Below, piece by piece: positions 1 through 64,000 of a DNA stretch of 64,000 bases. The notes beneath the pieces are model-generated. The model saw nothing but the letters and a program-made list of their open reading frames with translations, had not been told where the DNA came from and ran no database searches. This DNA is from Mesorhizobium sp. NFR06. GTDB taxonomy: Bacteria; Pseudomonadota; Alphaproteobacteria; Rhizobiales; Rhizobiaceae. The position numbers and the translations under genes are program-made. Position 1 is the first letter of the stretch; every line of letters begins with the position of its first letter. Where the stretch lies: positions 124,001 through 188,000 of the forward strand of contig NZ_FOVT01000011.1 in NCBI RefSeq assembly GCF_900115245.1, read 5' to 3'.

Positions 1-55
1 GCAGCGATATATCTATTCAGCGAACTGGATTCGGGGTTTTCTGCTCGGGGGAAGG

Positions 56-871
56 ATGTCCATGTCGGCCATAGACGGCGCGGTGGCGCCAGCATCAGCC
101 ACGCAAACGCTGCAGCATGCCGTCTCCCACATGGTGGAAGCCGTCAACCGCGCCAGCTTTGCGGAAACGCCCTTCTGGCATCTGGAGATGAAGGATGTTT
201 TCCCGGCGGACCTCTATAAGCGAATGCGCGCCGCCATGCCCGAAGCGCGCGAGTATCGCGCGCTCAAGGGGCGCAACAACGTGAATATCAAGGCCGACGG
301 CACCGCAACGCGGATCAAGATCGACCTCTACCCCGAATATATCCGCCATCTGCCCAGTGACAAACGGGCAGTCTGGTCCCTGGTCGGAAAGGCGCTGCAT
401 GCGCCGGAACTGAAAGACGCGTTCATGCGCCGCCTCGCCCCGGGATTGGAGCGCAGGTTCGGGCCGGACTTCATGAAGGTCGGCATGTATCCGGTGCCGA
501 TGCTTACGCGCGATGTGGCGGGCTACAAGATCGGCTTCCACACCGACACGAAATGGAAGGGCATCACCGTCCAGTTTTACCTGCCGGAGGACGACAGCAT
601 CAATCACATCGGCACGCGCTTCGCCCAGCGCAGGCCGGACGGGCGTTTTGAAATGTCTCACCGGATGCCGTTTTCCCCGAATACGGGCTATGCCTTTGCT
701 GTCGGCACCGACACCTGGCACGCGGTCGATACCGTCGGGCCGGAGGTCCGCACCCGCGACAGCATCCTGCACACCTATTTCGTCGACAACACCGCGACGC
801 TCAAGATCCGCAACCGAAGCAAGCGCGCGGCCAATTTCCTGATGAACGAAGTCCGCCACGTCGGCCGCTGA
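56..871 (+). CDS. 2OG-Fe(II) oxygenase-like protein
   Basis: A 271-residue soluble protein with the metal-binding pattern of Fe(II)/2-oxoglutarate oxygenases. His162-x-Asp164 lies in GFHTDTKWKG, a distal His222 in TWHAVD, and Arg234 about 12 residues later in TRDSILHTYF is placed to bind 2-oxoglutarate. There is no signal peptide. Two in-frame ATGs (56 and 62) are possible; the GGGGGAAGG tract just upstream suits the one at 62 better. It stands alone, convergent with the next gene. The substrate is unknown; the fold assignment rests on the motif spacing only. Confidence 0.75.
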   Translation: MSMSAIDGAVAPASATQTLQHAVSHMVEAVNRASFAETPFWHLEMKDVFPADLYKRMRAAMPEAREYRALKGRNNVNIKADGTATRIKIDLYPEYIRHLPSDKRAVWSLVGKALHAPELKDAFMRRLAPGLERRFGPDFMKVGMYPVPMLTRDVAGYKIGFHTDTKWKGITVQFYLPEDDSINHIGTRFAQRRPDGRFEMSHRMPFSPNTGYAFAVGTDTWHAVDTVGPEVRTRDSILHTYFVDNTATLKIRNRSKRAANFLMNEVRHVGR

Positions 872-904
872 CGTCCTGGCGGCGGGCCTCGCCGGCCGAA
901 ACGG

Positions 905-1915
905 TCAGTCCTGGTGCAGGATGAATTCCAGGTAGAGGTTGCGTTGCAGGATCGAATGGTTGTCGTCGGATATCAGCGACACCATCAGCGCGCCGTCGTC
1001 TCGGGTCCAGACGTCGAGCCCTTCCATATTGTCGATCTGGTAGGCCATATCGGCCTCGATCAGCACCGGCCCGTCGGCGACCGCGCCCTTTTTAACGCTC
1101 TCGCCATAGATGCGCCGCAGCCGCATCTTCACCCCGCGCGCGATCGAGAAGCTGCGCTCCAGAAGCAGCAGATCGCCGCCCGGCAGGAAGGCGCCGTCGG
1201 TGATGTCGAAATCGCCGTCGCGCTTGACGCTGAAGATCCCCTTATGCGGCCCTTCGATAACGGCGGCATAGACGTTGCCTGCCTCGTCGAGGCTCCTCTC
1301 CGAAACCACGACCAGGCCGCCCGCGTGCTGCCCATCACGGTTGGCGTGGGCGACGGTCTCGAAGCCGCGGTTCTGGCGCAGCTCCCGGGCGGGAACTAGG
1401 TAATCGAGCTGCTTGAACGGCGCTTTCATGTCGTCGGCATCGATCTTGAACTGGGCGACACGATGGTCGCGCTCGAAGCCAACGGTGGCGATGCCGTCCT
1501 TCACCGCAAGCCCTTCCGCGTCGACTTCCCATTTCCTGTCGATCGGACGGCCCCAAGCATCGACCATCTGCTGCACGCGGAAATTCTTCACGCCCGACGG
1601 ACGTTTGTCGGCGTCACGCGTGATCGTGCCGAAAAACCAGAAACCCGTATCGGCGACGCCGATGAAATCGCTGCCATGCTTCAGGAAGCGAAACGCCGAC
1701 AGCGCGCCGAAATCGCCCGCCGGCGAGGTCATTTCCAGCCCGCCGGCGAATTCGAACGGCCCGAACCGCGTCTCGTCGTGGCCGATATGGAACTGGCTGA
1801 TCGGCCGCGCCGAAATCTCGACCGGCTCGACAACGGTTCGCTGGGCGGCAATCGCCGGCGAGGCGCAGGCCAGCATGCAGGCGGCAAGCGCCCGCAGCGC
1901 ACGCGAAAAGATCAT
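905..1915 (-). CDS. Exported phytase-like esterase domain protein
   Basis: A 336-residue protein with a clear Sec signal peptide (residues 1-24, a hydrophobic stretch ending in SPAIAA). The rest is rich in beta-strand-like segments of the type seen in the phytase-like/esterase-like beta-propeller family, with [13 protein letters not shown] and [10 protein letters not shown] as the recurring E-G-L repeats. It is probably periplasmic. Its start overlaps the cobT stop by 4 bases, so it is probably translated from the cobST transcript, but nothing in the sequence links it to cobalamin chemistry. Catalytic residues cannot be assigned by eye. Confidence 0.7.
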
Positions 1916-3810
1916 CCGGCGCGTCGCAAGCCGCCGCGCCTGGTGTCGCGCGCGCTCTCCTCGCCGAACAGCGAGGCGAGTTGCTCGGTCATGGCGCCTG
2001 CCAGTTCCTCGGCATCGACGATGGTGACGGCGCGCCGGTAGTAGCGCGTGACGTCGTGGCCGATGCCGATCGCCAGGAGCTCGACCGGCGAGCGCGTCTC
2101 GATCAGCTCGATGACCGCCCGCAGATGCCGCTCGAGATAATTGCCCGGATTGACCGAGAGCGTCGAATCGTCGACCGGCGCGCCGTCCGAGATCATCATC
2201 AGGATCTTGCGCTGCTCGGGCCGGCCGATCAGCCGGTTATGCGCCCACAGCAGCGCCTCGCCGTCGATGTTTTCCTTGAGCAGGCCCTCGCGCATCATCA
2301 GGCCGAGATTGCGGCGCGCGCGCCGCCACGGATGATCGGCGGACTTGTAGATGATGTGGCGCAGGTCGTTGAGCCGGCCGGGATTCGGCGGCTTGCCGTC
2401 CTTCAGCCATTTCTCGCGCGCCTGCCCGCCTTTCCAGGCGCGGGTGGTGAAACCGAGGATTTCAACCGAAACGCCGCAGCGCTCCAGCGTGCGCGCCAGA
2501 ATGTCGGCGCAGGTCGCCGCGACCGTGATCGGCCGGCCGCGCATCGAGCCCGAATTGTCGAGCACCAGCGACACCACCGTGTCGCGGAACTTGGTGTCGC
2601 GCTCCTGCTTGAAGGACAGCGGCTGCATCGGATCGATGACGACGCGCACCAGCCGCGCCGGATCGAGATAGCCTTCCTCGAGGTCGAAATCCCAGGAGCG
2701 GTTCTGCTGCGCCATCAGCCGGCGCTGCAGCCGGTTGGCGAGCCGCCCGACGACCCCTGAGAGGTTGGCGAGCTGCTTGTCGAGGAAAGCGCGCAGCCGG
2801 TCGAGCTCTTCTTCCTCGCAAAGGTCCTCGGCGCCCACCGTCTCGTCGAAGGCGGTGGTGAAGACCTTGTAGTCGATCTCTTTCGGCAGGTTGAGGAACG
2901 GATTGTCGTGGCGCTTGGCCTCGCCCGGCGTCTCGGCGTCGGCATCGTCTTCATCCGAGAGATCGTCGGAGGTGGCGTCGGTGGCCTCCGTCTCGGCCGA
3001 CTCTTCCTCGTCGGCGGAGGCTTCGGCATCTTCGGACTGCGACTGCTCGGAGCCGGAATCGTCCTCGCCGCCTTCCTCGCCCTGGTCCTCGCCCTGCTGC
3101 TCGTTCTCTTCGTTTTCCTCCGAGTCGTCGGTTTCCTGGTCGTCGCCGAGCTCATCGGCCATCTCCATGGAAACGAGCATCTCGCGCACCACCCGGGCAA
3201 AGGCCTGCTGGTCCTCGAGCTTGGCCGACAGGCCGTCGAGAGCGCCGCTGGCCTTTTCCTCGACCCAGGGACGCCAAAGATCGACCAGACGCTCGCCGCT
3301 CTTCGGCACGGGCCGGCCGGTGAGCTTTTCGCGCACGATCAGCGCCACCGCCTCTTCGAGCGGCGCGTCCGCCTTGTCCCTGACGTCGACGAGGTTTGCC
3401 TTGGCGTATTTGTCCTCGAGCATCGAGCCGATATTGTCGGCCACGCCCTGCATGGCGCGGCTGCCGATCGCCTCGACGCGCGCCTGCTCGACGGCGTCGA
3501 AAACAGACCGCGCCAGCTTGCCTTCCGGCGCCAGCTTGTTGTGGATGCGCTGATCGTGGCAGGCGCGCTTCAGCGCCATGGAATCGCCTAAGCCGCGCGT
3601 GATGGCGATATCGTTGCGGGAGGCCTTCTTGGGTAGCTCGGGCAGGCGGGCACGATTGCCGGCCAGCGCCGGCCGGTCCTTGGCAAAGCCGACCTCGAGG
3701 TCCTTGTCGCCGGCGACGGCGCGCATGCAGACGGTAACGGCGCGCTTGAAGCTGTCCGCTTCAGACCCGTTCTTCGGCTTGTTGCGCGTGTTGTCGCCCG
3801 GACCCGCCAT
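1912..3810 (-). CDS. cobT: Cobaltochelatase subunit CobT
   Basis: A 632-residue CobT, the large regulatory subunit of aerobic, ATP-dependent cobaltochelatase (CobN-CobS-CobT), which inserts Co into hydrogenobyrinic acid a,c-diamide during B12 synthesis. The order is a helical N-terminal half, a very acidic Asp/Glu/Ser linker (about residues 217-296), then a C-terminal von Willebrand A domain. The MIDAS motif of that domain is D418-N-S420-G-S422 ([11 protein letters not shown]). It lies 53 bases downstream of cobS on the same strand; together they form the AAA+ chaperone part of the enzyme. cobN is not in the window. Confidence 0.96.
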
Positions 3811-3863
3811 CGTTCATTCCCTGCGCGATTAGCCTGGAAGGCTGAACGCCTTCTGGCGCGCGC

Positions 3864-4850
3864 CTAGCCCAGCACCACGTTGGCGGCGCTCTCCGGCAGA
3901 TCCTCGCCAAAGGCGCGCTGGTAGAATTCGGCGACCACCGAACGCTCCAGTTCGTCGCATTTGTTGAGGAAGGTCAGCCGGAACGCCATGCCGATGTCGC
4001 CGAAGATCTCGGCGTTTTCGGCCCAGGTGATGACGGTACGCGGGCTCATCACGGTCGACAGGTCGCCATTGATGAAGGCCGAACGCGTCATGTCGGCGAC
4101 ACGCACCATCTTGTTGACGATGTCCTTGCCCTTGCTGTCGCGATAGTGCTTGGCCTTGGCCAGTACGATGTTCACCTCGTTGTCGTGGGGCAGGTAGTTG
4201 AGCGTGGTGACGATCGACCAACGGTCCATCTGCGCCTGGTTGATCTGCTGCGTGCCGTGATAGAGGCCGGTCGTGTCGCCGAGCCCGACCGTGTTGGCGG
4301 TGGCGAAAAGCCGGAACGCCGGGTGCGGGCGGATGACCCGGCTCTGGTCGAGCAGCGTCAGGCGGCCCGACGATTCCAGCACGCGCTGGATGACGAACAT
4401 CACGTCCGGGCGGCCGGCATCGTATTCGTCGAAGCAGAGCGCCACGTTGTGCTGGTAGGCCCATGGCAGGATGCCGTCGCGGAACTCGGTGATCTGCAGG
4501 CCTTCCTTGACCACGATCGCGTCCTTGCCGACGAGATCGATACGGCTGACATGGCTGTCGAGGTTGACGCGCACGCAGGGCCAGTTGAGCCGCGCCGCGA
4601 CCTGCTCGATATGCGTCGACTTGCCGGTGCCGTGATAGCCCGACACCATGACGCGGCGGTTGTAGGCAAAGCCGGCGAGGATCGCCAATGTCGTCGCGCG
4701 GTCGAAGAGATAGTCGGGGTCGATGTCCGGCACATGCTCGGTCGCCGCCGAATAGGCGGGAACGATCATCTTGGAGTCGAAGCCGAATTTCTCCTTCACC
4801 GGCACCGTCGTGTCGGGCAGGTTGGCGATATCGCGATCGACCTTGTTCAT
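3864..4850 (-). CDS. cobS: Cobaltochelatase subunit CobS (AAA+ ATPase)
   Basis: AAA+ subunit of cobaltochelatase, 328 residues from the ATG at 4850 ([12 protein letters not shown]), which matches the usual CobS N-terminus. The frame is open to 4895, but the extra 15 residues are untypical. Walker A is GYHGTGKST at residues 71-79 and Walker B ends in CFDE at 139-142; the sensor and arginine-finger region around [10 protein letters not shown] is intact. CobS hydrolyses ATP and with CobT drives cobalt insertion by CobN. It is first in the cobS-cobT-esterase run. Confidence 0.96.
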
Positions 4851-4973
4851 CTCTATCAACGTCTCCACGGGCGAAACGCCGCGTTTCGCCGGCAATCGAT
4901 TTTGTTCGGGGGCGGTCTTAGAGCCTTTTCCAACCTTATGAAAGTTGGAAACGACTTGGGACCTTAGGGCCGC

Positions 4974-5597
4974 TCAGCACAATCCTGCTTGCTTGAGCAC
5001 GCGATAGGCCTGCAGCACATCGCGGAACCGGTCTTCCGAACCTCTGTCGCCGCCATTCGCATCCGGATGGTGGCGCTTAACGAGTTCCTTATAGCGCGCC
5101 TTGATGTCCTGACCAGTCGCCTTTGTGTCAAGACCAAGCGTTTCCAGCGCCTTGGCCTCAAGCGGCTTTGCCTTGCGCTCGCGCGGCTCCCGTGCTCCGC
5201 CGCTGAACAGGTTGAAGGGATCGCGCATGCGATTGTAATAGCCGGCGCGCCCCGAACGCTGCTGCGCGAAATCCGGCGCCGAGCGCGTCCCGCCTACATT
5301 GGCGCCCATGCGCCATGTCGGCCTGTGGCCGGTCAGCGCCTCTTTCTGGAAGCGGGCGATCTCGCTGTCCGACACGCCGGAGAAGTAGTTGAAGCCCTTG
5401 TTGTATTCGCGCACATGCTCGAAACAGAAGCGGAAATATTCGCCCTCCTTGAGGCGCCCGACCGGCGCCCGATGCGTGCCGGCCTCCTTGCAGCCGTCCC
5501 ACTGGCAGACCGGCGCGCGCGACTTCAACTCCGCGTCCTTCTCCGGCCGGATTCGAATTTTCTCGAAATATTTGGGGTACGCTTTCATCTCACCCAT
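4974..5597 (-). CDS. J-domain (DnaJ-like) protein
   Basis: A 207-residue protein with a C-terminal J domain (about residues 147-204). The HPD tripeptide that activates DnaK is visible in VKRHHPDANGG. The N-terminal part has two Cys and several His residues (CQWDGCKEAGTH, RFCFEHVREY) and could bind a metal. It lies 123 bases upstream of cobS on the same strand and divergent from bolA. It is presumably a cytoplasmic Hsp70 co-chaperone with a specialised client. Confidence 0.85.
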   Translation of the reverse strand: MGEMKAYPKYFEKIRIRPEKDAELKSRAPVCQWDGCKEAGTHRAPVGRLKEGEYFRFCFEHVREYNKGFNYFSGVSDSEIARFQKEALTGHRPTWRMGANVGGTRSAPDFAQQRSGRAGYYNRMRDPFNLFSGGAREPRERKAKPLEAKALETLGLDTKATGQDIKARYKELVKRHHPDANGGDRGSEDRFRDVLQAYRVLKQAGLC

Positions 5598-5733
5598 TTA
5601 TGGGCTGTTCGCACGTGCGAAACAAGAATTGACATTTCACCGATGATCGCCCTAACCGCTGAATCGCGGCTTAAAAGCGGTCGAAAACGTAGATTCTGCG
5701 GCTGTGCCGCAGATGTGGGGAAGGGAAAACCGC

Positions 5734-6036
5734 ATGTCCATACAGTCGACGATGGAAAACAAGCTGAAAGCGGCATTTGCGCCGGAAAGGCTTGCCGTCA
5801 TCAATGAAAGCCACCTTCACGCCGGCCATCATCATGCCGAGTCTGGCCATCACGCGACGTTCGACGGCACCGGCGAGACGCATTTTCGCGTCCGCATCGT
5901 CTCCGCTGCGTTTGCCGGCAGGGGCCGCATCGAGCGCCACCGCGCCGTCAACGGTCTGCTCGCCGACGAATTGAAAGCCGGCGTGCATGCGCTGGCCATC
6001 GAAGCGGCCGCACCTGGCGAGAAGACGCGCTGGTGA
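5734..6036 (+). CDS. bolA: BolA family protein
   Basis: A 100-residue BolA-fold protein. The signature around V-I-N-E-S-H-x-H-A-G-H-H (residues 22-33) includes the His used with monothiol glutaredoxins to coordinate [2Fe-2S] clusters, and RHRAVNGLLADE lies at the C-terminal helix. The start at 5734 is chosen because GGGGAAGGG lies about 8 bases upstream. BolA proteins take part in iron sensing and Fe-S trafficking; that role is family knowledge. The next gene on the other strand ends 4 bases after this stop. Confidence 0.92.
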   Translation: MSIQSTMENKLKAAFAPERLAVINESHLHAGHHHAESGHHATFDGTGETHFRVRIVSAAFAGRGRIERHRAVNGLLADELKAGVHALAIEAAAPGEKTRW

Positions 6037-6040
6037 ATGG

Positions 6041-6847
6041 TCAGCCGACAGTCGCCTTGAGGAACGCCATCGCCGCCGCCGTCAAGGCGTCGCCATCCTG
6101 GCCGAAATCGCGATTGATCGACATGTGCGTATAGGCGCTGCCGTCGAACAGCCTGACCTTGGTGCCGGCGGCGCGCAGGCGCTCGGCGAAGGCTTTCGAC
6201 TCCTCGCCGCGGCCTGAGGCGCGCGAATAGGCGATGAAGGTCGGCGGATGCGTCCTGCCATCGACATAGCTCGCCGGCGAAAGCGCCGCCCATTGCGCTG
6301 GATCCGAGAAGACACGCGCATAAGCTCGAACCATGCCGCCCTTCCTGGAAAGCGCGGCAAGATCGTAGGCCCTGGTATCGTCGAGGATCAGCGCGGCCAC
6401 ACCCGGCAACCCGCCGCGCATGGCGGTGAGCGCAATCAGGTGACAGCCGGCCGAATGGCCCATGCCGACGATGCGCTTCGGATCGCCGCCATATCGGGCG
6501 ATATTGGCTCGCGCATAGGCGTAAGCCTTTTCGACGTCGCTCGCCTGTGTCGCGACATCCGCTTCCGGCAGCATGCGGTAGTCGATCGAGACGAACACGA
6601 AGCCGTTGGCGAGCAGGAAGTCCGGTTTGGAGCCGACCTGGCTGCGGTTGCCGAACCTCCATGCGCCGCCATGGACGAAAAACACCACCGGCAGATTTTT
6701 CGCGCCATCGGGCGCGTAGACGTCGAGCCTGGCAGGTCCGTAGTCGACGGTGCGAGGCGCCGGCTGGGGCGCGCGCTGGGCCGCCGATGCAGCGGCCGGC
6801 AGCATCGCAGCGATCGATGCCATTATGAAGCCGCGTCTATCGATCAC
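6041..6847 (-). CDS. Exported alpha/beta hydrolase (esterase-like)
   Basis: Alpha/beta hydrolase of the acetyl-esterase/carboxylesterase type, 268 residues from a GTG at 6847. The frame is open to 6976, but a GGAGG sits 5 bases before this GTG and the resulting N-terminus (MIDRRGFIMA then Ala-rich, cut near SAAQ) looks like a twin-arginine signal peptide. The oxyanion motif is HGGAW and the nucleophile elbow is GHSAG. A His near HMSINRDFG could complete the triad. It is probably periplasmic. The substrate is unknown. Confidence 0.82.
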   Translation of the reverse strand: MIDRRGFIMASIAAMLPAAASAAQRAPQPAPRTVDYGPARLDVYAPDGAKNLPVVFFVHGGAWRFGNRSQVGSKPDFLLANGFVFVSIDYRMLPEADVATQASDVEKAYAYARANIARYGGDPKRIVGMGHSAGCHLIALTAMRGGLPGVAALILDDTRAYDLAALSRKGGMVRAYARVFSDPAQWAALSPASYVDGRTHPPTFIAYSRASGRGEESKAFAERLRAAGTKVRLFDGSAYTHMSINRDFGQDGDALTAAAMAFLKATVG

Positions 6848-6866
6848 CGTCACCTCCGGCCAGCTA

Positions 6867-6920
6867 GAGCAATTCCACGAAAAGTATGACCGGTTTCTGT
6901 CAGGAATTGCGTCAAAACAA
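6867..6920. repeat. Short palindromic intergenic repeat, copy 1
   Basis: A roughly 54-base element with perfect 8-base inverted ends, GCAATTCC (6869-6876) and GGAATTGC (6903-6910), followed by GTCAAAACAA. Related copies lie at 60204-60260 (well conserved) and 42519-42560 (degenerate). It sits between the hydrolase and the prkA operon. Confidence 0.75.
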
Positions 6921-7130
6921 CGAGATGGAACGGCGGCGGCGCGCGTACGCTCGCCATTCGCGTCAGCAAGGATCAATAATCACTTCGGTAAGGGTCAATA
7001 ATGACAACTCGTGGGTGCGAAACCGAATCCTGCCCTTGAAGCTTCGCCGGTAATCACCACGTATTTTTCAGGCGAGCACTTTCGGCCGTGTCGGGTATCC
7101 CCTAAGGTCGATGCCAGGTTGCATGTGTTC

Positions 7131-7146
7131 CCCTTCACGTGAAGGG
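7131..7146. promoter_or_regulatory. 16-bp perfect palindrome upstream of prkA
   Basis: CCCTTCACGTGAAGGG is a perfect palindrome 74 bases before the prkA start. It abuts, by two bases, the candidate EcfG -35 element, so a protein bound there could modulate the stress promoter. No regulator is assigned. Confidence 0.4.
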
Positions 7147-7169
7147 AACCACAATGCTTTCCGGCAGTT
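7145..7169 (+). promoter_or_regulatory. Candidate EcfG/RpoE2-type general stress promoter
   Basis: GGAAC (7145-7149), 16 bases, then AGTT (7166-7169) fits the alphaproteobacterial general-stress consensus GGAAC-N18/19-TT. It lies 51 bases upstream of the prkA start and in the right orientation. The 372 bases from 6848 to 7219 otherwise hold only the palindromic repeat and the palindrome listed here. Confidence 0.5.
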
Positions 7170-7219
7170 GAAAGAGCGATGAGCCGATTGGCAGCCTGTC
7201 GGCTCCGAGGCAAAGCATC

Positions 7220-9169
7220 ATGCGCGATAACCAATCCGACGTCTTCGATCTGTTTTCGGAGGTTTATTCCAACGCGGCCCAGGAAGAGATCAGCCTCCAG
7301 CAGTATCTGCTGGCCTGCCGCGAGGACAAATCAATGTATGCTTCGGCGCCGGAACGCATGGTCGAGGCAATCGGCGCCCCGAACCTGGTCGACACCAGCA
7401 AGGACGAGCGGCTCGGCCGCATTTTTTCCAACCGCACCATCAAAATCTATCCCTCCTTCTCCGACTTCTACGGAATGGAGGATACGATCGAGCGTATCGC
7501 CGGATATTTCCGCTACGCCTCGCAAGGCCTCGAGGAGCGCAAGCAGATCCTCTATCTCCTCGGCCCGGTCGGCGGCGGCAAGTCCTCGCTCGCCGAACGG
7601 CTGAAGAAACTGATGGAGCAGCGCCCGATCTACACGCTCAAGGTCGGCAACCAGATCAGCCCGGTTTTCGAATCGCCGCTCGGCCTTTTCCATCCGGACC
7701 GCATGGGCGATCTGCTCGAAGACAAATACGGCATCGCCCGCCGCCGCCTGAACGGGCTGATCTCGCCCTGGGCAGCCAAGCGGCTCGACGAACTGAACGG
7801 CGACATTTCCAAATTCAGCGTGGTCAAGCTGTCGCCGTCGCGTCTGCGCCAGATCGCCATCGCCAAGACCGAGCCCGGCGACGAGAACAATCAGGACGTT
7901 TCGGCCCTGGTCGGCAAGGTCGACATCAGGCAATTGGAAAATTTCAGCCAATCCGATCCGGATGCCTATTCCTACAGCGGCGGCCTGAACCGGACCACGC
8001 AAGGGCTGCTCGAATTCGTCGAGATGTTCAAGGCGCCCATCAAGGTCCTGCACCCATTGCTGACGGCAACCCAGGAAGGCAGCTACAACGGCACCGAGAA
8101 TTTCGGCGCCTTCCCATATCAGGGCATCGTCGTTGCCCATTCCAATGAATCGGAATGGCAGCAGTTCAAGAACAACAAGAACAATGAGGCCTTCCTCGAC
8201 CGCATCCTCGTGGTCAAGGTTCCCTATTGCCTGCGCATCTCCGAGGAAAGGCAAATCTACGAGAAGCTGTTGCGCGAAAGCGAACTTGCGAACAGCCCAT
8301 GCGCGCCCGAGGTGCTGGACATTCTCAGCCGCTTCACCGTCTCGACCCGCCTTGCCGAGCACGAGAATTCGCCGCTTTACACCAAGATGCGCGCCTATGA
8401 CGGCGAAAACCTCAAGGAGATCGACCCGAAGGCCAAGTCGGTCCAGGAATATCGCGATGCCGCCGGTGTCGACGAGGGCATGACCGGGGTCAGCACCCGC
8501 TTCGCCTTCAAGATCCTGTCGCAGACGTTCAACTACGACACCAAGGAGGTCGCCGCCGATCCCGTTCACCTGATGTACATCCTCGAGGAGGCGATCAAGC
8601 GCGAGCAATTCCCGAAGGAGACGGAGGCCGCCTACCTGGAATTCATCAAGTCCGAACTCGCGGCGCGCTATGCCGAGTTCATCGGCCATGAGATCCAGAA
8701 GGCCTATTTGGAATCCTACAGCGAGTACGGCCAGAACCTCTTCGACCGCTACATCGCCTACGCCGATGCCTGGATCGAGGATCAGGACTACAAGGACCCC
8801 GACACGGGCCAGATCCTCAACCGCGAGATCCTGGACAAGGAGTTGTCGCAGGTCGAGAAACCGGCCGGCATCGCCAATCCCAAGGATTTCCGCAACGAAG
8901 TGGTCAAATTCACCTTGCGCGCGCGGGCGCGCAACCATGGCCGCAACCCATCCTGGACGAGCTATGAAAAGCTTCGCGAGGTCATCGAAAAGCGCATGTT
9001 CGGTCAGGTTGAGGACCTGTTGCCGGTGATCAGCTTCGGCTCCAAGCAGGACAGCGTCACGGAGAAACGGCACAATGAATTCGTGCAGCGCATGGTGGAA
9101 CGCGGTTACACCGAGCGGCAAGTGCGCCGGCTGGTCGACTGGTACATGCGCGTGAACAAGGCGGGCTGA
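7220..9169 (+). CDS. prkA: PrkA family serine protein kinase
   Basis: A 649-residue PrkA/YeaG protein: an N-terminal AAA-type domain with Walker A GPVGGGKS at residues 115-122, followed by the C-terminal kinase-like PrkA domain. Length and order match the family. In E. coli and relatives this kinase is induced in stationary phase and nitrogen starvation and is encoded with yeaH. Here it leads a prkA-yeaH-spoVR operon (gaps of 18 and 11 bases). A GAGG lies 10 bases before the ATG. Control by the general stress sigma factor is inferred from the upstream motif. Confidence 0.95.
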   Translation: MRDNQSDVFDLFSEVYSNAAQEEISLQQYLLACREDKSMYASAPERMVEAIGAPNLVDTSKDERLGRIFSNRTIKIYPSFSDFYGMEDTIERIAGYFRYASQGLEERKQILYLLGPVGGGKSSLAERLKKLMEQRPIYTLKVGNQISPVFESPLGLFHPDRMGDLLEDKYGIARRRLNGLISPWAAKRLDELNGDISKFSVVKLSPSRLRQIAIAKTEPGDENNQDVSALVGKVDIRQLENFSQSDPDAYSYSGGLNRTTQGLLEFVEMFKAPIKVLHPLLTATQEGSYNGTENFGAFPYQGIVVAHSNESEWQQFKNNKNNEAFLDRILVVKVPYCLRISEERQIYEKLLRESELANSPCAPEVLDILSRFTVSTRLAEHENSPLYTKMRAYDGENLKEIDPKAKSVQEYRDAAGVDEGMTGVSTRFAFKILSQTFNYDTKEVAADPVHLMYILEEAIKREQFPKETEAAYLEFIKSELAARYAEFIGHEIQKAYLESYSEYGQNLFDRYIAYADAWIEDQDYKDPDTGQILNREILDKELSQVEKPAGIANPKDFRNEVVKFTLRARARNHGRNPSWTSYEKLREVIEKRMFGQVEDLLPVISFGSKQDSVTEKRHNEFVQRMVERGYTERQVRRLVDWYMRVNKAG

Positions 9170-9187
9170 GCAAGCCCGAACGGTTCC

Positions 9188-10498
9188 ATGCCGATCTTCA
9201 TCGACCGCCGCCTGAACCCGAAAGACAAGAGCCTGGGCAATCGTCAGCGCTTCCTCAGGCGCGCCCGCGAAGAGCTCAAGCGCAGCATCCGCGACCAGGT
9301 TCGCTCAGGGCGCATCGCCGAGGTCGACCGCGAGCATGCCGTGCCGATGCCCCGCAAGGGCACCAGCGAACCGACCTTCGGCGGCGACAAGGAAAGTGGC
9401 CGCCGCCAGCACGTCCTGCCCGGCAACAGGACGTTCAACTCCGGCGATCTCATCCCCAAGCCTGGTGGCGTGGGCGGCAGCCAATCGGCTCCGGGAACAA
9501 CGGAATCCGAAGACGATTTTCGCTTCGTGCTGTCGCGCGAGGAGGTGCTCGACCTCTTCTTCGAAGACCTGGAACTGCCCGATCTGGTCAAGCTCAATCT
9601 CAAGCAGATACTGAGCTTCAAGCCAAGACGGGCCGGCTTTACGGCAAGCGGAGCGCCCACCAACATCAATGTCGGCCGCACGATGCGAAACAGCCACGGG
9701 CGCCGCATCGCTCTCAGGCGCCCCAAACAGGCGGAGCTGGACGCGATCGCCCAGGAGATTGCCGAGCTTCAAGCCAAGCCGGAAGGCGCGGCTGTGCGCG
9801 ATCGCATCGCCGCCCTGCGCGAGGAATTCGACCGGCTCGAGCGCCGGCGCAAGCGGATTGCCTATGTCGATCCGGTCGACATCCGTTTCAATCGGTTCGA
9901 TCCCCAACCGGTGCCGACTGCGAGTGCGGTGATGTTCTGCCTGATGGACGTCTCGGGGTCGATGGGAGAGCGCGAGAAGGACCTGGCCAAACGCTTCTTC
10001 GTGTTGCTGCACCTGTTCCTGACACGCCGCTATGAGCGCATCGAGGTAGTCTTCATCCGCCACACCCACGAAGCCAAGGAGGTGGACGAGCAGACGTTCT
10101 TCTACCACACCGAAAGCGGCGGAACCGTCGTTTCCACCGCGCTCGAGGAAATGCACCGCATCATCGAGCAGCGCTATCCGGTCGCCGAATGGAATATCTA
10201 CGCCGCCCAGGCCTCCGACGGCGACAATTTCGCCACCGACTCGGAACGCTGCATAGAGCTGCTCGACCGCAAGCTCATGCGCCTTTGCCAGTATTTCGCC
10301 TATGTGGAGATCATCGACGAGCGGGAAAGCCACATTTTCGGCTCCACCCAGAACGGCACGTCGCTCTGGCGCGCCTACAATGCCGTCGACGGGAAATGGC
10401 CGAATTTCCAGATGAGGCGCATTGCCGCTCCGGCCGATATATACCCGGTCTTTCGCCAGCTCTTCGCCAGGCAGCCTGCCCTGCGCAAGAGCGTTTGA
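9188..10498 (+). CDS. yeaH: YeaH/YhbH family protein (DUF444)
   Basis: A 436-residue DUF444 protein, the constant partner of PrkA. It has a basic N-terminus and a central coiled-coil-like Glu/Arg stretch (about 185-225). The C-terminal half resembles a von Willebrand A domain, with D-V-S-G-S in FCLMDVSGSMG. It is likely a cytoplasmic adaptor or substrate of the kinase. It follows prkA by 18 bases and precedes spoVR by 11. Confidence 0.93.
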   Translation: MPIFIDRRLNPKDKSLGNRQRFLRRAREELKRSIRDQVRSGRIAEVDREHAVPMPRKGTSEPTFGGDKESGRRQHVLPGNRTFNSGDLIPKPGGVGGSQSAPGTTESEDDFRFVLSREEVLDLFFEDLELPDLVKLNLKQILSFKPRRAGFTASGAPTNINVGRTMRNSHGRRIALRRPKQAELDAIAQEIAELQAKPEGAAVRDRIAALREEFDRLERRRKRIAYVDPVDIRFNRFDPQPVPTASAVMFCLMDVSGSMGEREKDLAKRFFVLLHLFLTRRYERIEVVFIRHTHEAKEVDEQTFFYHTESGGTVVSTALEEMHRIIEQRYPVAEWNIYAAQASDGDNFATDSERCIELLDRKLMRLCQYFAYVEIIDERESHIFGSTQNGTSLWRAYNAVDGKWPNFQMRRIAAPADIYPVFRQLFARQPALRKSV

Positions 10499-10509
10499 GG
10501 ACGTGGTCG

Positions 10510-12069
10510 ATGGGACGTGGGCCGATGGTCAGTCAGGCGCGCAAATCCGAACTGTTGTTTTCCGGGTCGGACTGGGATTTCAACAAATTGTCGCGCGTCT
10601 ACGACGAGATCGAGGCGATCGGACGCGAAGAGCTTCACCTCGATATCTATCCGGTGCAGATGGAGGTCATTTCCTCAGAGCAGATGCTCGACGCCTATTC
10701 GTCGGTCGGCATGCCGCTGATGTATCGGCATTGGTCGTTCGGCAAACGTTTCCTCTATGACGAACTTCTCTACCGCAAGGGCGCTCGCGGTTTGGCCTAT
10801 GAACTGGTCATCAACTCCAATCCCTGCATCGTCTATCTCATGGAAGAGAACACCATGGCCCTGCAGGCTTTGGTGACAGCCCACGCCGCGCTTGGACACA
10901 ACCATTTCTTCAAGAACAATCATCTCTTCCGGCAATGGACGGATGCCGGCGGCATCCTGAGCTATCTCGATTTTGCCAAGAGCTACATCGCCCGATGCGA
11001 GGAACGCCATGGCCTGCCAGCAGTGGAGGCGATCCTGGATTCCGCCCACGCGCTGATGGAGCAAGGCGTGTTCCGCTACCGTCGGCCGCCGAAGCTGTCA
11101 TCGGAACAGCAGCGCGAAGGGCTGCGCGAGCGCCTCGAATACGAGGAGCGTTCGTTCAACGATCTCTGGCGAACGCTGCCGCCCTCGCCGGGAAAGAGCA
11201 AGCCGGAAGCCAGCGACGAAACCCTTGCCGAGCGGAAGAAATCGCTCAATCTGCCGGAAGAAAACCTGCTCTATTTCCTCGAGAAGAACAGCCTCGTCCT
11301 CGAGCCTTGGCAGCGCGAGATCATCCGGATCGTGCGTGTCATCGCGCAATATTTTTATCCGCAGCGGCAAACCCAGGTGATGAACGAAGGTTGCGCCACC
11401 TTCGTGCACTACACTCTCATGAACACACTTTTCGACCGTGGCCGCATCAGCGAAGGCGCCATGCTCGAGATCTTGCGCAACCATTCGAACGTGGTTTTCC
11501 AGCCGGCCTATGACGACCCGCGCTTTTCCGGCATCAATCCCTATGCGCTGGGTCTCGACATGATGCAGGATATCAAGCGCATGTCGACCGCGCCGACCGC
11601 GGAAGACCGCGACTGGTTTCCCGACATCGCCGGCCGTGGCGACTGGCGCGACACGCTGCTCGATGCCTGGGCCAACCACCGCGACGAATCCTTCATCCGC
11701 CAGTATCTGAGCCCGACGCTGATCCGGAAGTGGCGGCTCTTCGTGCTCGCCGACGGTGCCGACGAGCCGCACTACGAGGTCGCCTCGATCCACAATGAGC
11801 GTGGCTATGCCAAGATCCGGTCAGCGCTTGCTCAAAGTTACGACGTGGGAGCGAGCCGTCCCGACATCCAGGTGGTTGACGTCGATCTTCTGGGCGACCG
11901 GCATCTGCGACTTCAGCACAATGTCAAGGATGGCATCATGCTCGAGGGTCAAAGCCGCGATGCAACGCTGCGCCATATCCGAAACCTTTGGGGCTACGAC
12001 GTCAGCCTGGCTGCAATCGATGCTGGAACCGGCGCCATGCTCAGCGAGCGCTGGACAAAGGAACTTTGA
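10510..12069 (+). CDS. SpoVR family protein
   Basis: A 519-residue SpoVR/YcgB-like protein, third gene of the prkA operon. The start at ATG 10510 has GAGG 9 bases upstream (overlapping the yeaH stop); ATG 10525 is an alternative, and the open frame upstream of 10510 overlaps yeaH and is not coding. Conserved family segments include GMPLMYRHWSFGK, YELVINSNPC and VMNEGCATFVHYT. The biochemical activity is unknown; the family co-occurs with PrkA and YeaH in starvation and stress responses. Confidence 0.93.
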   Translation: MGRGPMVSQARKSELLFSGSDWDFNKLSRVYDEIEAIGREELHLDIYPVQMEVISSEQMLDAYSSVGMPLMYRHWSFGKRFLYDELLYRKGARGLAYELVINSNPCIVYLMEENTMALQALVTAHAALGHNHFFKNNHLFRQWTDAGGILSYLDFAKSYIARCEERHGLPAVEAILDSAHALMEQGVFRYRRPPKLSSEQQREGLRERLEYEERSFNDLWRTLPPSPGKSKPEASDETLAERKKSLNLPEENLLYFLEKNSLVLEPWQREIIRIVRVIAQYFYPQRQTQVMNEGCATFVHYTLMNTLFDRGRISEGAMLEILRNHSNVVFQPAYDDPRFSGINPYALGLDMMQDIKRMSTAPTAEDRDWFPDIAGRGDWRDTLLDAWANHRDESFIRQYLSPTLIRKWRLFVLADGADEPHYEVASIHNERGYAKIRSALAQSYDVGASRPDIQVVDVDLLGDRHLRLQHNVKDGIMLEGQSRDATLRHIRNLWGYDVSLAAIDAGTGAMLSERWTKEL

Positions 12070-12118
12070 CGGCGGCGACGCCATTCGCAGGCCAGCACCA
12101 CCTGGATGTCGACACACC

Positions 12119-13009
12119 CTATCCATCGCCGGCGGGCCTGATCCTCAAGCGTGCGATGCGGTTCTTGTCACGCTTCATCACCACGAAACGCTTGCCGTGG
12201 AAGGTGAAGGCCTGCTTCTCCTCCGGGATGGACTGCGTCTCATGGATGACGAGGCCGGCGATCGTCGTGGCTTCCTCGTCGGGCAGGTCCCAGTCGAGCG
12301 CGCGGTTCAAATCGCGGATCGGCACCGTGCCGTCGACGACGACGGAGCCGTCCGCCTCTTTCTTCACGCCCTGCATGTCGACATCGTGTTCATCGGCGAT
12401 CTCGCCGACGATCTCCTCGATGATGTCTTCCAGCGTCACCAGCCCCTCGACCTCGCCGTATTCGTCGACGACGATGGCGAAATGCGCCTTGCGGCGCAGG
12501 AAGGCGTTGAGCTGTTCCTGCAAGGTTGTCGTATCCGGCACGAACCAGGGCTTCGCCGCGATCTTCATCACGTCGATCTGCGAAAAATCGTTGCCGACCT
12601 CGTTGAGGGCCCTGAGCAGGTCTTTCGCATGCAGCACGCCGACGATGTTGTCGAGCGAGCCCTTCCACACCGGCATGCGGGTGTGCGGGCTCTGCAGGAT
12701 TTCGCGCACCACCGCCTCCGGCGCATTGTCGGCATTGACCGAGCGCATATTGGTGCGGTGGACCATGATATCGGACACTTCGAGTTCCTCGAGGTCGAAC
12801 AGGCCCTCGAGTCGATTGCGCTCCTCACGCACCGCGTCGTCGCGACGGGGATCATCGCTGTCTTCGTCCCTGCCGTTACGCTCGAACCGTTGCGGGTCGA
12901 TCGGCCGCAGCGCGTAGCCGAAAGCGGCAAGCAATCGGCCGCGCAACAGAAGCGCCAACAGCACGATGGCGGCGAGGACGGCGGCAACGATCCAGCCGGC
13001 GTCGCTCAT
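12119..13009 (-). CDS. CorC-type CBS-domain protein lacking the DUF21 membrane domain
   Basis: A 296-residue hemolysin/CorC family protein. One N-terminal transmembrane helix (about 5-22) leads into a basic and acidic linker, then a CBS pair (about 85-200, DIMVHRTNM and [24 protein letters not shown]) and the C-terminal CorC/HlyC transporter-associated domain. Alphaproteobacterial relatives usually carry a multi-helix DUF21 domain before the CBS pair and are about 430 residues; here that part is absent. It overlaps the aroB stop-start by 4 bases and is probably co-transcribed with aroKB. Likely role: divalent cation homeostasis. Confidence 0.85.
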
Positions 13010-14148
13010 CCCGGCCAGCTTTCCCGCCGGCCCGGATGGCTCGCCTTGAGGAAGGTGAGCACTTCCGAGGGCGGCACGTCCTTGGCGATGAAGGCCTGGC
13101 CGATGCCGCGCGTCAGAATGAAGGTGAGCGCACCGCGCGAGACCTTCTTGTCCTGGGTGATGAAGCCCAGCAGCGCCTCGGCGTCCGGCAGGTCACCGGG
13201 AATATCGGCCATGCGCCAGGGCAAGCCGACGGCGCGAAGATGCGCCTCGACGCGGGCCGCATCGTCGGGGCTAGCCAGGTTGAGGCGCGCCGAGAAACGA
13301 TGCGCCAGCGCCATACCGATGGCGACACCCTCGCCATGGACGAGACGCGCGCCGTCATATTGCGTGGCGGCCTCCAGCGCATGACCGAACGTGTGGCCGA
13401 GATTGAGCAGCGCGCGATCGCCGGTCTCGAACTCGTCGCGGGCAACGACATCGGCCTTGGCGCGGCAGGCTTCGGCAATCGCCTCGACCCGCGCCGCGCC
13501 GCCGGCAAACACCTCCCGCCAGTTCTGTTCGAGCCAGGCGAAGAAGGCCGGGCGGTCGATCAGCCCGTATTTGGCTAGCTCGGCATAGCCGGCGCGGAAC
13601 TCGCGGATCGGCAGCGTGTCGAGCACGCCGGTGTCGGCGAGCACCAGCTTGGGCTGGTGGAAAACGCCGACGAGGTTCTTACCGCGTGCGCTGTTGATGC
13701 CGGTCTTGCCGCCAACGGAAGAATCGACCTGCGCCAAAAGCGACGTCGGGACCTGCACGAAATTCATGCCGCGCCGCACGATGCCGGAAGCAAAGCCGGC
13801 AAGATCGCCGATCACGCCGCCACCGAGCGCGATCACCACGTCGCGGCGTTCGAGCTTGGCGGCGAGCACGCCGTCGACCACCTCTTCCAGACGGGCAAAG
13901 CTCTTTGTCTTTTCGCCAGCCGGCAATGTGATGACGGCCGACTGGATGCCGCCCTTCTCCAGGCCGGCCTTCAGCGTTTCGAGATGCGCGCCGGCGACGT
14001 TCTCGTCGGTGACGATGGCCGCGCGGGTACCGGGAAGGCGGCGCGCGATCTCCTCGCCGGAGCGCCCCAGCAATCCGGAGCCGATCAGGATGTCATAGCC
14101 GCGATCGCCGAGCCCGACCTCGACCTTCACCGGTTCGGCATTGCTCAT
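13006..14148 (-). CDS. aroB: 3-dehydroquinate synthase
   Basis: A 380-residue AroB, second step of the shikimate pathway: DAHP to 3-dehydroquinate, using NAD and Zn/Co. The NAD-binding stretch [14 protein letters not shown], the substrate-binding VGGKTGIN and the metal-ligand segment [12 protein letters not shown] are all intact, as is HGEGVAIGM. Its start overlaps the aroK stop (14145-14148), the usual rhizobial arrangement. Confidence 0.97.
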
Positions 14149-14774
14149 GACCGCACCTCGTCAGTTGTGGCGCTTGTAGCGCCTGCCGCGGCCGTGTCGA
14201 CGCCGAGTTGGGCGCAGAGCGCCGCAACGACTTCGCCGGCGATGATCTCCTTGCGGTCGTCGCGCGTCGGCACGGTCAGGTCGGCGTTGGCGTAGACCGG
14301 GTAACGCTCGCTCATCAGCCGCTCGAGCACAGCTCGCGGATCGGGGTTCTTCAGCAGCGGCCGGTTCTGTTTCTTCGAAACCCGCTCCATCAGGAGGTCG
14401 AGGTCGGCCTTCAGCCAGACCGATACGCCATGGGCCGCGATCGCCTCGCGGGTGTGGGCGTTCATGAAGGCGCCGCCGCCGGTCGACAGCACTTGCGGGC
14501 CATGTTCCAGCAGGCGCAGGATCACCCGCTGCTCCAGCGCGCGGAATTCCGGCTCACCATAGCGCTCGAACAGCTCCGGCACCGTCATGCGCGAGACGCT
14601 TTCGATTTCCTGGTCGCTATCCATGAAGGGCAGCGAAAGCATCATCGCCACCTTGCGGCCGATCGCGGTCTTGCCGGCGCCCATCAGCCCGACGAAGACG
14701 ATCGAGCGGCTGCCGAGCCGTTCGATCAGCGCGGCGCGGCCTTCGTCCGTCGGATTTGCTGGCAGAGCGTTCAT
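14145..14774 (-). CDS. aroK: Shikimate kinase
   Basis: A 209-residue shikimate kinase (shikimate + ATP to shikimate 3-phosphate). The P-loop GLMGAGKT lies at residues 29-36, the substrate-binding Asp in FMDSDQEIE, and the STGGGAFMN glycine motif is present. The start at ATG 14774 is preferred because AAGGGG lies just upstream; ATG 14801 is possible. It heads aroK-aroB-corC. Confidence 0.95.
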
Positions 14775-14963
14775 CGGGGCCCCTTTGCGCCGTATCGACA
14801 TCAAAAGCCTGTTTGCGTCAAGCACGGCCGGGCAAAGCGCCCGAAGCTTTTGCGGCAAAACCCCTGTCCAGCGGAATCCTTCGTCCTTGAATTGGCCGGA
14901 TTGGCGTCCCATAAGGGCACAGGGCTTTGGAAACGCAGAACAACAAGACGGGCGATAATTTGA

Positions 14964-15116
14964 ATGCCGACTTTGTTTCGCTTCGTCGTGACGCTGGCGG
15001 TTCTTGCAGGCATTGCTTATGGCGCGATGTTCGCGCTGGCCATGTTCGTGGAGCCGAGAAAAGCGGAAATGAGCATCCGCATTCCCGCCGAAAAGCTCAA
15101 CCCCAAGAAAAACTGA
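14964..15116 (+). CDS. Small single-pass membrane protein (50 aa)
   Basis: A 50-residue ORF between aroK and xer[11 protein letters not shown], then a hydrophobic helix to about residue 29, then a charged tail ending NPKKN. One N-terminal transmembrane helix with a cytoplasmic or periplasmic basic tail is predicted. It ends 20 bases before xerD on the same strand. No clear Shine-Dalgarno is seen. The codon usage and hydrophobic pattern look real, but the function is unknown. Confidence 0.6.
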
Positions 15117-15136
15117 CAACGAACTGATCCGGCCCG

Positions 15137-16051
15137 ATGAACAGCGCCGCCCGCATCGAAGCCTTCCTCGAAATGATGAGCGCCGAGCGGGGCGCGGCCG
15201 AAAACACGCTTTCTTCTTACCGTCGCGACCTGGAAGACGCCTCCGAAGCCATCAGTGGCGGACTGGCGGGCGCGGGCGCGTCCGACATCCGCGCCTATCT
15301 CGACGACATTGCCGCGCGCGGCTTCGCGCCGACCTCGCAGGCGCGGAAATTGTCGGCGATCCGGCAGTTCTTCAAATTCCTCTATGCCGAGGGCCTGCGC
15401 GGCGACGACCCGACCGGCACGTTGGACAGCCCGCGCAAGGGCCGGCCGCTGCCGAAGACGATGAGCGAGGCCGAGACGGGCCGCCTGCTCGACCGAGCGG
15501 CGCAGGAAGCCGGCGAATCCGGGCTGGACGGCGACAGGCTGGCTGCGTTGCGCCTGCATGCGCTGGTCGAGGTGCTCTACGCCACGGGCCTGCGCGTATC
15601 GGAGCTGGTCGGCCTGCCGGTCACGGTGGCGCTGCGTGACGACCGCTTCTTCATGGTGCGTGGCAAGGGCGACAAGGAACGCATGGTGCCGCTCTCGACC
15701 AAGGCGCGCGTGGCCATGCGCGCCTGGCTCGCTGCAAGGGCCGGTCAGCCGGCCTTTGCCGAGAGCCCGTTCCTGTTTCCGGCCTCCTCCGACAGCGGCC
15801 ATCTCTCCCGGCAGGTTTTCGCCCGCGATCTCAAGGGGTTGGCCGCGCGGTCGGGGATAGCTGCAGCCAAGATCTCGCCGCATGTGCTTCGTCATGCCTT
15901 TGCCAGCCATCTGCTGCAGAACGGCGCCGATCTCAGAGCCGTTCAGCAACTCCTTGGCCATGCCGACATCTCGACCACGCAGATCTATACCCATGTGCTT
16001 GAGGAGCGGCTGGTGCGGCTGGTCAACGATCATCATCCGCTTGCCGACTAG
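15137..16051 (+). CDS. xerD: Tyrosine recombinase XerD
   Basis: A 304-residue XerC/D-type recombinase that resolves chromosome dimers at dif together with its partner and FtsK. Both domains are present: a SAM-like N-terminal DNA-binding domain (1-100) and a catalytic domain with Arg153 (ATGLRVSEL), Lys in [10 protein letters not shown]249-x-x-R252 ([10 protein letters not shown]), His275 and the nucleophile Tyr284 (TQIYTH). There are no phage or integron genes nearby, which supports the housekeeping assignment. XerD rather than XerC is judged from overall sequence and context. Confidence 0.9.
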
Positions 16052-16151
16052 GCCTCATATCGCTATGTGAGGGCGACGTTCCAACGCTCGGAGCCGGCAT
16101 TTCAGCGGTTCCGCCTGCCATTTGCCTTCCGACGGATCGGTCCGCTCAAGC

Positions 16152-17102
16152 ATGTACAACTACCTCGACTTCGAAAAGCCGGTGCAGGACCTGGAGCTCA
16201 AGATCCTTGAGCTGAAGAAGCTTGCCGAGAACGGCGAGGCGGTCGATGTCGCCGAAGAGATCAGCAGGCTGGAAAAGCGCTCGCGCGACGCATTGCGCGA
16301 CCTCTACAAGGCGCTCACACCTTGGCAGAAGGTGCAGGTCGCCCGCCATCCGGACCGCCCGCATTGCGTCGACTACATCAAGACGCTGTTCACCGATTTC
16401 ACGCCTTTGGCCGGCGACCGCAATTTCGGCGACGACCAGGCGATCGTCGGCGGCTTCGCCCGGTTCCGCGGCGAGCCGGTGGCGATTATCGGCCAGGAAA
16501 AGGGCTCGGACACGGCAAGCCGCATCAAGCACAATTTCGGGTCAGTGCGGCCCGAGGGCTACCGCAAGGCGGTGCGCCTGATGGAATTGGCCGACCGTTT
16601 CCAGATCCCGCTTTTGACGCTGGTCGACACCGCCGGCGCCTATCCCGGCGTCGGCGCCGAGGAGCGCGGCCAGGCCGAAGCGATCGCCCGCTCGACCTCG
16701 GCCTGCCTTTCGCTCAAAGTGCCGTCGATCTCGGTCGTCATCGGCGAAGGCGGCTCCGGCGGCGCCATCGCGATTGCCACCGCCAACCGGGTCTACATGC
16801 TGGAACACGCCATCTATTCGGTGATCTCGCCCGAAGGCGCGGCTTCGATCCTGTGGCGCGACACCACCCGCTCGAAGGACGCGGCGACCAATATGAAGAT
16901 CACAGCGCAGGATCTTCTCGAGATGAAGATCATCGACGCCATCATTCCCGAGCCGATGGGCGGCGCCCAGCGCGCGCCGGAAACGGTCATCGCCTCGACC
17001 GGCGATCTCATCGCCAGAACGATGAAGGACTTTGCCGGCGCCAACACCGATTTCCGCGAGCAGCGCCGCGAGAAGTACCTGGCAATGGGCCGCAGTCTCT
17101 GA
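16152..17102 (+). CDS. accA: Acetyl-CoA carboxylase carboxyltransferase subunit alpha
   Basis: A 316-residue AccA, which with AccD transfers carboxyl from carboxybiotin to acetyl-CoA to form malonyl-CoA. The N-terminus [15 protein letters not shown], the crotonase-fold glycine stretches [11 protein letters not shown] and [12 protein letters not shown], and [17 protein letters not shown] are all typical. The start at 16152 fits family length (about 317); an ATG at 16122 only adds a non-conserved stretch. It lies 100 bases after xerD. Confidence 0.97.
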
Positions 17103-17321
17103 CCCCTTTGGGTCCGCGAGTCGTTCAACTGTGGCCGCAATGAGCAATTTCGCCACAAAAATGCCGCCGCATTCGGCTCAATGAAACTTGCCGTGAGGGG
17201 TTGGCCAAGGCTTGCGGTAAGGAATTTTCAAGGTTAACGGGCTTACGGTTCGCCAGTGTTCAGCGTGGCGGCCCGGCCGAAACGAAGCCGTTGGCCCGAG
17301 AGAAAAGACATAGCCGTCAAG

Positions 17322-18620
17322 ATGTTTGCCAAGCTTGCCCGCACCGGAGTCCTGATCGCCGCCATCGGCGTCGCCGGCTGCAATGATTCGTCGATGAAGG
17401 ATTTCGCGCCGGAGGCCAACAAGCCGCTGCCGGACAAGATCCTCGCCGACATGAAGGCCAAGGGCATGGTGCGCACGTCCTCGGTGATGGCGCGCATCTT
17501 CAAGGAAGAAGGCAAGCTCGAGATCTGGAAGGCCAAGACCAACGGCCGCTACGATCTCGTCGCCAGCTACGACATCTGCAAATGGTCGGGCAAGCTCGGC
17601 CCCAAATATACCGAGGGCGATCGCCAGGCGCCGGAGGGCTTCTACACGGTGCGGCCGTCGCAGATGAATCCGCGATCGAACTACCACCTGTCCTTCAATA
17701 TCGGGTTCCCGAACGCCTATGACCGCGCCAATGGCCGCACCGGCCAGAACCTGATGGTGCACGGCGCCTGCTCGTCGTCCGGCTGCTATTCGATGACCGA
17801 TGCGCAGATCGAGCAGATCTATGCCTTCGGCCGCGACGCCTTCCAGGGCGGCCAGACCGAGTTCCAGATCCAGGCCTTTCCGTTCCGCATGACCGCCGCC
17901 AACATGGCGCGCTACCGCAACGACCCGAACTACGAGTTCTGGAAGATGCTGAAGGTCGGCTACGACAATTTCGAAATCACCAAGGTGCCGCCGAAGGTCG
18001 ACGTCTGCGAGAAACGCTACGTCTTCAATCAGGTCGCGCCCGAAGGCACGACCTTCGACCCGACCGGCCCCTGCCCGGCAATGACCCAGCCGGATTCGCT
18101 GAAGACCGCCTACGCCAATTACGAGAAGAGCTACGAGGCGGCCTTCAATTCGGCAGTGAATTCGAGCACGCCGCCGCCGAAGCCGACCATCGCGGGCATC
18201 AAGGAAGCCAGCATCGTTTCCGACTGGTCGAAGCGCCGCGCCCGCGGCGAGCGCGTGCCGATCGACCCGCCATCGATGAACACCGACGGCTCGGTGACGG
18301 AAACGACCCGCATGGGCCGCATCGATTCCCCGCTCGGCCGCAAGATGGCCGCGCTCGATGCCGAGAAGGAAGCCAAGCGCAAGGCCGAGGAGCAGCGCCT
18401 GGCGGCGATCGAGGCGGCCAAGGCCGCCAAGGAAGCGGCCAAGCAGCAGGCTCTGGCCGAGAAGGAGGCCGCCAAGCAGGCGGCGCAGCAGCCGGTCGTC
18501 ACCGCGGGCGTCGAAGTCGCGCCCGCCCAGCCCGCGCCGGAAGCGCTGCAGGCGGCAGACGCCGACCAGGGCACGGTGTCGAAGCTGAAGAAGAAGCTGC
18601 TCGGCATGTTCGGCGGCTGA
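17322..18620 (+). CDS. L,D-transpeptidase (YkuD-domain) lipoprotein
   Basis: A 432-residue lipoprotein: signal peptide with lipobox GVAGC (Cys20), so anchored in the outer or inner membrane. A YkuD-type catalytic region follows, with the active-site signature HG(x)nSxGC visible as MVHGACSSSGC (His147, Cys155). After about residue 300 comes a Pro-containing linker and a long Ala/Lys/Glu-rich helix (about 345-390), possibly coiled-coil or peptidoglycan-facing, and a basic C-terminus. Likely role: peptidoglycan cross-linking or protein attachment. The start at 17322 gives the signal peptide; the frame is open to 17256. Confidence 0.85.
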   Translation: MFAKLARTGVLIAAIGVAGCNDSSMKDFAPEANKPLPDKILADMKAKGMVRTSSVMARIFKEEGKLEIWKAKTNGRYDLVASYDICKWSGKLGPKYTEGDRQAPEGFYTVRPSQMNPRSNYHLSFNIGFPNAYDRANGRTGQNLMVHGACSSSGCYSMTDAQIEQIYAFGRDAFQGGQTEFQIQAFPFRMTAANMARYRNDPNYEFWKMLKVGYDNFEITKVPPKVDVCEKRYVFNQVAPEGTTFDPTGPCPAMTQPDSLKTAYANYEKSYEAAFNSAVNSSTPPPKPTIAGIKEASIVSDWSKRRARGERVPIDPPSMNTDGSVTETTRMGRIDSPLGRKMAALDAEKEAKRKAEEQRLAAIEAAKAAKEAAKQQALAEKEAAKQAAQQPVVTAGVEVAPAQPAPEALQAADADQGTVSKLKKKLLGMFGG

Positions 18621-18671
18621 GATTTTCAGTGCATGTCGCCCAAAAGTGCAAGGCGGTTTTGGGATAACGAC

Positions 18672-18923
18672 ATGCATGAACAAAAGGCAAAACAGGCCGC
18701 CATCTACGATCTCAAGGGACTGAACTGTCCGCTGCCGGTGCTGAAAGCCCGCAAGCGTCTGGCCGCTATGCGGCCGGGCAGCAGACTCTGGCTCGAGACC
18801 ACCGATCCGTTGGCGGTGATCGATATCCCGGCCTTCTGCGCCGATGTCGGCCACCAGTTGATCGAGACGGCGGCTGTAACAGGCGGCCATCGTTTCCTGG
18901 TCGAGCGCGGCAACGCGGCCTGA
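18672..18923 (+). CDS. TusA/SirA-like sulfur carrier protein
   Basis: An 83-residue TusA-family protein with the defining CPxP motif (LNCPLPVLKARKRL, Cys near residue 16), whose Cys carries persulfide sulfur. A small two-layer fold is expected. Start ATG 18672. It lies 51 bases after the lipoprotein gene and is convergent with the CobW gene. The partner desulfurase or acceptor is not in the window, so tRNA thiolation versus other sulfur relay cannot be decided. Confidence 0.88.
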   Translation: MHEQKAKQAAIYDLKGLNCPLPVLKARKRLAAMRPGSRLWLETTDPLAVIDIPAFCADVGHQLIETAAVTGGHRFLVERGNAA

Positions 18924-18944
18924 GCCGGCCGATTTTCGATCGCC

Positions 18945-20060
18945 TTAAAGCCCGGCAATCGCCAGCGGATTGGACTCGAGCGCGGCCCTGTCGGGCGTGT
19001 CGATCGACGGCTTGTTGGTGAAGGCGGCGAACAGCCGCCGGATATAGTCATCCGGCATGTCGAGCGTGATCAGCACCAGCCGGGTGCCGCGCTGGCCGTC
19101 GGGCCAGGCCGGCAGTCTCGCCGGCGGATGCAGGATCTTCTGCACGCCGTGGATGACCAGCGGCCGCGAGGGGTCCTCCATCAGTTCGATGACGCCTTTC
19201 ATGCGCAGCAGTTTCTCGCCATGCGTCGAGCGCAGAAGATCAAGGAACATCTCGATTGCCGAGAACGGCACCGGCCCGTCATGGACGAGCGAGTGCGAGC
19301 GCACGCGCGAATCATGACGATGGTGATCGTGCTGGTGGTCATGGTCATGACCGTCGTGATGATGATGATGGTCGTGATCATGCGCCGCTTCTTCGCCGAG
19401 CCAGCGCCGCACATCGGCGGACTTGGTCTGAGGATCATAGAGGCCGCAATTGAACAATGCCGCGGCGCCGGCCTCGTTGACGTCGAGCACGACGGCACCC
19501 GGATTGATCTGCCGGAGCCGAGCCCGCAAGGCCTCGACATCGGCCGCGGCGGCAAGGTCGGTCTTGGTCAGCACGATGCGGTCGGCCACTGCCGCCTGCT
19601 TAAGCGCCTCGACATGGGCGTCGAGCGTTGCCTCGCCATTGACCGAGTCGACCAGCGTGATGACGCCGTCGAGCCGGAACGCCTGCACCAGCGCCGGGTG
19701 CGCCATGATCGACTGCAGCACCGGTGCGGGGTCAGCCAGACCGGTCGTCTCGACGACGACCCGACCCAGCCTGGCGATACGGCCGGTCTGCAGCCGGTCG
19801 ACGAGATCGGCCAGCGTATCGACCAGGTCGCCGCGCACCGTGCAGCAGAGGCAGCCGTCGGAAAGCTGGATGATGCCGTCGGATGCCTGCTCGACCAAGA
19901 GATGGTCGATCGCCACCTCGCCGAACTCGTTGATGATCACCGCCGTATCGGTCAGTTGCGGATCCTTGAGCAGCCGGTTGAGCAGGGTCGTCTTGCCGGC
20001 GCCAAGAAAACCGGTGAGCACGGAAACGGGAATAGGAAAGCCGCCGCTCATCTGCTGCAT
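18945..20060 (-). CDS. CobW/COG0523 family metal GTPase with His-rich loop
   Basis: A 371-residue G3E GTPase. Walker A is GFLGAGKT, the metal-binding CxCC motif is [10 protein letters not shown], and the guanine-specificity segment is LTKTDL. Between the GTPase and C-terminal CobW_C domains (about residues 225-255) lies a His/Asp-rich loop typical of Zn or Ni metallochaperones, so this is probably a metal chaperone and not the B12 enzyme CobW. Start ATG 20060 (20051 possible), 5 bases after the carboxypeptidase stop, so the two are likely co-transcribed. Confidence 0.88.
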
Positions 20061-20065
20061 CACCG

Positions 20066-21238
20066 CTAGTTCGCCGCCTTGGCGGGTTGGTCGCCCTGCG
20101 CCGCGGCGGCAGCCGTTCCGGTCGCGAGCGGTTCGGCGCCGGCGGGCGCCGGCCTGTCCGGCCGCCAATTCGGCAGCGGCACATCGGCATAGTTCTGGTC
20201 GGCCTGATCGACGAAAGCCTTGGGCGCGGGTCCGGTGGCGCCGCCGAGGCCGACCGCGATCAGCGTCGGATGGTCGAGCTTCACCTGATAGGGTGATTTC
20301 GGCGCATCCTTGGCGGCGACGGTCGGCGCCGCCTCGGACTGCTCCTCCGGCGTCTTCTTCTTGCAGATCTCGTCATGCATGTCGTTGGGCGACAGCGTGT
20401 CGCCGTAGGGCTTGAGCGCCGCGAGCGTCGTCGAGGTGGCTGCCGGCATATCGAACCCCTGGTCCAGCAGCTTTGCCGCGGCCTCGGCGCGGCTGACAGC
20501 GGACTTCTCGCCAAGCACCACGGCGACCAAGGTGCGGCCGTTGCGCGTCGCCGAGCCGATCATGTTGAAACCCGACGAGCAGACGAAACCGGTCTTCATG
20601 CCGTCGGCGCCGGGATAGCGGCCGATCAGAAGATTGTAGTTCGGGATGGCCTTCTTGCCGACGGCAAGGCCCTCGATCGAGAACCAGGGCGCATATTGCG
20701 GAAAATCCGTGCGCAGCGCCGTCACCAGCACGGCGAGATCGCGCGCGGTGGTATACTGGTCCGGCGAATAAAGCCCGTTCGGGTTGACGAAATGCGTCCC
20801 GACCATGCCGAGCCGGGCCGCCTCGGCGTTCATGCGGTCGGCGAATGCGGCTTGCGACCCGCCGATATTCTCGCCGACGGCCATGGCGATGTCGTTGGCC
20901 GACTTGACCAGCATCATTTTCAGCGCGTTGTCGAGCCGCATCACCGAGCCGGGCTTGAAACCCATCTTGCTCGGCGGCTCGCCGGCCGAATGTTTCGTCA
21001 CCTTGATCGGCGAATCGAGCGCCACCTCGCCGGCCTGGATCGCCCGGAACGTCACATAGGCCGTCATCAGCTTGCTCAGCGAGGCCGGATACCAGCGCTT
21101 GAACGCGTCCTGGTGCTCCAGCACATAGCCGCTTTTCAAGTCGAACAAGACCACCGGATTGGCGCGCGCCACGCCGGCAAACACCGGAAGCGCCAGCGCG
21201 CCCGCCAGCAACAGGGTGACGAAATGCCTTTGCCGCAT
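20066..21238 (-). CDS. D-alanyl-D-alanine carboxypeptidase (class C-type PBP, DacF-like)
   Basis: A 390-residue low-molecular-weight penicillin-binding protein with a signal peptide (1-26, cut after ARA). The serine-peptidase triad of motifs is complete: S53-L-S-K56, S113-A-N115 and K215-T-G. It trims the terminal D-Ala of peptidoglycan pentapeptides in the periplasm. After the catalytic domain a Pro/Ala-rich tail replaces the usual amphipathic anchor. The start at 21238 is set by the signal peptide; the frame is open further upstream. Confidence 0.93.
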
Positions 21239-21455
21239 GATCAAATCCGAAATCGCCTCTTGCCGTAGTCGCTGCTGGCTCCGTAAGATTTCGTTACGCG
21301 ATCGCCAACATAATGCGAGCCGGCCCTCGATTCCGGACCGCATTGTTGTGGTGCTATTTATCCTATGTGACGCCAAAATGGCAAAGCGCCCGACGATCAC
21401 AATTACCGAGCGGCGGTTCTGAAGCGCCCTGCTCCAACAAAGAAATGGACCGACC

Positions 21456-22619
21456 ATGCCGATTTTGAACCGCGCTGCCGAAATGCAGGAAGAAGTTGCC
21501 GGCTGGAGACGCCATCTGCATCAGACGCCGGAACTGAACTTCGACGTCCTCCAGACCGCCGACTTCGTCACCGGGAAGCTCAAGTCTTTCGGCTGCGACG
21601 AGGTGGTGACGGGCCTGGGCAAGACCGGCGTCGTCGGCATCATCCGCGGCCGCAAGGGCGATGGCGCGACCATCGGGCTGCGCGCCGACATGGACGCCCT
21701 GCCGATCGAGGAGATCACCGGCAAGCCGTGGGCCTCGACCGTGCGCGGCAAGATGCATGCCTGCGGCCATGACGGCCATACCGCAATGCTCTTGGGCGCC
21801 GCCAAATACCTTGCCGAGACGCGCAATTTCGCCGGCACCGTGGCGGTGATCTTCCAGCCGGCGGAGGAAGGCGGCGGCGGCGGCAACGAAATGGTCAAGG
21901 ACGGCATGATGGAGCGCTTCGGCATCGAAAAAGTGTTCGGCATGCACAATATGCCGGGTCTGCCGGTCGGCCAGTTCGCCATCAAGCCCGGCCCGATCAT
22001 GGCCGCGACGGCGGAGTTCACCATCACCGTCAAGGGCCGCGGCGGCCACGCCGCGATGCCGCACAGCACGATCGACCCGATCGTTATCGCCAGCCAGCTG
22101 GTCGTCGCGCTGCAGACGATCGCCTCGCGCAGCACCGACCCGGTCGAGGCCGTGGTGGTCTCGGTGACGAAGTTCCACGCCGGCGACGCCTACAACGTCA
22201 TTCCCGAAAGCGCCGAGATCGCCGGCACCGTGCGCACGCTGAAGAAGGAAGTGGCCAAGAGGTCGGAAGAGCGCATCCGCGCCATCTGCGCCGGCATGGC
22301 GACCGCCTTCGGCGCAACGATCGAGGTCGACTACGACGCCAACTACCCCGTCACCTTCAACCATGCCGAGGAAACCGTGTTTGCCGGCGATGTCGCCGCC
22401 TCCGTCGCCGGCGACAGCCATGTCCACCGTGCCATCCAGCCGGTGATGGGCGGCGAGGATTTTTCCTACATGCTCGAAGCCCGCCCCGGCGCCTTCATCT
22501 TCATCGGCAACGGTGACACCGCAGGCCTGCATCACCCGGCCTACGACTTCAACGACGAGGTCATCCCGCACGGCATGAGCTATTGGGTGAAGCTGGCGGA
22601 GACGGCGCTGGCCGACTGA
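21456..22619 (+). CDS. M20 family amidohydrolase (hippurate hydrolase-like)
   Basis: A 387-residue M20D metallopeptidase/amidohydrolase, the group of hippurate, N-acyl-amino-acid and indole-acetyl-amino-acid hydrolases. Visible metal ligands: Cys103 and His105 in HACGHDGH, the E-E pair in FQPAEEGGGG, and His in VMGGEDFSYM and HHPAYDFND at the C-terminus. The central dimerisation domain (GRGGHAAMPHSTIDP) is intact. It is divergent from the carboxypeptidase, with 217 bases between. The exact substrate is not readable. Confidence 0.93.
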   Translation: MPILNRAAEMQEEVAGWRRHLHQTPELNFDVLQTADFVTGKLKSFGCDEVVTGLGKTGVVGIIRGRKGDGATIGLRADMDALPIEEITGKPWASTVRGKMHACGHDGHTAMLLGAAKYLAETRNFAGTVAVIFQPAEEGGGGGNEMVKDGMMERFGIEKVFGMHNMPGLPVGQFAIKPGPIMAATAEFTITVKGRGGHAAMPHSTIDPIVIASQLVVALQTIASRSTDPVEAVVVSVTKFHAGDAYNVIPESAEIAGTVRTLKKEVAKRSEERIRAICAGMATAFGATIEVDYDANYPVTFNHAEETVFAGDVAASVAGDSHVHRAIQPVMGGEDFSYMLEARPGAFIFIGNGDTAGLHHPAYDFNDEVIPHGMSYWVKLAETALAD

Positions 22620-22733
22620 CCGCCTTTGCAAGGGCGGCGAACTTCACCTAGCCGTCCGGAGCAAGGCGGCGAAGGATCGGCCGGCAACGCCTCTTGGCGA
22701 ACCGGCCCGAAGCGTTTATGTGTCGGGCCGCGT

Positions 22734-22810
22734 GGTCCCGTAGCTCAGTAGGATAGAGCGGCAGATTCCTAATCTGTAGGTCGCAGGTTCGATTCCTGCC
22801 GGGATCACCA
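22734..22810 (+). tRNA. tRNA-Arg (anticodon CCT)
   Basis: A 77-base cloverleaf: acceptor stem GGTCCCG/CGGGATC (one G-U), D-arm GCTC...GAGC, anticodon stem CAGAT/ATCTG with loop TTCCTAA (anticodon CCT, reads AGG), T-arm GCAGG TTCGATT CCTGC, discriminator A, and an encoded CCA at 22808-22810. The next 2.9 kb look accessory, so this may be an integration site. Confidence 0.95.
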
Positions 22811-23023
22811 TAGAAATCAAGCGCTTATGGAACTACGCTGGCAACCTCATTTTCGAACTCGACGATCTTTGAATAGCGCTGAGCTGGCGCAACCGCGCGC
22901 AGTCCGTTGGCTGCTCTAAAGCCCCGTTGCGTTATGGACATAGGTCCTTCCGGGCCATCACGACGTCCCGTTCGGCAATTCTGGTTGTGCTCTTTCTCCC
23001 GTTCGCGGTGCCGGGAGTGCCTG

Positions 23024-24559
23024 TTAGGTCGCCATTTGGCGCTCCATAGCCAACTCGGCTTCCAGGCTCTCGACATCCCGGAAGATCGAGGCGGCAGCCA
23101 ACGTGCGTCCTCCCCTCTTGAAACGCAGCAGACAGTCCCTGGCGGCGATGTCGCCCTCGACTGCGATCTCGTCCCATCGTTCGGCATGACCGACATAGTT
23201 GATCGGCACGTCGTAATGCTGGCTCCAGAAAAACGGGACAGCAACGTACTTCTCGCGGTGTCCGAGCATGTTGAGCGCCGCGGTTTGCCCCTGCCTCTCA
23301 GCAACCACCCAATGTTCGACCCGGATATTCTCGGCGATGTGGGGATCGGGCCACCGCGCGATGTCGCCGGCAGCGAAAATCCCTGGCCCGCCCGTTTCCA
23401 GGAAAGCGTCAACGGCGACGCCGCGGTCAACGACCAGCCCTGCTTTCTCGGCAAGCCCGGTGCGCGGCCGCACCCCAATGCCGGCGACGACGAGATCCGC
23501 CGCCAGGGTACTGCCGCCGCTGAGGCTCACCGTCCCGTCGTCGATGCTGCTTACGGTTTGCTCCAGATGGAACACGACACCGTGCTCTTCATGCAAGGCG
23601 CGGATGAAATCGCCCATCTGCGGACCCAGGATCCGTTCCATGGGCCGCTTCTCCGGCGCCACGACATGGACGTCGATAGCGCGCGCACGCAAAGAAGCGG
23701 CTACCTCGAGCCCGATGAAACTGGCGCCGACCACGACCGCACGGCGTGCGGTGGCAGCCCGCGCGATGATCTCCTTGCAGTCTGCAAACGAGCGCAACAT
23801 GCGGACATGCGGCTGGTCGGCGCCGGGGACGGCCAGGTGAACAGGTTCCGCCCCGGTCGCAAGCAGCAGCCTGTCGTAGGGAATCCTGCCCCCATCCGCG
23901 AGGACGACCTGCCGCGCACGGGCGTCGACATGCATGGTTTCCGTGTTGAGCCTCAGGTCGATGTTGTTCTTGGAATAGAATTTTTCCCCGCGCAGCGGGA
24001 TCCAATCCTCCGGGGCTTTTCCGGCGAGGTAGTCCTTGGAGAGGTTTGGCCGGTCGACGGGCGGCGATTGGTCGTCGCTGAGCATGACGATGCTGCCTTG
24101 GAACTGCTCCCGGCGCAGCATTTCGGCCGCCGCGAACCCCGCCGCGCCGCCACCTATGATGACGATCTTCTCAGGCACCTGGCCGGAGCCTCCGGAGCGC
24201 GGTTTCGGAGCTGTCCGTTTCAGTTTCTCGCCGACGAATATGCGGCCATCCCGCTGTTCGACCGCCCAGCAGGCGAGAGGATTGAGTGCAGGGGCGCGCA
24301 ACGCTTCGCCCGTCCGCAGATCGAAGCAGGCATGGTGCCAGGGACAGCGGACGGTATCGTCCGCCACAAGGCCGTCGACGAGCGGCCCGCCGTAATGCGT
24401 GCATGTCGCACTGACCGCGAACACCTCGGTTCCGCGGCGCACCAGCAGGACCTGGTCGTCGCCGCATCGGCCGACCAGCTTGCCACCGTCGGGAAGGTCC
24501 GTAAGCGCGATGCCTTGACTGAGATCCGGTCCCGTGGGCTTGTTTTGGTCCTGGGCCAT
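23024..24559 (-). CDS. Rieske-FAD-dependent ferredoxin reductase-like oxidoreductase
   Basis: A 511-residue two-domain protein. The N-terminus is a Rieske [2Fe-2S] domain with C53-x-H55 (ATCTHYGGPL) and C72-x2-H75 (CPWHHACF). From about residue 130 comes a pyridine-nucleotide-disulfide reductase fold, with the FAD-binding GGGAAGFAAAE, the NAD-binding segment VVVGASFIGLEVAASL and the second FAD motif IFAAGDIARWPD. The arrangement matches AIF/AIFL-like and ferredoxin-reductase families. AAGGAG lies just before the ATG. It sits alone in the tRNA-adjacent islet; its redox partner is unknown. Confidence 0.9.
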   Translation of the reverse strand: MAQDQNKPTGPDLSQGIALTDLPDGGKLVGRCGDDQVLLVRRGTEVFAVSATCTHYGGPLVDGLVADDTVRCPWHHACFDLRTGEALRAPALNPLACWAVEQRDGRIFVGEKLKRTAPKPRSGGSGQVPEKIVIIGGGAAGFAAAEMLRREQFQGSIVMLSDDQSPPVDRPNLSKDYLAGKAPEDWIPLRGEKFYSKNNIDLRLNTETMHVDARARQVVLADGGRIPYDRLLLATGAEPVHLAVPGADQPHVRMLRSFADCKEIIARAATARRAVVVGASFIGLEVAASLRARAIDVHVVAPEKRPMERILGPQMGDFIRALHEEHGVVFHLEQTVSSIDDGTVSLSGGSTLAADLVVAGIGVRPRTGLAEKAGLVVDRGVAVDAFLETGGPGIFAAGDIARWPDPHIAENIRVEHWVVAERQGQTAALNMLGHREKYVAVPFFWSQHYDVPINYVGHAERWDEIAVEGDIAARDCLLRFKRGGRTLAAASIFRDVESLEAELAMERQMAT

Positions 24560-24737
24560 TGCCTTCTCCTTTGATATTTCAGGATCAGACGTGCCCTTTT
24601 CAGTCGAAAAATGGGAATTCGGCTGAAAGAGCGCTGGAATTCAACAACAGCATCTCGCCATTCCAGGCATCCTGCAAACGAATTTGATCGGCAGTTGCAT
24701 GCATATTTTATGTTAGGTGCCGACAGGCCGGACACAT

Positions 24738-24884
24738 TTACAGGATAGCTTGCCCTGTCTTGCCCCCGTCAGCGAGAAAGGACTCGAGGCCCTTGTTTGT
24801 GAGCGGATGTTTGGCGAGATTCCTGATCACAGCTGGCGGTACGGTCGCGATATCGGCGCCTGCGATCGCCGCCTGTTTGACATG
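24738..24884 (-). pseudogene. Transaldolase C-terminal remnant
   Basis: The last 48 codons of a small transaldolase/fructose-6-phosphate aldolase-type protein: [20 protein letters not shown] followed by [19 protein letters not shown] and a normal stop. Homology stops abruptly at 24884; upstream codons in this frame are unrelated and antisense to the next remnant. The catalytic Lys region and about 170 N-terminal residues are missing, so it cannot be functional. Confidence 0.75.
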
Positions 24885-25682
24885 GAGAGCGGCGCTTTGG
24901 ACGCATACGAATCCATTGTGAAAGCCTACGTGGCAGGAGACCTGACTCCGGTTCAGCGGTTCGTGGGGCCTGCGGCTCTGGACGTATTCCAGAGAGCCAT
25001 CGCCGAACGCCGCCAGAGACAGGAAACGCTCGAGCTGACGTGCGTCAGCATAAAGGACCCCGTCATGGCAGCCGGCCCGGGGAAAACGGTAGAACTCGAG
25101 CTGACGCCGAAAGCGGCCCGCGAGCGCTTCGATGCCCTGCAGGAGGAAGTCGAGAGGGAGATCGGCTATCGCGTCTACGTCCAGAACGACATCACCGCCG
25201 CAGCCGGCGGCGAAAGCATGTTCGGCGTCGCAAAACATCTTTCGGACTACCTTTTCTTCTATCTCGGCGCACGCCTGCACAGCCGCCTGGTCCTCAACCA
25301 TCAGATCTATAACACCACCGCCGCGGTAAGCTTTGATGTCGGCATCCTGCGCCTGGAGGAAGAGATCCGGAAGAAAGGCAATTCGCCCTCCGATTTGTGG
25401 GAGCGGGGCGCCGACTGGCCTTCGTTCGGCGATGCCGAGATCGCATGGCAACGCGACTTGGTGGAGCAGATGAAGTCGTCGATCGCGGCATTGAAGCCAT
25501 TCGTTCCGGTGGCTTCCGTCGTCCTGTCCTCTTACGCGCCGCAGGCGATCTGCAGAGCGATTTGCCGGGAGCTGGAGCAGGCCATGCCGGGCACAACCGC
25601 CATTGCCGGCAACATCGAGCGCTTGCCCAAGGCAGTGGGAGCGGCGAGCCTTCCGTTCAGCTCGAGGTTCATGGTGGAATAG
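24885..25682 (+). pseudogene. Fused remnants: Tim44-like segment joined to C-terminal half of a ROK protein
   Basis: One open frame (open from 24717) composed of two unrelated pieces. About 24885-25065 encodes [14 protein letters not shown] followed by [16 protein letters not shown], the pattern of bacterial Tim44-like domains. From about 25080 to the stop the product resembles the C-terminal half of ROK-family regulators or kinases ([27 protein letters not shown], ending [16 protein letters not shown]). The ROK helix-turn-helix and N-terminal sugar-binding half are absent. It has no internal stop, so a chimeric protein could be made. It ends 2 bases from the anti-sigma stop on the other strand. 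Confidence 0.6.
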
Positions 25683-25683
25683 T

Positions 25684-26589
25684 TCAGCCCGGGCTGCCGG
25701 CCGCCGGATTGGCGATGATCGCCGCCCGGAAGCGGGCGACGAAATCGTCGAGCGCCGGGCGTTCGGCATCCGAGATCGCCCAGTAGGAGAAGGCGTCGTC
25801 GGTCCAGTGGACCAACAGGAAGCCGCCGGCCGACAGATCGTCCGCCACCGGCACCGATTTGACCTCGTTCTGCCGCGGCGCCGCCACCAGCGTGATCAGG
25901 TGCTCGTGATGACGATAGACCAGCGCCGGCATCGGCCTGTCGCCGATCACCTCGACGCGTCCGCCAAGCAGCGCGTAGCCGTCCTTAGCCATGTCGGGCG
26001 CCGCCGGCGAGACGCCGATGCGGCCGTCGAGCCATGGCTTCACCGTATGGCGGTCGGACGACACGATATCGACCGGGGTCGCCGCGAGCAGGCTGCGGCG
26101 ATGGCCGTTGGCGACGGCGACGGCGAAACTTTCCGGCGCGTTTTCCACCATCAGCCACTGCGTGGCGCCGCTGGCGAGAAACGCCGTCAGCACGATCGAG
26201 GCCGCCATCTGGCGCCAGTCGAAGGAATTGAACCAGCGCGCCGAAGTCCGCGCCCGCATCTCGATCAATTTGCCATGTTGCGGCTGCACGGCCTTGGCGG
26301 CTTCTGACTGAGTGGGCTCGTCGGCTCCCTTCGTCCCGGCAATCGCCGCGATGCGCGCCAGGAAGTCGTCGCTGACGGTCGGGCGCGGCGCGTTGGCGAC
26401 AGCGCCGCGCAGCGCCACGAGGCGCGCATGTTCGGCGGCGAGGTCCGGATCGGCGGCCATGCGCCGTTCGACCGCCAGGGCAGCCGCGGCATCGAGCTCG
26501 CCATCGACAAGGGCGTGGATCATCAGCTTCATATCCTGAGGGTCTTGCGGCAATCCATCCTCACGCGGGCGATTTTCATGCGGGCTCAT
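25684..26589 (-). CDS. Anti-sigma factor, membrane-anchored
   Basis: A 301-residue partner of the ECF sigma factor. The N-terminal anti-sigma region (about 1-110, [15 protein letters not shown] as in many RsiW/ChrR-like proteins) is followed by one transmembrane helix near residues 130-150 ([20 protein letters not shown]) and a periplasmic sensor part. The N-terminal Cys-zinc motif is not present. ATG 26589 is preferred to the upstream TTG because GGAGGG lies in good position; this start overlaps the sigma gene by 14 bases, indicating translational coupling. The inducing signal is unknown. Confidence 0.85.
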
Positions 26590-27121
26590 GGTGGCGCCCT
26601 CCAAGTTCCGTCATCAAGATGCCGCGTGCTCTCGCCAGCCGCGACATCACCGTGCCTTGCGGCACGCCGAGCATGGCGGCGATCTCGCGGTAGCTGAGAC
26701 CGTTTATGTCGCGCAGCACCAGCGTTTCGCGGAAGGCTTGCGGCAGCCTTGCGATCGCTGCTTCCACCGCCGCCGAATTCGCCTTGGCGATCAGCGCCGC
26801 TTCCGGGCTGTCGGCATCATTGTCGGGCGGCGGCGAGACATCGTCGAGGTCGGCGAGATCGCCGACGGCCACCACGCTGCGCGGGCGGTTGCGCGCCATC
26901 CAGGTATAGGAAGCGTTGCGCACGATCGTGAGCAGCCAGGCACGCGCATTGCCCCCGGCAAAGCCGGCAATGCCCGCATGCGCCTTGAGGCAGGCCTCCT
27001 GCACCACATCCTCGGCATCGGCGGCATTGCCGGTCAGCCAGCGGGCAAGCGACAGCGCGTCGCCAAGATGCGGCAGCACCACTTCGGCAAAACGCGCGGC
27101 CAGTATCTTTTCGCTCAACAC
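26576..27121 (-). CDS. ECF-type RNA polymerase sigma factor
   Basis: Sigma-70 region 2 (LSLARWLTGNAADAEDVVQE) and region 4 (LPQAFRETLVLRDINGLSYREIA and the helix-turn-helix GVPQGTVMSRLARAR) are complete. The frame is open to 27385, but homology starts at LSEKILAARFAEVVLPHLGD. A GTG at 27121 immediately before this gives the usual 181 residues, though no good Shine-Dalgarno is seen there, so the start is uncertain. It overlaps its anti-sigma gene. The 535 bases upstream to chrA hold the 18-bp tandem repeat and one small ORF. Confidence 0.85.
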   Translation of the reverse strand: MLSEKILAARFAEVVLPHLGDALSLARWLTGNAADAEDVVQEACLKAHAGIAGFAGGNARAWLLTIVRNASYTWMARNRPRSVVAVGDLADLDDVSPPPDNDADSPEAALIAKANSAAVEAAIARLPQAFRETLVLRDINGLSYREIAAMLGVPQGTVMSRLARARGILMTELGGRHHEPA

Positions 27122-27273
27122 CGTTTCACCGTCAGGCGCTCCCCCTAGGGGCTTGCGGCCACCCTCGGCAGGTGGCGCGGACCTGTCCCTGCTCGTGCGG
27201 GTGAAGATCGCGACTGCAGGCGACGGCGCCTGCTTGCGGGGAGGAGAAGGCATTGGTATCACCGGAGTCAAGT

Positions 27274-27345
27274 GCCTCGGAAGAGAGGGGTGCCTCGCAA
27301 GAGAGGGCAGCCTCGTCAGAAAGGAGCGCCTCGCAAGAGAACGGC
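27274..27345. repeat. Four tandem copies of an 18-bp unit
   Basis: Units begin at 27274, 27292, 27310 and 27328, each starting GCCTCG and continuing C/G/T-AAGAGAGGG-like. The period is exactly 18 bases, i.e. six codons, so reading frames stay open through it on both strands. It lies upstream of the ECF sigma gene. Confidence 0.8.
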
Positions 27346-27419
27346 GCATCGCCGGCTGCAATGGGATGCTGGACGTCGCCGTCATGGTCGTGGATCTCGA
27401 AGGTTGCGATCGGCACGGA

Positions 27420-27545
27420 TCAGGGCCGGCGACGGGGCGGTATCGCCCGGAACGGGTGCGCCCAGCTCATCCGCTCCAGCGGGCGCCGGCGGCTGATGCC
27501 TTCGCCCTCTTCAGCCCTTGTGCCGTTGGCTTCATGCCGCTTCAT
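27420..27545 (-). CDS. Possible 41-residue small ORF upstream of the sigma gene
   Basis: ATG at 27545 preceded by AGGAGACCAAC, a near-ideal ribosome site. The product is Arg-rich (MKRHEANGTR start, IPPRRRP end) with no signal peptide or membrane segment. It may be a leader peptide or a real small basic protein; supported only by the ribosome site. Confidence 0.3.
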   Translation of the reverse strand: MKRHEANGTRAEEGEGISRRRPLERMSWAHPFRAIPPRRRP

Positions 27546-27656
27546 GTTGGTCTCCTGCTGTTGCGCAGATGTGGCGCATGCTCTGAAGACCGATGAACGC
27601 GGCCGTTTATTCCCGGCCTGTCAGCTTTTTTCACGGCAACACGATGCGGGCCGGCC

Positions 27657-29045
27657 TCACAGCGCCAGCAGCGCAAGTCCCGCCAGCGCCGATGCCGCCA
27701 GGGTCGGCAGCATGCCGAGTTTCAGCCTGAACATGGCGATCATCGCCGCCGCCGACAGCAGCGCGGCGCGCCAGTTGAGCGAGGACAGGACTGGAACTTC
27801 CACACCCCAGCCGACGCTCTCGACCTTGCCGAAGACGACATGCAGCGCGAACCACAGCGCAAGGTTCATGATCACGCCGACGACCGCCGCGGTGATCGCG
27901 CCAAGCGCCGCTGCCAGCGCCTTGTTCTGCCGCAGCTGCTCGATGTAGGGGGCGCCGAGGAAGATCCAGAAGAAGCAGGGCGCAAACGTGGCCCAGAGCG
28001 TGAGCACCGAGCCGAGCGATCCGGCCAATAGCGGGTTGGCAAAGCCGGCATGGCGGTATGCTGCGGCGAAGCCGACGAACTGCAGCACCAGGATCAGCGG
28101 CCCGGGCGTCGTCTCGGCAAGCCCGAGCCCATCGACCATTTGCCCCGGCGAGAGCCAGCCGAACGAAATGACCGCCGCCTGCGCGACATAGGCGAGAACC
28201 GCGTAAGCGCCGCCGAAGGTGACGACGGCCATCAGGCTGAAGAAGCCGCCTATCTGCGCCCACACGCTGCCCGGGCCGGCAAGCAGCGCGATCACGGCCA
28301 CCGGTCCGAGCCAGAGCGGCAGCCAGATGGCGATGGTGCGAGCCGCATGCCATCGCGTCGGCACGGTATGGCTAAGCTCGCCGCGCTCGAACATCAGGTC
28401 GACCACGCCTACTCTGTCGGCGGCGGTGCTGCGTTTGCCATGCGCCGAGCCGGAAAACAGGCCCGGTGCATAGCGATTGCCGATCCAGCCGATGAGACCG
28501 GCCGCAAGCACGATCAGCGGGAATGGCAGCTTGACGACATAGATGGCCAGGAAGGCCGCCACCGCGATCGCCACCATCACCCGGTTCTTCAGCGCCCGCT
28601 TGCCGATGCGGATCACCGCTTCGACGACGACGGCAAGCACCGCCGCCTTGACGCCGAAGAACAGCGCCTCGACGACCGGCGCATCGTTGTAGAGCATGTA
28701 GAAGCTGCTCAAGCCGAGCATGACCAGCGCACCCGGCAGTACGAACAGAAGGCCCGCCACCAGGCCCCCCGCCGTCCGGTGCAGCAGCCAGCCTATGTAG
28801 ACGGCAAGCTGCTGCGCCTCGGGACCCGGCAGGAGCATGCAATAGTTGAGCGCGTGCAGGAAACGTTCCTCGCCGATCCAGCGGCGCTCCTCGACCAGTT
28901 CCCTGTGCATCAGCGCGATCTGTCCCGCCGGCCCGCCGAAGGAGAGCAGGCCGATCTTCCCCCACAGCCGCGTCGCCTCGCGAAAAGTCGGCATGGCCGG
29001 GACTTCGGCCGCCGGCGCGGCGCCGTCCTTGGCCAGCGCGGTCAT
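27657..29045 (-). CDS. chrA: Chromate efflux transporter
   Basis: A 462-residue long-chain CHR transporter: two homologous halves, each with a CHR domain (LWGKIGLLSFGGPAGQIALM in the first; FFSLMAVVTFGGAYAVLAYVAQ in the second) and about 10-12 hydrophobic helices. It exports chromate across the inner membrane. Its ATG overlaps the chrB stop (29042-29045), so it is coupled to that gene. The frame is open upstream into chrB, but start 29045 is the natural one. Confidence 0.93.
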   Translation of the reverse strand: MTALAKDGAAPAAEVPAMPTFREATRLWGKIGLLSFGGPAGQIALMHRELVEERRWIGEERFLHALNYCMLLPGPEAQQLAVYIGWLLHRTAGGLVAGLLFVLPGALVMLGLSSFYMLYNDAPVVEALFFGVKAAVLAVVVEAVIRIGKRALKNRVMVAIAVAAFLAIYVVKLPFPLIVLAAGLIGWIGNRYAPGLFSGSAHGKRSTAADRVGVVDLMFERGELSHTVPTRWHAARTIAIWLPLWLGPVAVIALLAGPGSVWAQIGGFFSLMAVVTFGGAYAVLAYVAQAAVISFGWLSPGQMVDGLGLAETTPGPLILVLQFVGFAAAYRHAGFANPLLAGSLGSVLTLWATFAPCFFWIFLGAPYIEQLRQNKALAAALGAITAAVVGVIMNLALWFALHVVFGKVESVGWGVEVPVLSSLNWRAALLSAAAMIAMFRLKLGMLPTLAASALAGLALLAL

Positions 29046-29860
29046 TGCGCCCTGCCTGCGACCGGCCAGTTGTGCGTCTCGTCCGTGGCGTCGCGGCACC
29101 AGCGGAAGAAGGCGTCATAGAGGAGCATGCCTGCTTCGAGCTGTTCGAGGTCGTCGCGGAACATGCGCGACAGGCCGAGCGAGGCGGCGAGGAAGCCGGC
29201 CGCCTGCGGCACGAGGTCGGGGCGCGCCGTGTCGGCCGCGCGCACGATCAGCGCCAGGCGATCGAGTGCTTCGGCACGCAGGCCGAATTCCTCGATCATC
29301 GTGTCGAAGCTGCAGCGATCGCCACGATGGCTCCAGAACACGCCTTCGATGTCGAAGGGAACCGCGGCGAAGCGGTCGGCCACCAGAGGCACCTCGGCCG
29401 GGTCGACGAACAGGAACACCGCCTTGGGATCGACGAAGCGGCGGATCAGCCAGGGACAAGCGATGCGGTCGACCTTCGGCCGGGAGCGGGTCACCCACAC
29501 GGTGCGCCCCTTGGCGTCGCGCGGCGGGATAGCGTCGGCCGTGACCAATGGCGCCTTGGCGGCCGCCCAGGCCTCGAAGCCGCCATCCAGCGACTCCGCC
29601 GGAATGCCTTCGTGGCGCAGCCATGCCGCCACGCCTTGCGAGAGCTTTTGCCCCCTTTGGCAGATCACGACGACCTTGCATCCGGAAAATTCCGCCGCCC
29701 AGGTCGAGACGGTCCTGAAATCGCGCCGGCATGACGCCGGCAGCAGGCGCGGATCTGATTCATAATCCTCGTCGATGCGCACATCGACAAGGCAGGGTGC
29801 GTCAGGCAGACCGACAAGACGGGAGAGCTGCGGCACAGTGATTTGGGTTGTTGACGGCAT
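29042..29860 (-). CDS. chrB: Sulfurtransferase/chromate resistance protein (rhodanese-ChrB fusion)
   Basis: A 272-residue fusion. An N-terminal rhodanese domain (about 5-110) carries the active-site Cys in VICQRGQK; a C-terminal ChrB domain (about 125-265; KVDRIACPWLIRRFVDPKA) follows. The start at 29860 has AGGAGGTG 6-7 bases upstream. It is first in a chrB-chrA operon. ChrB-type proteins act as chromate-responsive regulators or accessory factors; the rhodanese part suggests a link to sulfate/sulfur-chromate cross-talk. The latter is inference. Confidence 0.88.
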   Translation of the reverse strand: MPSTTQITVPQLSRLVGLPDAPCLVDVRIDEDYESDPRLLPASCRRDFRTVSTWAAEFSGCKVVVICQRGQKLSQGVAAWLRHEGIPAESLDGGFEAWAAAKAPLVTADAIPPRDAKGRTVWVTRSRPKVDRIACPWLIRRFVDPKAVFLFVDPAEVPLVADRFAAVPFDIEGVFWSHRGDRCSFDTMIEEFGLRAEALDRLALIVRAADTARPDLVPQAAGFLAASLGLSRMFRDDLEQLEAGMLLYDAFFRWCRDATDETHNWPVAGRAQ

Positions 29861-30039
29861 GGCGTCCACCTCCTGAGCAAAGAGAGTTTGGACGCGATCG
29901 TTGGGCTGACGCCTCACGGGGTCGTCGCGGGGAACCCCTTGCCGGAATGCTGGATCGCCGCCCATCAATTGTCAAGCGACTGAATAGCCGAGACCGTGAT
30001 GTTCGTCAGCCGAGACCGGCAGACGCGAGCGCACGCCCG

Positions 30040-31077
30040 TCAGTGCCGGTGGCCGCGGTGCTCGTCATGATTACGGTCATGAGGATGCGGATGCTTGCGC
30101 TCATCCAGCCTGGTCGAAAACCGGATGTTGGCGGCAGCGAGCGCCGGCATGTGTTCGAACAGTTCATTCTCCAACGCCGCCGCAATCTTGCTTGCCTCTG
30201 AAAGTGGCAAGGTTTCGTCTGCGGCAATGGCGATATCGGCATGCAACTTGTGGCCGATCCAGCGAGCCTTGGCGTCGACAATATGGGCGCCGCGCACATG
30301 CGCGGCGGCATGCTGGATTTCAGCCATCACGCCCGGCTCGACGCCGTCGAGCATGCGGGTGAGCACCGATCTGGCCGACTGCCACACGATGCCGAAAATC
30401 GCGACCGTGATCAGCAGCCCAACGACCGGGTCGGCCAGCGGCAAACCCAGCCAGACGCCAATGGCCCCGATGACCACCGCAAGGCTCGTAAGGCCATCGG
30501 TGCGGGCATGGTAGCCATCGGCGACCAGCGCAGCGCTGTTGATCTCGCGGCCGATCCTGATGCGAAATACCGCGACCGCTTCATTGCCGAGAAACCCTAC
30601 GATCCCCGCAGCCGTCAGCCAGCCAAGGTGCGTTACCGCCCGTGGATTCATCAACCGGTCGATAGCTTGATAGCCGGCGACGACCGCACTGAACAGGATG
30701 ATGAGCACAATGACGATGCCGGCCAGGTCCTCTACCCTGCCAAGGCCATAGGTGAATGTCCGAGACGGCTTGCGTCGTGCCAGCATGAACGCGATCCAGA
30801 GCGGAATGGCGGTTGTGGCGTCGCCGATGTTGTGAATCGTGTCGGCCAGCAGCGCCACGCTGCCTGACAGAACCACCACGATCATCTGCAGCGCGGCGGT
30901 GGCCGCCAGGATGACGAACGACCATTTGATGGCCCAGATGCCGCGATCGGTTGTCGCAATCGTTGCGTCGATGACCCCATGGGTATGGCCATGCGAGCCA
31001 TGGTCGTGACCAGGCCCGGTATGATCGTGCGACCCGAACCCAAGCCAGTCGAGAATGCGTGCGCCGAACCCGCTCAC
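30040..31077 (-). CDS. dmeF: Cation diffusion facilitator, Ni/Co efflux (DmeF-like)
   Basis: A 345-residue CDF antiporter with six transmembrane helices. The N-terminus is His-rich (SHDHTGPGHDHGSHGHTH), as is the C-terminus (HPHPHDRNHDEH). The transport-site motifs H-x3-D appear in helix 2 (ADTIHNIGDA) and helix 5 (ADGYHARTDG). The regulator upstream overlaps it by 4 bases and is of the RcnR/CsoR family, so the pair matches the rhizobial dmeRF Ni/Co efflux operon; Zn specificity is not excluded. Confidence 0.88.
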   Translation of the reverse strand: MSGFGARILDWLGFGSHDHTGPGHDHGSHGHTHGVIDATIATTDRGIWAIKWSFVILAATAALQMIVVVLSGSVALLADTIHNIGDATTAIPLWIAFMLARRKPSRTFTYGLGRVEDLAGIVIVLIILFSAVVAGYQAIDRLMNPRAVTHLGWLTAAGIVGFLGNEAVAVFRIRIGREINSAALVADGYHARTDGLTSLAVVIGAIGVWLGLPLADPVVGLLITVAIFGIVWQSARSVLTRMLDGVEPGVMAEIQHAAAHVRGAHIVDAKARWIGHKLHADIAIAADETLPLSEASKIAAALENELFEHMPALAAANIRFSTRLDERKHPHPHDRNHDEHRGHRH

Positions 31078-31337
31078 AGGTATTTCGCCAATTGCTTGAG
31101 TTCAGCCAGCGAGTTGTGGCCCGCCTCGGCGGTATCGGTCAGACAATGCTCGATATGATCGTGGATCAGTTCTCGTTTTGCGCTGCTGATGGCGCTTTCC
31201 ACGGCATGGAGTTGCTGCGCAAGATCGACGCAGGAACGATGCGCCTCGAACATGGAAAGCACTGCCGCAAGGTGGCCTTGCGCGCGCTTCAGACGCTTAA
31301 CAATGGCGGGATGCGACTTGTGGATGCTGTCCGTCAT
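31074..31337 (-). CDS. dmeR: Metal-sensing repressor of the RcnR/CsoR family (DmeR-like)
   Basis: An 87-residue all-helical CsoR/RcnR-type repressor. The metal-ligand fingerprint aligns as Cys36, His61 and Cys65 (EHCLTD) with N-terminal His6/His9 as a possible fourth ligand. This is closest to the His-Cys-His-Cys Ni site of InrS, and not to RcnR, which has His at the last position. It is predicted to repress dmeRF until Ni or Co binds. A near-perfect G/C-tract palindrome lies 11-29 bases upstream of its start. Confidence 0.9.
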   Translation of the reverse strand: MTDSIHKSHPAIVKRLKRAQGHLAAVLSMFEAHRSCVDLAQQLHAVESAISSAKRELIHDHIEHCLTDTAEAGHNSLAELKQLAKYL

Positions 31338-31347
31338 GCTGGTCGAC

Positions 31348-31366
31348 TATCCCCCCGGGGGGGATA
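31348..31366. promoter_or_regulatory. Candidate DmeR operator
   Basis: TATCCCCCCGGGGGGGATA: perfect 9-base arms with one central base. RcnR/InrS-type repressors recognise G/C tracts flanked by A/T-rich inverted sequence, and this lies directly before dmeR. Being 11 bases from the ATG, it probably also covers the ribosome site or the +1 region. Confidence 0.65.
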
Positions 31367-31479
31367 TGTCAATTTACGATTCACCTTCAACAGGCGGCGC
31401 GCTCGGTCTCCACCGGCCAGCGCGGCGATGACAAACGCAATCCACCGATAGTTGGCTATTGGTCGCCGGCGGACAAGGC

Positions 31480-32268
31480 TTACTGCGCCGTCCAGCCGCC
31501 ATCCATCGGCAGGGTCGTGCCGGTGATCTGCCTGGCCGCATCCGTGCACAGGAACAGCGCAAGCGCCGCCAGCTCCTCGACGGTGACGAATTCCTTGGTC
31601 GGCTGCGCCGCGAGCAACACGTCGTGCTTGACCTGCTCCTCGGTCATGCCGCGCGCCTTCATCGTGTCGGGGATCTGCTTCTCGACCAGCGACGTCCACA
31701 CATAGCCGGGCGCGATCGCGTTGACGGTGATGCCTTCTTGAGCCACTTCCAGCGCCACCGTCTTGGTAAGGCCGGCGATGCCGTGCTTGGCCGAGACATA
31801 GGCCGACTTGAACGGCGAGGCGACCAGCGCGTGTGCCGAGGCGGTGTTGATGATGCGGCCCCATTTGCGGCTCTTCATTCCCGGCACCGCCGCCTTGATG
31901 GCGTAGAAGGCGGCCAGAAGGTTGATGCGGATGATGGCTTCCCATTTGTCGTCGGGAAATTCCTCGATCGGCGCGACATGCTGGATGCCTGCATTGTTGA
32001 CCAGTATGTCGAGGCTGCCGAACGCCTCCTCCGCCTCGCGGATCATCGCGGTGACGGCGGCGCCATCCATCATGTTGGCGTCGGAATAGCGGCACTTGAC
32101 GCCGAAGTCCTTCTCGATGCCGGCGCGCTCCTGCTCAATCGCCACGGCATCGCCCAGGCCGTTGATGGTGACGTTGGCGCCCTCGGCGGCAAAGGCGCGG
32201 GCGATTGCCAGGCCGATGCCACTGGTCGAGCCGGTGACGAGCGCATTCTTCGAAGACAGCGAACCCAT
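31480..32268 (-). CDS. bdhA: 3-hydroxybutyrate dehydrogenase
   Basis: A 262-residue classical short-chain dehydrogenase: NAD site TGSTSGIG (residues 12-19), NNAG at 91-94, and catalytic Ser144, Tyr157 and Lys161 (SAYVSAKHG). The C-terminus PMDGGWTAQ and the substrate segment IQHVAPIEEFP match bacterial D-3-hydroxybutyrate dehydrogenases, which oxidise 3-hydroxybutyrate to acetoacetate in PHB breakdown. Start ATG 32268. Divergent from adc, which uses the product. Confidence 0.93.
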   Translation of the reverse strand: MGSLSSKNALVTGSTSGIGLAIARAFAAEGANVTINGLGDAVAIEQERAGIEKDFGVKCRYSDANMMDGAAVTAMIREAEEAFGSLDILVNNAGIQHVAPIEEFPDDKWEAIIRINLLAAFYAIKAAVPGMKSRKWGRIINTASAHALVASPFKSAYVSAKHGIAGLTKTVALEVAQEGITVNAIAPGYVWTSLVEKQIPDTMKARGMTEEQVKHDVLLAAQPTKEFVTVEELAALALFLCTDAARQITGTTLPMDGGWTAQ

Positions 32269-32512
32269 GGGAAATCTCGCGACAGGATGACAGGAGGGAA
32301 GAGTATGAAGACAGACAGCTGGGAAGGCATATGGTTTGTGCGCCGCAGCATCACAATGCCACACCCATATGTCGGCGCTATTACAGCTCCGCGCGGTGTT
32401 TGCCGGCTCGAGGAAGCGCCGCTTGCGGCTGACACGGCCGTGTCATGCTGCCGTGCAACATATTGCCAGCGCATTCGCGCGGGGTCATTTCAAACCTGTC
32501 GGGGCACCAGCC

Positions 32513-33301
32513 ATGGAAATCGCCGATGTCGTTAAGCGCGCCTATGCCATGCCGCTCACCAATCCGTCTTTCCCGCCCGGCCCGTATCGTTTCTTCGATC
32601 GCGAATACGTCATCATCACCTACCGCACGACGCGCGAGGCGCTGGAAGCGGTCGTGCCGGCGCCGCTCGAGATAGACGAGCCGCTGGTCAAGTACGAGTT
32701 CATCCGCATGCCGGACTCGACCGGCTTCGGCGACTACACCGAAACCGGCCAGGTCATCCCGGTACGCTACAAGGGCCAGCATGGCGGCTATGTCCATTCC
32801 ATGTATCTCGACGATGACGCGCCGATCGCCGGCGGCCGCGAGCTCTGGGGTTTCCCGAAGAAGCTCGCCAGCCCCAAGATCGTGCATGAAGGCGAAGTGG
32901 TGGTGGGCACCCTGCACTATGGCAGCGTTCTGTGCGCCACCGGCACCATGGGCTACAAGCACCGCGAGGCCGATCACGACCAGATTCTGGCCTCGCTCGC
33001 CGCGCCCAACTTCCTGATCAAGATCATCCCGCATGTCGACGGCAGCCCGCGCATCTGCGAGCTGGTCCGCTACTACCTCACCGACATCACGCTGAAGGAG
33101 GCCTGGACGGCGCCCGCCGCGCTCGATCTTCGCCCGCATGTCATGGCCGACGTCGCCAAGCTGCCTGTGCTGGATATCGTCTCGGCTGTCCACTTCACCG
33201 CCGATCTGACGCTCGGCCTGGGCGAAGTCGTGCATGATTACCTCGCGGACTACGGCCGATCGGCTGCCGGCGCGACCAAGCTGGAGAAAGCCGGTGCTTG
33301 A
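32513..33301 (+). CDS. adc: Acetoacetate decarboxylase
   Basis: A 262-residue Adc. The Schiff-base Lys lies in [12 protein letters not shown] (Lys116 by comparison with the clostridial enzyme, Lys117 next to it). It converts acetoacetate to acetone and CO2. Start ATG 32513, at [10 protein letters not shown]; the upstream open frame is not conserved-looking. The 244 bases before it separate it from divergent bdhA, with which it shares acetoacetate metabolism. Its stop overlaps the start of the patatin gene. Confidence 0.93.
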
Positions 33302-34454
33302 GCGCAACCGCAGCAGGGCCGCTGCCGCCACCATTCAGGAAATCACGGCGCAATATGACCGCATCGCCCTGGTCTTCCAGGGCGGTGGCGCGCTCGGCGC
33401 CTATCAGGCCGGCGTCTATCAGGCGCTTGCCGATGCCGGCTGCGAGCCGACCTGGCTCTCCGGCGTCTCGATTGGCGCCATCAACGCCTCGATCATCGCC
33501 GGTAACGAACCGAGCCGCCGCCTGCAACGGCTGGAACAGTTCTGGCAGACGATCTCCGGTCGCAAGATCTGGGCCTATACGCCCGAAGGCGACATCTACC
33601 GCGACATCCGCAACCAGACCTCGTCATTGATGACCATGACCATGGGCCAGCCCGGCTTCTTCAAGCCGCGCAGCCCGAACCCCTGGTTCCAACTGACGGG
33701 GGCCGAGGGCGCTACCAGCTTCTACGACACCGCCGAGCTCAAGGACACGCTGGAAAGCCTGATCGACTTCGACGTGCTGAACGACGGCAAGAAGCGGCTG
33801 AGCGTCGGCGCCGTCAATGTCAGGACCGGCAACTTCGTCTATTTCGACACCGACAATGTGCGCATCGGACCGGAGCACATCATGGCCAGCGGCGCGCTGC
33901 CGCCGGCCTTCCCCTCGATCCGTATCGAGGGCGAGTATTACTGGGATGGCGGCATCGTCTCCAACACGCCGCTGCAATATCTGCTCGACCAGGAGGAGGA
34001 CCGCTCCTCGCTGGTGTTCCAGGTCGACCTGTTCAGCGCCCGCGGCGTGCTGCCGCGCGGCATGGCCGACGTTCTGTCGCGCCACAAGGACATCATGTAT
34101 TCCAGCCGCACGCGCCAGAACACCGACAATTTCGAGCGCATCCATGCCTTGAAGATGAAGCTCCTCGACGCGCTGAAGCGCGTGCCGCCGGACCAGCTCA
34201 AGGACGGCGAGAAGGAGCTGATCGCCGACTATTCCAACGCCGGCGTGGTCAACATCGTCCACCTGATCTACCAGCACAAAGGCTATGAGGGCCACGCCAA
34301 GGACTATGAGTTTTCCGGCACCTCGATGCGCGAGCACTGGGAGATGGGCCAGGAAGACACCGAGCGCACGTTGCGCCACAAGAAGTGGCTGATGCTGCCC
34401 GACAATGCCGAGGGCGTCACCATCCACGACCTGCATCGGGAAGATCCAACCTGA
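33294..34454 (+). CDS. Patatin-like phospholipase/hydrolase
   Basis: A 386-residue patatin-fold serine hydrolase (with the C-terminal DUF3734 region). The oxyanion motif is [11 protein letters not shown], the nucleophile elbow is GVSIG (Ser59) and the catalytic Asp is in [11 protein letters not shown] at 33294 is chosen: GGAG lies 8 bases upstream and it overlaps the adc stop by 8 bases, indicating coupling. The context with adc and bdhA suggests acyl-ester or PHB-related turnover, which is inference only. There is no signal peptide. Confidence 0.88.
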
Positions 34455-34824
34455 TACTTGCGTCCGGCCAGGTGCGGCCGGTCGCGCCGTGCGAATTCAC
34501 ACACCCTCACTTGCCGCAACGCGTTCCTCGAAGACGGCCTTGCACGCGGCGCTGCGCTGCTTTCGCCCGGACTGAAGCTTCGTGGGCGCTGACCCGACAT
34601 TCGCCTCAAGGACGCGCACCACCTGGCTGATCCGATGGCATACCCGAGTTCCGCGACAGCCCTGTGAGAACCGCGGTGCAGGGCACCCTCCACGCCGCCG
34701 AGCACACCTTGCCGGACTGTGAAGCCCTACTTCACAGCCCATCAACATTATCGCGAATAGCCGGTTGCGGAAGCGCGGAATACATCTTGCGGGCAAATGC
34801 GCTGGGCCGAATGGAGCACTGCTG
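34455..34824. other. Intergenic region without recognised gene
   Basis: 370 bases with no convincing CDS. The only structure seen is a perfect 8-bp hairpin, CTGTGAAG-CCCTA-CTTCACAG at 34717-34737, without a U-tract; it could be a regulatory palindrome for the downstream membrane protein. Confidence 0.4.
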
Positions 34825-35670
34825 ATGACCGCCGAAGCTGTTTCCACTGCTGTCGTTCCGTCGCGTGACGCCTGGCGTAGCCTGCTATGGTTTGCGCCGC
34901 TGGTGGCACTGTGGACGCTGTTGATCTATCGTTGGCCGTTGATCCCGGCCAGTGGCTTTCCGACCACGGTGCACCAACTCGCGGCCCATGGGTTCATCGC
35001 GCTGGGTTTGTGGCTCGGCCTCGAACACACGAGCATGGCGCAAGGCCAACGCCGCGTGACCTGGTTGGCGGCCATGATCCCATACACGCTGTGGTTCGCC
35101 GTGGCCTGGAGCGCCGCGATCAATGGCGTTTTTCACCCGAGCGCTACGCCTTTACCAATGTTGCCGATGGCGATCTTTCTGCCGGTAATCATCGGCGCGC
35201 CGCTGTTGCTGTTCTCCAAGCGGATCGGGCAGGTGCTCGATGCGATGCCGGCGAGCTGGCTCGTCGCGCTTCAGCTCTACCGCGTATTCGGCAGTTGGGC
35301 GCTCGCAGCATGGCTGCATGATGCGCTACCCGGCGTGTTCGCGGTGCCAGCGGGCATCGGCGACGTGCTGACCGGACTTTTCGCACTGCCGACGGCGATC
35401 GCTTTGGCGACCGGTGCGGCCGGGAGCCGGAGGGCGGCAACGTTCTGGAACATCCTCGGCCTTGCCGACTTCGCGGTCGCGGTTACGATGGGCGTCATCA
35501 CTTCGCCCGGCCCGTGGCAATTGATCGTTCTCCATGTGCAGAGCATCGGCGCCGGCGATTATCCGGGTGTGCTGACCCCTGGTTTCGTGGTGCCGAGCTC
35601 AATCCTGCTGCATGTATTGTCGCTGCGCCAATTGGGCCGCCGCAACAGGATGGAGCTTGCGCGGCGATAG
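34825..35670 (+). CDS. Multi-pass integral membrane protein, unknown
   Basis: A 281-residue protein with about eight hydrophobic segments (first WRSLLWFAPLVALWTLLIY, last VVPSSILLHVLSL) and few charged residues except at the ends. GGAG lies 8 bases before ATG 34825. It stands alone. I do not recognise the family; no catalytic or ligand motif is visible. The codon choice (CTA, GCA, TTG) seems somewhat unlike its neighbours, which might point to recent acquisition. Confidence 0.7.
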   Translation: MTAEAVSTAVVPSRDAWRSLLWFAPLVALWTLLIYRWPLIPASGFPTTVHQLAAHGFIALGLWLGLEHTSMAQGQRRVTWLAAMIPYTLWFAVAWSAAINGVFHPSATPLPMLPMAIFLPVIIGAPLLLFSKRIGQVLDAMPASWLVALQLYRVFGSWALAAWLHDALPGVFAVPAGIGDVLTGLFALPTAIALATGAAGSRRAATFWNILGLADFAVAVTMGVITSPGPWQLIVLHVQSIGAGDYPGVLTPGFVVPSSILLHVLSLRQLGRRNRMELARR

Positions 35671-35689
35671 GAGTAGGAGCCGACAAAGA

Positions 35690-35717
35690 GAAACGACGCC
35701 GTTTGCGGCGCCGTTTC
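35690..35717. terminator. Bidirectional terminator
   Basis: Hairpin GAAACGACGCCG / CGGCGCCGTTTC with a TTTG loop (one mismatch) between two convergent genes, followed by TTGT on the plus strand and by TCTTTG on the minus strand. Confidence 0.6.
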
Positions 35718-35743
35718 TTGTCATGGGCATTCCGCCTTCCGCC

Positions 35744-37345
35744 TCAGAACACCTGGCGGAGGATCACGAACAACACGAAGGCCAGCGCGATCGAGCAGGG
35801 CAGCGTGAGCACCCAGGCGAGCAATAGGTTGCGCACCGTCGACCACTGCAGGCCGGAGCCGTTGGCCGCCATCGTGCCGGCGACGCCTGACGACAGCACG
35901 TGCGTGGTCGACACCGGCAGGCCGAGACGGTCGGCCATGCCGATTGTGATCATCGCGACCAGCTCGGCGGCGGCGCCCTGGCCATAGGTCAGGTGGCTTT
36001 TGCCGATCTTCTCGCCGACGGTGACGACGATGCGCTTCCAGCCGACCATGGTGCCGAGTCCAAGCGCCAGCGCCACGGCGACCTTCACCCACAGCGGGAT
36101 GAACTTCGTCGCGTTGTCGACCGCCTTGTGATAGTCGGTGACCGCCTTGAGGTCATCGGCCTGCATCGGCAGCAGCTTTTTCTTGTCGATCAGCTTCAGC
36201 GCCTCGCCGATCAGGTAGATGTCGTTGCGCGCGTTGCTGACCAGATCGGTCGGCACCTTGTCGACCGTGGCGTAGGGCTGCAGCCCGGCGGTCGTGTTGT
36301 GGATATAGCTCTGCAGGGCGACGGTGGTCTGATCGTTCCATGACTTGCTGCGCACGGCCTCCTGGACAACCGCCTTCGGATCGGCGGCCGTCACGCCTGG
36401 CTTGACATACTTGCCCAGCGCCTGCTCGACGGCGACCGAGGCCGACTTGTAAGCTTCGAGGTAATTGATGTCGGGCGTGCGGTTGAGCGCGTAAGCCGTC
36501 GGCACCACGCCGATCAGGATCAGCATGATCAGGCCCATGCCCTTCTGCCCGTCATTGGAGCCATGGGCGAAGCTGACGCCTGTGCAGGTAAAGATCAGCA
36601 GCGCGCGGATCCACCATGGCGGCGGCGTGTTGCCCTTCGGCGCTTCATAGAGCGCCGGATTGCGCACCAGGAGCTTCATGGCATAGAGCAGGATGGCGGC
36701 CGCGAAGAAGCCGACGATCGGCGACACCAGCAAGGTGGTGCCGACATTGGTCGCCTGACCCCAGTCGACGCCGCTGGTGGCGCTGCCTGCCGGCGCCATG
36801 AACTGGTTGGCGAGGCCGACGCCGATGATCGAGCCGACCATCGTGTGCGAGCTCGAAGCCGGCAGGCCGAGGAACCAGGTGCCGAGGTTCCACAGAATGG
36901 CGGCGACCAGCAGCGCGAACACCATGGCAAAGCCCGAGGACGAGCCGACCTGGAGGATCAGCTCGACCGGCAGCAGCGACAGGATGCCGAAGGCGACCGC
37001 CCCGCTCGAGGTCAGCACGCCGAGGAAGTTGAACACGCCCGACCACATGACGGCGAATTCGGCCGGAAGCGAGCGCGTGTAGATGACGGTGGCGACCGCG
37101 TTGGCGGTGTCGTGGAAACCGTTGACGAATTCGAAGCCCAGCGCAATCAGCAGCGCGATGCCGAGCAGGATCCAGGGTACCGTCTTGGCAATGGCCAGGT
37201 CCTGGCTGAGCGCATAGCCGACATAGATGATGCCGAAGAGCACCAGGACGCCGAAAACCGGCAGGAACCACTTGGCGCCGCCCGATCGTTCTAGGGGATG
37301 ATTCGGTCTCGGGATTCCCGCCTCACTGGAAACTACGTCCACCAT
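35744..37345 (-). CDS. pit: Inorganic phosphate transporter, Pit family
   Basis: A 533-residue Pit permease (low-affinity, metal-phosphate/proton symport). The two family repeats are visible: FVNGFHDTANAVAT near residue 75 and VSFAHGSNDGQKGMG in the second half. About 10-12 transmembrane helices are present, plus a roughly 130-residue soluble insert between them. GGAG precedes ATG 37345. The divergent TetR gene is separate. It ends in the bidirectional terminator. Confidence 0.92.
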   Translation of the reverse strand: MVDVVSSEAGIPRPNHPLERSGGAKWFLPVFGVLVLFGIIYVGYALSQDLAIAKTVPWILLGIALLIALGFEFVNGFHDTANAVATVIYTRSLPAEFAVMWSGVFNFLGVLTSSGAVAFGILSLLPVELILQVGSSSGFAMVFALLVAAILWNLGTWFLGLPASSSHTMVGSIIGVGLANQFMAPAGSATSGVDWGQATNVGTTLLVSPIVGFFAAAILLYAMKLLVRNPALYEAPKGNTPPPWWIRALLIFTCTGVSFAHGSNDGQKGMGLIMLILIGVVPTAYALNRTPDINYLEAYKSASVAVEQALGKYVKPGVTAADPKAVVQEAVRSKSWNDQTTVALQSYIHNTTAGLQPYATVDKVPTDLVSNARNDIYLIGEALKLIDKKKLLPMQADDLKAVTDYHKAVDNATKFIPLWVKVAVALALGLGTMVGWKRIVVTVGEKIGKSHLTYGQGAAAELVAMITIGMADRLGLPVSTTHVLSSGVAGTMAANGSGLQWSTVRNLLLAWVLTLPCSIALAFVLFVILRQVF

Positions 37346-37448
37346 TGTCCCACTCCATTTGCATTGCAGCAAAGAACCAGGAAGAACGCTATGTCCCTAG
37401 GATGAAGCTGGTGTGACGCCTGCCCAAATGGGCGTATGGGCCGGCTGT

Positions 37449-37985
37449 TTATCCGGCTATCTCGAGCAGCGAGGAGATCAGCAGTCGGTGCTCTTTTTGC
37501 GAGAGCACGTCTGAATCAAACAGGTTCATGCTGCGCAGCCCTTCGATGGCGAGGAAACAGACAAGCAGCGAGCCGAGATCGTCCGTCTCTCCTTTCAGGC
37601 GTTTGAAGAGCTGCCGCTTGAAAGCCTTTATCGGCGTCAGGAAATCGGGATCCTCGGCGATCGCCGAGAACATCCAGGAAGCCGAAGGTTTTGGTTTCTC
37701 GCAATCGTCGGCCGAAAGCTGGATATAAGCCGCGAGCGAGCTTTCGTGGCTGGCCTCGGCGATGCGGGCTTCGAGCGCCAGTTCGAACTCGTTGAGGAAA
37801 TTCTCGACCAGCCCCTGCATCAGCTTGGCCTTGGTCGGGAAATTATAGAGCAACCCACCTTTCGACACGCCGGCGCGGCTGGCAACCGCGTCGAGCGACA
37901 GGCTTCCCGGACCCGACTCGCGCGCCACGTCGGCGGCGGCGGCAAGTATCTTTTCGCGTGAATTTGACCTGCGTGCTCTCACCAC
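37449..37985 (-). CDS. TetR family repressor of the RND operon
   Basis: A 178-residue TetR-type regulator. The N-terminal helix-turn-helix is LSLDAVASRAGVSKGGLLYNFPTKAKLM (spanning about 27-54). It is divergent from the RND adaptor gene; the 144 bases between contain the palindrome at 38065-38081. That arrangement is typical of local repressors of efflux pumps. The inducer is unknown. Confidence 0.9.
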   Translation of the reverse strand: MVRARRSNSREKILAAAADVARESGPGSLSLDAVASRAGVSKGGLLYNFPTKAKLMQGLVENFLNEFELALEARIAEASHESSLAAYIQLSADDCEKPKPSASWMFSAIAEDPDFLTPIKAFKRQLFKRLKGETDDLGSLLVCFLAIEGLRSMNLFDSDVLSQKEHRLLISSLLEIAG

Positions 37986-38064
37986 GGCTCCCTTACATTA
38001 GCTTACGCGGAATTGACAACACCGTCCAGCCGGTACAGTAAAGCGCCCGCTGTTTGAAATCGGG

Positions 38065-38081
38065 ACTTATCGTCGATAAGT
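38065..38081. promoter_or_regulatory. Candidate TetR operator for the RND operon
   Basis: ACTTATCG-T-CGATAAGT, perfect 8-base arms, 49 bases upstream of the adaptor start and 80 bases from the tetR start. Partial outer symmetry (GGGAC...GTCCC) extends it. It is the only strong palindrome in this promoter region. Confidence 0.6.
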
Positions 38082-38129
38082 GTCCCGACATCGATCGTTT
38101 TGCCGGTTGCCGGCTCGAGGGGACTGCCC

Positions 38130-39440
38130 GTGAAGCGCTTTTTCATCATCACCGGATTCTTGCTTTTGCTCGCCCTGGTGTGCGTCGGCATCGTTGGCTT
38201 CAACTTCATGCGCGATGCCGGCATCAAGCAGTTCTTCGCCACCATGAAGCCGCCGGCCGCGACGGTCTCGACAGTGATCGCCAAGCCTTCAGAGTGGACC
38301 CCCGGCGTCGAGGCGATCGGCACCGTCAATGCCGTGCGCGGTGTCGACCTCACCGTCGAAACCGCCGGCATCGTCAAGAATATCCTCTTCCACGCCAACC
38401 AGAAGGTTGCCGCCGACGCGGTGCTCTTGCAATTGGACGACGCCGTCGAGAAGGCCGATCTGGTGGCGCAGAAAGCCCAGGCTGCGTCGGATCAGGCGGC
38501 GTTGACCCGCGCGCTGGAACTGCAGCGGCGCGGCGTCGGCACGGACGCCACGCTCGACGCAGCGCGTGCCGCGGCGGACGCCTCGGCTGCGCAGGTGAAC
38601 AAGCTGCAGGCCGTGCTCGAGCAGAAGCAGCTGACGGCGCCGTTCAACGGCACGGCGGGCATTCCGAGGATCGACATCGGCCAGTATCTGGCGCCCGGCA
38701 ACTCCGTGGTGACGCTGCAGGATCTCGATACGATGCGCGTCGATTTCACCGTTCCCGAGCAGCAGCTTCCGCTTCTCAAAATCGGCCAGACGGTCCGGCT
38801 TGGCACCAGCGGCGGCGACCTGCCATTCGCCGGCTCCATTCGCGGCATCGACCCCAAGATCGACCCGGCGAGCCGGTTGGTGTCGATCCGCGGCGAGGTC
38901 GCCAATCCCGAGGGCAGGCTGACCCCGGGCCAGTTCGTACAGGTTCGCGTCGAACTGCCGGAGGAAAACAACGTCATCTCCGTGCCGCAGACGGCGGTGA
39001 CGTCAAGCCTTTACGGTGACTATGTCTTCGTGGTGGTGCCGGCCAAGCCCGCCGCCGCCGGCGCTGCACCGGCGAAACCGGAAGACCAGAAAGCCGGCGC
39101 GGAGAAACCTGCCGGCGATGCTGCCAAGCCGCAAGCCGATGCCTCAAAGCCGGCCTCCGATACGGCAAAGCCCGCCGATAACGCCGCGAAGCCTGCCGAC
39201 AAGACCGCAGCCGACACCGCCAAGCCTGCCGAAGCGGGGCAGCAACCGGCGCTCGTCATCTCGCAAGTGTTCGTCAAGCTCGGCCGCCGCAACAACGGCA
39301 TGGTCGAGATCACCCAGGGCCTGAACGCCGGCGACGAGGTCGTCACCGCCGGCCAGAACCGGCTCTTCAACGGCATGTCGGTGGCCGTCGACAACACCAT
39401 CGATCCCAGCAAATCGGCGAACAAGCAGGTTCAGCAATGA
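38130..39440 (+). CDS. RND efflux periplasmic adaptor (MFP) subunit
   Basis: A 436-residue membrane-fusion protein: N-terminal membrane anchor (2-26), then a short coiled-coil hairpin, lipoyl and beta-barrel domains (LVSIRGEVANPEGRLTPGQFVQVRV). Between about residues 307 and 370 is an Ala/Lys/Pro-rich insert of repeated AKPAD-like units. The start is a GTG at 38130, with GAGGGG about 8 bases upstream; no in-frame ATG fits better. It overlaps the pump gene by 4 bases. Confidence 0.92.
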   Translation: MKRFFIITGFLLLLALVCVGIVGFNFMRDAGIKQFFATMKPPAATVSTVIAKPSEWTPGVEAIGTVNAVRGVDLTVETAGIVKNILFHANQKVAADAVLLQLDDAVEKADLVAQKAQAASDQAALTRALELQRRGVGTDATLDAARAAADASAAQVNKLQAVLEQKQLTAPFNGTAGIPRIDIGQYLAPGNSVVTLQDLDTMRVDFTVPEQQLPLLKIGQTVRLGTSGGDLPFAGSIRGIDPKIDPASRLVSIRGEVANPEGRLTPGQFVQVRVELPEENNVISVPQTAVTSSLYGDYVFVVVPAKPAAAGAAPAKPEDQKAGAEKPAGDAAKPQADASKPASDTAKPADNAAKPADKTAADTAKPAEAGQQPALVISQVFVKLGRRNNGMVEITQGLNAGDEVVTAGQNRLFNGMSVAVDNTIDPSKSANKQVQQ

Positions 39441-42400
39441 GCTTTTCCGATATCTTCATTCGGCGGCCCGTCCTCTCGACGGTGCTGGCCTGCATGATCC
39501 TGCTCCTGGGATTCCAGGCCATCTTCAACCTGTCGATCCGCCAGTATCCGAAGGTTGACGAGACGGCGATCACCATTACCACGGCCTACCCCGGTGCCAG
39601 CGCCGATCTGATCCAGGGCTTCATTTCCGCCCCGATCGCGCGTGCCGTCGCCTCGACCGAAAACATCGACTACGTGACTTCGTCGAGCCGCCCGTCCTCC
39701 AGCACCGTGACGGTGCAGATGAAGCTCGGCTCCAATCCGGACGTCGCCCTGACCGAGGTGCTGTCCAAGGTCCAGGGCGTGCGCGGCACCTTGCCCGACG
39801 CCTCCAAGGACCCGGTGATCGTCAAGGGCACGGGCCAGCAGTTCGCGATGATGTACATCTCGATGCAGAATCCGAACATGACCAAGGAGCAGCTCACCGA
39901 ATACATCGAGCGCGTCGTGCGGCCACGCATTTCGACGGTCGAGGGCGTCGCCGATGTGCAGATCTTCGGCGCCGAGGAATATTCGATGCGCGTCTGGATC
40001 GACCCGATCAAGCTTGCGTCGCGCGGCGTGACGGCGGCCGATGTGCTGACCGCGATCAACAACTCCAACTTCCTCTCCGCCCCCGGCAACACCGAGAACG
40101 AATATGTGGTCTCCTCGATCACCGTTCGCTCGACGCTGCAGACGCCCGAGGCCTTCGCCGAGCTTCCGCTACGCTCGACCGACGGCCAGGTCGTGCGGCT
40201 GCGCGATGTGGCGCGCGTCGAGCTCGGCGCGGCGAGCACCGACACCAGGGTGAGCTTCAACGGCAAGCCCGGCACCTTCCTCGCTATCTTCCCGACGCCG
40301 GCGGCCAACCCGCTGACGACGGCGGCGGCAGTCACCAAGCTCGTGCCGGTGATTCAGGAGACGCTGCCGAAAGGGATGACGATCGAGGTCGTCTACGATT
40401 CCACAGAACAGATCAGCGCCTCGATCGAAGAGGTATTCAAGACCATCGTCGAGGCGGTTGCCATCGTCATCGTTGTCATCCTGTTGTTCCTCGGCTCGTT
40501 CCGCTCGGTGATGATGCCGATCGTGACCATTCCGCTGTCGCTGATCGGCGTCTGCTTCCTGCTGTTTGCGGTCGGCTACTCGATCAACCTCTTGTCGCTG
40601 CTCGCCATGGTTCTGGCGATCGGCCTTGTCGTCGACGACGCGATCGTGGTGGTGGAGAACATCCACCGCCACATGGAAGAAGAAGGCATGTCGCCGATGC
40701 AGGCGGCCTTCAACGGCATGCGCGAAATCTTCTCGGCAATCGTCGCCATGACCATCACGCTGGCCGCCGTGTTCGCTCCGCTTGCCTTCACAGGCGGCCT
40801 CACCGGCGCGCTGTTTCGCGAATTCGCGGTCACGCTGGCCGGCTCCGTGGTGCTGTCCGGCCTGATCGCCGTCACCATCACGCCGATGATGTCGGCGCGC
40901 CTGCTGAAGCCGGGCGCGCACGGCCGCTTCCAGCGCATCGTCGACGGCGCCTTCGGTCGCGTCGAGCGTGTCTACGAGCGGGCGGTCACTGCCTCCTTGA
41001 GGAACAGGCCCGTCACGCTGCTGATAGTCGTCGCGCTGGTGTCGCTCACCGGCTTCATGTTCACCAAGACCGCGACCGAACTTGCGCCCGAGGAAGACCA
41101 GGGCTTCCTGCTCTCGATCGTGACCGCGCCGCGCTATGCGACCTCGGACTACACCGAGACCTACGTCAACCAGATCCTCGGTCTCGTGAAGGATATTCCC
41201 GAAACGCGGGCACAGTTCTCTGCCGTCGCCTTCGGTGGCGCGACCAACGGCGCCTTCGTCGGCTTCGCGTTCAAGGATTGGGCCGAACGCCAGCGCAGTT
41301 CGAAGGAGATCCAGGCCGACATCACCGGCCGGCTGGCCAAGGTCGCCGGCGTCGAGGCCTTCGTCTTCGCGCCGCCGACGCTGCCGGGCTCCGGCGGCGG
41401 GCTGCCGATCTCCATGGTGGTGCGCTCCACCGGCGATCCTGCCGAGGTCTTCGACCAGGCCGAGAAGATCAAGAAGAAGGCGCAGGCCTCCGGCCGTTTC
41501 ATCGTCGTGCAGAACTCGATGTCCTACGACGCGCCGCAGGTGACCGTCACCATCGACCGCGAGCGCGCCGCGGCGCTGAATCTGCCGATCGCCGACATCG
41601 GCGGCACGCTGACGCTGCTGGTAGGCGGCGCCGAGGTGGCGCAGTTCGACCGCGACTCCAACAGCTATGACATCATCCCGCAGGTGCCGAAGGAATTCCG
41701 CGACAATCCCCAGAAGCTCGGCGAGTATTTCGTGCGCAGCGTGGATGGCAAGATGGTACCGCTGTCGGCGGTCGTGAAGATTTCGACCAACGCCTCGCCG
41801 GCCGCGATCGAGCAGTTCAATCAGCTGAACTCGGCCACGATCTCTGCTCTTCCCCTGCCCGGCGTGACCACCGGCGACGGCTTGAAGGTGCTCGAGGACC
41901 TCGCCAGGGAGACGCTGCCGGACACTTTCTTCATCGACTATTCCGGCCAGTCGCGGCAGGAGAAGGAACAGGGCAACACGATCATTATCGCCTTCGCCGC
42001 CGCCGTGCTCGTCATCTACCTGGTGCTGGCCGCGCAGTTCGAGAGCTTCCGCGATCCGCTGATCATCATGATGGCGGTGCCTCTCTCGATCTTCGGCGCC
42101 ATCGTGCCGCTGAATATCGGGCTGGGCACGCTCAACATCTACACCCAGGTCGGTCTGATCACGCTGATCGGCCTGATCACCAAGCACGGCATTCTACTGG
42201 TCGAGTTCGCCAACCAGCAGCGCGAGATCCACGGCATGCGGCGGCGCGACGCCATCATCGCTTCGGCCAAGGTGCGCCTGCGGCCGATCCTGATGACGAC
42301 TGCGGCCATGGCGCTCGGCGTCGTGCCGCTGATCGTCTCCAGCGGCGCGGGTGCTGCCGCGCGCTACTCGATGGGCCTGGTCATCTTCACCGGCATCCTG

Positions 42401-42520
42401 GTCGGCACCATGTTCACGCTTTTCGTCGTGCCGATGTTCTACACCTTCATCGCCAGCAAGGACCTGCCGCATCTCGCCGAGAAGCCGGATCCGAAGCTGA
42501 TGCCGGCGCTACCGACTTAG
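39437..42520 (+). CDS. RND family efflux pump, inner-membrane subunit
   Basis: A 1027-residue HAE1-type RND transporter (AcrB/MexB-like, proton-driven). It has 12 transmembrane helices and two large periplasmic loops. The proton-relay Asp pair is visible in VLAIGLVVDDAIVVVENI (helix 4). Its start overlaps the adaptor stop (ATGA), and an outer-membrane channel gene is not present, so TolC is probably supplied from elsewhere. The substrate is unknown. Confidence 0.95.
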   Translation: MSFSDIFIRRPVLSTVLACMILLLGFQAIFNLSIRQYPKVDETAITITTAYPGASADLIQGFISAPIARAVASTENIDYVTSSSRPSSSTVTVQMKLGSNPDVALTEVLSKVQGVRGTLPDASKDPVIVKGTGQQFAMMYISMQNPNMTKEQLTEYIERVVRPRISTVEGVADVQIFGAEEYSMRVWIDPIKLASRGVTAADVLTAINNSNFLSAPGNTENEYVVSSITVRSTLQTPEAFAELPLRSTDGQVVRLRDVARVELGAASTDTRVSFNGKPGTFLAIFPTPAANPLTTAAAVTKLVPVIQETLPKGMTIEVVYDSTEQISASIEEVFKTIVEAVAIVIVVILLFLGSFRSVMMPIVTIPLSLIGVCFLLFAVGYSINLLSLLAMVLAIGLVVDDAIVVVENIHRHMEEEGMSPMQAAFNGMREIFSAIVAMTITLAAVFAPLAFTGGLTGALFREFAVTLAGSVVLSGLIAVTITPMMSARLLKPGAHGRFQRIVDGAFGRVERVYERAVTASLRNRPVTLLIVVALVSLTGFMFTKTATELAPEEDQGFLLSIVTAPRYATSDYTETYVNQILGLVKDIPETRAQFSAVAFGGATNGAFVGFAFKDWAERQRSSKEIQADITGRLAKVAGVEAFVFAPPTLPGSGGGLPISMVVRSTGDPAEVFDQAEKIKKKAQASGRFIVVQNSMSYDAPQVTVTIDRERAAALNLPIADIGGTLTLLVGGAEVAQFDRDSNSYDIIPQVPKEFRDNPQKLGEYFVRSVDGKMVPLSAVVKISTNASPAAIEQFNQLNSATISALPLPGVTTGDGLKVLEDLARETLPDTFFIDYSGQSRQEKEQGNTIIIAFAAAVLVIYLVLAAQFESFRDPLIIMMAVPLSIFGAIVPLNIGLGTLNIYTQVGLITLIGLITKHGILLVEFANQQREIHGMRRRDAIIASAKVRLRPILMTTAAMALGVVPLIVSSGAGAAARYSMGLVIFTGILVGTMFTLFVVPMFYTFIASKDLPHLAEKPDPKLMPALPT

Positions 42521-42560
42521 CAATTTCGGTTTTCCGTCCGGCATTGCGCAAACAAAAAGG
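42519..42560. repeat. Short palindromic repeat, copy 3 (degenerate)
   Basis: AGCAATTTCGGTTTTCCGTC then CGGCATTGCGCAAACAAA resembles the right half of the elements at 6867 and 60204, with the first half shortened. It starts at the RND stop codon. Confidence 0.5.
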
Positions 42561-42590
42561 AGCGGCGAACAAACCCGTTCCAAATGAAAA

Positions 42591-42620
42591 GAGGCCGGCA
42601 TTTTCCCGGCCTCTTTTTTT
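42591..42620 (+). terminator. Rho-independent terminator of the RND operon
   Basis: Stem GAGGCCGG (42591-42598) / CCGGCCTC (42606-42613), 7-base loop, followed by a T8 run. Confidence 0.9.
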
Positions 42621-42688
42621 GGCGGTTGCCCCACGGCTTCGGTCAATTGACCGAAGGCGGCAATCGGCCTGCTACTTGATCCAGCCCG

Positions 42689-43141
42689 TTACTTGACGAT
42701 GACGATGCTGGTATTGGCCGCGCCGAAGGCCTCGACGAGCTGGTAGAAGTCGGCCGCGGCATCGGGATGCAGGCGCACGCAACCATGCGAGGCCGGCCGG
42801 CCGAGGCGATTGATGGCATAGGTCGCGTGCACGGCGTAGCCGCCGCTGAAGAACACCGAATGCGGCATCGGCGCATTGTCGTACTTCTTCGAATACCACA
42901 TCTCATGCATGCGGGTCGGCTTGAATGACCCCGTCGGCGTGACATGCGCCCTGTCGCCGGTCGAGACCTTCCAGGCGAAGGTCGGGCGCCCGTCCACGAT
43001 GACTTCCATGGTCTGTTGCGACAGCGAAACCCGGGCGACAACCTGGTTGGCGTGAGCGGCGTTGCTGCCGAAGATGAGTGCCGCGCCGGTGAGCGCGGCG
43101 GCGGCAACGTTGATGAGCTTGGCGGAAATGGCGGTACGCAT
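42689..43141 (-). CDS. L,D-transpeptidase (ErfK/YbiS/YcfS-type)
   Basis: A 150-residue exported YkuD protein: signal peptide 1-31 (cut after AHA), then a catalytic domain ending in the hallmark SHGCVRL with His119 and nucleophile Cys121. It forms 3-3 meso-DAP crosslinks or anchors proteins to peptidoglycan. The start at 43141 is set by the signal peptide and a GAGGGATC ribosome site. A second YkuD gene lies at 17322. Confidence 0.93.
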   Translation of the reverse strand: MRTAISAKLINVAAAALTGAALIFGSNAAHANQVVARVSLSQQTMEVIVDGRPTFAWKVSTGDRAHVTPTGSFKPTRMHEMWYSKKYDNAPMPHSVFFSGGYAVHATYAINRLGRPASHGCVRLHPDAAADFYQLVEAFGAANTSIVIVK

Positions 43142-43479
43142 GACGATCCCTCTCTTTATGCCGGTCCCGCCGGCTTCAAATTCGATGGGCCGTCTTATCG
43201 TGGGCACCTGTTTCAAGGCTATTTCGCTTGATGCTCGTTTCTGTTTCGAATCTGTTTCTCAAGGTTAACCGCATCGCCTGGCGAAATTTGCTCGCAGATC
43301 CGGGTATGGTTAACGCCAACTGGGCAAAATCCACAAACGAAAGCGCATATGGCCTTGATATGAAAGTCGTTTCGCCGATCTCGAAACCGAATTGCAACAA
43401 AGCGCGGCTCGCGCGGCATGATGCGGATACAGGCCGACAGCAGATTTGACGCAACGGGAACAGACATCACCAAACGAAA
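43142..43479. promoter_or_regulatory. Divergent intergenic region with a CtrA-like half-site
   Basis: 338 bases between two divergent genes. No ORF is convincing. AAGGTTAACC at 43261-43270 and ATGGTTAA at 43306-43313 (TTAACCAT on the minus strand) resemble CtrA half-sites of alphaproteobacteria. Confidence 0.35.
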
Positions 43480-43809
43480 ATGGGTAGGAAATCGAAACTT
43501 CGCTCCTGGCTTGTCGGGATCAGCGTCGCGGCCATCGTCCTCGCCGGCACCGGCTCCGTGGCCGGCAACCCGGTGACGCTGGCGGCGAAGACCTCAGGCG
43601 AGGTTTCGACACTGCACATGGCTCTGTTCATCGCCACGGTCTGGATTGTTTCCAGCCTGCGTGTCCACCGGCTGAAGGCCCTCTGGCGGGTCGGCCTTCG
43701 GTTGATGAGGACGCGCGGCCCCTCCGGCTACTTGCTGCCGAGAGGACCGAAGGCCCGCGCCGCAGCGGGGGGCTCCGTAGGCGGCGCGGGCGCTTCGGGA
43801 GTTTCCTGA
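43480..43809 (+). CDS. Small hypothetical membrane protein
   Basis: A 109-residue ORF. The N-terminus has a signal-like or transmembrane helix (SWLVGISVAAIVLAGTGSVA), then a second hydrophobic segment around LHMALFIATVWIVSSL and a basic C-terminus. The ribosome site is weak. Its function is unknown; it may be a real rhizobial lineage-specific gene. Confidence 0.5.
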   Translation: MGRKSKLRSWLVGISVAAIVLAGTGSVAGNPVTLAAKTSGEVSTLHMALFIATVWIVSSLRVHRLKALWRVGLRLMRTRGPSGYLLPRGPKARAAAGGSVGGAGASGVS

Positions 43810-43844
43810 AGCAGAGACGATTTTCGAGATTGGGGATTAAGACA

Positions 43845-44006
43845 ATGAAGACGAAATTTGCCGCGTCGGTGCTCTCGGCACTGCTTTACGTTCAAGGGTT
43901 GCTCGGTTTTGCCGCGCTGGTCACCGTGCTCCTCAAGGACCGCGCCCATGCCGGCGAAATCGCCATCGGCGTGCCGCCCGGCCCGTCAATGCTGGTGGTG
44001 CGTTGA
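43845..44006 (+). CDS. Small exported peptide (53 aa)
   Basis: A 53-residue ORF, MKTKFAASVL then a hydrophobic helix to residue 30 and the motif DRAHAGE, which looks like a signal peptide cleaved after AHA leaving about 17 residues. GGGGATT lies 7-9 bases upstream. It lies 35 bases after the previous gene. Its function is unknown. Confidence 0.5.
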   Translation: MKTKFAASVLSALLYVQGLLGFAALVTVLLKDRAHAGEIAIGVPPGPSMLVVR

Positions 44007-44084
44007 AGCATCTATCGGATCCAAGGTGGAAATCAGACTGAGGATCCGATGAAGGGCGAAGAAACTTGTCTTCCTGGCACAATC

Positions 44085-44786
44085 TCACTCGCTGCGCGGG
44101 ACCGGCGGATCGAAACGGTAGCCGGCGCCCCTGATGGTGGTGATGGTCTCGGTGTCGAGCTTGCGACGCAGCCGCACGATGCGCGAGTCTATCGAGCGGT
44201 CGAAAGCGTCGGCGTTCTCGGCCGGGGCCGCGGCAATGATGTCGTCGCGCGTCAGCACCTTGCGCGGGCTCGACAAAAACAGCTTGAGCAGGGCTACCTG
44301 CCCTGGAGAAAGCTGATCCTCCGCGCCCGAGCGATGCATGACCATGGCCGATCGAAGGTCGACGGTGGCGTTTTCCAGCACGATCAATTCCGCCGCTGCC
44401 CTGCCGCGTCTGGCCAGCAGGCCACCGATGCGCGCGGCAAGCTCGCGCACGTTGAGCGGGCTTTCGACCACGTCGGCGGCGCCCAGTTCGAGCGCCAGCA
44501 CCTTGTCGACGAGGTCGCGCGGCCGGCAGATCAGAATGAAGTCCGGACCGCCCTCGCCGCCTCCGCCTTGCCCGCCATAGCGCCTGAGCAGCTCGCGGCT
44601 CTCAGCCTGGCTGACGTCGTCGCCGACGACCACGACGTCGATGCCGCCGGCCGAAAGCAGCGTCTCCGCCTCCCATGGCTGGCGTGCCTGGCGCACGTCG
44701 TGACCGCGCCGATCGAGATGATCGGCGAGATCGCCCGCCACCACTTCGGCGACGGATACAAGCGCAATGACGGCTCGTGCGGCCAT
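44085..44786 (-). CDS. OmpR-type winged-helix regulator with degenerate receiver
   Basis: A 233-residue protein (ATG 44786; a GTG at 44795 is possible). The N-terminal receiver has the fold pattern but lacks the early acidic pair (VIALVSVAEV instead of DDE). The conserved Lys (KPF) is also lost, with ESPLN in its place. GDD at the usual phosphorylation turn is retained. The C-terminal winged helix is intact (LSPGQVALLKLFLSSPRKVL, DSRIVRLRRKLD, IRGAGYRF). It is divergent from the next regulator. It may act without phosphorylation. Confidence 0.85.
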   Translation of the reverse strand: MAARAVIALVSVAEVVAGDLADHLDRRGHDVRQARQPWEAETLLSAGGIDVVVVGDDVSQAESRELLRRYGGQGGGGEGGPDFILICRPRDLVDKVLALELGAADVVESPLNVRELAARIGGLLARRGRAAAELIVLENATVDLRSAMVMHRSGAEDQLSPGQVALLKLFLSSPRKVLTRDDIIAAAPAENADAFDRSIDSRIVRLRRKLDTETITTIRGAGYRFDPPVPRSE

Positions 44787-44879
44787 TTTCTCCACCCCGC
44801 CACAGACAACTCGAGATGAGTGCTGGACATCATGTTTATACCCAATCTACTTTCCGCTGAAAGCGGGAGCGAGCACGTT

Positions 44880-45608
44880 GTGAAGGCACGCATCATCGTC
44901 GTCGAGGACGAACCGGATCTGAGGGAAGCCGTGGCCGAGTATCTCGGCGCCAGCGGCTATGACGTCGCCACGGCCGAAAATGCCGTGGCCGCGCGCGCGC
45001 TGTTCGAGGCGCAGTCCTTCAACCTCGCCATCCTCGACATTGCCATGCCCGGCGAGGACGGGCTGTCGCTCGGCCGCTGGCTGCGCTCGAAAACGCCGAT
45101 CGGCGTCATCTATGCCACAGCTGCCGGCACCGCGCTCGATCGTATCGTCGGGCTGGAGCTTGGCGCCGACGATTACATCGTCAAGCCGTACGAATTGCGC
45201 GAAGTGCTGGCGCGGGTGCGCAGCGTGCTGCGCCGCGTGCCGCAGCCGGCCGCGCCGCAAGCGGCGAAGGCCGAAGCCGGCAACCGCCGCCGCGTGACTT
45301 TCGGCGGCTTCCAGGCCGATTTCGACGGCCGCCTGGTCACCGGCGCCGATGGCGCGGTCATCGAGATGGCCAAGAGCGAGTTCGACGTGCTGGAGGTTTT
45401 CCTCACCCGCGCCAACCGGCTTTTGACGCGGGCGGCGATTTCGGAAGCCATCGGCTTCGTCGAAGACCCGGAATCCTCGCGCGCGGTCGACATCCGCATC
45501 ATGCGGTTGCGAAAGAAGATCGAGGCCGATCCCGCGAATCCAAAATTCCTCCGCACGGTGCGCGGCGAAGGCTATATCTTCTCGCTGCCGAGCGGCGACA
45601 GCAATTGA
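44880..45608 (+). CDS. OmpR-family response regulator
   Basis: A 242-residue regulator. The receiver has the acidic pair EDE (VVEDEPD), the phosphoacceptor Asp in AILDIAMPGEDG and Lys in IVKPYELRE. The C-terminal winged-helix domain ends ADPANPKFLRTVRGEGYIF. Start GTG at 44880 (VKARIIVVEDE). The hybrid kinase follows 34 bases downstream, its probable partner. No recognisable target gene is in the window. Confidence 0.92.
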   Translation: MKARIIVVEDEPDLREAVAEYLGASGYDVATAENAVAARALFEAQSFNLAILDIAMPGEDGLSLGRWLRSKTPIGVIYATAAGTALDRIVGLELGADDYIVKPYELREVLARVRSVLRRVPQPAAPQAAKAEAGNRRRVTFGGFQADFDGRLVTGADGAVIEMAKSEFDVLEVFLTRANRLLTRAAISEAIGFVEDPESSRAVDIRIMRLRKKIEADPANPKFLRTVRGEGYIFSLPSGDSN

Positions 45609-45642
45609 ACCCGTCGACGCGGGCTTCGAGAGACGTCCGATC

Positions 45643-47745
45643 ATGACTGCTGATCCAGCACGCACCGATATGCATGGCTCGCGTCCAGGCGGCGCCGCGA
45701 TGGCGGCCGTCCATGTCGTGCGCCGCCTGCGCGAGGCGGGCGACTGGCAGCGTGAGATGGACGTCATACTGGAAACGATGTGCCGCAAAATGGATTGCCA
45801 GCGCGGCATCCTGTTTCGTCTGCGTGAACTGCCGGGCGAAGGCTTCGCCCAGTCCGTCGCCGCCTATTGGATCGACCCGGATTTCGGCGGCGAGCTGGCC
45901 TCGCCCACCGTGATCATGCAGTCGATCATCAACTCGGACCGGCTGCTGGAGCGGCTGCAGGAGGATGAGCGGCAAGGCAAGATCTTCGCCGGCCACACCC
46001 GCGATCTCGAAGGCTTCCTGCGCGCCGATTTCGAGAAGCAGAACATCAAGTCGTTCCTGTCCGTGTCGGTTTTCGCGCATGGCCACCTCTGGGGCACGTT
46101 GGCTATCAACGACTGCGTCGGCGAGCGCGAATGGACGGACGAGGAAGAAGCGACGTTGCACATCATCGCTTTGGCCATCGGCGACGCCATCGAGCGTTCT
46201 CCATCCGAGGCGCATGTCAGCGAAGTGATCCGCCGCACCATGCTGCAGGCCTCGCTCGACGCCATCATCGTCATCGACGAGTCGGGCTCGATCATCGAAT
46301 TCAATCCGGCCGCCGAGAAGATGTTCGGCTTCCAACGCAGCGCTATCCTTGGCAAGGATCTGCTCGATACGATCGTTCCGATATACTACCGCAAAGGCTA
46401 CGCGTCGGGCGCCGACTACATGGCCGGCCGCGGCGCGCCGATGGTCGGCCAGCGACTGGAGACCGTCACCCAGAACGCTGCCGGCGAGATTTTCCCGATC
46501 GAATTGACGGCGACGGAGATGCGTGTTGCCGACCGCCGCCTGATCTTCGGCTCGATCCGCGACCTGCGCGAAAAGCTGCAGGCCGAGGAAGAGATCAACC
46601 GCCAGCGCGAGAAGCTACACCAGAACGAGAAGATGGCGGCGATGGGCTCGCTACTTGCCGGCGTCTCGCATGAGCTCAACAACCCGCTGGCGGTGGTGGT
46701 GGCGCAGTCGACGCTGCTGCATGAATTCGCCAGCGATCCGCAAACCAAGGTGCGGGCCGAGAAGGTGCGCGCCGCCGCCGAGCGCTGCGGCCGCATCGTC
46801 AAGAGCTTCCTGTCGATGGTTCGGTTGCACCCGACCGAGCAGGCCGAGACGGATCTCAACCAGGTGATACGCGCGGCGCTCGAAGTCACCGCCTACGGCG
46901 CGCGTTCCAGCGGCATCATCATCGACACCGATTTCGCCAACGGGCCGCTGCTTGCCATGGCCGACGCCGACCACGTCACACAAGTCGCGGCGAACTTCCT
47001 CATCAACAGCCAGCACGCGCTTGCCGGCATCAACGACGAGCGACGCATCAAGGTGCGGACCTTCCGCAGCGAGCTCGGCAATCCGGGCTTCTCCGTCGAG
47101 GACAACGGCCCGGGCATTCCCGAGGCGATCCGCTCGCGCATCTTCGAATCCTATTTCACCACCAAGCCGGTCGGTGTCGGCACCGGCATCGGCCTGTCGA
47201 TCTCGAAATCGATCGTCGAGAGGCACAATGGCAACATCTGGTTCGAGGAGGTGCAGCCGCATGGCGCGCGCTTCCTCGTGCAATTGCCGGCGATAGCGGG
47301 CAACAGCGCAACACCCGGCGAAGGTTCGGCGCGTTCGAGCGGGCTGCGCCATGCATTGGTGATCGACGATGAGCCGGACGTCGCCGCCTCATTGTCCGAC
47401 ATACTCGAACTGATGGGCCTGAAGTCGCGCGTCGTGGCAAGCTGGATATCGGCCGCGGACGTGCTGAACGGTCATATGCCGCCGGACATCGTCTTTTCCG
47501 ATCTGCGCATGCCGGGCATCAGTGGCATTGCGATCTACCGCGAACTGCTGGCGCAACGGCAGGGGCTGGCGCGACGCTTCGTGTTGGTCACCGGCGACCT
47601 GATCGGCGCTAAGGCGGAGATCGAGGCGCTGCCGCCGCACCAGCGGCCGCAGATCCTGGAGAAGCCTTTCTCGACGCTCGACGTCCGCAGCGTCCTCGCG
47701 GCGATTGCCGACGAAGCCGCGGCCGATAATGGCGCCCACATCTGA
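45643..47745 (+). CDS. Hybrid sensor histidine kinase (GAF-PAS-HK-REC)
   Basis: A 700-residue cytoplasmic kinase without transmembrane segments. Domains: GAF (about 22-185), PAS (about 195-310), HisKA with phosphoacceptor His343 (VSHELNNPLAV), and HATPase with N-box N451/N455, G1 VEDNGPGIP and G2 GVGTGIGLSIS. A C-terminal receiver has D620 (FSDLRMPG) and K674. The His-kinase type is of the NtrB/PAS group. It is co-oriented with, and downstream of, the response regulator. The signal is unknown; the soluble GAF/PAS suggests an intracellular one. Confidence 0.92.
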   Translation: MTADPARTDMHGSRPGGAAMAAVHVVRRLREAGDWQREMDVILETMCRKMDCQRGILFRLRELPGEGFAQSVAAYWIDPDFGGELASPTVIMQSIINSDRLLERLQEDERQGKIFAGHTRDLEGFLRADFEKQNIKSFLSVSVFAHGHLWGTLAINDCVGEREWTDEEEATLHIIALAIGDAIERSPSEAHVSEVIRRTMLQASLDAIIVIDESGSIIEFNPAAEKMFGFQRSAILGKDLLDTIVPIYYRKGYASGADYMAGRGAPMVGQRLETVTQNAAGEIFPIELTATEMRVADRRLIFGSIRDLREKLQAEEEINRQREKLHQNEKMAAMGSLLAGVSHELNNPLAVVVAQSTLLHEFASDPQTKVRAEKVRAAAERCGRIVKSFLSMVRLHPTEQAETDLNQVIRAALEVTAYGARSSGIIIDTDFANGPLLAMADADHVTQVAANFLINSQHALAGINDERRIKVRTFRSELGNPGFSVEDNGPGIPEAIRSRIFESYFTTKPVGVGTGIGLSISKSIVERHNGNIWFEEVQPHGARFLVQLPAIAGNSATPGEGSARSSGLRHALVIDDEPDVAASLSDILELMGLKSRVVASWISAADVLNGHMPPDIVFSDLRMPGISGIAIYRELLAQRQGLARRFVLVTGDLIGAKAEIEALPPHQRPQILEKPFSTLDVRSVLAAIADEAAADNGAHI

Positions 47746-47828
47746 GCGGGACTGGTCTTGCGATGATATGGGTTCGCCAACGGATGCGTGATCGGGCCTG
47801 AACTTGCGCCGCCGCAGGATCTGTCGAG

Positions 47829-47944
47829 ATTCAGGTCAAGCCGAGTCGAGGTGGTGGTTAGCGAGAACCGGAACGGAGCGTACTTAGTACGTGAGCACCG
47901 GAAGCGCACGGAACCTGCCATTCGCAGGCCGGCTTCACCTGAAT
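47829..47944. repeat. RIME-like palindromic intergenic mosaic element
   Basis: A 116-base structured element: outer arms ATTCAGGTCAAGCCG (47829-47843) and CGGCTTCACCTGAAT (47930-47944, one mismatch), a central perfect palindrome CGTACTTAGTACG (47879-47891), and a small hairpin CCTGC/GCAGG (47914-47928). It sits between the hybrid kinase stop and a convergent gene. Size and structure resemble Rhizobium RIME elements; identity is inferred. Confidence 0.6.
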
Positions 47945-47959
47945 ACCGGCAGATTCGGG

Positions 47960-47997
47960 AAAAAAGAGGCTCCCGACCGACGATGCGGCGGGAGCCT
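47960..47997 (-). terminator. Rho-independent terminator (minus strand)
   Basis: Stem AGGCTCCCG (47967-47975) / CGGGAGCCT (47989-47997), 13-base loop; on the minus strand it is followed by CTTTTTT. It terminates the gene ending at 48033. Confidence 0.85.
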
Positions 47998-48032
47998 GAC
48001 TGGAGCGCAGGAGGGCGCGCTCAGGGGAGGTC

Positions 48033-48443
48033 TTAAAAAATATTCGGCGTGTTGGTGAGCGGCGCGGCGTTGGCGATCATGCGCACCGCGCGTGCCCTGT
48101 GCTGCCCGGATTGTTCAGCGATGGCCCGCAGGCAGTCGACGCTCTCGGCGCCCCAGTTCTGGCCTTTGCAGGCAAAATCGATCGTGGATTCCGGCAAGCG
48201 GGCGGTCTTGAGCGTGGTCTGCGCGCCCTCGACGATATTGGCCGGTGGATTGACCGACGCGAAAGCAGGCCCGAAAGCGGGCGCGGCCAGCATGCCGGCG
48301 AAGGCGCAGGCGCCGATCAGCACGAACATCGCCATTGGGTGGTCGCTGGCGCGCTGGCGCAGCGCAAGCTTCGGCCGGCGATCATTGCGCTCCGGCCCGT
48401 GCAGACGGCGATTGGTGTCGGTAATCCGGACCTTCGCGAACAT
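48033..48443 (-). CDS. Hypothetical exported/membrane-anchored protein
   Basis: A 136-residue protein. A basic N-terminus (about 1-35) precedes a hydrophobic segment (MAMFVLIGACAFAGMLAAPAF) that could be an anchor or a long signal peptide, leaving a soluble part of about 80 residues with two Cys (ACKGQNW, DCLRAIA). GAAGGGAAC lies at the ribosome-site position. A good terminator follows. Its function is unknown. Confidence 0.6.
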   Translation of the reverse strand: MFAKVRITDTNRRLHGPERNDRRPKLALRQRASDHPMAMFVLIGACAFAGMLAAPAFGPAFASVNPPANIVEGAQTTLKTARLPESTIDFACKGQNWGAESVDCLRAIAEQSGQHRARAVRMIANAAPLTNTPNIF

Positions 48444-48882
48444 CGGCTGTTCCCTTCGTTATCTTTCTTTTTTGCTATGAAACGAACTTAATCGCACCGG
48501 GTAACAGCCGAATGGTTGGTGGCGATTACCCGTGTAACAGGACTGAAACAGGCGCCGGGCTCGCCCGGCATGCTCGTCCAGCCACGACAATTCGACTTCC
48601 AGCTGCTTGCCGAACATATGCGCCTGCTGGGCCTGGCTGACTGTAAACGACCTCACACAAGCATGCTGAATCGAGCCCGTCGCCCCCTGCTGAGGCGCGC
48701 CTGGTATCCACGGGAACCAGCGTGATCCAAGACAGCTGCCCGCGCTCGGAATCGCTGTTTCGCTTCCTCGATTAAGACGCGGATTTTCCGGTATTTTTCC
48801 GGCTCTGACGAGCGTTAGCCTGTCTCCATAGAACTTTCATATTCTCACAAGCCATTGCATTTCAATACAAAATATGCCTATA
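48444..48882. other. Long intergenic region
   Basis: 439 bases between divergent genes with no convincing gene. Short ORFs on both strands (for example 48516-48725) lack ribosome sites and recognisable domains. The downstream end carries the regulatory palindrome listed next. Confidence 0.4.
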
Positions 48883-48898
48883 TTGAATGAGTATTCAA
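48883..48898. promoter_or_regulatory. BetI-like operator, site A
   Basis: TTGAATGAGTATTCAA: perfect TTGAAT/ATTCAA arms around GAGT, 19 bases before the Rieske oxygenase ATG. The same pattern occurs at 51883 and 60126. Confidence 0.6.
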
Positions 48899-48917
48899 CA
48901 AAAAGAAGAGCACATCC

Positions 48918-50120
48918 ATGAACCCGCACCTCCGTGATGTGGCGATCCCCAACGATTGGGACCGGCGGGGTTTGCCGGGATGGAGCTATCACTCCAACGC
49001 CATTCTCGAGCTGGAGAAGGAATACGTCTTTCGCAATCATTGGCAGATCGCCGGCCATGTCTGCGATGTGCCGAATCCGGGCGACTATCTGACCATGGAC
49101 GTCATCGGCGAGCGCGCGCTCATCGTGCGCGGCAAGGACGGCGGCGTGCGCGCCTTCAACAACATGTGCCGCCATCGTGGCAGTCGCGTCGTCGCCGACA
49201 GCCGGGGCAGTTGCAAGAACGCGCTGGTGTGCCCGTTCCACGGCTGGGTCTACAATCTCGACGGCACGCTGCGCGGTGCCGCCCGCCCACGCTCTTTCCC
49301 CGAGCTCGACAAGACCGAGTTCGGCCTGATGCCGCTCGACCTCGAAATCTGGATGGGCTTCATCTTCATCCGCTTCCGCAAGGGCGGTCCGCAGCCTTCG
49401 GTGGCCGAGCTTCTGAAGCCGATCGAAGCCGAAATGGCCCACTACAATGTTGCCGACATGGTGCCGTCCTGGGGCATCTGGACGCAGAAATCGCCGGTCA
49501 ACTGGAAGTCGGTGCGCGACGTCGACAACGAAGGCTACCACGTTGCCATGGCGCATCCGGCGCTGCAGGACCTCTATGGCGCCACCTATTTCGACGAGCC
49601 GTTCATCAATGGTGTGTCGCGCTCCTTCGCCGCCTATAATCCGCATGCCGGAAGGCGCTGGAGCGTGCGCGAGTACATCAAGCTGGCACCCGACGCTTCG
49701 CATCTGCCGGAGCATCTGCGCAAGGCCTGGATCTACTACGGCATCTTCCCTAACAACGCGCTGTCGATCATGCCCGAATCCGTGCAGTTCTATCAGGAGT
49801 TCCCGCTGTCGACCGGCGAGACGCTGCTGCGCGGCGCCATCTACCGCTACAAGGACGAGACCAGGGAGCAGGCGGCGGCGCGCTACCTCGCCTACCGCAT
49901 CGACCGCGACACGATGAACGAAGACGTGCAGCTTTCCGTGTGGTCGAATGAATCCATGGTGTCGGAGGCTTTCGAGGGTTTCTACCTCTCCGACCTCGAA
50001 TATGGCGTGCGCACCCACCACGACCATCTGCGCAAGCAGATACCGGTGCTCAATCTGGAAACCGCACCGGAAGAGAAGGACATGTGGGCGCTGAACGACG
50101 CGCTGCGGTCGAAGGGGTGA
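48918..50120 (+). CDS. Rieske non-heme iron oxygenase alpha subunit
   Basis: A 400-residue aromatic-ring-hydroxylating-type oxygenase. The Rieske motif C-x-H-x16-17-C-x2-H is visible (CRHRG and CPFHGW). The mononuclear iron site is in DVDNEGYHVAMAHPAL. Members with this architecture include glycine betaine, stachydrine and carnitine demethylases as well as ring dioxygenases. Context (BetI-like repressor, amine oxidases, GcvT-like protein) makes a methylated-amine demethylase the best guess. No separate reductase is next to it. An AAAAAGAAGAG stretch is the likely ribosome site. Confidence 0.88.
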   Translation: MNPHLRDVAIPNDWDRRGLPGWSYHSNAILELEKEYVFRNHWQIAGHVCDVPNPGDYLTMDVIGERALIVRGKDGGVRAFNNMCRHRGSRVVADSRGSCKNALVCPFHGWVYNLDGTLRGAARPRSFPELDKTEFGLMPLDLEIWMGFIFIRFRKGGPQPSVAELLKPIEAEMAHYNVADMVPSWGIWTQKSPVNWKSVRDVDNEGYHVAMAHPALQDLYGATYFDEPFINGVSRSFAAYNPHAGRRWSVREYIKLAPDASHLPEHLRKAWIYYGIFPNNALSIMPESVQFYQEFPLSTGETLLRGAIYRYKDETREQAAARYLAYRIDRDTMNEDVQLSVWSNESMVSEAFEGFYLSDLEYGVRTHHDHLRKQIPVLNLETAPEEKDMWALNDALRSKG

Positions 50121-50127
50121 AGCCTTC

Positions 50128-50371
50128 CCTTCTCCCCGTTTCACGGGGAGAAGGTGCCCGAAGGGCGGATGAGGGGCGGCGCCAGCGCCTCGCTATTGGC
50201 TTGCCGTCAATCTCAGAAGCTATCGTCTGATTTGCAAGGCGGCGCAGCGCAGGTTGGTGAGGTTATCGCCTCAGACGGATGAAGCCCCTCATACGCGCTC
50301 AGTGGCCAATGTCAGCGCCGCCCCTCATCCGCCTGCCGGCACCTTCTCCCCGTGAGTGAACGGGGAGAAGG
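50128..50371. repeat. Large palindromic intergenic repeat (about 244 bp)
   Basis: At each end is a perfect 12-bp hairpin CCTTCTCCCCGT / ACGGGGAGAAGG (50128-50154 and 50342-50371). Just inside lies a 19-bp perfect inverted repeat, GGCGGATGAGGGGCGGCGC at 50164-50182 and its complement at 50315-50333. It separates two convergent genes and may terminate both. Confidence 0.85.
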
Positions 50372-50379
50372 AAAAGACT

Positions 50380-51798
50380 TCACCCCCGCCAGACACCCTC
50401 TTTCCGCAAATCGTCCATCGTGCGCGAGATGCCTTCGCGCAGGATCGCTACCATGTCGTCGATCTGCTCGCGGCCGATGATCAGCGGCGGCGACATCACG
50501 CACATGTTGATCAGCGGCCGCACCAGCAGGCCAAGCTCGTGGCAATGCGCGTCGATGCGCTTGCCGACATCCTTGTCGAGCTGCAGCGGATCCTTGCTCT
50601 CGCGGTCGGCGACGCATTCGATGCAAGCCATCAGGCCGACGCCACGCACCTCGCCGACCAGCGGCAGCTCTTCCAGCGTCTTCAGCCGCGCCTGGAAATA
50701 GGGCGCGATCTCGCGCGTGTGGGCAAGCACGCCCTCTTCCAGCAGGTCGAGGTTCTTCAGCGCCACCGCGCAGCCGATCGGATGGCTGGTGTAGGTCAGC
50801 CCATGGCCGAACAGTGCGTCGGGATGGTTGGAGCGGCGCAGCTCTTCGAGCAGCCGTTCAGAGATGACGACGCCGCCAAGCGGGAAATAGCCTGACGTCA
50901 CGCCCTTGGCGAAAGTGATCATGTCCGGGTCGATGCCGAACACATCGCCGGAGGCAAAGACGTGGCCGAGCCGCCCGAAGCCCGTCACCACCTCATCCGA
51001 GACATAGAGAATGTCGTTGTCGCGGCAGATCTCGCGGATGCGCTTGAGATAGCCGTCCGGCGGCACGATGACGCCGCCGGAGGCCTGTACCGGTTCGCCG
51101 ACGAAGGCACCGATGCGATCGGCGCCGACGCGCGCGATCGCGTCGCGGAACTGGTCGACCAGGAAATCGGTGAAAGCAGAAACGTCCATGCCTTTCGGCC
51201 GCCGGAACGGATCGGGCGAGGAAAGCTTGACCACCAGCTCGTCGGCACCGTCCATCCAGTCGCGGTCGCGCGGCCGGCCGTTGAGCGACGCCGACAGATA
51301 GGTCGAGCCGTGATAGGCGCCGCCACGGCTGAGAATGAGCTTCTTCTCCGGCCGTCCGCGCACATTGTTGTAGAACTGCATGAAGCGCAGCGCCGTCTCG
51401 ACAGCCGAAGAGCCACCGGTGGTGAAGAAGGTGTGGCTGAGATCGCCCGGCGCGGCATCGGCGATACGCCGGGCAAGCTCGGCCGAGGGCGCATTCATCG
51501 TGTACCAGGGCGTGTTGTAGGACAGCGCCATCGCCTGGTCGTACATGACCTTGGCCAGTTCCTCGCGGCGATGGCCGACATTGATGCACCACATGCCGGC
51601 CGGACCGTCGATCAGGCGCTTGCCGGCGGCATCGGTGATGTAGACGCCGTCGCCCTCGGCGATCAGCGCGCGTGCCTCCGCGCCCACCGAACCGGCATAA
51701 GGCCAGGGCTGGACGAGGTGTCGCTTGGCGAGCTCGACCGCGCCGTCATCACTGGCCTCGATCATTTCCCGTGCCTTGATATCCCTTACAGCTGCCAT
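50380..51798 (-). CDS. Class III PLP-dependent aminotransferase
   Basis: A 472-residue omega-aminotransferase (aspartate aminotransferase fold type I). The phosphate-binding GGSSAVETA, Asp268 in YVSDEVVTGFGR and the PLP Lys298 in TFAKGVTSGYFP are intact. Relatives transfer the amino group of putrescine, beta-alanine or other omega-amines to pyruvate or 2-oxoglutarate. Start ATG 51798, with GAGGC just upstream. It is divergent from the ABC transporter operon; both face operator site B. Confidence 0.93.
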   Translation of the reverse strand: MAAVRDIKAREMIEASDDGAVELAKRHLVQPWPYAGSVGAEARALIAEGDGVYITDAAGKRLIDGPAGMWCINVGHRREELAKVMYDQAMALSYNTPWYTMNAPSAELARRIADAAPGDLSHTFFTTGGSSAVETALRFMQFYNNVRGRPEKKLILSRGGAYHGSTYLSASLNGRPRDRDWMDGADELVVKLSSPDPFRRPKGMDVSAFTDFLVDQFRDAIARVGADRIGAFVGEPVQASGGVIVPPDGYLKRIREICRDNDILYVSDEVVTGFGRLGHVFASGDVFGIDPDMITFAKGVTSGYFPLGGVVISERLLEELRRSNHPDALFGHGLTYTSHPIGCAVALKNLDLLEEGVLAHTREIAPYFQARLKTLEELPLVGEVRGVGLMACIECVADRESKDPLQLDKDVGKRIDAHCHELGLLVRPLINMCVMSPPLIIGREQIDDMVAILREGISRTMDDLRKEGVWRG

Positions 51799-51882
51799 CT
51801 TAGCCTCGCATTTCAGGTTGCGGATTCCGATGGACACAAAACGAAGCGGAACCTTGGAAATTCGGCCTTTCGTCACTTCATT

Positions 51883-51898
51883 TTGAATGTCCGTTCAA
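51883..51898. promoter_or_regulatory. BetI-like operator, site B
   Basis: TTGAATGTCCGTTCAA, matching TTGAA-N6-TTCAA, between the divergent aminotransferase and ABC permease genes (84 and 179 bases from their starts). Confidence 0.6.
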
Positions 51899-52077
51899 TC
51901 AATATTGCAGAAATAGAGCTTGATTTCAATCGGCGGATACGCTCATGATGAAGAAAGCCGGCAAGCCAGGGAGCAATTCCTCTCCAGGCATAAAATGGGA
52001 ACACGGCGCTGCGAATGGGAAGGCCGCATGGCGGGACAGTCCGAGCCAGCTACCGAAATCACGCCCGGAGCGCTGCA

Positions 52078-52995
52078 ATGACGGCGACGGCGGAAGGATC
52101 GCCCCCGTTACGCGTGGTGGGATTGAGACGAAGTCCCCTTCTGCAATCGGAAGCCGTCCAAGGCTTTGCCCTGATCAGCCCGACCTTCGTTTATGCCCTC
52201 ATTCTTCTCGTCGCGCCGATCCTGGTCGTCATCGCGCATTCGTTCTGGACCCAGGATTACCTCACCATCGACCACACATTCACGCTGGAGAACTACCGGA
52301 TCGCGCTGACCGAGCCGATCTACCGCGACCTGCTCTGGCGCTCGCTCAACATCTCGCTGACGGTCAGCTTGCTGACGGTGCTGCTTGCCTACCCGATCGC
52401 CTATTTCATTTCCTTCCACGGCGGCCGCCACAAGAGCCTGTGGCTGTTCCTCATCACCATCCCGTTCTGGACTAGCTACCTGCTGCGCGTGATGTCTTGG
52501 AAGGTGATCCTCGGCTATAACGGCGTGCTCAATTCCGGCCTGATGGGCCTTGGCATCATCGACGAGCCGTCGACCGCGCTGCTCTATAATTCCACCGCCG
52601 TCATCATCACGCTCACCCATGCCTGGGCGACCTTCGCCATCCTGCCGATCTTCGTTTCGCTGGAGAAGGTCGACCGCACATTGGTCGAAGCGGCCACCGA
52701 CCTCGGCGACGGACCGCTGCGCTCTTTCCTGCGCGTGACCCTGCCGCTGTCGGCGCCCGGCGTCATCTCCGCGGCGCTGATCGTCATGATCCCGACCGTC
52801 GGCGACTACGTCACGCCCAAACTCGTCGGCGGCAAGGACGGCGTCATGATCGCCAATGCCATCCAGGCGCAATTCGGCAAGGCATCGAACTGGCCGCTGG
52901 GCGCTGCGCTCTCCGTCACCACCATGATCATCGTCTCGCTGATGGCTGGCGCCACCGTGCTGGTCTTCCGCGCCCTGCAGAGGCTGGCACGATGA
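52078..52995 (+). CDS. ABC transporter permease (PotB-like)
   Basis: A 305-residue inner-membrane permease, six helices, with the EAA cytoplasmic loop visible as LVEAATDLGDGPLRSFLRVTLPLSAPGV. First gene of the transporter run. Start ATG 52078, with GGAG upstream; the frame is open further up. It belongs to the spermidine/putrescine permease group. Confidence 0.92.
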   Translation: MTATAEGSPPLRVVGLRRSPLLQSEAVQGFALISPTFVYALILLVAPILVVIAHSFWTQDYLTIDHTFTLENYRIALTEPIYRDLLWRSLNISLTVSLLTVLLAYPIAYFISFHGGRHKSLWLFLITIPFWTSYLLRVMSWKVILGYNGVLNSGLMGLGIIDEPSTALLYNSTAVIITLTHAWATFAILPIFVSLEKVDRTLVEAATDLGDGPLRSFLRVTLPLSAPGVISAALIVMIPTVGDYVTPKLVGGKDGVMIANAIQAQFGKASNWPLGAALSVTTMIIVSLMAGATVLVFRALQRLAR

Positions 52996-53813
52996 CGGCG
53001 ACAAGACGTTACCTGCCGGGATGGCTGTCGAGCTACGCCGTCCTCTACCTGCTTTTCCTTTATCTGCCGGTGATCTTCCTGCCGATCTTCTCGATCAACA
53101 CCGCGGCGACGCCGAAATTCCCGCTCTCGGGCGTCACCCTTCATTGGTACGAGGATCTGCCGCGCACGCCGGCTCTGATCGACGCCACCTGGAACAGCCT
53201 CATCGTCGGCGTCTCGGCCTCGATCCTCTCGACGGTGCTCGGCATCCTCGCCGCCCGCTCGATCACCCGCTACCGCTATCCCGGCCGCCGCGCCATCAAC
53301 GGCCTGATCATGGCGCCGCTGGTGCTGCCCGAGGTGATCGTCGCCATCTCGATGCTGCTGGTCTTGCTGCAGCTCGGCTTGAGCCTGTCGCTGTTCACCG
53401 TCGTGCTCGGCCACGTGCTGGTCTGCATCCCCTATTCGATGACGGTGCTGACCTCCGGCTTCGAGGGCTTCGACCGCAGCCTCGAGGAGGCCTCTGCCGA
53501 TCTCGGCGAGAGCGCCTTCGGCACCTTCCGACGCGTGACGCTGCCGATGGTCGCGCCGGCGATCATCTCCAGCCTGCTCGTCTGCTTCACCATATCGCTC
53601 GACGAATTCATCATCGCCTTTTTCCTCACCGGCACCGAGGCGACGCTGCCGATCTACATCTGGGGCCAGCTGCGCTTCGCGGCCAAGCTTCCCGGCGTGC
53701 TGGCGCTCGGCACTTTGCTGCTCTTTGCGTCCTTCGCGCTGATGACGATTGCCGAAATCCTGCGCCGCCGTGCGGCGAGACGCACCCAGACCGAGGGAGG
53801 CCTCTATGCTTGA
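52992..53813 (+). CDS. ABC transporter permease (PotC-like)
   Basis: A 273-residue second permease, overlapping the first by 4 bases. EAA loop: LEEASADLGESAFGTFRRVTLP. About six helices. It forms the heterodimeric channel with the upstream permease and is energised by the ATPase that overlaps its 3' end. Confidence 0.92.
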   Translation: MTATRRYLPGWLSSYAVLYLLFLYLPVIFLPIFSINTAATPKFPLSGVTLHWYEDLPRTPALIDATWNSLIVGVSASILSTVLGILAARSITRYRYPGRRAINGLIMAPLVLPEVIVAISMLLVLLQLGLSLSLFTVVLGHVLVCIPYSMTVLTSGFEGFDRSLEEASADLGESAFGTFRRVTLPMVAPAIISSLLVCFTISLDEFIIAFFLTGTEATLPIYIWGQLRFAAKLPGVLALGTLLLFASFALMTIAEILRRRAARRTQTEGGLYA

Positions 53814-54927
53814 GCGGGTCCAATCCGAGCGCACCCAATCGGATCGCGCCATGATCGAGATCCGCGACGTGACGCGCAGCTACGGATCGTTCAAGGCGCT
53901 GGACAATGCCTCGCTTGCAATCCGGGAAGGCGAGTTCTTCTCGCTGCTCGGACCTTCGGGCTGCGGCAAGACCACGCTCTTGCGCATGATCGCCGGTTTC
54001 GACACGCCGACCAGCGGCTCCATCGCCGTCGACGGCCAGCCGATGGACGGCATTCCCGCCAACCGGCGGCCGACCAACATGGTCTTCCAGAGCTATGCGA
54101 TCTTCCCGCATCTCGATGTCGAGCAGAATGTCGCCTACGGTCTGAAACGTCTCAAGCTCCAGGGCGGCGAGGAAAAGCGCCGCGTCGAGGAGGCGCTGGC
54201 GCAAGTGTCGCTGACCGGCCTCGGCAAGCGCCGCGCCACCGAGCTTTCCGGTGGCCAGCGCCAGCGCGTGGCGCTCGCCCGCGCGCTGGTCATGCGGCCC
54301 AAGGTGCTGCTGCTCGACGAGCCGCTCTCGGCCCTCGACAAGAAATTGCGCGAACAGATGCAGGTCGAATTGCGCCGGCTGCAACAGGCGGTGGGCATCA
54401 CCTTCGTGCTGGTCACGCATGACCAGTATGAGGCCTTGGCGATGTCGGACCGCATCGCCGTCATGTTCGGCGGCCGCATCGCGCAGATCGCCTCGCCCAA
54501 GGAAATCTACCAGCGCCCTGTCAATCGCCAGGTGGCCGACTTCCTCGGCGGCATGAACTTCGTCAGGGCCGAGATCGTCGAGGAGAACGGCGCTTCGCTG
54601 GTGCTCGACACGCTGGGCTTCGGCCGCGTCAAGACCGACAAGCCGAAGGCTTTCGTGCGCAATGGCGGCGGCGCGGCGACACTCGGCATCCGGCCGGAGC
54701 GGCTGCGTGTGCTGTGGGACAATGCGACGGCGAAATTCGAGGTCGCCGGCAAGGTCGTCGAGCGCCACTATTTCGGCGAGATAACGCATCTGATCGTCGA
54801 GATACCGGGACTGGAAAAGCCGCTCTCGGTGACCGAGACCAACGATTTCGGCGCCGACGACATTCCGGTCGGCGCGCCGATCCGCCTCGCCTACGACCCT
54901 GAGGCCTTGGTGGCGATGGCCGACTGA
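53806..54927 (+). CDS. ABC transporter ATP-binding protein (PotA-like)
   Basis: A 373-residue ATPase. Walker A GPSGCGKTT is at residues 49-57, the signature LSGGQRQRVALARAL and Walker B VLLLDEPLSALD are intact, and a C-terminal TOBE domain follows (about 285-370). GGGAGG precedes ATG 53806. Its last 37 bases overlap the 3' end of the FAD amine oxidase on the opposite strand. Confidence 0.94.
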   Translation: MLERVQSERTQSDRAMIEIRDVTRSYGSFKALDNASLAIREGEFFSLLGPSGCGKTTLLRMIAGFDTPTSGSIAVDGQPMDGIPANRRPTNMVFQSYAIFPHLDVEQNVAYGLKRLKLQGGEEKRRVEEALAQVSLTGLGKRRATELSGGQRQRVALARALVMRPKVLLLDEPLSALDKKLREQMQVELRRLQQAVGITFVLVTHDQYEALAMSDRIAVMFGGRIAQIASPKEIYQRPVNRQVADFLGGMNFVRAEIVEENGASLVLDTLGFGRVKTDKPKAFVRNGGGAATLGIRPERLRVLWDNATAKFEVAGKVVERHYFGEITHLIVEIPGLEKPLSVTETNDFGADDIPVGAPIRLAYDPEALVAMAD

Positions 54928-56189
54928 ATCTTCGCGGCCGCGATGCGACCGGCGACAATCGCGCCTTCGACATAGCCCGGGAAAGACGGCGACACTTCCG
55001 AGGCGGCGAAATAGACCGGCGGCACGCCGGCGAGGATGATGCGCTCGGCATGGCGCGCCGTCACATCGACGATGAGGTCGCTATAGGCGCCGCCGCTCCA
55101 GCGGTCATGCGTCCAGTCGCGCGAGCTGAAATCGATGATCTCGGCCGCCCGTAGGCCGAGCGCTTCCACGAGCCTCGCGGTGACTTCCGCGCGCAACGCC
55201 GCAGCGCCGAGCGGATGCCAGCGCAGCGCGAGCGGCCCGCCGACAAAGACGACGAGCGCGGCATGGTCGGCATCCTGGCTGGCGTCGCAGGCGAACAGCC
55301 CAGGCTGGTCGCGCCACATGACCATGCCGCACAGGTCCCGCTCGCGCCAGAACGGACTGGCATAGCGCACCAGGATCTTGATCACCGCGCCGCTTTCCCA
55401 GACGCTGAGTGCCTGCGCAAGTTCCGCCGGCAAGGCAGGCGCGAAGTCGAGCTTTGCGGCCGTCGCCGGCGGCAATGCAATCAGGACTTCCCGCGCTTCG
55501 ATCGTCCCTGCAGTCGTGGTGATACGAACGCGTTCAGACCCATGCTCGATGCGCGTAACGGCCTCGCCAAGTCGCACTCGTCTGCCGAGATCCCCGGCAA
55601 GATCCTCGGCAAGCGACTGCATGGTCTCGCGCAGCGAGTATTGCAGTTCCGGAACCTCGTTGGTAATGCGGCGATCATTGTCGATCAGGTGCCAGAGCGG
55701 CACCTTGTCCACCGCCAGGCACCACAGTCCCTCGATCATCGACTTGAACGCGGCTTTGGCGTCAGTGGGGTCCTTCTGGCGCTCCAGCCAATCGGCGACA
55801 CTCAAGCCCGCAATCGCCGGATCGTCGGGCTCGATCCAGTTCATGCGCTCGCGGATGGCCATCGCGCCATGATAGGTCCGCCCGGCCTCAACGACCGACA
55901 TCGACGGATGCGTGATGAAATCGCCGTCGACATAGGTCTCGACGAATGTCTTGCTCCGCGCCTTCGCCAGAGCCGTTACCTGAGGCATGTCCTCGCAGAA
56001 GAACTGACCGCCGCTGTCGATCCGTTCGCCAAGCCCGTTTCGCACAGCCTCGACACGTCCACCCACGCGGTCGCGCGCCTCCAGAACGAGAAAATCGATG
56101 CCGGCCTTGTTCAGCTCGAACGCGGCCGACAGGCCGGTGAAGCCGGCGCCGACGATGACGACGTCGGTTCTTTCAATGACACTGCTCAA
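54891..56189 (-). CDS. FAD-dependent amine oxidase
   Basis: A 432-residue flavin monoamine oxidase-type enzyme. N-terminal Rossmann motif VVIVGAGFTGLSAAFEL, the R-x-GGR-type segment ARDRVGGRVEA, and a C-terminal FAD contact SPSFPGYVEGAIVAGR. There is no signal peptide. It overlaps the upstream binding-protein gene by 4 bases, so it is last in the minus-strand operon. Likely substrate: the amine brought in by the transporter. It is convergent with PotA and overlaps it. Confidence 0.88.
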   Translation of the reverse strand: MSSVIERTDVVIVGAGFTGLSAAFELNKAGIDFLVLEARDRVGGRVEAVRNGLGERIDSGGQFFCEDMPQVTALAKARSKTFVETYVDGDFITHPSMSVVEAGRTYHGAMAIRERMNWIEPDDPAIAGLSVADWLERQKDPTDAKAAFKSMIEGLWCLAVDKVPLWHLIDNDRRITNEVPELQYSLRETMQSLAEDLAGDLGRRVRLGEAVTRIEHGSERVRITTTAGTIEAREVLIALPPATAAKLDFAPALPAELAQALSVWESGAVIKILVRYASPFWRERDLCGMVMWRDQPGLFACDASQDADHAALVVFVGGPLALRWHPLGAAALRAEVTARLVEALGLRAAEIIDFSSRDWTHDRWSGGAYSDLIVDVTARHAERIILAGVPPVYFAASEVSPSFPGYVEGAIVAGRIAAAKIQSAIATKASGS

Positions 56190-57262
56190 TAGCCGGCCTT
56201 GATCTTCTCGAATTCGGCGATCATCCGCTGCTTGAGATCCGGCGCCACCGGCTGCTGGAACAGCGTCTTGTCGAGGAACTTGTCGAGATTGTCGAAGCCG
56301 CGTTCGGTAAGCAGCTTCTGGTCCATCGCCGCCATGCCGGCGCTGTTGCCGTGACCGTAGCCGAAGGTCTTCACCATGTACTCCGAAACAGCCGGCGCGT
56401 TGACGGCGTTCAGGAAATCATAGGCCTGGTCGGGCTTGCCGGGCGCGTCCTTCATCAGCACATAGCCGCATACCCAGGTCGAGATGCCTTCCTTGGTGTC
56501 GCGATTCATGGCGATCGGCAGACCCTGCCCCTTCAACGTCACATAGGTTTCGTTCCAACCCCAGACCAGGTCGACTTCGTTGCCCGTGAAGGCTTGGTTG
56601 AGGTCGGTGTCGTCGGTCCAGTAGAAGCGGACATTCTTGTGCACGTCGCGCAGGAAGGCCGAGGCCTGTTTGAACTGCTCGTCCGTCATCTTGGTCCAGT
56701 CTTTCAGACCGACCACAAGGCTCGCCAGCGCGTAGGCGTCATCGACATTGTCGCCGATGGTGACGCGGCCTTTGAATTTCGGATCCGCGAAGATTTTCAA
56801 CGACTGCGCCTCCTCCGCCGTCACCTTGTCGGTGCGGTAGAGCAGCGATGTGTTGCCCCAGTCGAAAGGCATGAACCAGGCTTTGCCGTCGGCGGTGGTA
56901 GCGAGATCCTTCATCGCCATGATGCCGGGGTTGAGATCCTTCCAGCCGGCGATCTTCGATGTATCGAGCGGCTGCAGCATGCCTGCCTCGCGCCACTTCG
57001 CCACGCTCTGCGAGCAGGGATGCGCGATGTCGGCCCTGAAGCCAGCGCGCATCTTCTCGAAGGCCTCGTCCTCGTCGCCGAAGAAGGAGAAGGTCGGCTC
57101 GCCGCCATATTTGGCCGCGTAGTCGGGATGCAGCACCGGATCCTCGTAGCCGGACCAGTCGAACACGACGAGTTCGCCGCCGCCTTCGGCCAGCGCATGG
57201 GCGGTGCCGGCGCCGATGGTGACGACGGCGGCCAAGGCAAGGCGGCGAAGCATGGATTTCAT
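56186..57262 (-). CDS. Periplasmic solute-binding protein, PotD/PotF-like (paralogue 2)
   Basis: A 358-residue exported binding protein with signal peptide 1-25 (cut near AHALA). Characteristic start VVFDWSGYEDP and then the PotF-type fold. It is closely similar over its whole length to the next gene (SKIAGWKDLNPGIMAMKDLA is shared). Last residues FEKIKAGY are shared too. Delivers substrate to the ABC permeases encoded on the other strand. Confidence 0.92.
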   Translation of the reverse strand: MKSMLRRLALAAVVTIGAGTAHALAEGGGELVVFDWSGYEDPVLHPDYAAKYGGEPTFSFFGDEDEAFEKMRAGFRADIAHPCSQSVAKWREAGMLQPLDTSKIAGWKDLNPGIMAMKDLATTADGKAWFMPFDWGNTSLLYRTDKVTAEEAQSLKIFADPKFKGRVTIGDNVDDAYALASLVVGLKDWTKMTDEQFKQASAFLRDVHKNVRFYWTDDTDLNQAFTGNEVDLVWGWNETYVTLKGQGLPIAMNRDTKEGISTWVCGYVLMKDAPGKPDQAYDFLNAVNAPAVSEYMVKTFGYGHGNSAGMAAMDQKLLTERGFDNLDKFLDKTLFQQPVAPDLKQRMIAEFEKIKAGY

Positions 57263-57375
57263 GGCGCGAGAACTCCCCCATCGCGAATATGTGAGGGGAC
57301 GTTAGGAAAATTCAGCAGCTTTGGCGAGCCCGCCTGCTTCGATCGAACGGGAAGCAGGCGGGTCCCCGGGCAAAC

Positions 57376-58458
57376 TCAATAGCCAGCTTTGATCTTCTCG
57401 AATTCAGCGATCATCTTGAGCTTGAGCTCGGAAGGCAGCGGCTGCTGGAACAGCGTCTTGTCGACCCACTTTTCCACGTTGTCGTAGCCCTTTTCCTTCA
57501 GCACCGCCTGGTCGACGCCGGCCATGCCCTTGGCGTTGGCCTGGCCGTAGCCCCAATCCTTGACCAGCACCTTGGCGACTTGCGGATCGTTGACCGCGTT
57601 GAGGTAATCATAGGCCTTGTCGATGTTGCCGGGCGCGTCCTTGAACAGCACATAGCCGCACACCCAGGTCGAGATGCCCTCCTCGGTATCCTTCTTGGAT
57701 TTGATCGGCACCCCGGCCGCTACCGACTGCATGGTGGCGTCGTTCCAGGCCCAGGCGAGGTCGACCTCGCCGCCGGAGAGCAGCTGCACGATGTCGGTGG
57801 TGTCGGTCCAGTAGGAGCGCACGTTCTTATGCACCTGGCGCAGGAAGTCGGACGCCTGCTTGAACTGCTCGTCCGTCATCTTGGTCCAGTCCTTGAGTCC
57901 GATGGCAAGGCTGGCCAGCGCATAGGCGTCGTCGACATTGTCGCCGATCGAGACCCTTCCCTTGTATTTTGGATCGGCGAAGGCCTTCAGCGACCGCACG
58001 TCCGTTTCGGCGATCTTGTCGGAATTGTAGGTGAGCTGGGTGTCACCCCAATCCCACGGCATGAACCAGGCCTTGCCGTCGGATGTCGTGGCGAGATCCT
58101 TCATCGCCATGATGCCGGGATTGAGGTCCTTCCAGCCGGCGATTTTCGAGGTGTCGAGCGGCTGCAGCAGGCCCGCCTCGCGCCACTTCACCACGCTCTG
58201 CGAGCAGGGATGGCCGAGATCGGACTTGAAGCCGGAGCGGATCTTCTCGAACGCCTCGTCCTCGTCGCCGAAGAAGGCGAAGGTCGGCGAATCGCCATTC
58301 TTCTCGACATATTTGCCGTGGAAGCTCGGATCCTCGTAGCCGGACCAGTCGAACACAACCAGATCCTTGTCGGCGGCAACGGCGAAAGCCGCCGCCGAGG
58401 CCGCCAGCGCGCTCCCAAGCGCCAATGTCAATGTCAGGCGTCGGCTGAGTTTCTTCAT
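57376..58458 (-). CDS. Periplasmic solute-binding protein, PotD/PotF-like (paralogue 1)
   Basis: A 360-residue exported binding protein with signal peptide 1-29. Tandem paralogue of the gene 113 bases downstream. The differences cluster between residues about 120 and 300, including the ligand region (DWGDTQLTYNSDKIAETD versus DWGNTSLLYRTDKV), so the two may bind different but related ligands. Co-oriented with the TetR gene, the paralogue and the amine oxidase. Confidence 0.92.
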   Translation of the reverse strand: MKKLSRRLTLTLALGSALAASAAAFAVAADKDLVVFDWSGYEDPSFHGKYVEKNGDSPTFAFFGDEDEAFEKIRSGFKSDLGHPCSQSVVKWREAGLLQPLDTSKIAGWKDLNPGIMAMKDLATTSDGKAWFMPWDWGDTQLTYNSDKIAETDVRSLKAFADPKYKGRVSIGDNVDDAYALASLAIGLKDWTKMTDEQFKQASDFLRQVHKNVRSYWTDTTDIVQLLSGGEVDLAWAWNDATMQSVAAGVPIKSKKDTEEGISTWVCGYVLFKDAPGNIDKAYDYLNAVNDPQVAKVLVKDWGYGQANAKGMAGVDQAVLKEKGYDNVEKWVDKTLFQQPLPSELKLKMIAEFEKIKAGY

Positions 58459-58538
58459 GCTGTTCCATCCTCTTTTGGTTTGCCGGTCTTGTTGGCCGGC
58501 TATTGCTAACCCCGGCTTTTGCTAGCCCCCAGTTCTCG

Positions 58539-59225
58539 CTAGCCATAGTGTTTCGGGAAGGCGGCGGCCAAAAACGCATTCGCCGCCTGCAATGCGGTCT
58601 CTCGCGTGGTGTCCTCCGTCCCCATCATCAGCCGCAGCCACAGGCCCTCGAGCATGGCGCTGAGCGCCAGGGCGATGACCTGGGGGTCATAGGCGTAGCC
58701 GCCGCTTTGTTTGAGCGTCGTGCAGAGATCGATGAAGACCTGCTGGTAGTAGGCGTCGCGCGAGCTGCTCAGCGCCTGATAGGTCGGTCGCGACTTGGCC
58801 TCGCCCCAGAAGGCGAGCCAGGCGGCGAGCTTGCGCTTGTTGCAGATCGAACGATCGAAATCGGCCCACACCAGTTGCTGCAGCTGTCTCGCCGGATCGT
58901 CGCCGGCCTTCTGCAAGGCGGTGCGCCAATGCGCCGAGTACTCGTCATACATGTGCTGCAGCGTGGCGATCAGCAGTTTTTCCTTGCTCTCGAAATGGAA
59001 GTTGACGATGCCACGCGAGAGACCCGCGCCGTCGGCGACATCGGCCATCGTCGTTTCGGCATAGCCGCGCTTGGCAAGTGAATCGATCGTCGCCTCGATC
59101 AGCTGCAGTCGCCTGACCTCTTTCGAGGCCTTGCGGCCGCGCTTGTCGGCATCGCCTTTTCGCGCTGGTTCGGGGAGAATATCCCTGGCCTCTGCGGTCT
59201 TCATGGGTGTGACGGTCTCCAGCAT
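58539..59225 (-). CDS. TetR family regulator, BetI-like
   Basis: A 228-residue repressor. Helix-turn-helix in TTMADVADGAGLSRGIVNFHF, and a C-terminal domain like choline-responsive BetI (KLAAWLAFWGEAKSRP, then LEGLWLRLMMG). ATG 59204 with GGAG is an alternative start. It lies 6 bases after the methyltransferase stop, so it belongs to the same minus-strand operon and would autoregulate through site C. Predicted to control all three BetI-like boxes. Confidence 0.85.
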   Translation of the reverse strand: MLETVTPMKTAEARDILPEPARKGDADKRGRKASKEVRRLQLIEATIDSLAKRGYAETTMADVADGAGLSRGIVNFHFESKEKLLIATLQHMYDEYSAHWRTALQKAGDDPARQLQQLVWADFDRSICNKRKLAAWLAFWGEAKSRPTYQALSSSRDAYYQQVFIDLCTTLKQSGGYAYDPQVIALALSAMLEGLWLRLMMGTEDTTRETALQAANAFLAAAFPKHYG

Positions 59226-59231
59226 TGCCGG

Positions 59232-60024
59232 CTATCCAACCGGCTTCCAACCGCGCAGATGAGTGGGGCGGTGCTCGCCACTGTCAAGCACCTTCTGCAT
59301 CGCCTCCCAGGTCCTGATGTTCTTGTCGACATAGGCCGCGCCGACCGCCTCGGCGGCTCGGCGGTAGAGCGGTCTTGAGCAGCGCGAGCTCGTCGCGCGC
59401 GACCTCGCGGTACCATGGATTGCGGTCGCGTACGGTGATGTCGGCAAAGCCGGCGCGCCGCATCGCCTCAGCATAGCGCTCCGGCGAGGCCATGGCGAAG
59501 GAGAGCCCTTCGGCCGCGACATAGGCCTTCATCTCAGGCGATGGCTCGCCGTCATGCGAGATCATCCAGTTCGACGCGGCAAAGACGCCGCCCGGCTTCA
59601 GCACACGCAAGATTTCAGCAAACAGCGCGTCCTTGTTCGGCACATGCAGCAGCGCGTCCTTGGAGAAGACGACATCGAAGGAGGCGGCCGGGAATGGCAG
59701 CGGCCCGGGCGGCGCCTGGACGAAGCTGACGCCGCCCTCGAGGCCTTGCCTGATCGCCCCTCGCCGCGCCGTCTCGATCACCGGCTTTTCGACGTCGAAG
59801 CCGATGGCTCGAGCCGCACCGTGCCGGGCAACCAGATGCAGCGTGATGCCGCCGGCGCCGCAGCCGATATCGAGGATCGTCTTGCCCTTGAGCGAGAGGC
59901 CCTCGACCACGCGGTCGACCTCGTCGGGGCCGCCCGGCGACAGGTAGCCCTCGCCCCACAGCGCTTCGAGGAAGCGGATGGCGGTATCGTCATACTCCGG
60001 CTTGTCGTCAGCCGTCTCAATCAT
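59232..60024 (-). pseudogene. SAM-dependent methyltransferase with frameshift
   Basis: The class I methyltransferase signature [16 protein letters not shown] is intact, and a Y-L-S-P-G-G-x-D-E-V segment resembles phosphoethanolamine N-methyltransferases. Translation from ATG 60024 is normal to LALLKTAL near 59369. There a 1-base loss moves the conserved end ([20 protein letters not shown] through LRGWKPVG) into another frame, ending at 59232. In frame, a premature unrelated tail ends at 59284. It may be a true mutation or a sequencing error. First gene of the minus-strand operon. Confidence 0.7.
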
Positions 60025-60125
60025 TGGATCTTCAGCCCCAAATGCCGATGTGGCCCATTCAGTCAAGCAGGGCCAGAAATGTCGGCAAAGCCTAGCGCAT
60101 CAACGGGAAAACGCAACACCATTTG

Positions 60126-60141
60126 TTGAACATTCATTCAA
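60126..60141. promoter_or_regulatory. BetI-like operator, site C
   Basis: TTGAACATTCATTCAA, matching TTGAA-N6-TTCAA, between the divergent methyltransferase-betI-like operon and the FAD oxidoreductase operon. Confidence 0.6.
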
Positions 60142-60203
60142 AATGACTGGACAAAAAACCGTGATCCGTGCAAAATTCGAGCAACCAGGGAACAAACCGC
60201 ACC

Positions 60204-60260
60204 GAGCAACTCCAGGAAAAGCGCGACGCGGTTTTCCGTCCGGAATTGCGGAAAAACAAG
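60204..60260. repeat. Short palindromic intergenic repeat, copy 2
   Basis: GAGCAACTCCAGGAAAA then GTTTTCCGTCCGGAATTGC and GGAAAAACAAG. Inner arms GGAAAA/TTTTCC (60215-60220, 60232-60237) and outer arms GCAACTCC/GGAATTGC (one mismatch) form a hairpin. It sits just upstream of the oxidoreductase ribosome site. Related to 6867-6920. Confidence 0.75.
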
Positions 60261-60292
60261 AAGATAGGCAGCCGAATGGAGGTTCAGCACGC

Positions 60293-61912
60293 ATGAAGGC
60301 ATGGGACGCGATCGTCATTGGCGGCGGCCATAACGGCCTGGTCAACGCCTGCTACCTGCAACGCGCCGGGCTCGACGTGCTGGTCGTCGAGAAGAACGAG
60401 TGGGTCGGCGGCGCCGCCACCAGCCGCGAGCTGACGCCGGGCTTCCTCTATTCCAACTGCTCCTATGTCTGTTCGCTGTTCAGGCCCGAGATCATGCGCG
60501 ATCTCGAGCTGCCGCGCTTCGGCCTGCAGGTGATCTCCTATGAAGGCGGCGCCGTGTTCACGCGCGACGGGGACTATCTCGCCAATTACCGTGACCACGA
60601 CGCGCACCGGCGCGAGTTCGCGCGCTTTTCCAGGCGCGACGCCGAGGCCTATGACCGCTATTCGCGCGACGTCACAAGGCAGTGCCGCTTCATCCAGCCG
60701 CTGGTGATGCGCACCGCGCCCGACCCGACGAGCCTCAAGCCCCGCGACCTCGGCGAGCTGCTCTATCTCGGCAGGAAATTCGCCGGGCTCTCGGCCGAAG
60801 AGATGGCGCTGACCCTGCGCTTCTGGACGATGTCGATCTCGGACTTCCTCGACGAGTATTTCGAGACCGACGTCATCAAGGCGAACTTCGCGCTTTCCGG
60901 CATCATCGGCACGGCCCTTGGGCCCATGTCGCCCGGCACGGCCTACGTCCTGCTCCACCATTATATGGGCGAGGTCGACGGCTCGGTCGGCGCCTGGGGC
61001 TATGCGCGCGGCGGCATGGGCGCCGTCACCAAGGCACTGGCCGCCTCCTTCACGGCCTCGGGCGGCATCATCCGCACCGGCGCGGAGGTCGACCATGTGC
61101 TGGTCAAGAAAGGCAAGGCCAAGGGCGTCGTGCTGGCTGGAGGTGAGGAGATCCACGGCAAGCTCGTCGTCTCCAACGCCGACTTCAAGCGCACCTTCCT
61201 CAAGCTGGTCGAGGAAAAGGAACTGCCCGACATCTTCCTGCGCCGTGTCCGGAATTTCAAAATCCGCGGCTCCTCCGGCAAGGTCAACATCGCGCTCGAT
61301 TCGCTGCCCGAATTCCCGGCCTTGCCCAAGGACTCGCCGGTCTATCGCGGCGACATGCACTTCACCGATTCCATCGAGCGCATGGAGCGCGCCTATGACG
61401 ACTGGAAGGCTGGACGCTGGTCGGCCGATCCCTTCCTCGACATGATGATCCCGACCACGCTCGACCCGACCATGGCGCCGCCGGGAAAACATTTCATGAG
61501 CTGCTTCGTGCAATACGCGCCGCCTAGGATCGACGGGCGCGACTGGACGGATGCCGACCGCGACGGTTTCGCCAAAAGCGTGATCGCGCAGATCGCCGAA
61601 TATTCGCCCGGCTTCCGCGACCGCATCGTCCACATGGAAGTGCGCACCCCGCGCGAGATCGAGGCCGAGGTCGGCCTCACCGAAGGCAACATCTTCCAGG
61701 GCGAGCTGACCTTCGACCAGTTGCTCTTCAACCGCCCTGTACCGGGCTACGCGCAATACCGCTCGCCGGTCGGCGGGCTCTATATGTGCGGCTCCTCCAC
61801 CCATCCGGGCGGCGGCGTCATGGGCGCGCCCGGACGCAACGCCGCCGCCGAGATCCTGTGCGATCTCGCCAAGCCGACCTTGCATATGAGCCCCGCCCAT
61901 GACGTCATCTGA
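60293..61912 (+). CDS. NAD(P)/FAD-dependent oxidoreductase, phytoene desaturase-like (first of two)
   Basis: A 539-residue flavoprotein of the phytoene desaturase/COG1233 type. N-terminal dinucleotide-binding motif IVIGGGHNGLVNACYLQRAG followed by VVEKNEWVGG. C-terminal FAD contact GLYMCGSSTHPGGGVMGAPG. GGAGG lies 10 bases before ATG 60293. It overlaps the next, homologous gene by 14 bases, so the pair is likely a heteromeric enzyme. It is not carotenoid-related by context; substrate unknown. Confidence 0.85.
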   Translation: MKAWDAIVIGGGHNGLVNACYLQRAGLDVLVVEKNEWVGGAATSRELTPGFLYSNCSYVCSLFRPEIMRDLELPRFGLQVISYEGGAVFTRDGDYLANYRDHDAHRREFARFSRRDAEAYDRYSRDVTRQCRFIQPLVMRTAPDPTSLKPRDLGELLYLGRKFAGLSAEEMALTLRFWTMSISDFLDEYFETDVIKANFALSGIIGTALGPMSPGTAYVLLHHYMGEVDGSVGAWGYARGGMGAVTKALAASFTASGGIIRTGAEVDHVLVKKGKAKGVVLAGGEEIHGKLVVSNADFKRTFLKLVEEKELPDIFLRRVRNFKIRGSSGKVNIALDSLPEFPALPKDSPVYRGDMHFTDSIERMERAYDDWKAGRWSADPFLDMMIPTTLDPTMAPPGKHFMSCFVQYAPPRIDGRDWTDADRDGFAKSVIAQIAEYSPGFRDRIVHMEVRTPREIEAEVGLTEGNIFQGELTFDQLLFNRPVPGYAQYRSPVGGLYMCGSSTHPGGGVMGAPGRNAAAEILCDLAKPTLHMSPAHDVI

Positions 61913-63473
61913 TTTGAACTGGGGCGCCATCGTCATCGGCGGCGGCCACAACGGTCTCGTCGCCGCAGCCACGCTGGCGAAGTCCGGCCGCAAGGTGCTG
62001 CTGCTCGAGGCCGGCAACGAGGTCGGCGGCGCGGGGCGAACCGAGGAATTCGCGCCCGGCTTCCGCGTGTCCGCTGTCGCCCATCTGCTCAATCGCCTGC
62101 ATCCCGATGTGGTGAAGACGCTGGAGCTTGAGCGCCACGGGCTGAGGGTCGAGCGCGTGGATTTCGTGCCCTCGGTCGCGCTGTCGAAGGACGGTCCGCT
62201 GGTGCTGCACGGCGCCTATGGCGAGGTGCTGAGCGGCGCCAGCCGGTCGGAACAATCCGCCTGGAAGGTGCTGCGGGCGCAGCTGCTGCGCTATGCCGGC
62301 GTGCTGAAGCCATTCCTGTCGCGCCGGCCGCCGGACCTTGCCGGCATGTCGCTCGCCGAAATGACCGGGCTCGGCCAAACGGCGCTGGCGCTGAAGAAGC
62401 TCGGCAAGGAAGACATGCGCGACTTCCTGCGCGTGCTTTTGATGAACGTCTACGACCTGCTCGACGAGCAGCTTTCCGATGACCGGCTGAAGGGCCTGCT
62501 CGCCTTCGACGCGACGCTCGGCTCGCATCTCGGGCCGCGCTCGCCGACTTCGCTGCTCGGCCTCTACTACCGGCTGGCGGGCGAGATCGGCGGCCTCGCC
62601 GGCGCGCAGATCCTGCCGAGAGGCGGCATGGGCGCCGTCGTCGCCGCCATTCGCTCGGCGGCCGAAAAGGCGGGCGTTTCGATCCGCCCGGCATCGCCGG
62701 TCGCCAAGGTCATCGTCGAGAAAGGCCGCGCCATCGGCGTCGTCACGCAAAACGGCGAGACGCTGCGCGCCAGGACGGTCGTCTCCGCCATCAATCCGGC
62801 GACGACGATCCTCGACCTCGTCGGGCCGCGCGAGGTCGACACCGGCTTCGTGCGCAAGGTGAAGAACATCCGCATGAAGGGCGATGCCGCCAAGCTCCAT
62901 CTGGCGCTCGACCGGCCGCCGCAATTTGCAGGCGTCGGCGTCGCCGGCCACAAGGGCCGCCTCGTCATCGCCGCCTCGCCCGACCATGTCGAGCGCGCCT
63001 TCAACCCGTCGAAATACGGCGAGTTCTCGCCCGAGCCGGTGATGGAGATCACGTTGCCGAGCCTCGTCGATGCCTCGCTCGCGCCCTCGGGCGCCTGCGT
63101 GCTCTCGGCCGTGGTGCAATACGCACCCTATGCGCTGAGACAGGGCTGGACCGCCGGCAAGCCGCAATTCCTCAAGGCGATCATGGCACAGCTCGAAGCC
63201 TATGCGCCCGGCATCGGCGCGACGGTACGCCATGCCGATCTTCTGACGCCGGCCGACATCGAGGCGCGCTACCGGATGCCCGGCGGCCACTGGCACCATG
63301 GCGAGTTGCAGGCCGACCAGATGCTGATGTTGCGGCCGGTCTCCGGTTGGTCGGGCTACGACACGCCGCTCGAAGGACTGTTCCTCGCCGGCGCCGGTTC
63401 GCATCCCGGCGGTGGCATCTCCGGCGCGCCCGGCCTCAACGCCGCGCGCCGCATCATCGCGATGAGGGCATGA
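61899..63473 (+). CDS. NAD(P)/FAD-dependent oxidoreductase, phytoene desaturase-like (second of two)
   Basis: A 524-residue homologue of the preceding gene with the same order: AIVIGGGHNGLVAAATLAKSG, then LLEAGNEVGGAGR, and the C-terminal GLFLAGAGSHPGGGISGAPG. Its start lies inside the end of the previous gene (14-base overlap), indicating translational coupling. The two flavoproteins precede a GcvT-like gene, suggesting oxidation of an N-methyl or amine carbon with tetrahydrofolate-linked C1 transfer. That role is inference. Confidence 0.85.
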   Translation: MTSSDLNWGAIVIGGGHNGLVAAATLAKSGRKVLLLEAGNEVGGAGRTEEFAPGFRVSAVAHLLNRLHPDVVKTLELERHGLRVERVDFVPSVALSKDGPLVLHGAYGEVLSGASRSEQSAWKVLRAQLLRYAGVLKPFLSRRPPDLAGMSLAEMTGLGQTALALKKLGKEDMRDFLRVLLMNVYDLLDEQLSDDRLKGLLAFDATLGSHLGPRSPTSLLGLYYRLAGEIGGLAGAQILPRGGMGAVVAAIRSAAEKAGVSIRPASPVAKVIVEKGRAIGVVTQNGETLRARTVVSAINPATTILDLVGPREVDTGFVRKVKNIRMKGDAAKLHLALDRPPQFAGVGVAGHKGRLVIAASPDHVERAFNPSKYGEFSPEPVMEITLPSLVDASLAPSGACVLSAVVQYAPYALRQGWTAGKPQFLKAIMAQLEAYAPGIGATVRHADLLTPADIEARYRMPGGHWHHGELQADQMLMLRPVSGWSGYDTPLEGLFLAGAGSHPGGGISGAPGLNAARRIIAMRA

Positions 63474-63508
63474 GATGAATTCGCTATTCACAAATGCAGC
63501 GCTCTACG

Positions 63509-63710
63509 GCGCCGCCCTCTGCCCTGCCGGGCATCTCCCCCACTTGGGGGGAGATCAGCAGTTCGGTTTGTCGGCGCCTTTCTTGCAACGCCGGAGATTG
63601 GCGAAATCGCCGGCGACGGCCAACCTCGCCCCTTGTGGGCGAGATGTCCGGTCCACCCTCTGCAGCGCAGCTGCTGCGGAGGACGGGCAGGACAGAGGGG
63701 GGCGCGAAGG
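63509..63710. repeat. Palindromic intergenic repeat (about 200 bp)
   Basis: Hairpins ATCTCCCCC-ACTT-GGGGGGAGAT (63533-63555) and CTCGCCC-CTTGT-GGGCGAG (63625-63643), enclosed by long imperfect inverted arms (GCCCTCTGCCCTGCC near 63515 and its near-complement ending at 63710). It separates two co-oriented genes of the operon and could act as a processing or attenuation site. Confidence 0.7.
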
Positions 63711-63719
63711 AACGCCGTC

Positions 63720-64000
63720 ATGAATCAGCATCCCACCATCAAGCCGTCGATCGACGCTCGCGCCCTCGCCCAATCCCACTCCCGCACCCTGCGGCTCGGC
63801 ACGCCATTCCAGCCGCGCATCGACGCCCTGGGCCTGAAGCAGGACTGGTACAGCTGGGCCGGCTATCGCGCGCCGCATTCGCTGTGGGACGAGGAGCTCG
63901 AATATTTCGCCATCCGCAGCCAGGCGGCACTCTTCGACATCTCGCCGATGACCAAATACCGGATCGAAGGTCCGGATGCGGAAGCCTATCTCGACCGCGT
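63720..64000 (+). CDS. GcvT-like aminomethyltransferase domain protein (partial)
   Basis: The first 93 codons of a protein cut by the window end. GTPFQPRIDALGLKQDWYSW and AALFDISPMTKYRIEGPDAE are typical of the N-terminus of GcvT and of the folate domain of dimethylglycine/sarcosine dehydrogenases. AAGGAAC precedes ATG 63720. In context it would accept C1 units onto tetrahydrofolate during N-demethylation. Confidence 0.8.
   Translation, partial: MNQHPTIKPSIDARALAQSHSRTLRLGTPFQPRIDALGLKQDWYSWAGYRAPHSLWDEELEYFAIRSQAALFDISPMTKYRIEGPDAEAYLDR

Follow-up and report, generated by a model that had tools for sequence, protein, structure and literature searches.

Gene Content and Operators of the Cluster

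The window, a 64,000-nucleotide stretch of a Mesorhizobium sp. NFR06 contig, harbors near its end a cluster that opens with the alpha subunit of a Rieske oxygenase (48918..50120, plus strand) and a class III aminotransferase of the PRK07036 family (50380..51798, minus strand; 724.9 bits at a cut-off of 618). The plus strand then encodes an importer consisting of a PotB-like permease (52078..52995), a PotC-like permease (52992..53813) and a PotA-like ATPase (53806..54927). On the minus strand lie an MAO-like flavin amine oxidase (54891..56189), a binding protein of the PotD family (56186..57262), a second binding protein with a PotD fold whose acidic polyamine residues are replaced (57376..58458), a TetR-family repressor (58539..59225) and a SAM-dependent methyltransferase (59232..60024). 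The methyltransferase is frameshifted in this genome: Its open frame ends at 59284, and the conserved C-terminus is found in another frame ending at 59232. Two paralogous CrtI/CrtO-like flavoproteins, FAD1 (60293..61912) and FAD2 (61899..63473), and the first part of a GcvT-like aminomethyltransferase (63720..64000) follow on the plus strand. While the preliminary description confined the gene set to 48.9 to 64 kb, the cluster continues past this border: In window numbering, the GcvT-like gene extends to 64958 and is directly succeeded by a gene for an 85-aa protein with the motif WSGRTRYAAAM (64960-65217). The linked gene set recurs across related clusters, and its fourteen genes apparently form a compact, evolutionarily conserved set governed by one repressor via three matching sites.

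A scan of the window returned the three TTGAA-N6-TTCAA palindromes reported at the outset, each at its given position. Operator 1 (TTGAATGAGTATTCAA, 48883-48898) ends 19 bp 5' of the Rieske ATG (48918), operator 2 (TTGAATGTCCGTTCAA, 51883-51898) separates the permease gene (52078) from the minus-strand ATG of the aminotransferase (51798), and operator 3 (TTGAACATTCATTCAA, 60126-60141) lies between the methyltransferase ATG (60024, minus strand) and FAD1 (60293). The positions relative to the start codons thus agree with the earlier assignment to the promoter regions of the Rieske gene, the aminotransferase/permease pair and the methyltransferase-repressor/FAD1 pair, and control of every cluster gene by these three regions would fit the gene directions. 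Operator 1 overlaps TATATT, a −10-like hexamer noticed by eye (48879-48884), and operator 2 directly follows AATATT, a −10-like scan match for the aminotransferase (51906-51901); as the promoter scan yielded 2 sigma-70-like matches with 2.1 expected, such hexamers carry no statistical weight.

A chance origin of the palindromes can be excluded: Shuffled sequences predict 0.03 occurrences per window, related loci contain no perfect site elsewhere in 1.62 million positions, and the whole-genome scan proposed in the preliminary description, which named many unrelated sites as an argument against a regulon, found four sites in 6.16 Mb, namely those of the cluster and one more. This fourth site (TTGAAGTTTGTTTCAA, C12:107480) is devoid of the YG..CR core, which is complete at 51883 and shows one departure each at 48883 and 60126. 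Further genomic sites were considered as regulon members and rejected, because the 31 sites with up to two mismatches compare with 24 for a reversed control and are hence uninformative. One site with a single mismatch (C6:268252) is positioned at the 5' terminus of an open frame and 113 bp ahead of another that by eye looks LysR-type. Across 61 genomes of the genus, exact matches to TTGAA-N6-TTCAA number 2-12 per genome as compared to 0-6 for the reversed pattern, and many of the matches listed there have other cores (TTGAAG, TTGAAA).

Operator Conservation and the Resident Repressor

For the main comparison we used 84 related clusters, in which the operators follow the consensus YTGAAYGnnCRTTCAR; the 80 main loci are the best 80 of 523 and skewed towards Mesorhizobium, so that their site counts do not represent independent observations. 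Allowing one mismatch at most, the site precedes the Rieske gene by 12-20 bp in 19/19 loci (those of the 84 with usable upstream sequence, loci having been trimmed to 10 kb flanks or ending with their contig) and occupies the aminotransferase/permease promoter in 72/72. Before FAD1 it is present at this stringency in 79 of the 84 loci and with two mismatches in the other five (84/84), which are weak on their own, since among 4,200 segments of 480 bases drawn at random from these loci, with the genuine promoters left in, 348 likewise have a best site with two mismatches. The operators are kept at the same three promoters even where the gene order is rearranged.

Outside these 84 clusters, we inspected several distant contexts (L011, L012, L013, L015, L147-L149) and nine further distant clusters (L163-L171), the latter scored for sites with at most one mismatch and three of four core bases. 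Here, sites accompany TetR proteins of 56-62% identity (L163, L166, L167, L171), one weak site accompanies a TetR of 46% identity (L164), and no site was found in L165, L169 and L170 (51, 45 and 40% identity); in L168, the searches for TetR and site were both negative. L166 is an exception to the three-promoter pattern in that it has the Rieske and aminotransferase sites and none before FAD1 (best candidate with four mismatches). In Parasedimentitalea (L011), where the TetR is 33-35% identical, sites with one mismatch or fewer are absent; instead, three promoters carry TTGAGCGCTCAA-type palindromes, the third of them imperfect and recognized by eye. Given this joint change, the operator appears to diverge in step with its regulator across clusters. 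A point against the regulon comes from a sample of 297 genomes of the order, where the strict motif is present in 9/17 genomes with FAD1 compared to 19/280 without, and by position only five of those nine sites lie inside the cluster. On balance, the local regulon with three operators is very likely real.

The repressor was initially described as BetI-like in its C-terminal domain, which is borne out by a match to PF13977 (E 4e-19). It shares this domain and palindromic promoter boxes with the repressor of the BetI regulon, which governs the conversion of choline to glycine betaine. Judged by models, it satisfies the looser BetI model PRK00767 (NF001978; 130.9 bits, cut-off 118), but remains below the BetI equivalog model TIGR03384 (128.6 bits, cut-off 201.3), which two other genes of the genome surpass with 256.9 and 212.9 bits. 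It is consequently a BetI paralog and not the best BetI of its genome. Moreover, unlike in the BetI regulon, bet enzyme genes are lacking among the cluster genes, and the operators differ from a published betI box, ATTGACG*CGTCAAT (PMC12442346). Of the proposed BetI-like regulon, what stands is a local regulon with three operators and a BetI-like TetR; a strict BetI assignment does not, with regard to both the equivalog score and the published box.

The presence of two BetI proteins raises the question of whether another regulator, such as a genuine BetI, binds the operators, with the resident TetR being a passenger. The boxes bound by BetI2 of Ruegeria have an AAACTTGAAC flank, which is similar to the half-site of the operators (PMC12442346). 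However, one presumed BetI locus of the genome has a different palindrome (TTGACGGATCAATCAA), the second is without a TTGA-N0-8-TCAA site, and across clusters the motif goes along with the resident TetR, a changed TetR coming with an altered or missing motif. We therefore deem regulation by another regulator highly improbable.

Relation of the Enzymes to Known Demethylating Systems

The Rieske enzyme has CntA and Stc2 as nearest solved relatives and shares with CntA (group Va) and GbcA/Stc2 (group Vb) the Rieske and catalytic domains as well as the bridging glutamate of group V, Glu205, which is the bridging residue of CntA (PMC7948474). Among the 27 orthologs whose Rieske matches cover residues 196-215 (others, including a further Rieske gene of L011, were omitted), Glu205 is kept in all 27. 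Position 203 is likewise invariant (27/27) and occupied by aspartate, unlike the Tyr/Phe of group Va, to which CntA and choline monooxygenase belong, or the Asn of group Vb. Glycine betaine demethylation by GbcA was ruled out by a score of 133.2 bits against the model NF058607 (cut-off 670). A point against the proposed demethylation pathway is that no Rieske reductase is encoded among the scanned cluster genes.

The GcvT-like protein is matched best by the model for the GcvT portion of TMAO demethylase, and its scores lie below the cut-offs for TMAO demethylase (247.7 vs 1100 bits), GcvT (156.3 vs 235.85) and DmdA (120.7 vs 410). With TMAO demethylase, dimethylglycine/sarcosine oxidizing enzymes and DmdA it shares the folate-binding GcvT fold that takes up the one-carbon unit; unlike these systems, the cluster places a stand-alone GcvT-like protein beside a pair of CrtI/CrtO-like flavoproteins and a new protein of 85 aa. 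The latter succeeds the GcvT-like gene in 80/82 loci and belongs to an undescribed, small conserved family as judged from these sequences: It has no Pfam match, its predicted fold (fold predictions cover this protein and binding protein 2) has no PDB match with E under 8, and within a 385-genome sample of the class it occurs in no genome but its own. A small subunit is also found in sarcosine oxidase.

Proposed Pathway and Substrate

Among the osmolytes of plants and the sea, N-methylated amines and betaines are abundant, and rhizosphere bacteria consume them. An assignment of the cluster to methylated-amine catabolism is well supported, and its substrate is most likely a betaine-type trimethylammonium compound with a single positive charge and possibly a carboxylate, not a polyamine. 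On balance, we consider it probable that the local regulon serves the uptake, stepwise N-demethylation and transamination of such a trimethylammonium compound, which is probably betaine-like. In this mechanism, the repressor would block all three promoters as well as its own operon in the absence of ligand, and would be released by the imported N-methylated compound or its product. The PotABC-type transporter would import the compound with the help of one or both binding proteins, whereupon the CntA/Stc2-related Rieske monooxygenase would take one methyl group off the quaternary nitrogen. FAD1 and FAD2 would act together with the folate-binding GcvT-like protein, perhaps joined by the small helical protein, to take off two further methyl groups and pass the methyl carbon to tetrahydrofolate; finally, the class III aminotransferase would deaminate the resulting primary amine. 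Regarding the originally suggested oxidative demethylation and deamination, the enzymes fit demethylation plus transamination, whereas the place of the oxygenase is less firm: FAD1, FAD2 and the GcvT-like protein are present in 9/9 distant clusters, but a Rieske ortholog above 38% identity in just 2/9 (L166, L169), which leaves the Rieske step uncoupled from this core. The PRK07036-type aminotransferase likewise occurs in 2/9 (L166, L170), and the amine oxidase is without a match in part of the related clusters (L008, L009, L010, L014).

More tentatively, the cluster may constitute a new route, in which a third quaternary-ammonium Rieske subclade marked by Asp203 acts first, followed by a demethylase of FAD1/FAD2, the stand-alone GcvT-like protein and the 85-aa helical subunit, the whole being controlled by a BetI paralog that has an operator of its own. 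Built on two CrtI/CrtO-like flavoproteins, this multi-subunit demethylase would differ from sarcosine oxidase and remove the remaining methyl groups. In keeping with the preliminary description, we found no described pathway of this composition in the open-access literature (subscription journals were mostly not covered); the homarine pathway was discarded as its identity, as no operon with these genes turned up in the literature searched. If true, an undescribed demethylation route would exist in many Mesorhizobium and relatives, it would provide a first functional context for the pairing of carotenoid-desaturase-like flavoproteins with a GcvT-like protein, and it would supply a small conserved protein family without known role. 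The repressor could act as a sensor for the compound of the pathway, and three short operators with a single repressor make the proposal directly testable.

The substrate was originally given as a methylated amine or polyamine, and the two options fare differently: the enzymes fit the former, while the binding proteins of the importer weaken the latter. Uptake of a polyamine, methylated or not, through a genuine polyamine importer would be in line with the shared fold and operon make-up of PotABCD/PotFGHI, with the closest solved structures to the binding protein (PotD, PotF, SpuD/E), with an aminotransferase and an amine oxidase that resemble amine-handling enzymes, and with a more PotF-like protein standing in for this binding protein in some distant clusters. 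Yet the same fold list includes opine receptors, and while the ATPase barely passes TIGR01187 potA (356.3 vs 355.6), the importer proteins miss the cut-offs of the PotB, PotC, PotD and PotF models, binding protein 2 by far (87.1 and 72.6 bits for PotD and PotF, cut-offs 582 and 636). The acidic ligand residues of PotD, which we take to be Glu36, Asp168, Glu171 and Asp257, align to Gly, Asn, Asp and Cys, so that one acid is kept (Glu171 to Asp), and Gly40 (PotD Glu36), Asn174 and Cys267 (PotD Asp257) are invariant in 35/35 binding proteins. Because the amine-holding acids are replaced, we regard a polyamine substrate as unlikely. Within the preferred trimethylammonium reading, a specific version appears possible, if rather doubtful: gamma-butyrobetaine or a close omega-trimethylammonio acid would be demethylated to the omega-amino acid, which the aminotransferase would convert to a semialdehyde. 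CntA, nearest to the Rieske enzyme, oxidizes carnitine and gamma-butyrobetaine (PMC7948474), but for these substrates it relies on an aromatic residue at position 203, where the present enzyme has Asp. The remaining clues come from relatives and not from this genome, and the named models stay under their cut-offs: In Shinella sumterensis, a FAD1 relative (42%) and GcvT adjoin carnitine-3-dehydrogenase-like (468 vs 592) and BKACE-like (232.8 vs 382) genes, and cluster L102 contains a gamma-butyrobetaine-dioxygenase-like gene (264.5 vs 414.75). Acyl-CoA dehydrogenase genes in 4/9 and acyl-CoA ligase-like genes in 3/9 distant clusters hint at a carboxylate.

Synthesis, conversion or detoxification of an amine, with the methyltransferase acting first, is in our view improbable as the function of the cluster. 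The importer, the oxygenase, the folate-linked GcvT-like protein and the flavoproteins fit breakdown, and the methyltransferase is disrupted by its frameshift here and yielded no match in a number of related clusters, L008 and L009 among them. On the other hand, a co-regulated SAM methyltransferase is found in many related loci, and a different class III aminotransferase (GntE/GSAM-like) occurs in 6/9 distant clusters. The methyltransferase itself is present in 5/9 of them (L163, L167-L170) and may thus matter more than the trimethylammonium reading assumes.

Gene composition of the cluster

Family scans assign to the cluster a Rieske oxygenase alpha subunit, a class III aminotransferase of the PRK07036 type, PotB-, PotC- and PotA-like transporter parts, an MAO-like amine oxidase, two PotD-type binding proteins, a TetR with a BetI-type C-terminal domain (58539-59225, minus strand), a SAM methyltransferase (59232-60024), the two CrtI/CrtO-like flavoproteins FAD1 and FAD2, and a GcvT-like protein (63720-64958) that extends beyond the window end. 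Directly after the latter gene follows a small frame of 85 amino acids (L005:4960-5217, a further stretch of the same genome, corresponding to 64960-65217 in window numbering), with which the cluster comprises fourteen genes in total. FAD1 is 94-96% identical to genes in many Mesorhizobium records and 97% identical to one in an unclassified Hyphomicrobiales record, which places the organism within Mesorhizobium or very close to it. The methyltransferase gene carries a frameshift close to its 3′ end, which may reflect real decay or an assembly error; in 8/8 relatives examined the gene is a single continuous frame of 264-268 amino acids. FAD2 and the GcvT-like gene are separated by a gap of ~250 bp (63474-63719), possibly an inserted intergenic repeat as judged by eye; several related loci have both genes nearly adjacent. 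Apparent remnants of the cluster occur in Sinorhizobium fredii GR64 (L015: a disrupted binding protein plus fragments of the TetR and the ATPase) and in Ensifer adhaerens Casida A (L148: a short GcvT-like piece and part of the small gene).

The small protein, which carries the motif WSGRTRYAAAM, is encoded in the corresponding position in 80 of 82 loci that have a GcvT-like match (88 loci searched): It is missing from the Parasedimentitalea marina cluster L011 and from L090, a locus cut off soon after its GcvT match begins. It has no match in Pfam, and its all-helical model (pLDDT 90, built on the close ortholog from L043) yielded no convincing fold match in the PDB. In Fuscovulum ytuae (L147:26647-27498) a related sequence forms part of a fusion with a DMSP-lyase-type cupin, and alone or fused the protein occurs in three of nine distant clusters (L164, L166, L169).

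Putative operator sites and the TetR repressor

The preliminary description had placed three TTGAA-N6-TTCAA palindromes at 48883, 51883 and 60126, and all three are present, versus 0.03 expected per window. The motif scan of the whole 6.16 Mb genome that it had asked for returns four sites. The YG..CR core is complete at 51883 and shows one departure at each of the other two cluster sites. The fourth genomic site (L004:1501-1516, G000:C12:107480) is devoid of this core. At 13 bp, its distance to the PLP-enzyme-like open frame that follows resembles that at the Rieske site; the encoded enzyme may be of the diaminopropionate ammonia-lyase type.

For comparison we used 84 clusters, namely L008, L009, L010 and L014 together with the 80 loci L043-L122, which are the best 80 of 523 relatives and biased to Mesorhizobium. 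A site with at most one mismatch precedes the Rieske gene in 19/19 clusters, always 12-20 bp before the start, and is found in the aminotransferase/permease promoter in 72/72; the FAD1 promoter contains a site with at most two mismatches in 84/84 clusters and with at most one in 79/84. To gauge these counts, 4,200 stretches of 480 bases were drawn at random from the same loci, with the real promoters left in; the best site was perfect in 140 of them, had one mismatch in 130 and two in 348. Outside the three promoter regions, 1,621,394 positions of related loci contain no perfect and 39 one-mismatch sites. Where the gene order is rearranged (e.g., L008, L010, L103, L104), the sites remain at the promoters.

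On a broader scale, 61 genomes of the genus have 2-12 exact matches each to a looser pattern versus 0-6 for the reversed pattern. In a sample of 297 genomes of the order, FAD1 is present in 17 and the strict motif in 28; the motif occurs in 9/17 genomes with FAD1 versus 19/280 without (Fisher p 2e-6), a test that is weaker than its p value suggests because only five of the nine genomes with both (G000, G069, G136, G224, G295) have the site inside the cluster.

Operator and regulator appear, from their sequences, to change together, L166 excepted: In P. marina, the cluster (L011) is made up of the same types of gene but encodes a TetR of 33-35% identity, and no operator site with at most one mismatch was found in it; palindromes of the TTGAGCGCTCAA type precede FAD1 and the binding protein, and a third, imperfect one, recognized by eye, precedes the Rieske/permease operon. 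Among the nine distant clusters L163-L171, where a site was defined by at most one mismatch and three of four core bases, those with a TetR identity of 56-62% (L163, L166, L167, L171) have sites and L164 (46%) has one weak site; by the same criterion none was found in L165, L169 and L170 (51, 45 and 40%), and L168 yielded neither TetR nor site. In the exceptional L166, sites are present at the Rieske and aminotransferase genes, and the FAD1 promoter is without one (best candidate, four mismatches).

The proposed BetI-like character of the repressor is upheld by one family model but not by the other: The protein passes PRK00767 (130.9 vs. 118) and misses TIGR03384 (128.6 vs. 201.3). Two other genes of the genome exceed the TIGR03384 cut-off, and their products are 27% and 23% identical to the cluster TetR. 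The first, in L145 (G000:C16:33000-50000), probably marks the true BetI locus of the genome; just before this gene, at about position 8719, lies the palindrome TTGACGGATCAATCAA, which is nearer to the published betI box ATTGACG*CGTCAAT (PMC12442346) than to the cluster operators. At the second locus, a search for TTGA-N0-8-TCAA sites found none. BetI2 boxes are reported in the same paper to carry an AAACTTGAAC flank, so the cluster operators may have a BetI2-like half-site. Judged by sequence, the cluster TetR is a BetI paralog. A further BetI-like TetR gene at G000:C19:89854 is flanked within ~8 kb by one-mismatch sites at 82915 and 97976 (TTGTACGATCGTTCAA, TTGAACGACCGTACAA), possibly a second local regulon.

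Rieske enzyme, candidate chemistry and transport

The nearest solved relatives of the Rieske enzyme are CntA and Stc2. Group V Rieske oxygenases are defined via phylogeny and quaternary-amine substrates in PMC7948474, which names E205 as the bridging glutamate of CntA and assigns Tyr/Phe at position 203 to group Va and Asn to group Vb. The cluster enzyme (motif WKSVRDVDNEGYH) shares glutamate 205 with CntA but combines it with Asp203 in 27/27 covered orthologs, the position-203 mark of neither group; in L011 and L147, three more Rieske genes that are not orthologs pair Glu205 with Phe or Tyr. The scanned cluster genes include no Rieske reductase, so the electrons must have an outside source. 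While catabolic clusters under TetR control that include a Rieske enzyme of the quaternary-ammonium type are already known, novelty seems to lie in the gene composition, the pairing of flavoproteins with a GcvT-like protein, the small protein and the Asp203 variant of the Rieske enzyme; no description of the cluster was found among the papers listed in searches of the open-access literature.

In the proposed mechanism, a substrate R-N(CH3)3 would undergo three demethylations via the Rieske enzyme, the two paralogous flavoproteins and the folate protein, and the resulting R-NH2 would then be transaminated by the aminotransferase. Among the family models, the GcvT part of TMAO demethylase matches the GcvT-like protein best (E 3e-73; solved relative, E 3e-49). 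That N-methyl amines can be substrates of FAD enzymes in clusters of this kind is illustrated by those that oxidize N-methyl aminoethylphosphonate beside a transaminase pathway (PMC10590968). All nine distant clusters contain FAD1, FAD2 and the GcvT-like gene, which therefore form the invariant core. A Rieske ortholog above 38% identity is present in two (L166, L169), a methyltransferase in five, and an aminotransferase of the GSAM/GntE type in six and of the PRK07036 type in two. Over the 18-20 kb covered in L163, L165, L167 and L171, no Rieske match exceeds 38% identity; each of these clusters has an acyl-CoA dehydrogenase close to its TetR gene, accompanied in L163, L167 and L171 by an acyl-CoA ligase-like gene. 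From this distribution, the Rieske step looks like one among several possible entry steps.

The context in relatives contains further candidate functions: In a Shinella sumterensis cluster, a GcvT and a relative of FAD1 (42%) are accompanied by a carnitine 3-dehydrogenase-like gene (468 vs. cut-off 592), a BKACE-like gene (232.8 vs. 382), a gene annotated as acetate-CoA-ligase family and a class II aldolase above the PRK07490 cut-off. L102 has, inside the cluster, the same aldolase type (PRK07490) and a gamma-butyrobetaine-dioxygenase-like gene (264.5 vs. cut-off 414.75; TmpA, 260 vs. 400). Taken together, the genes of acyl-CoA and carnitine type in these relatives give a hint of a carboxylate-bearing betaine as the substrate.

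The model of binding protein 2 (57376-58458; pLDDT 89) is closest to PotD and PotF (top 30 matches: TM to query mostly 0.73-0.80, identity 20-23%), with the opine receptors MotA and AgtB also among the fold matches. At the positions of Glu36, Asp168, Glu171 and Asp257, ligand residues of PotD, it aligns Gly, Asn, Asp and Cys, and it retains tryptophans and a tyrosine that line the PotD pocket. No variation is seen in 35/35 sequences at Trp38, Gly40, Tyr41, Asn174, Trp238, Trp265 and Cys267. With these exchanges and the aromatics kept, the pocket would disfavor a polycation and be compatible with an aromatic cage around an ammonium group. A related PotABCD-type transporter in Leisingera sp. S132 (L013:7176-17955) is accompanied by a Rieske enzyme, an OYE-type flavoprotein, an MttB-family methyltransferase and an agmatinase; a different TetR adjoins, and the promoter contains ATGGACGATTGTCCAT.
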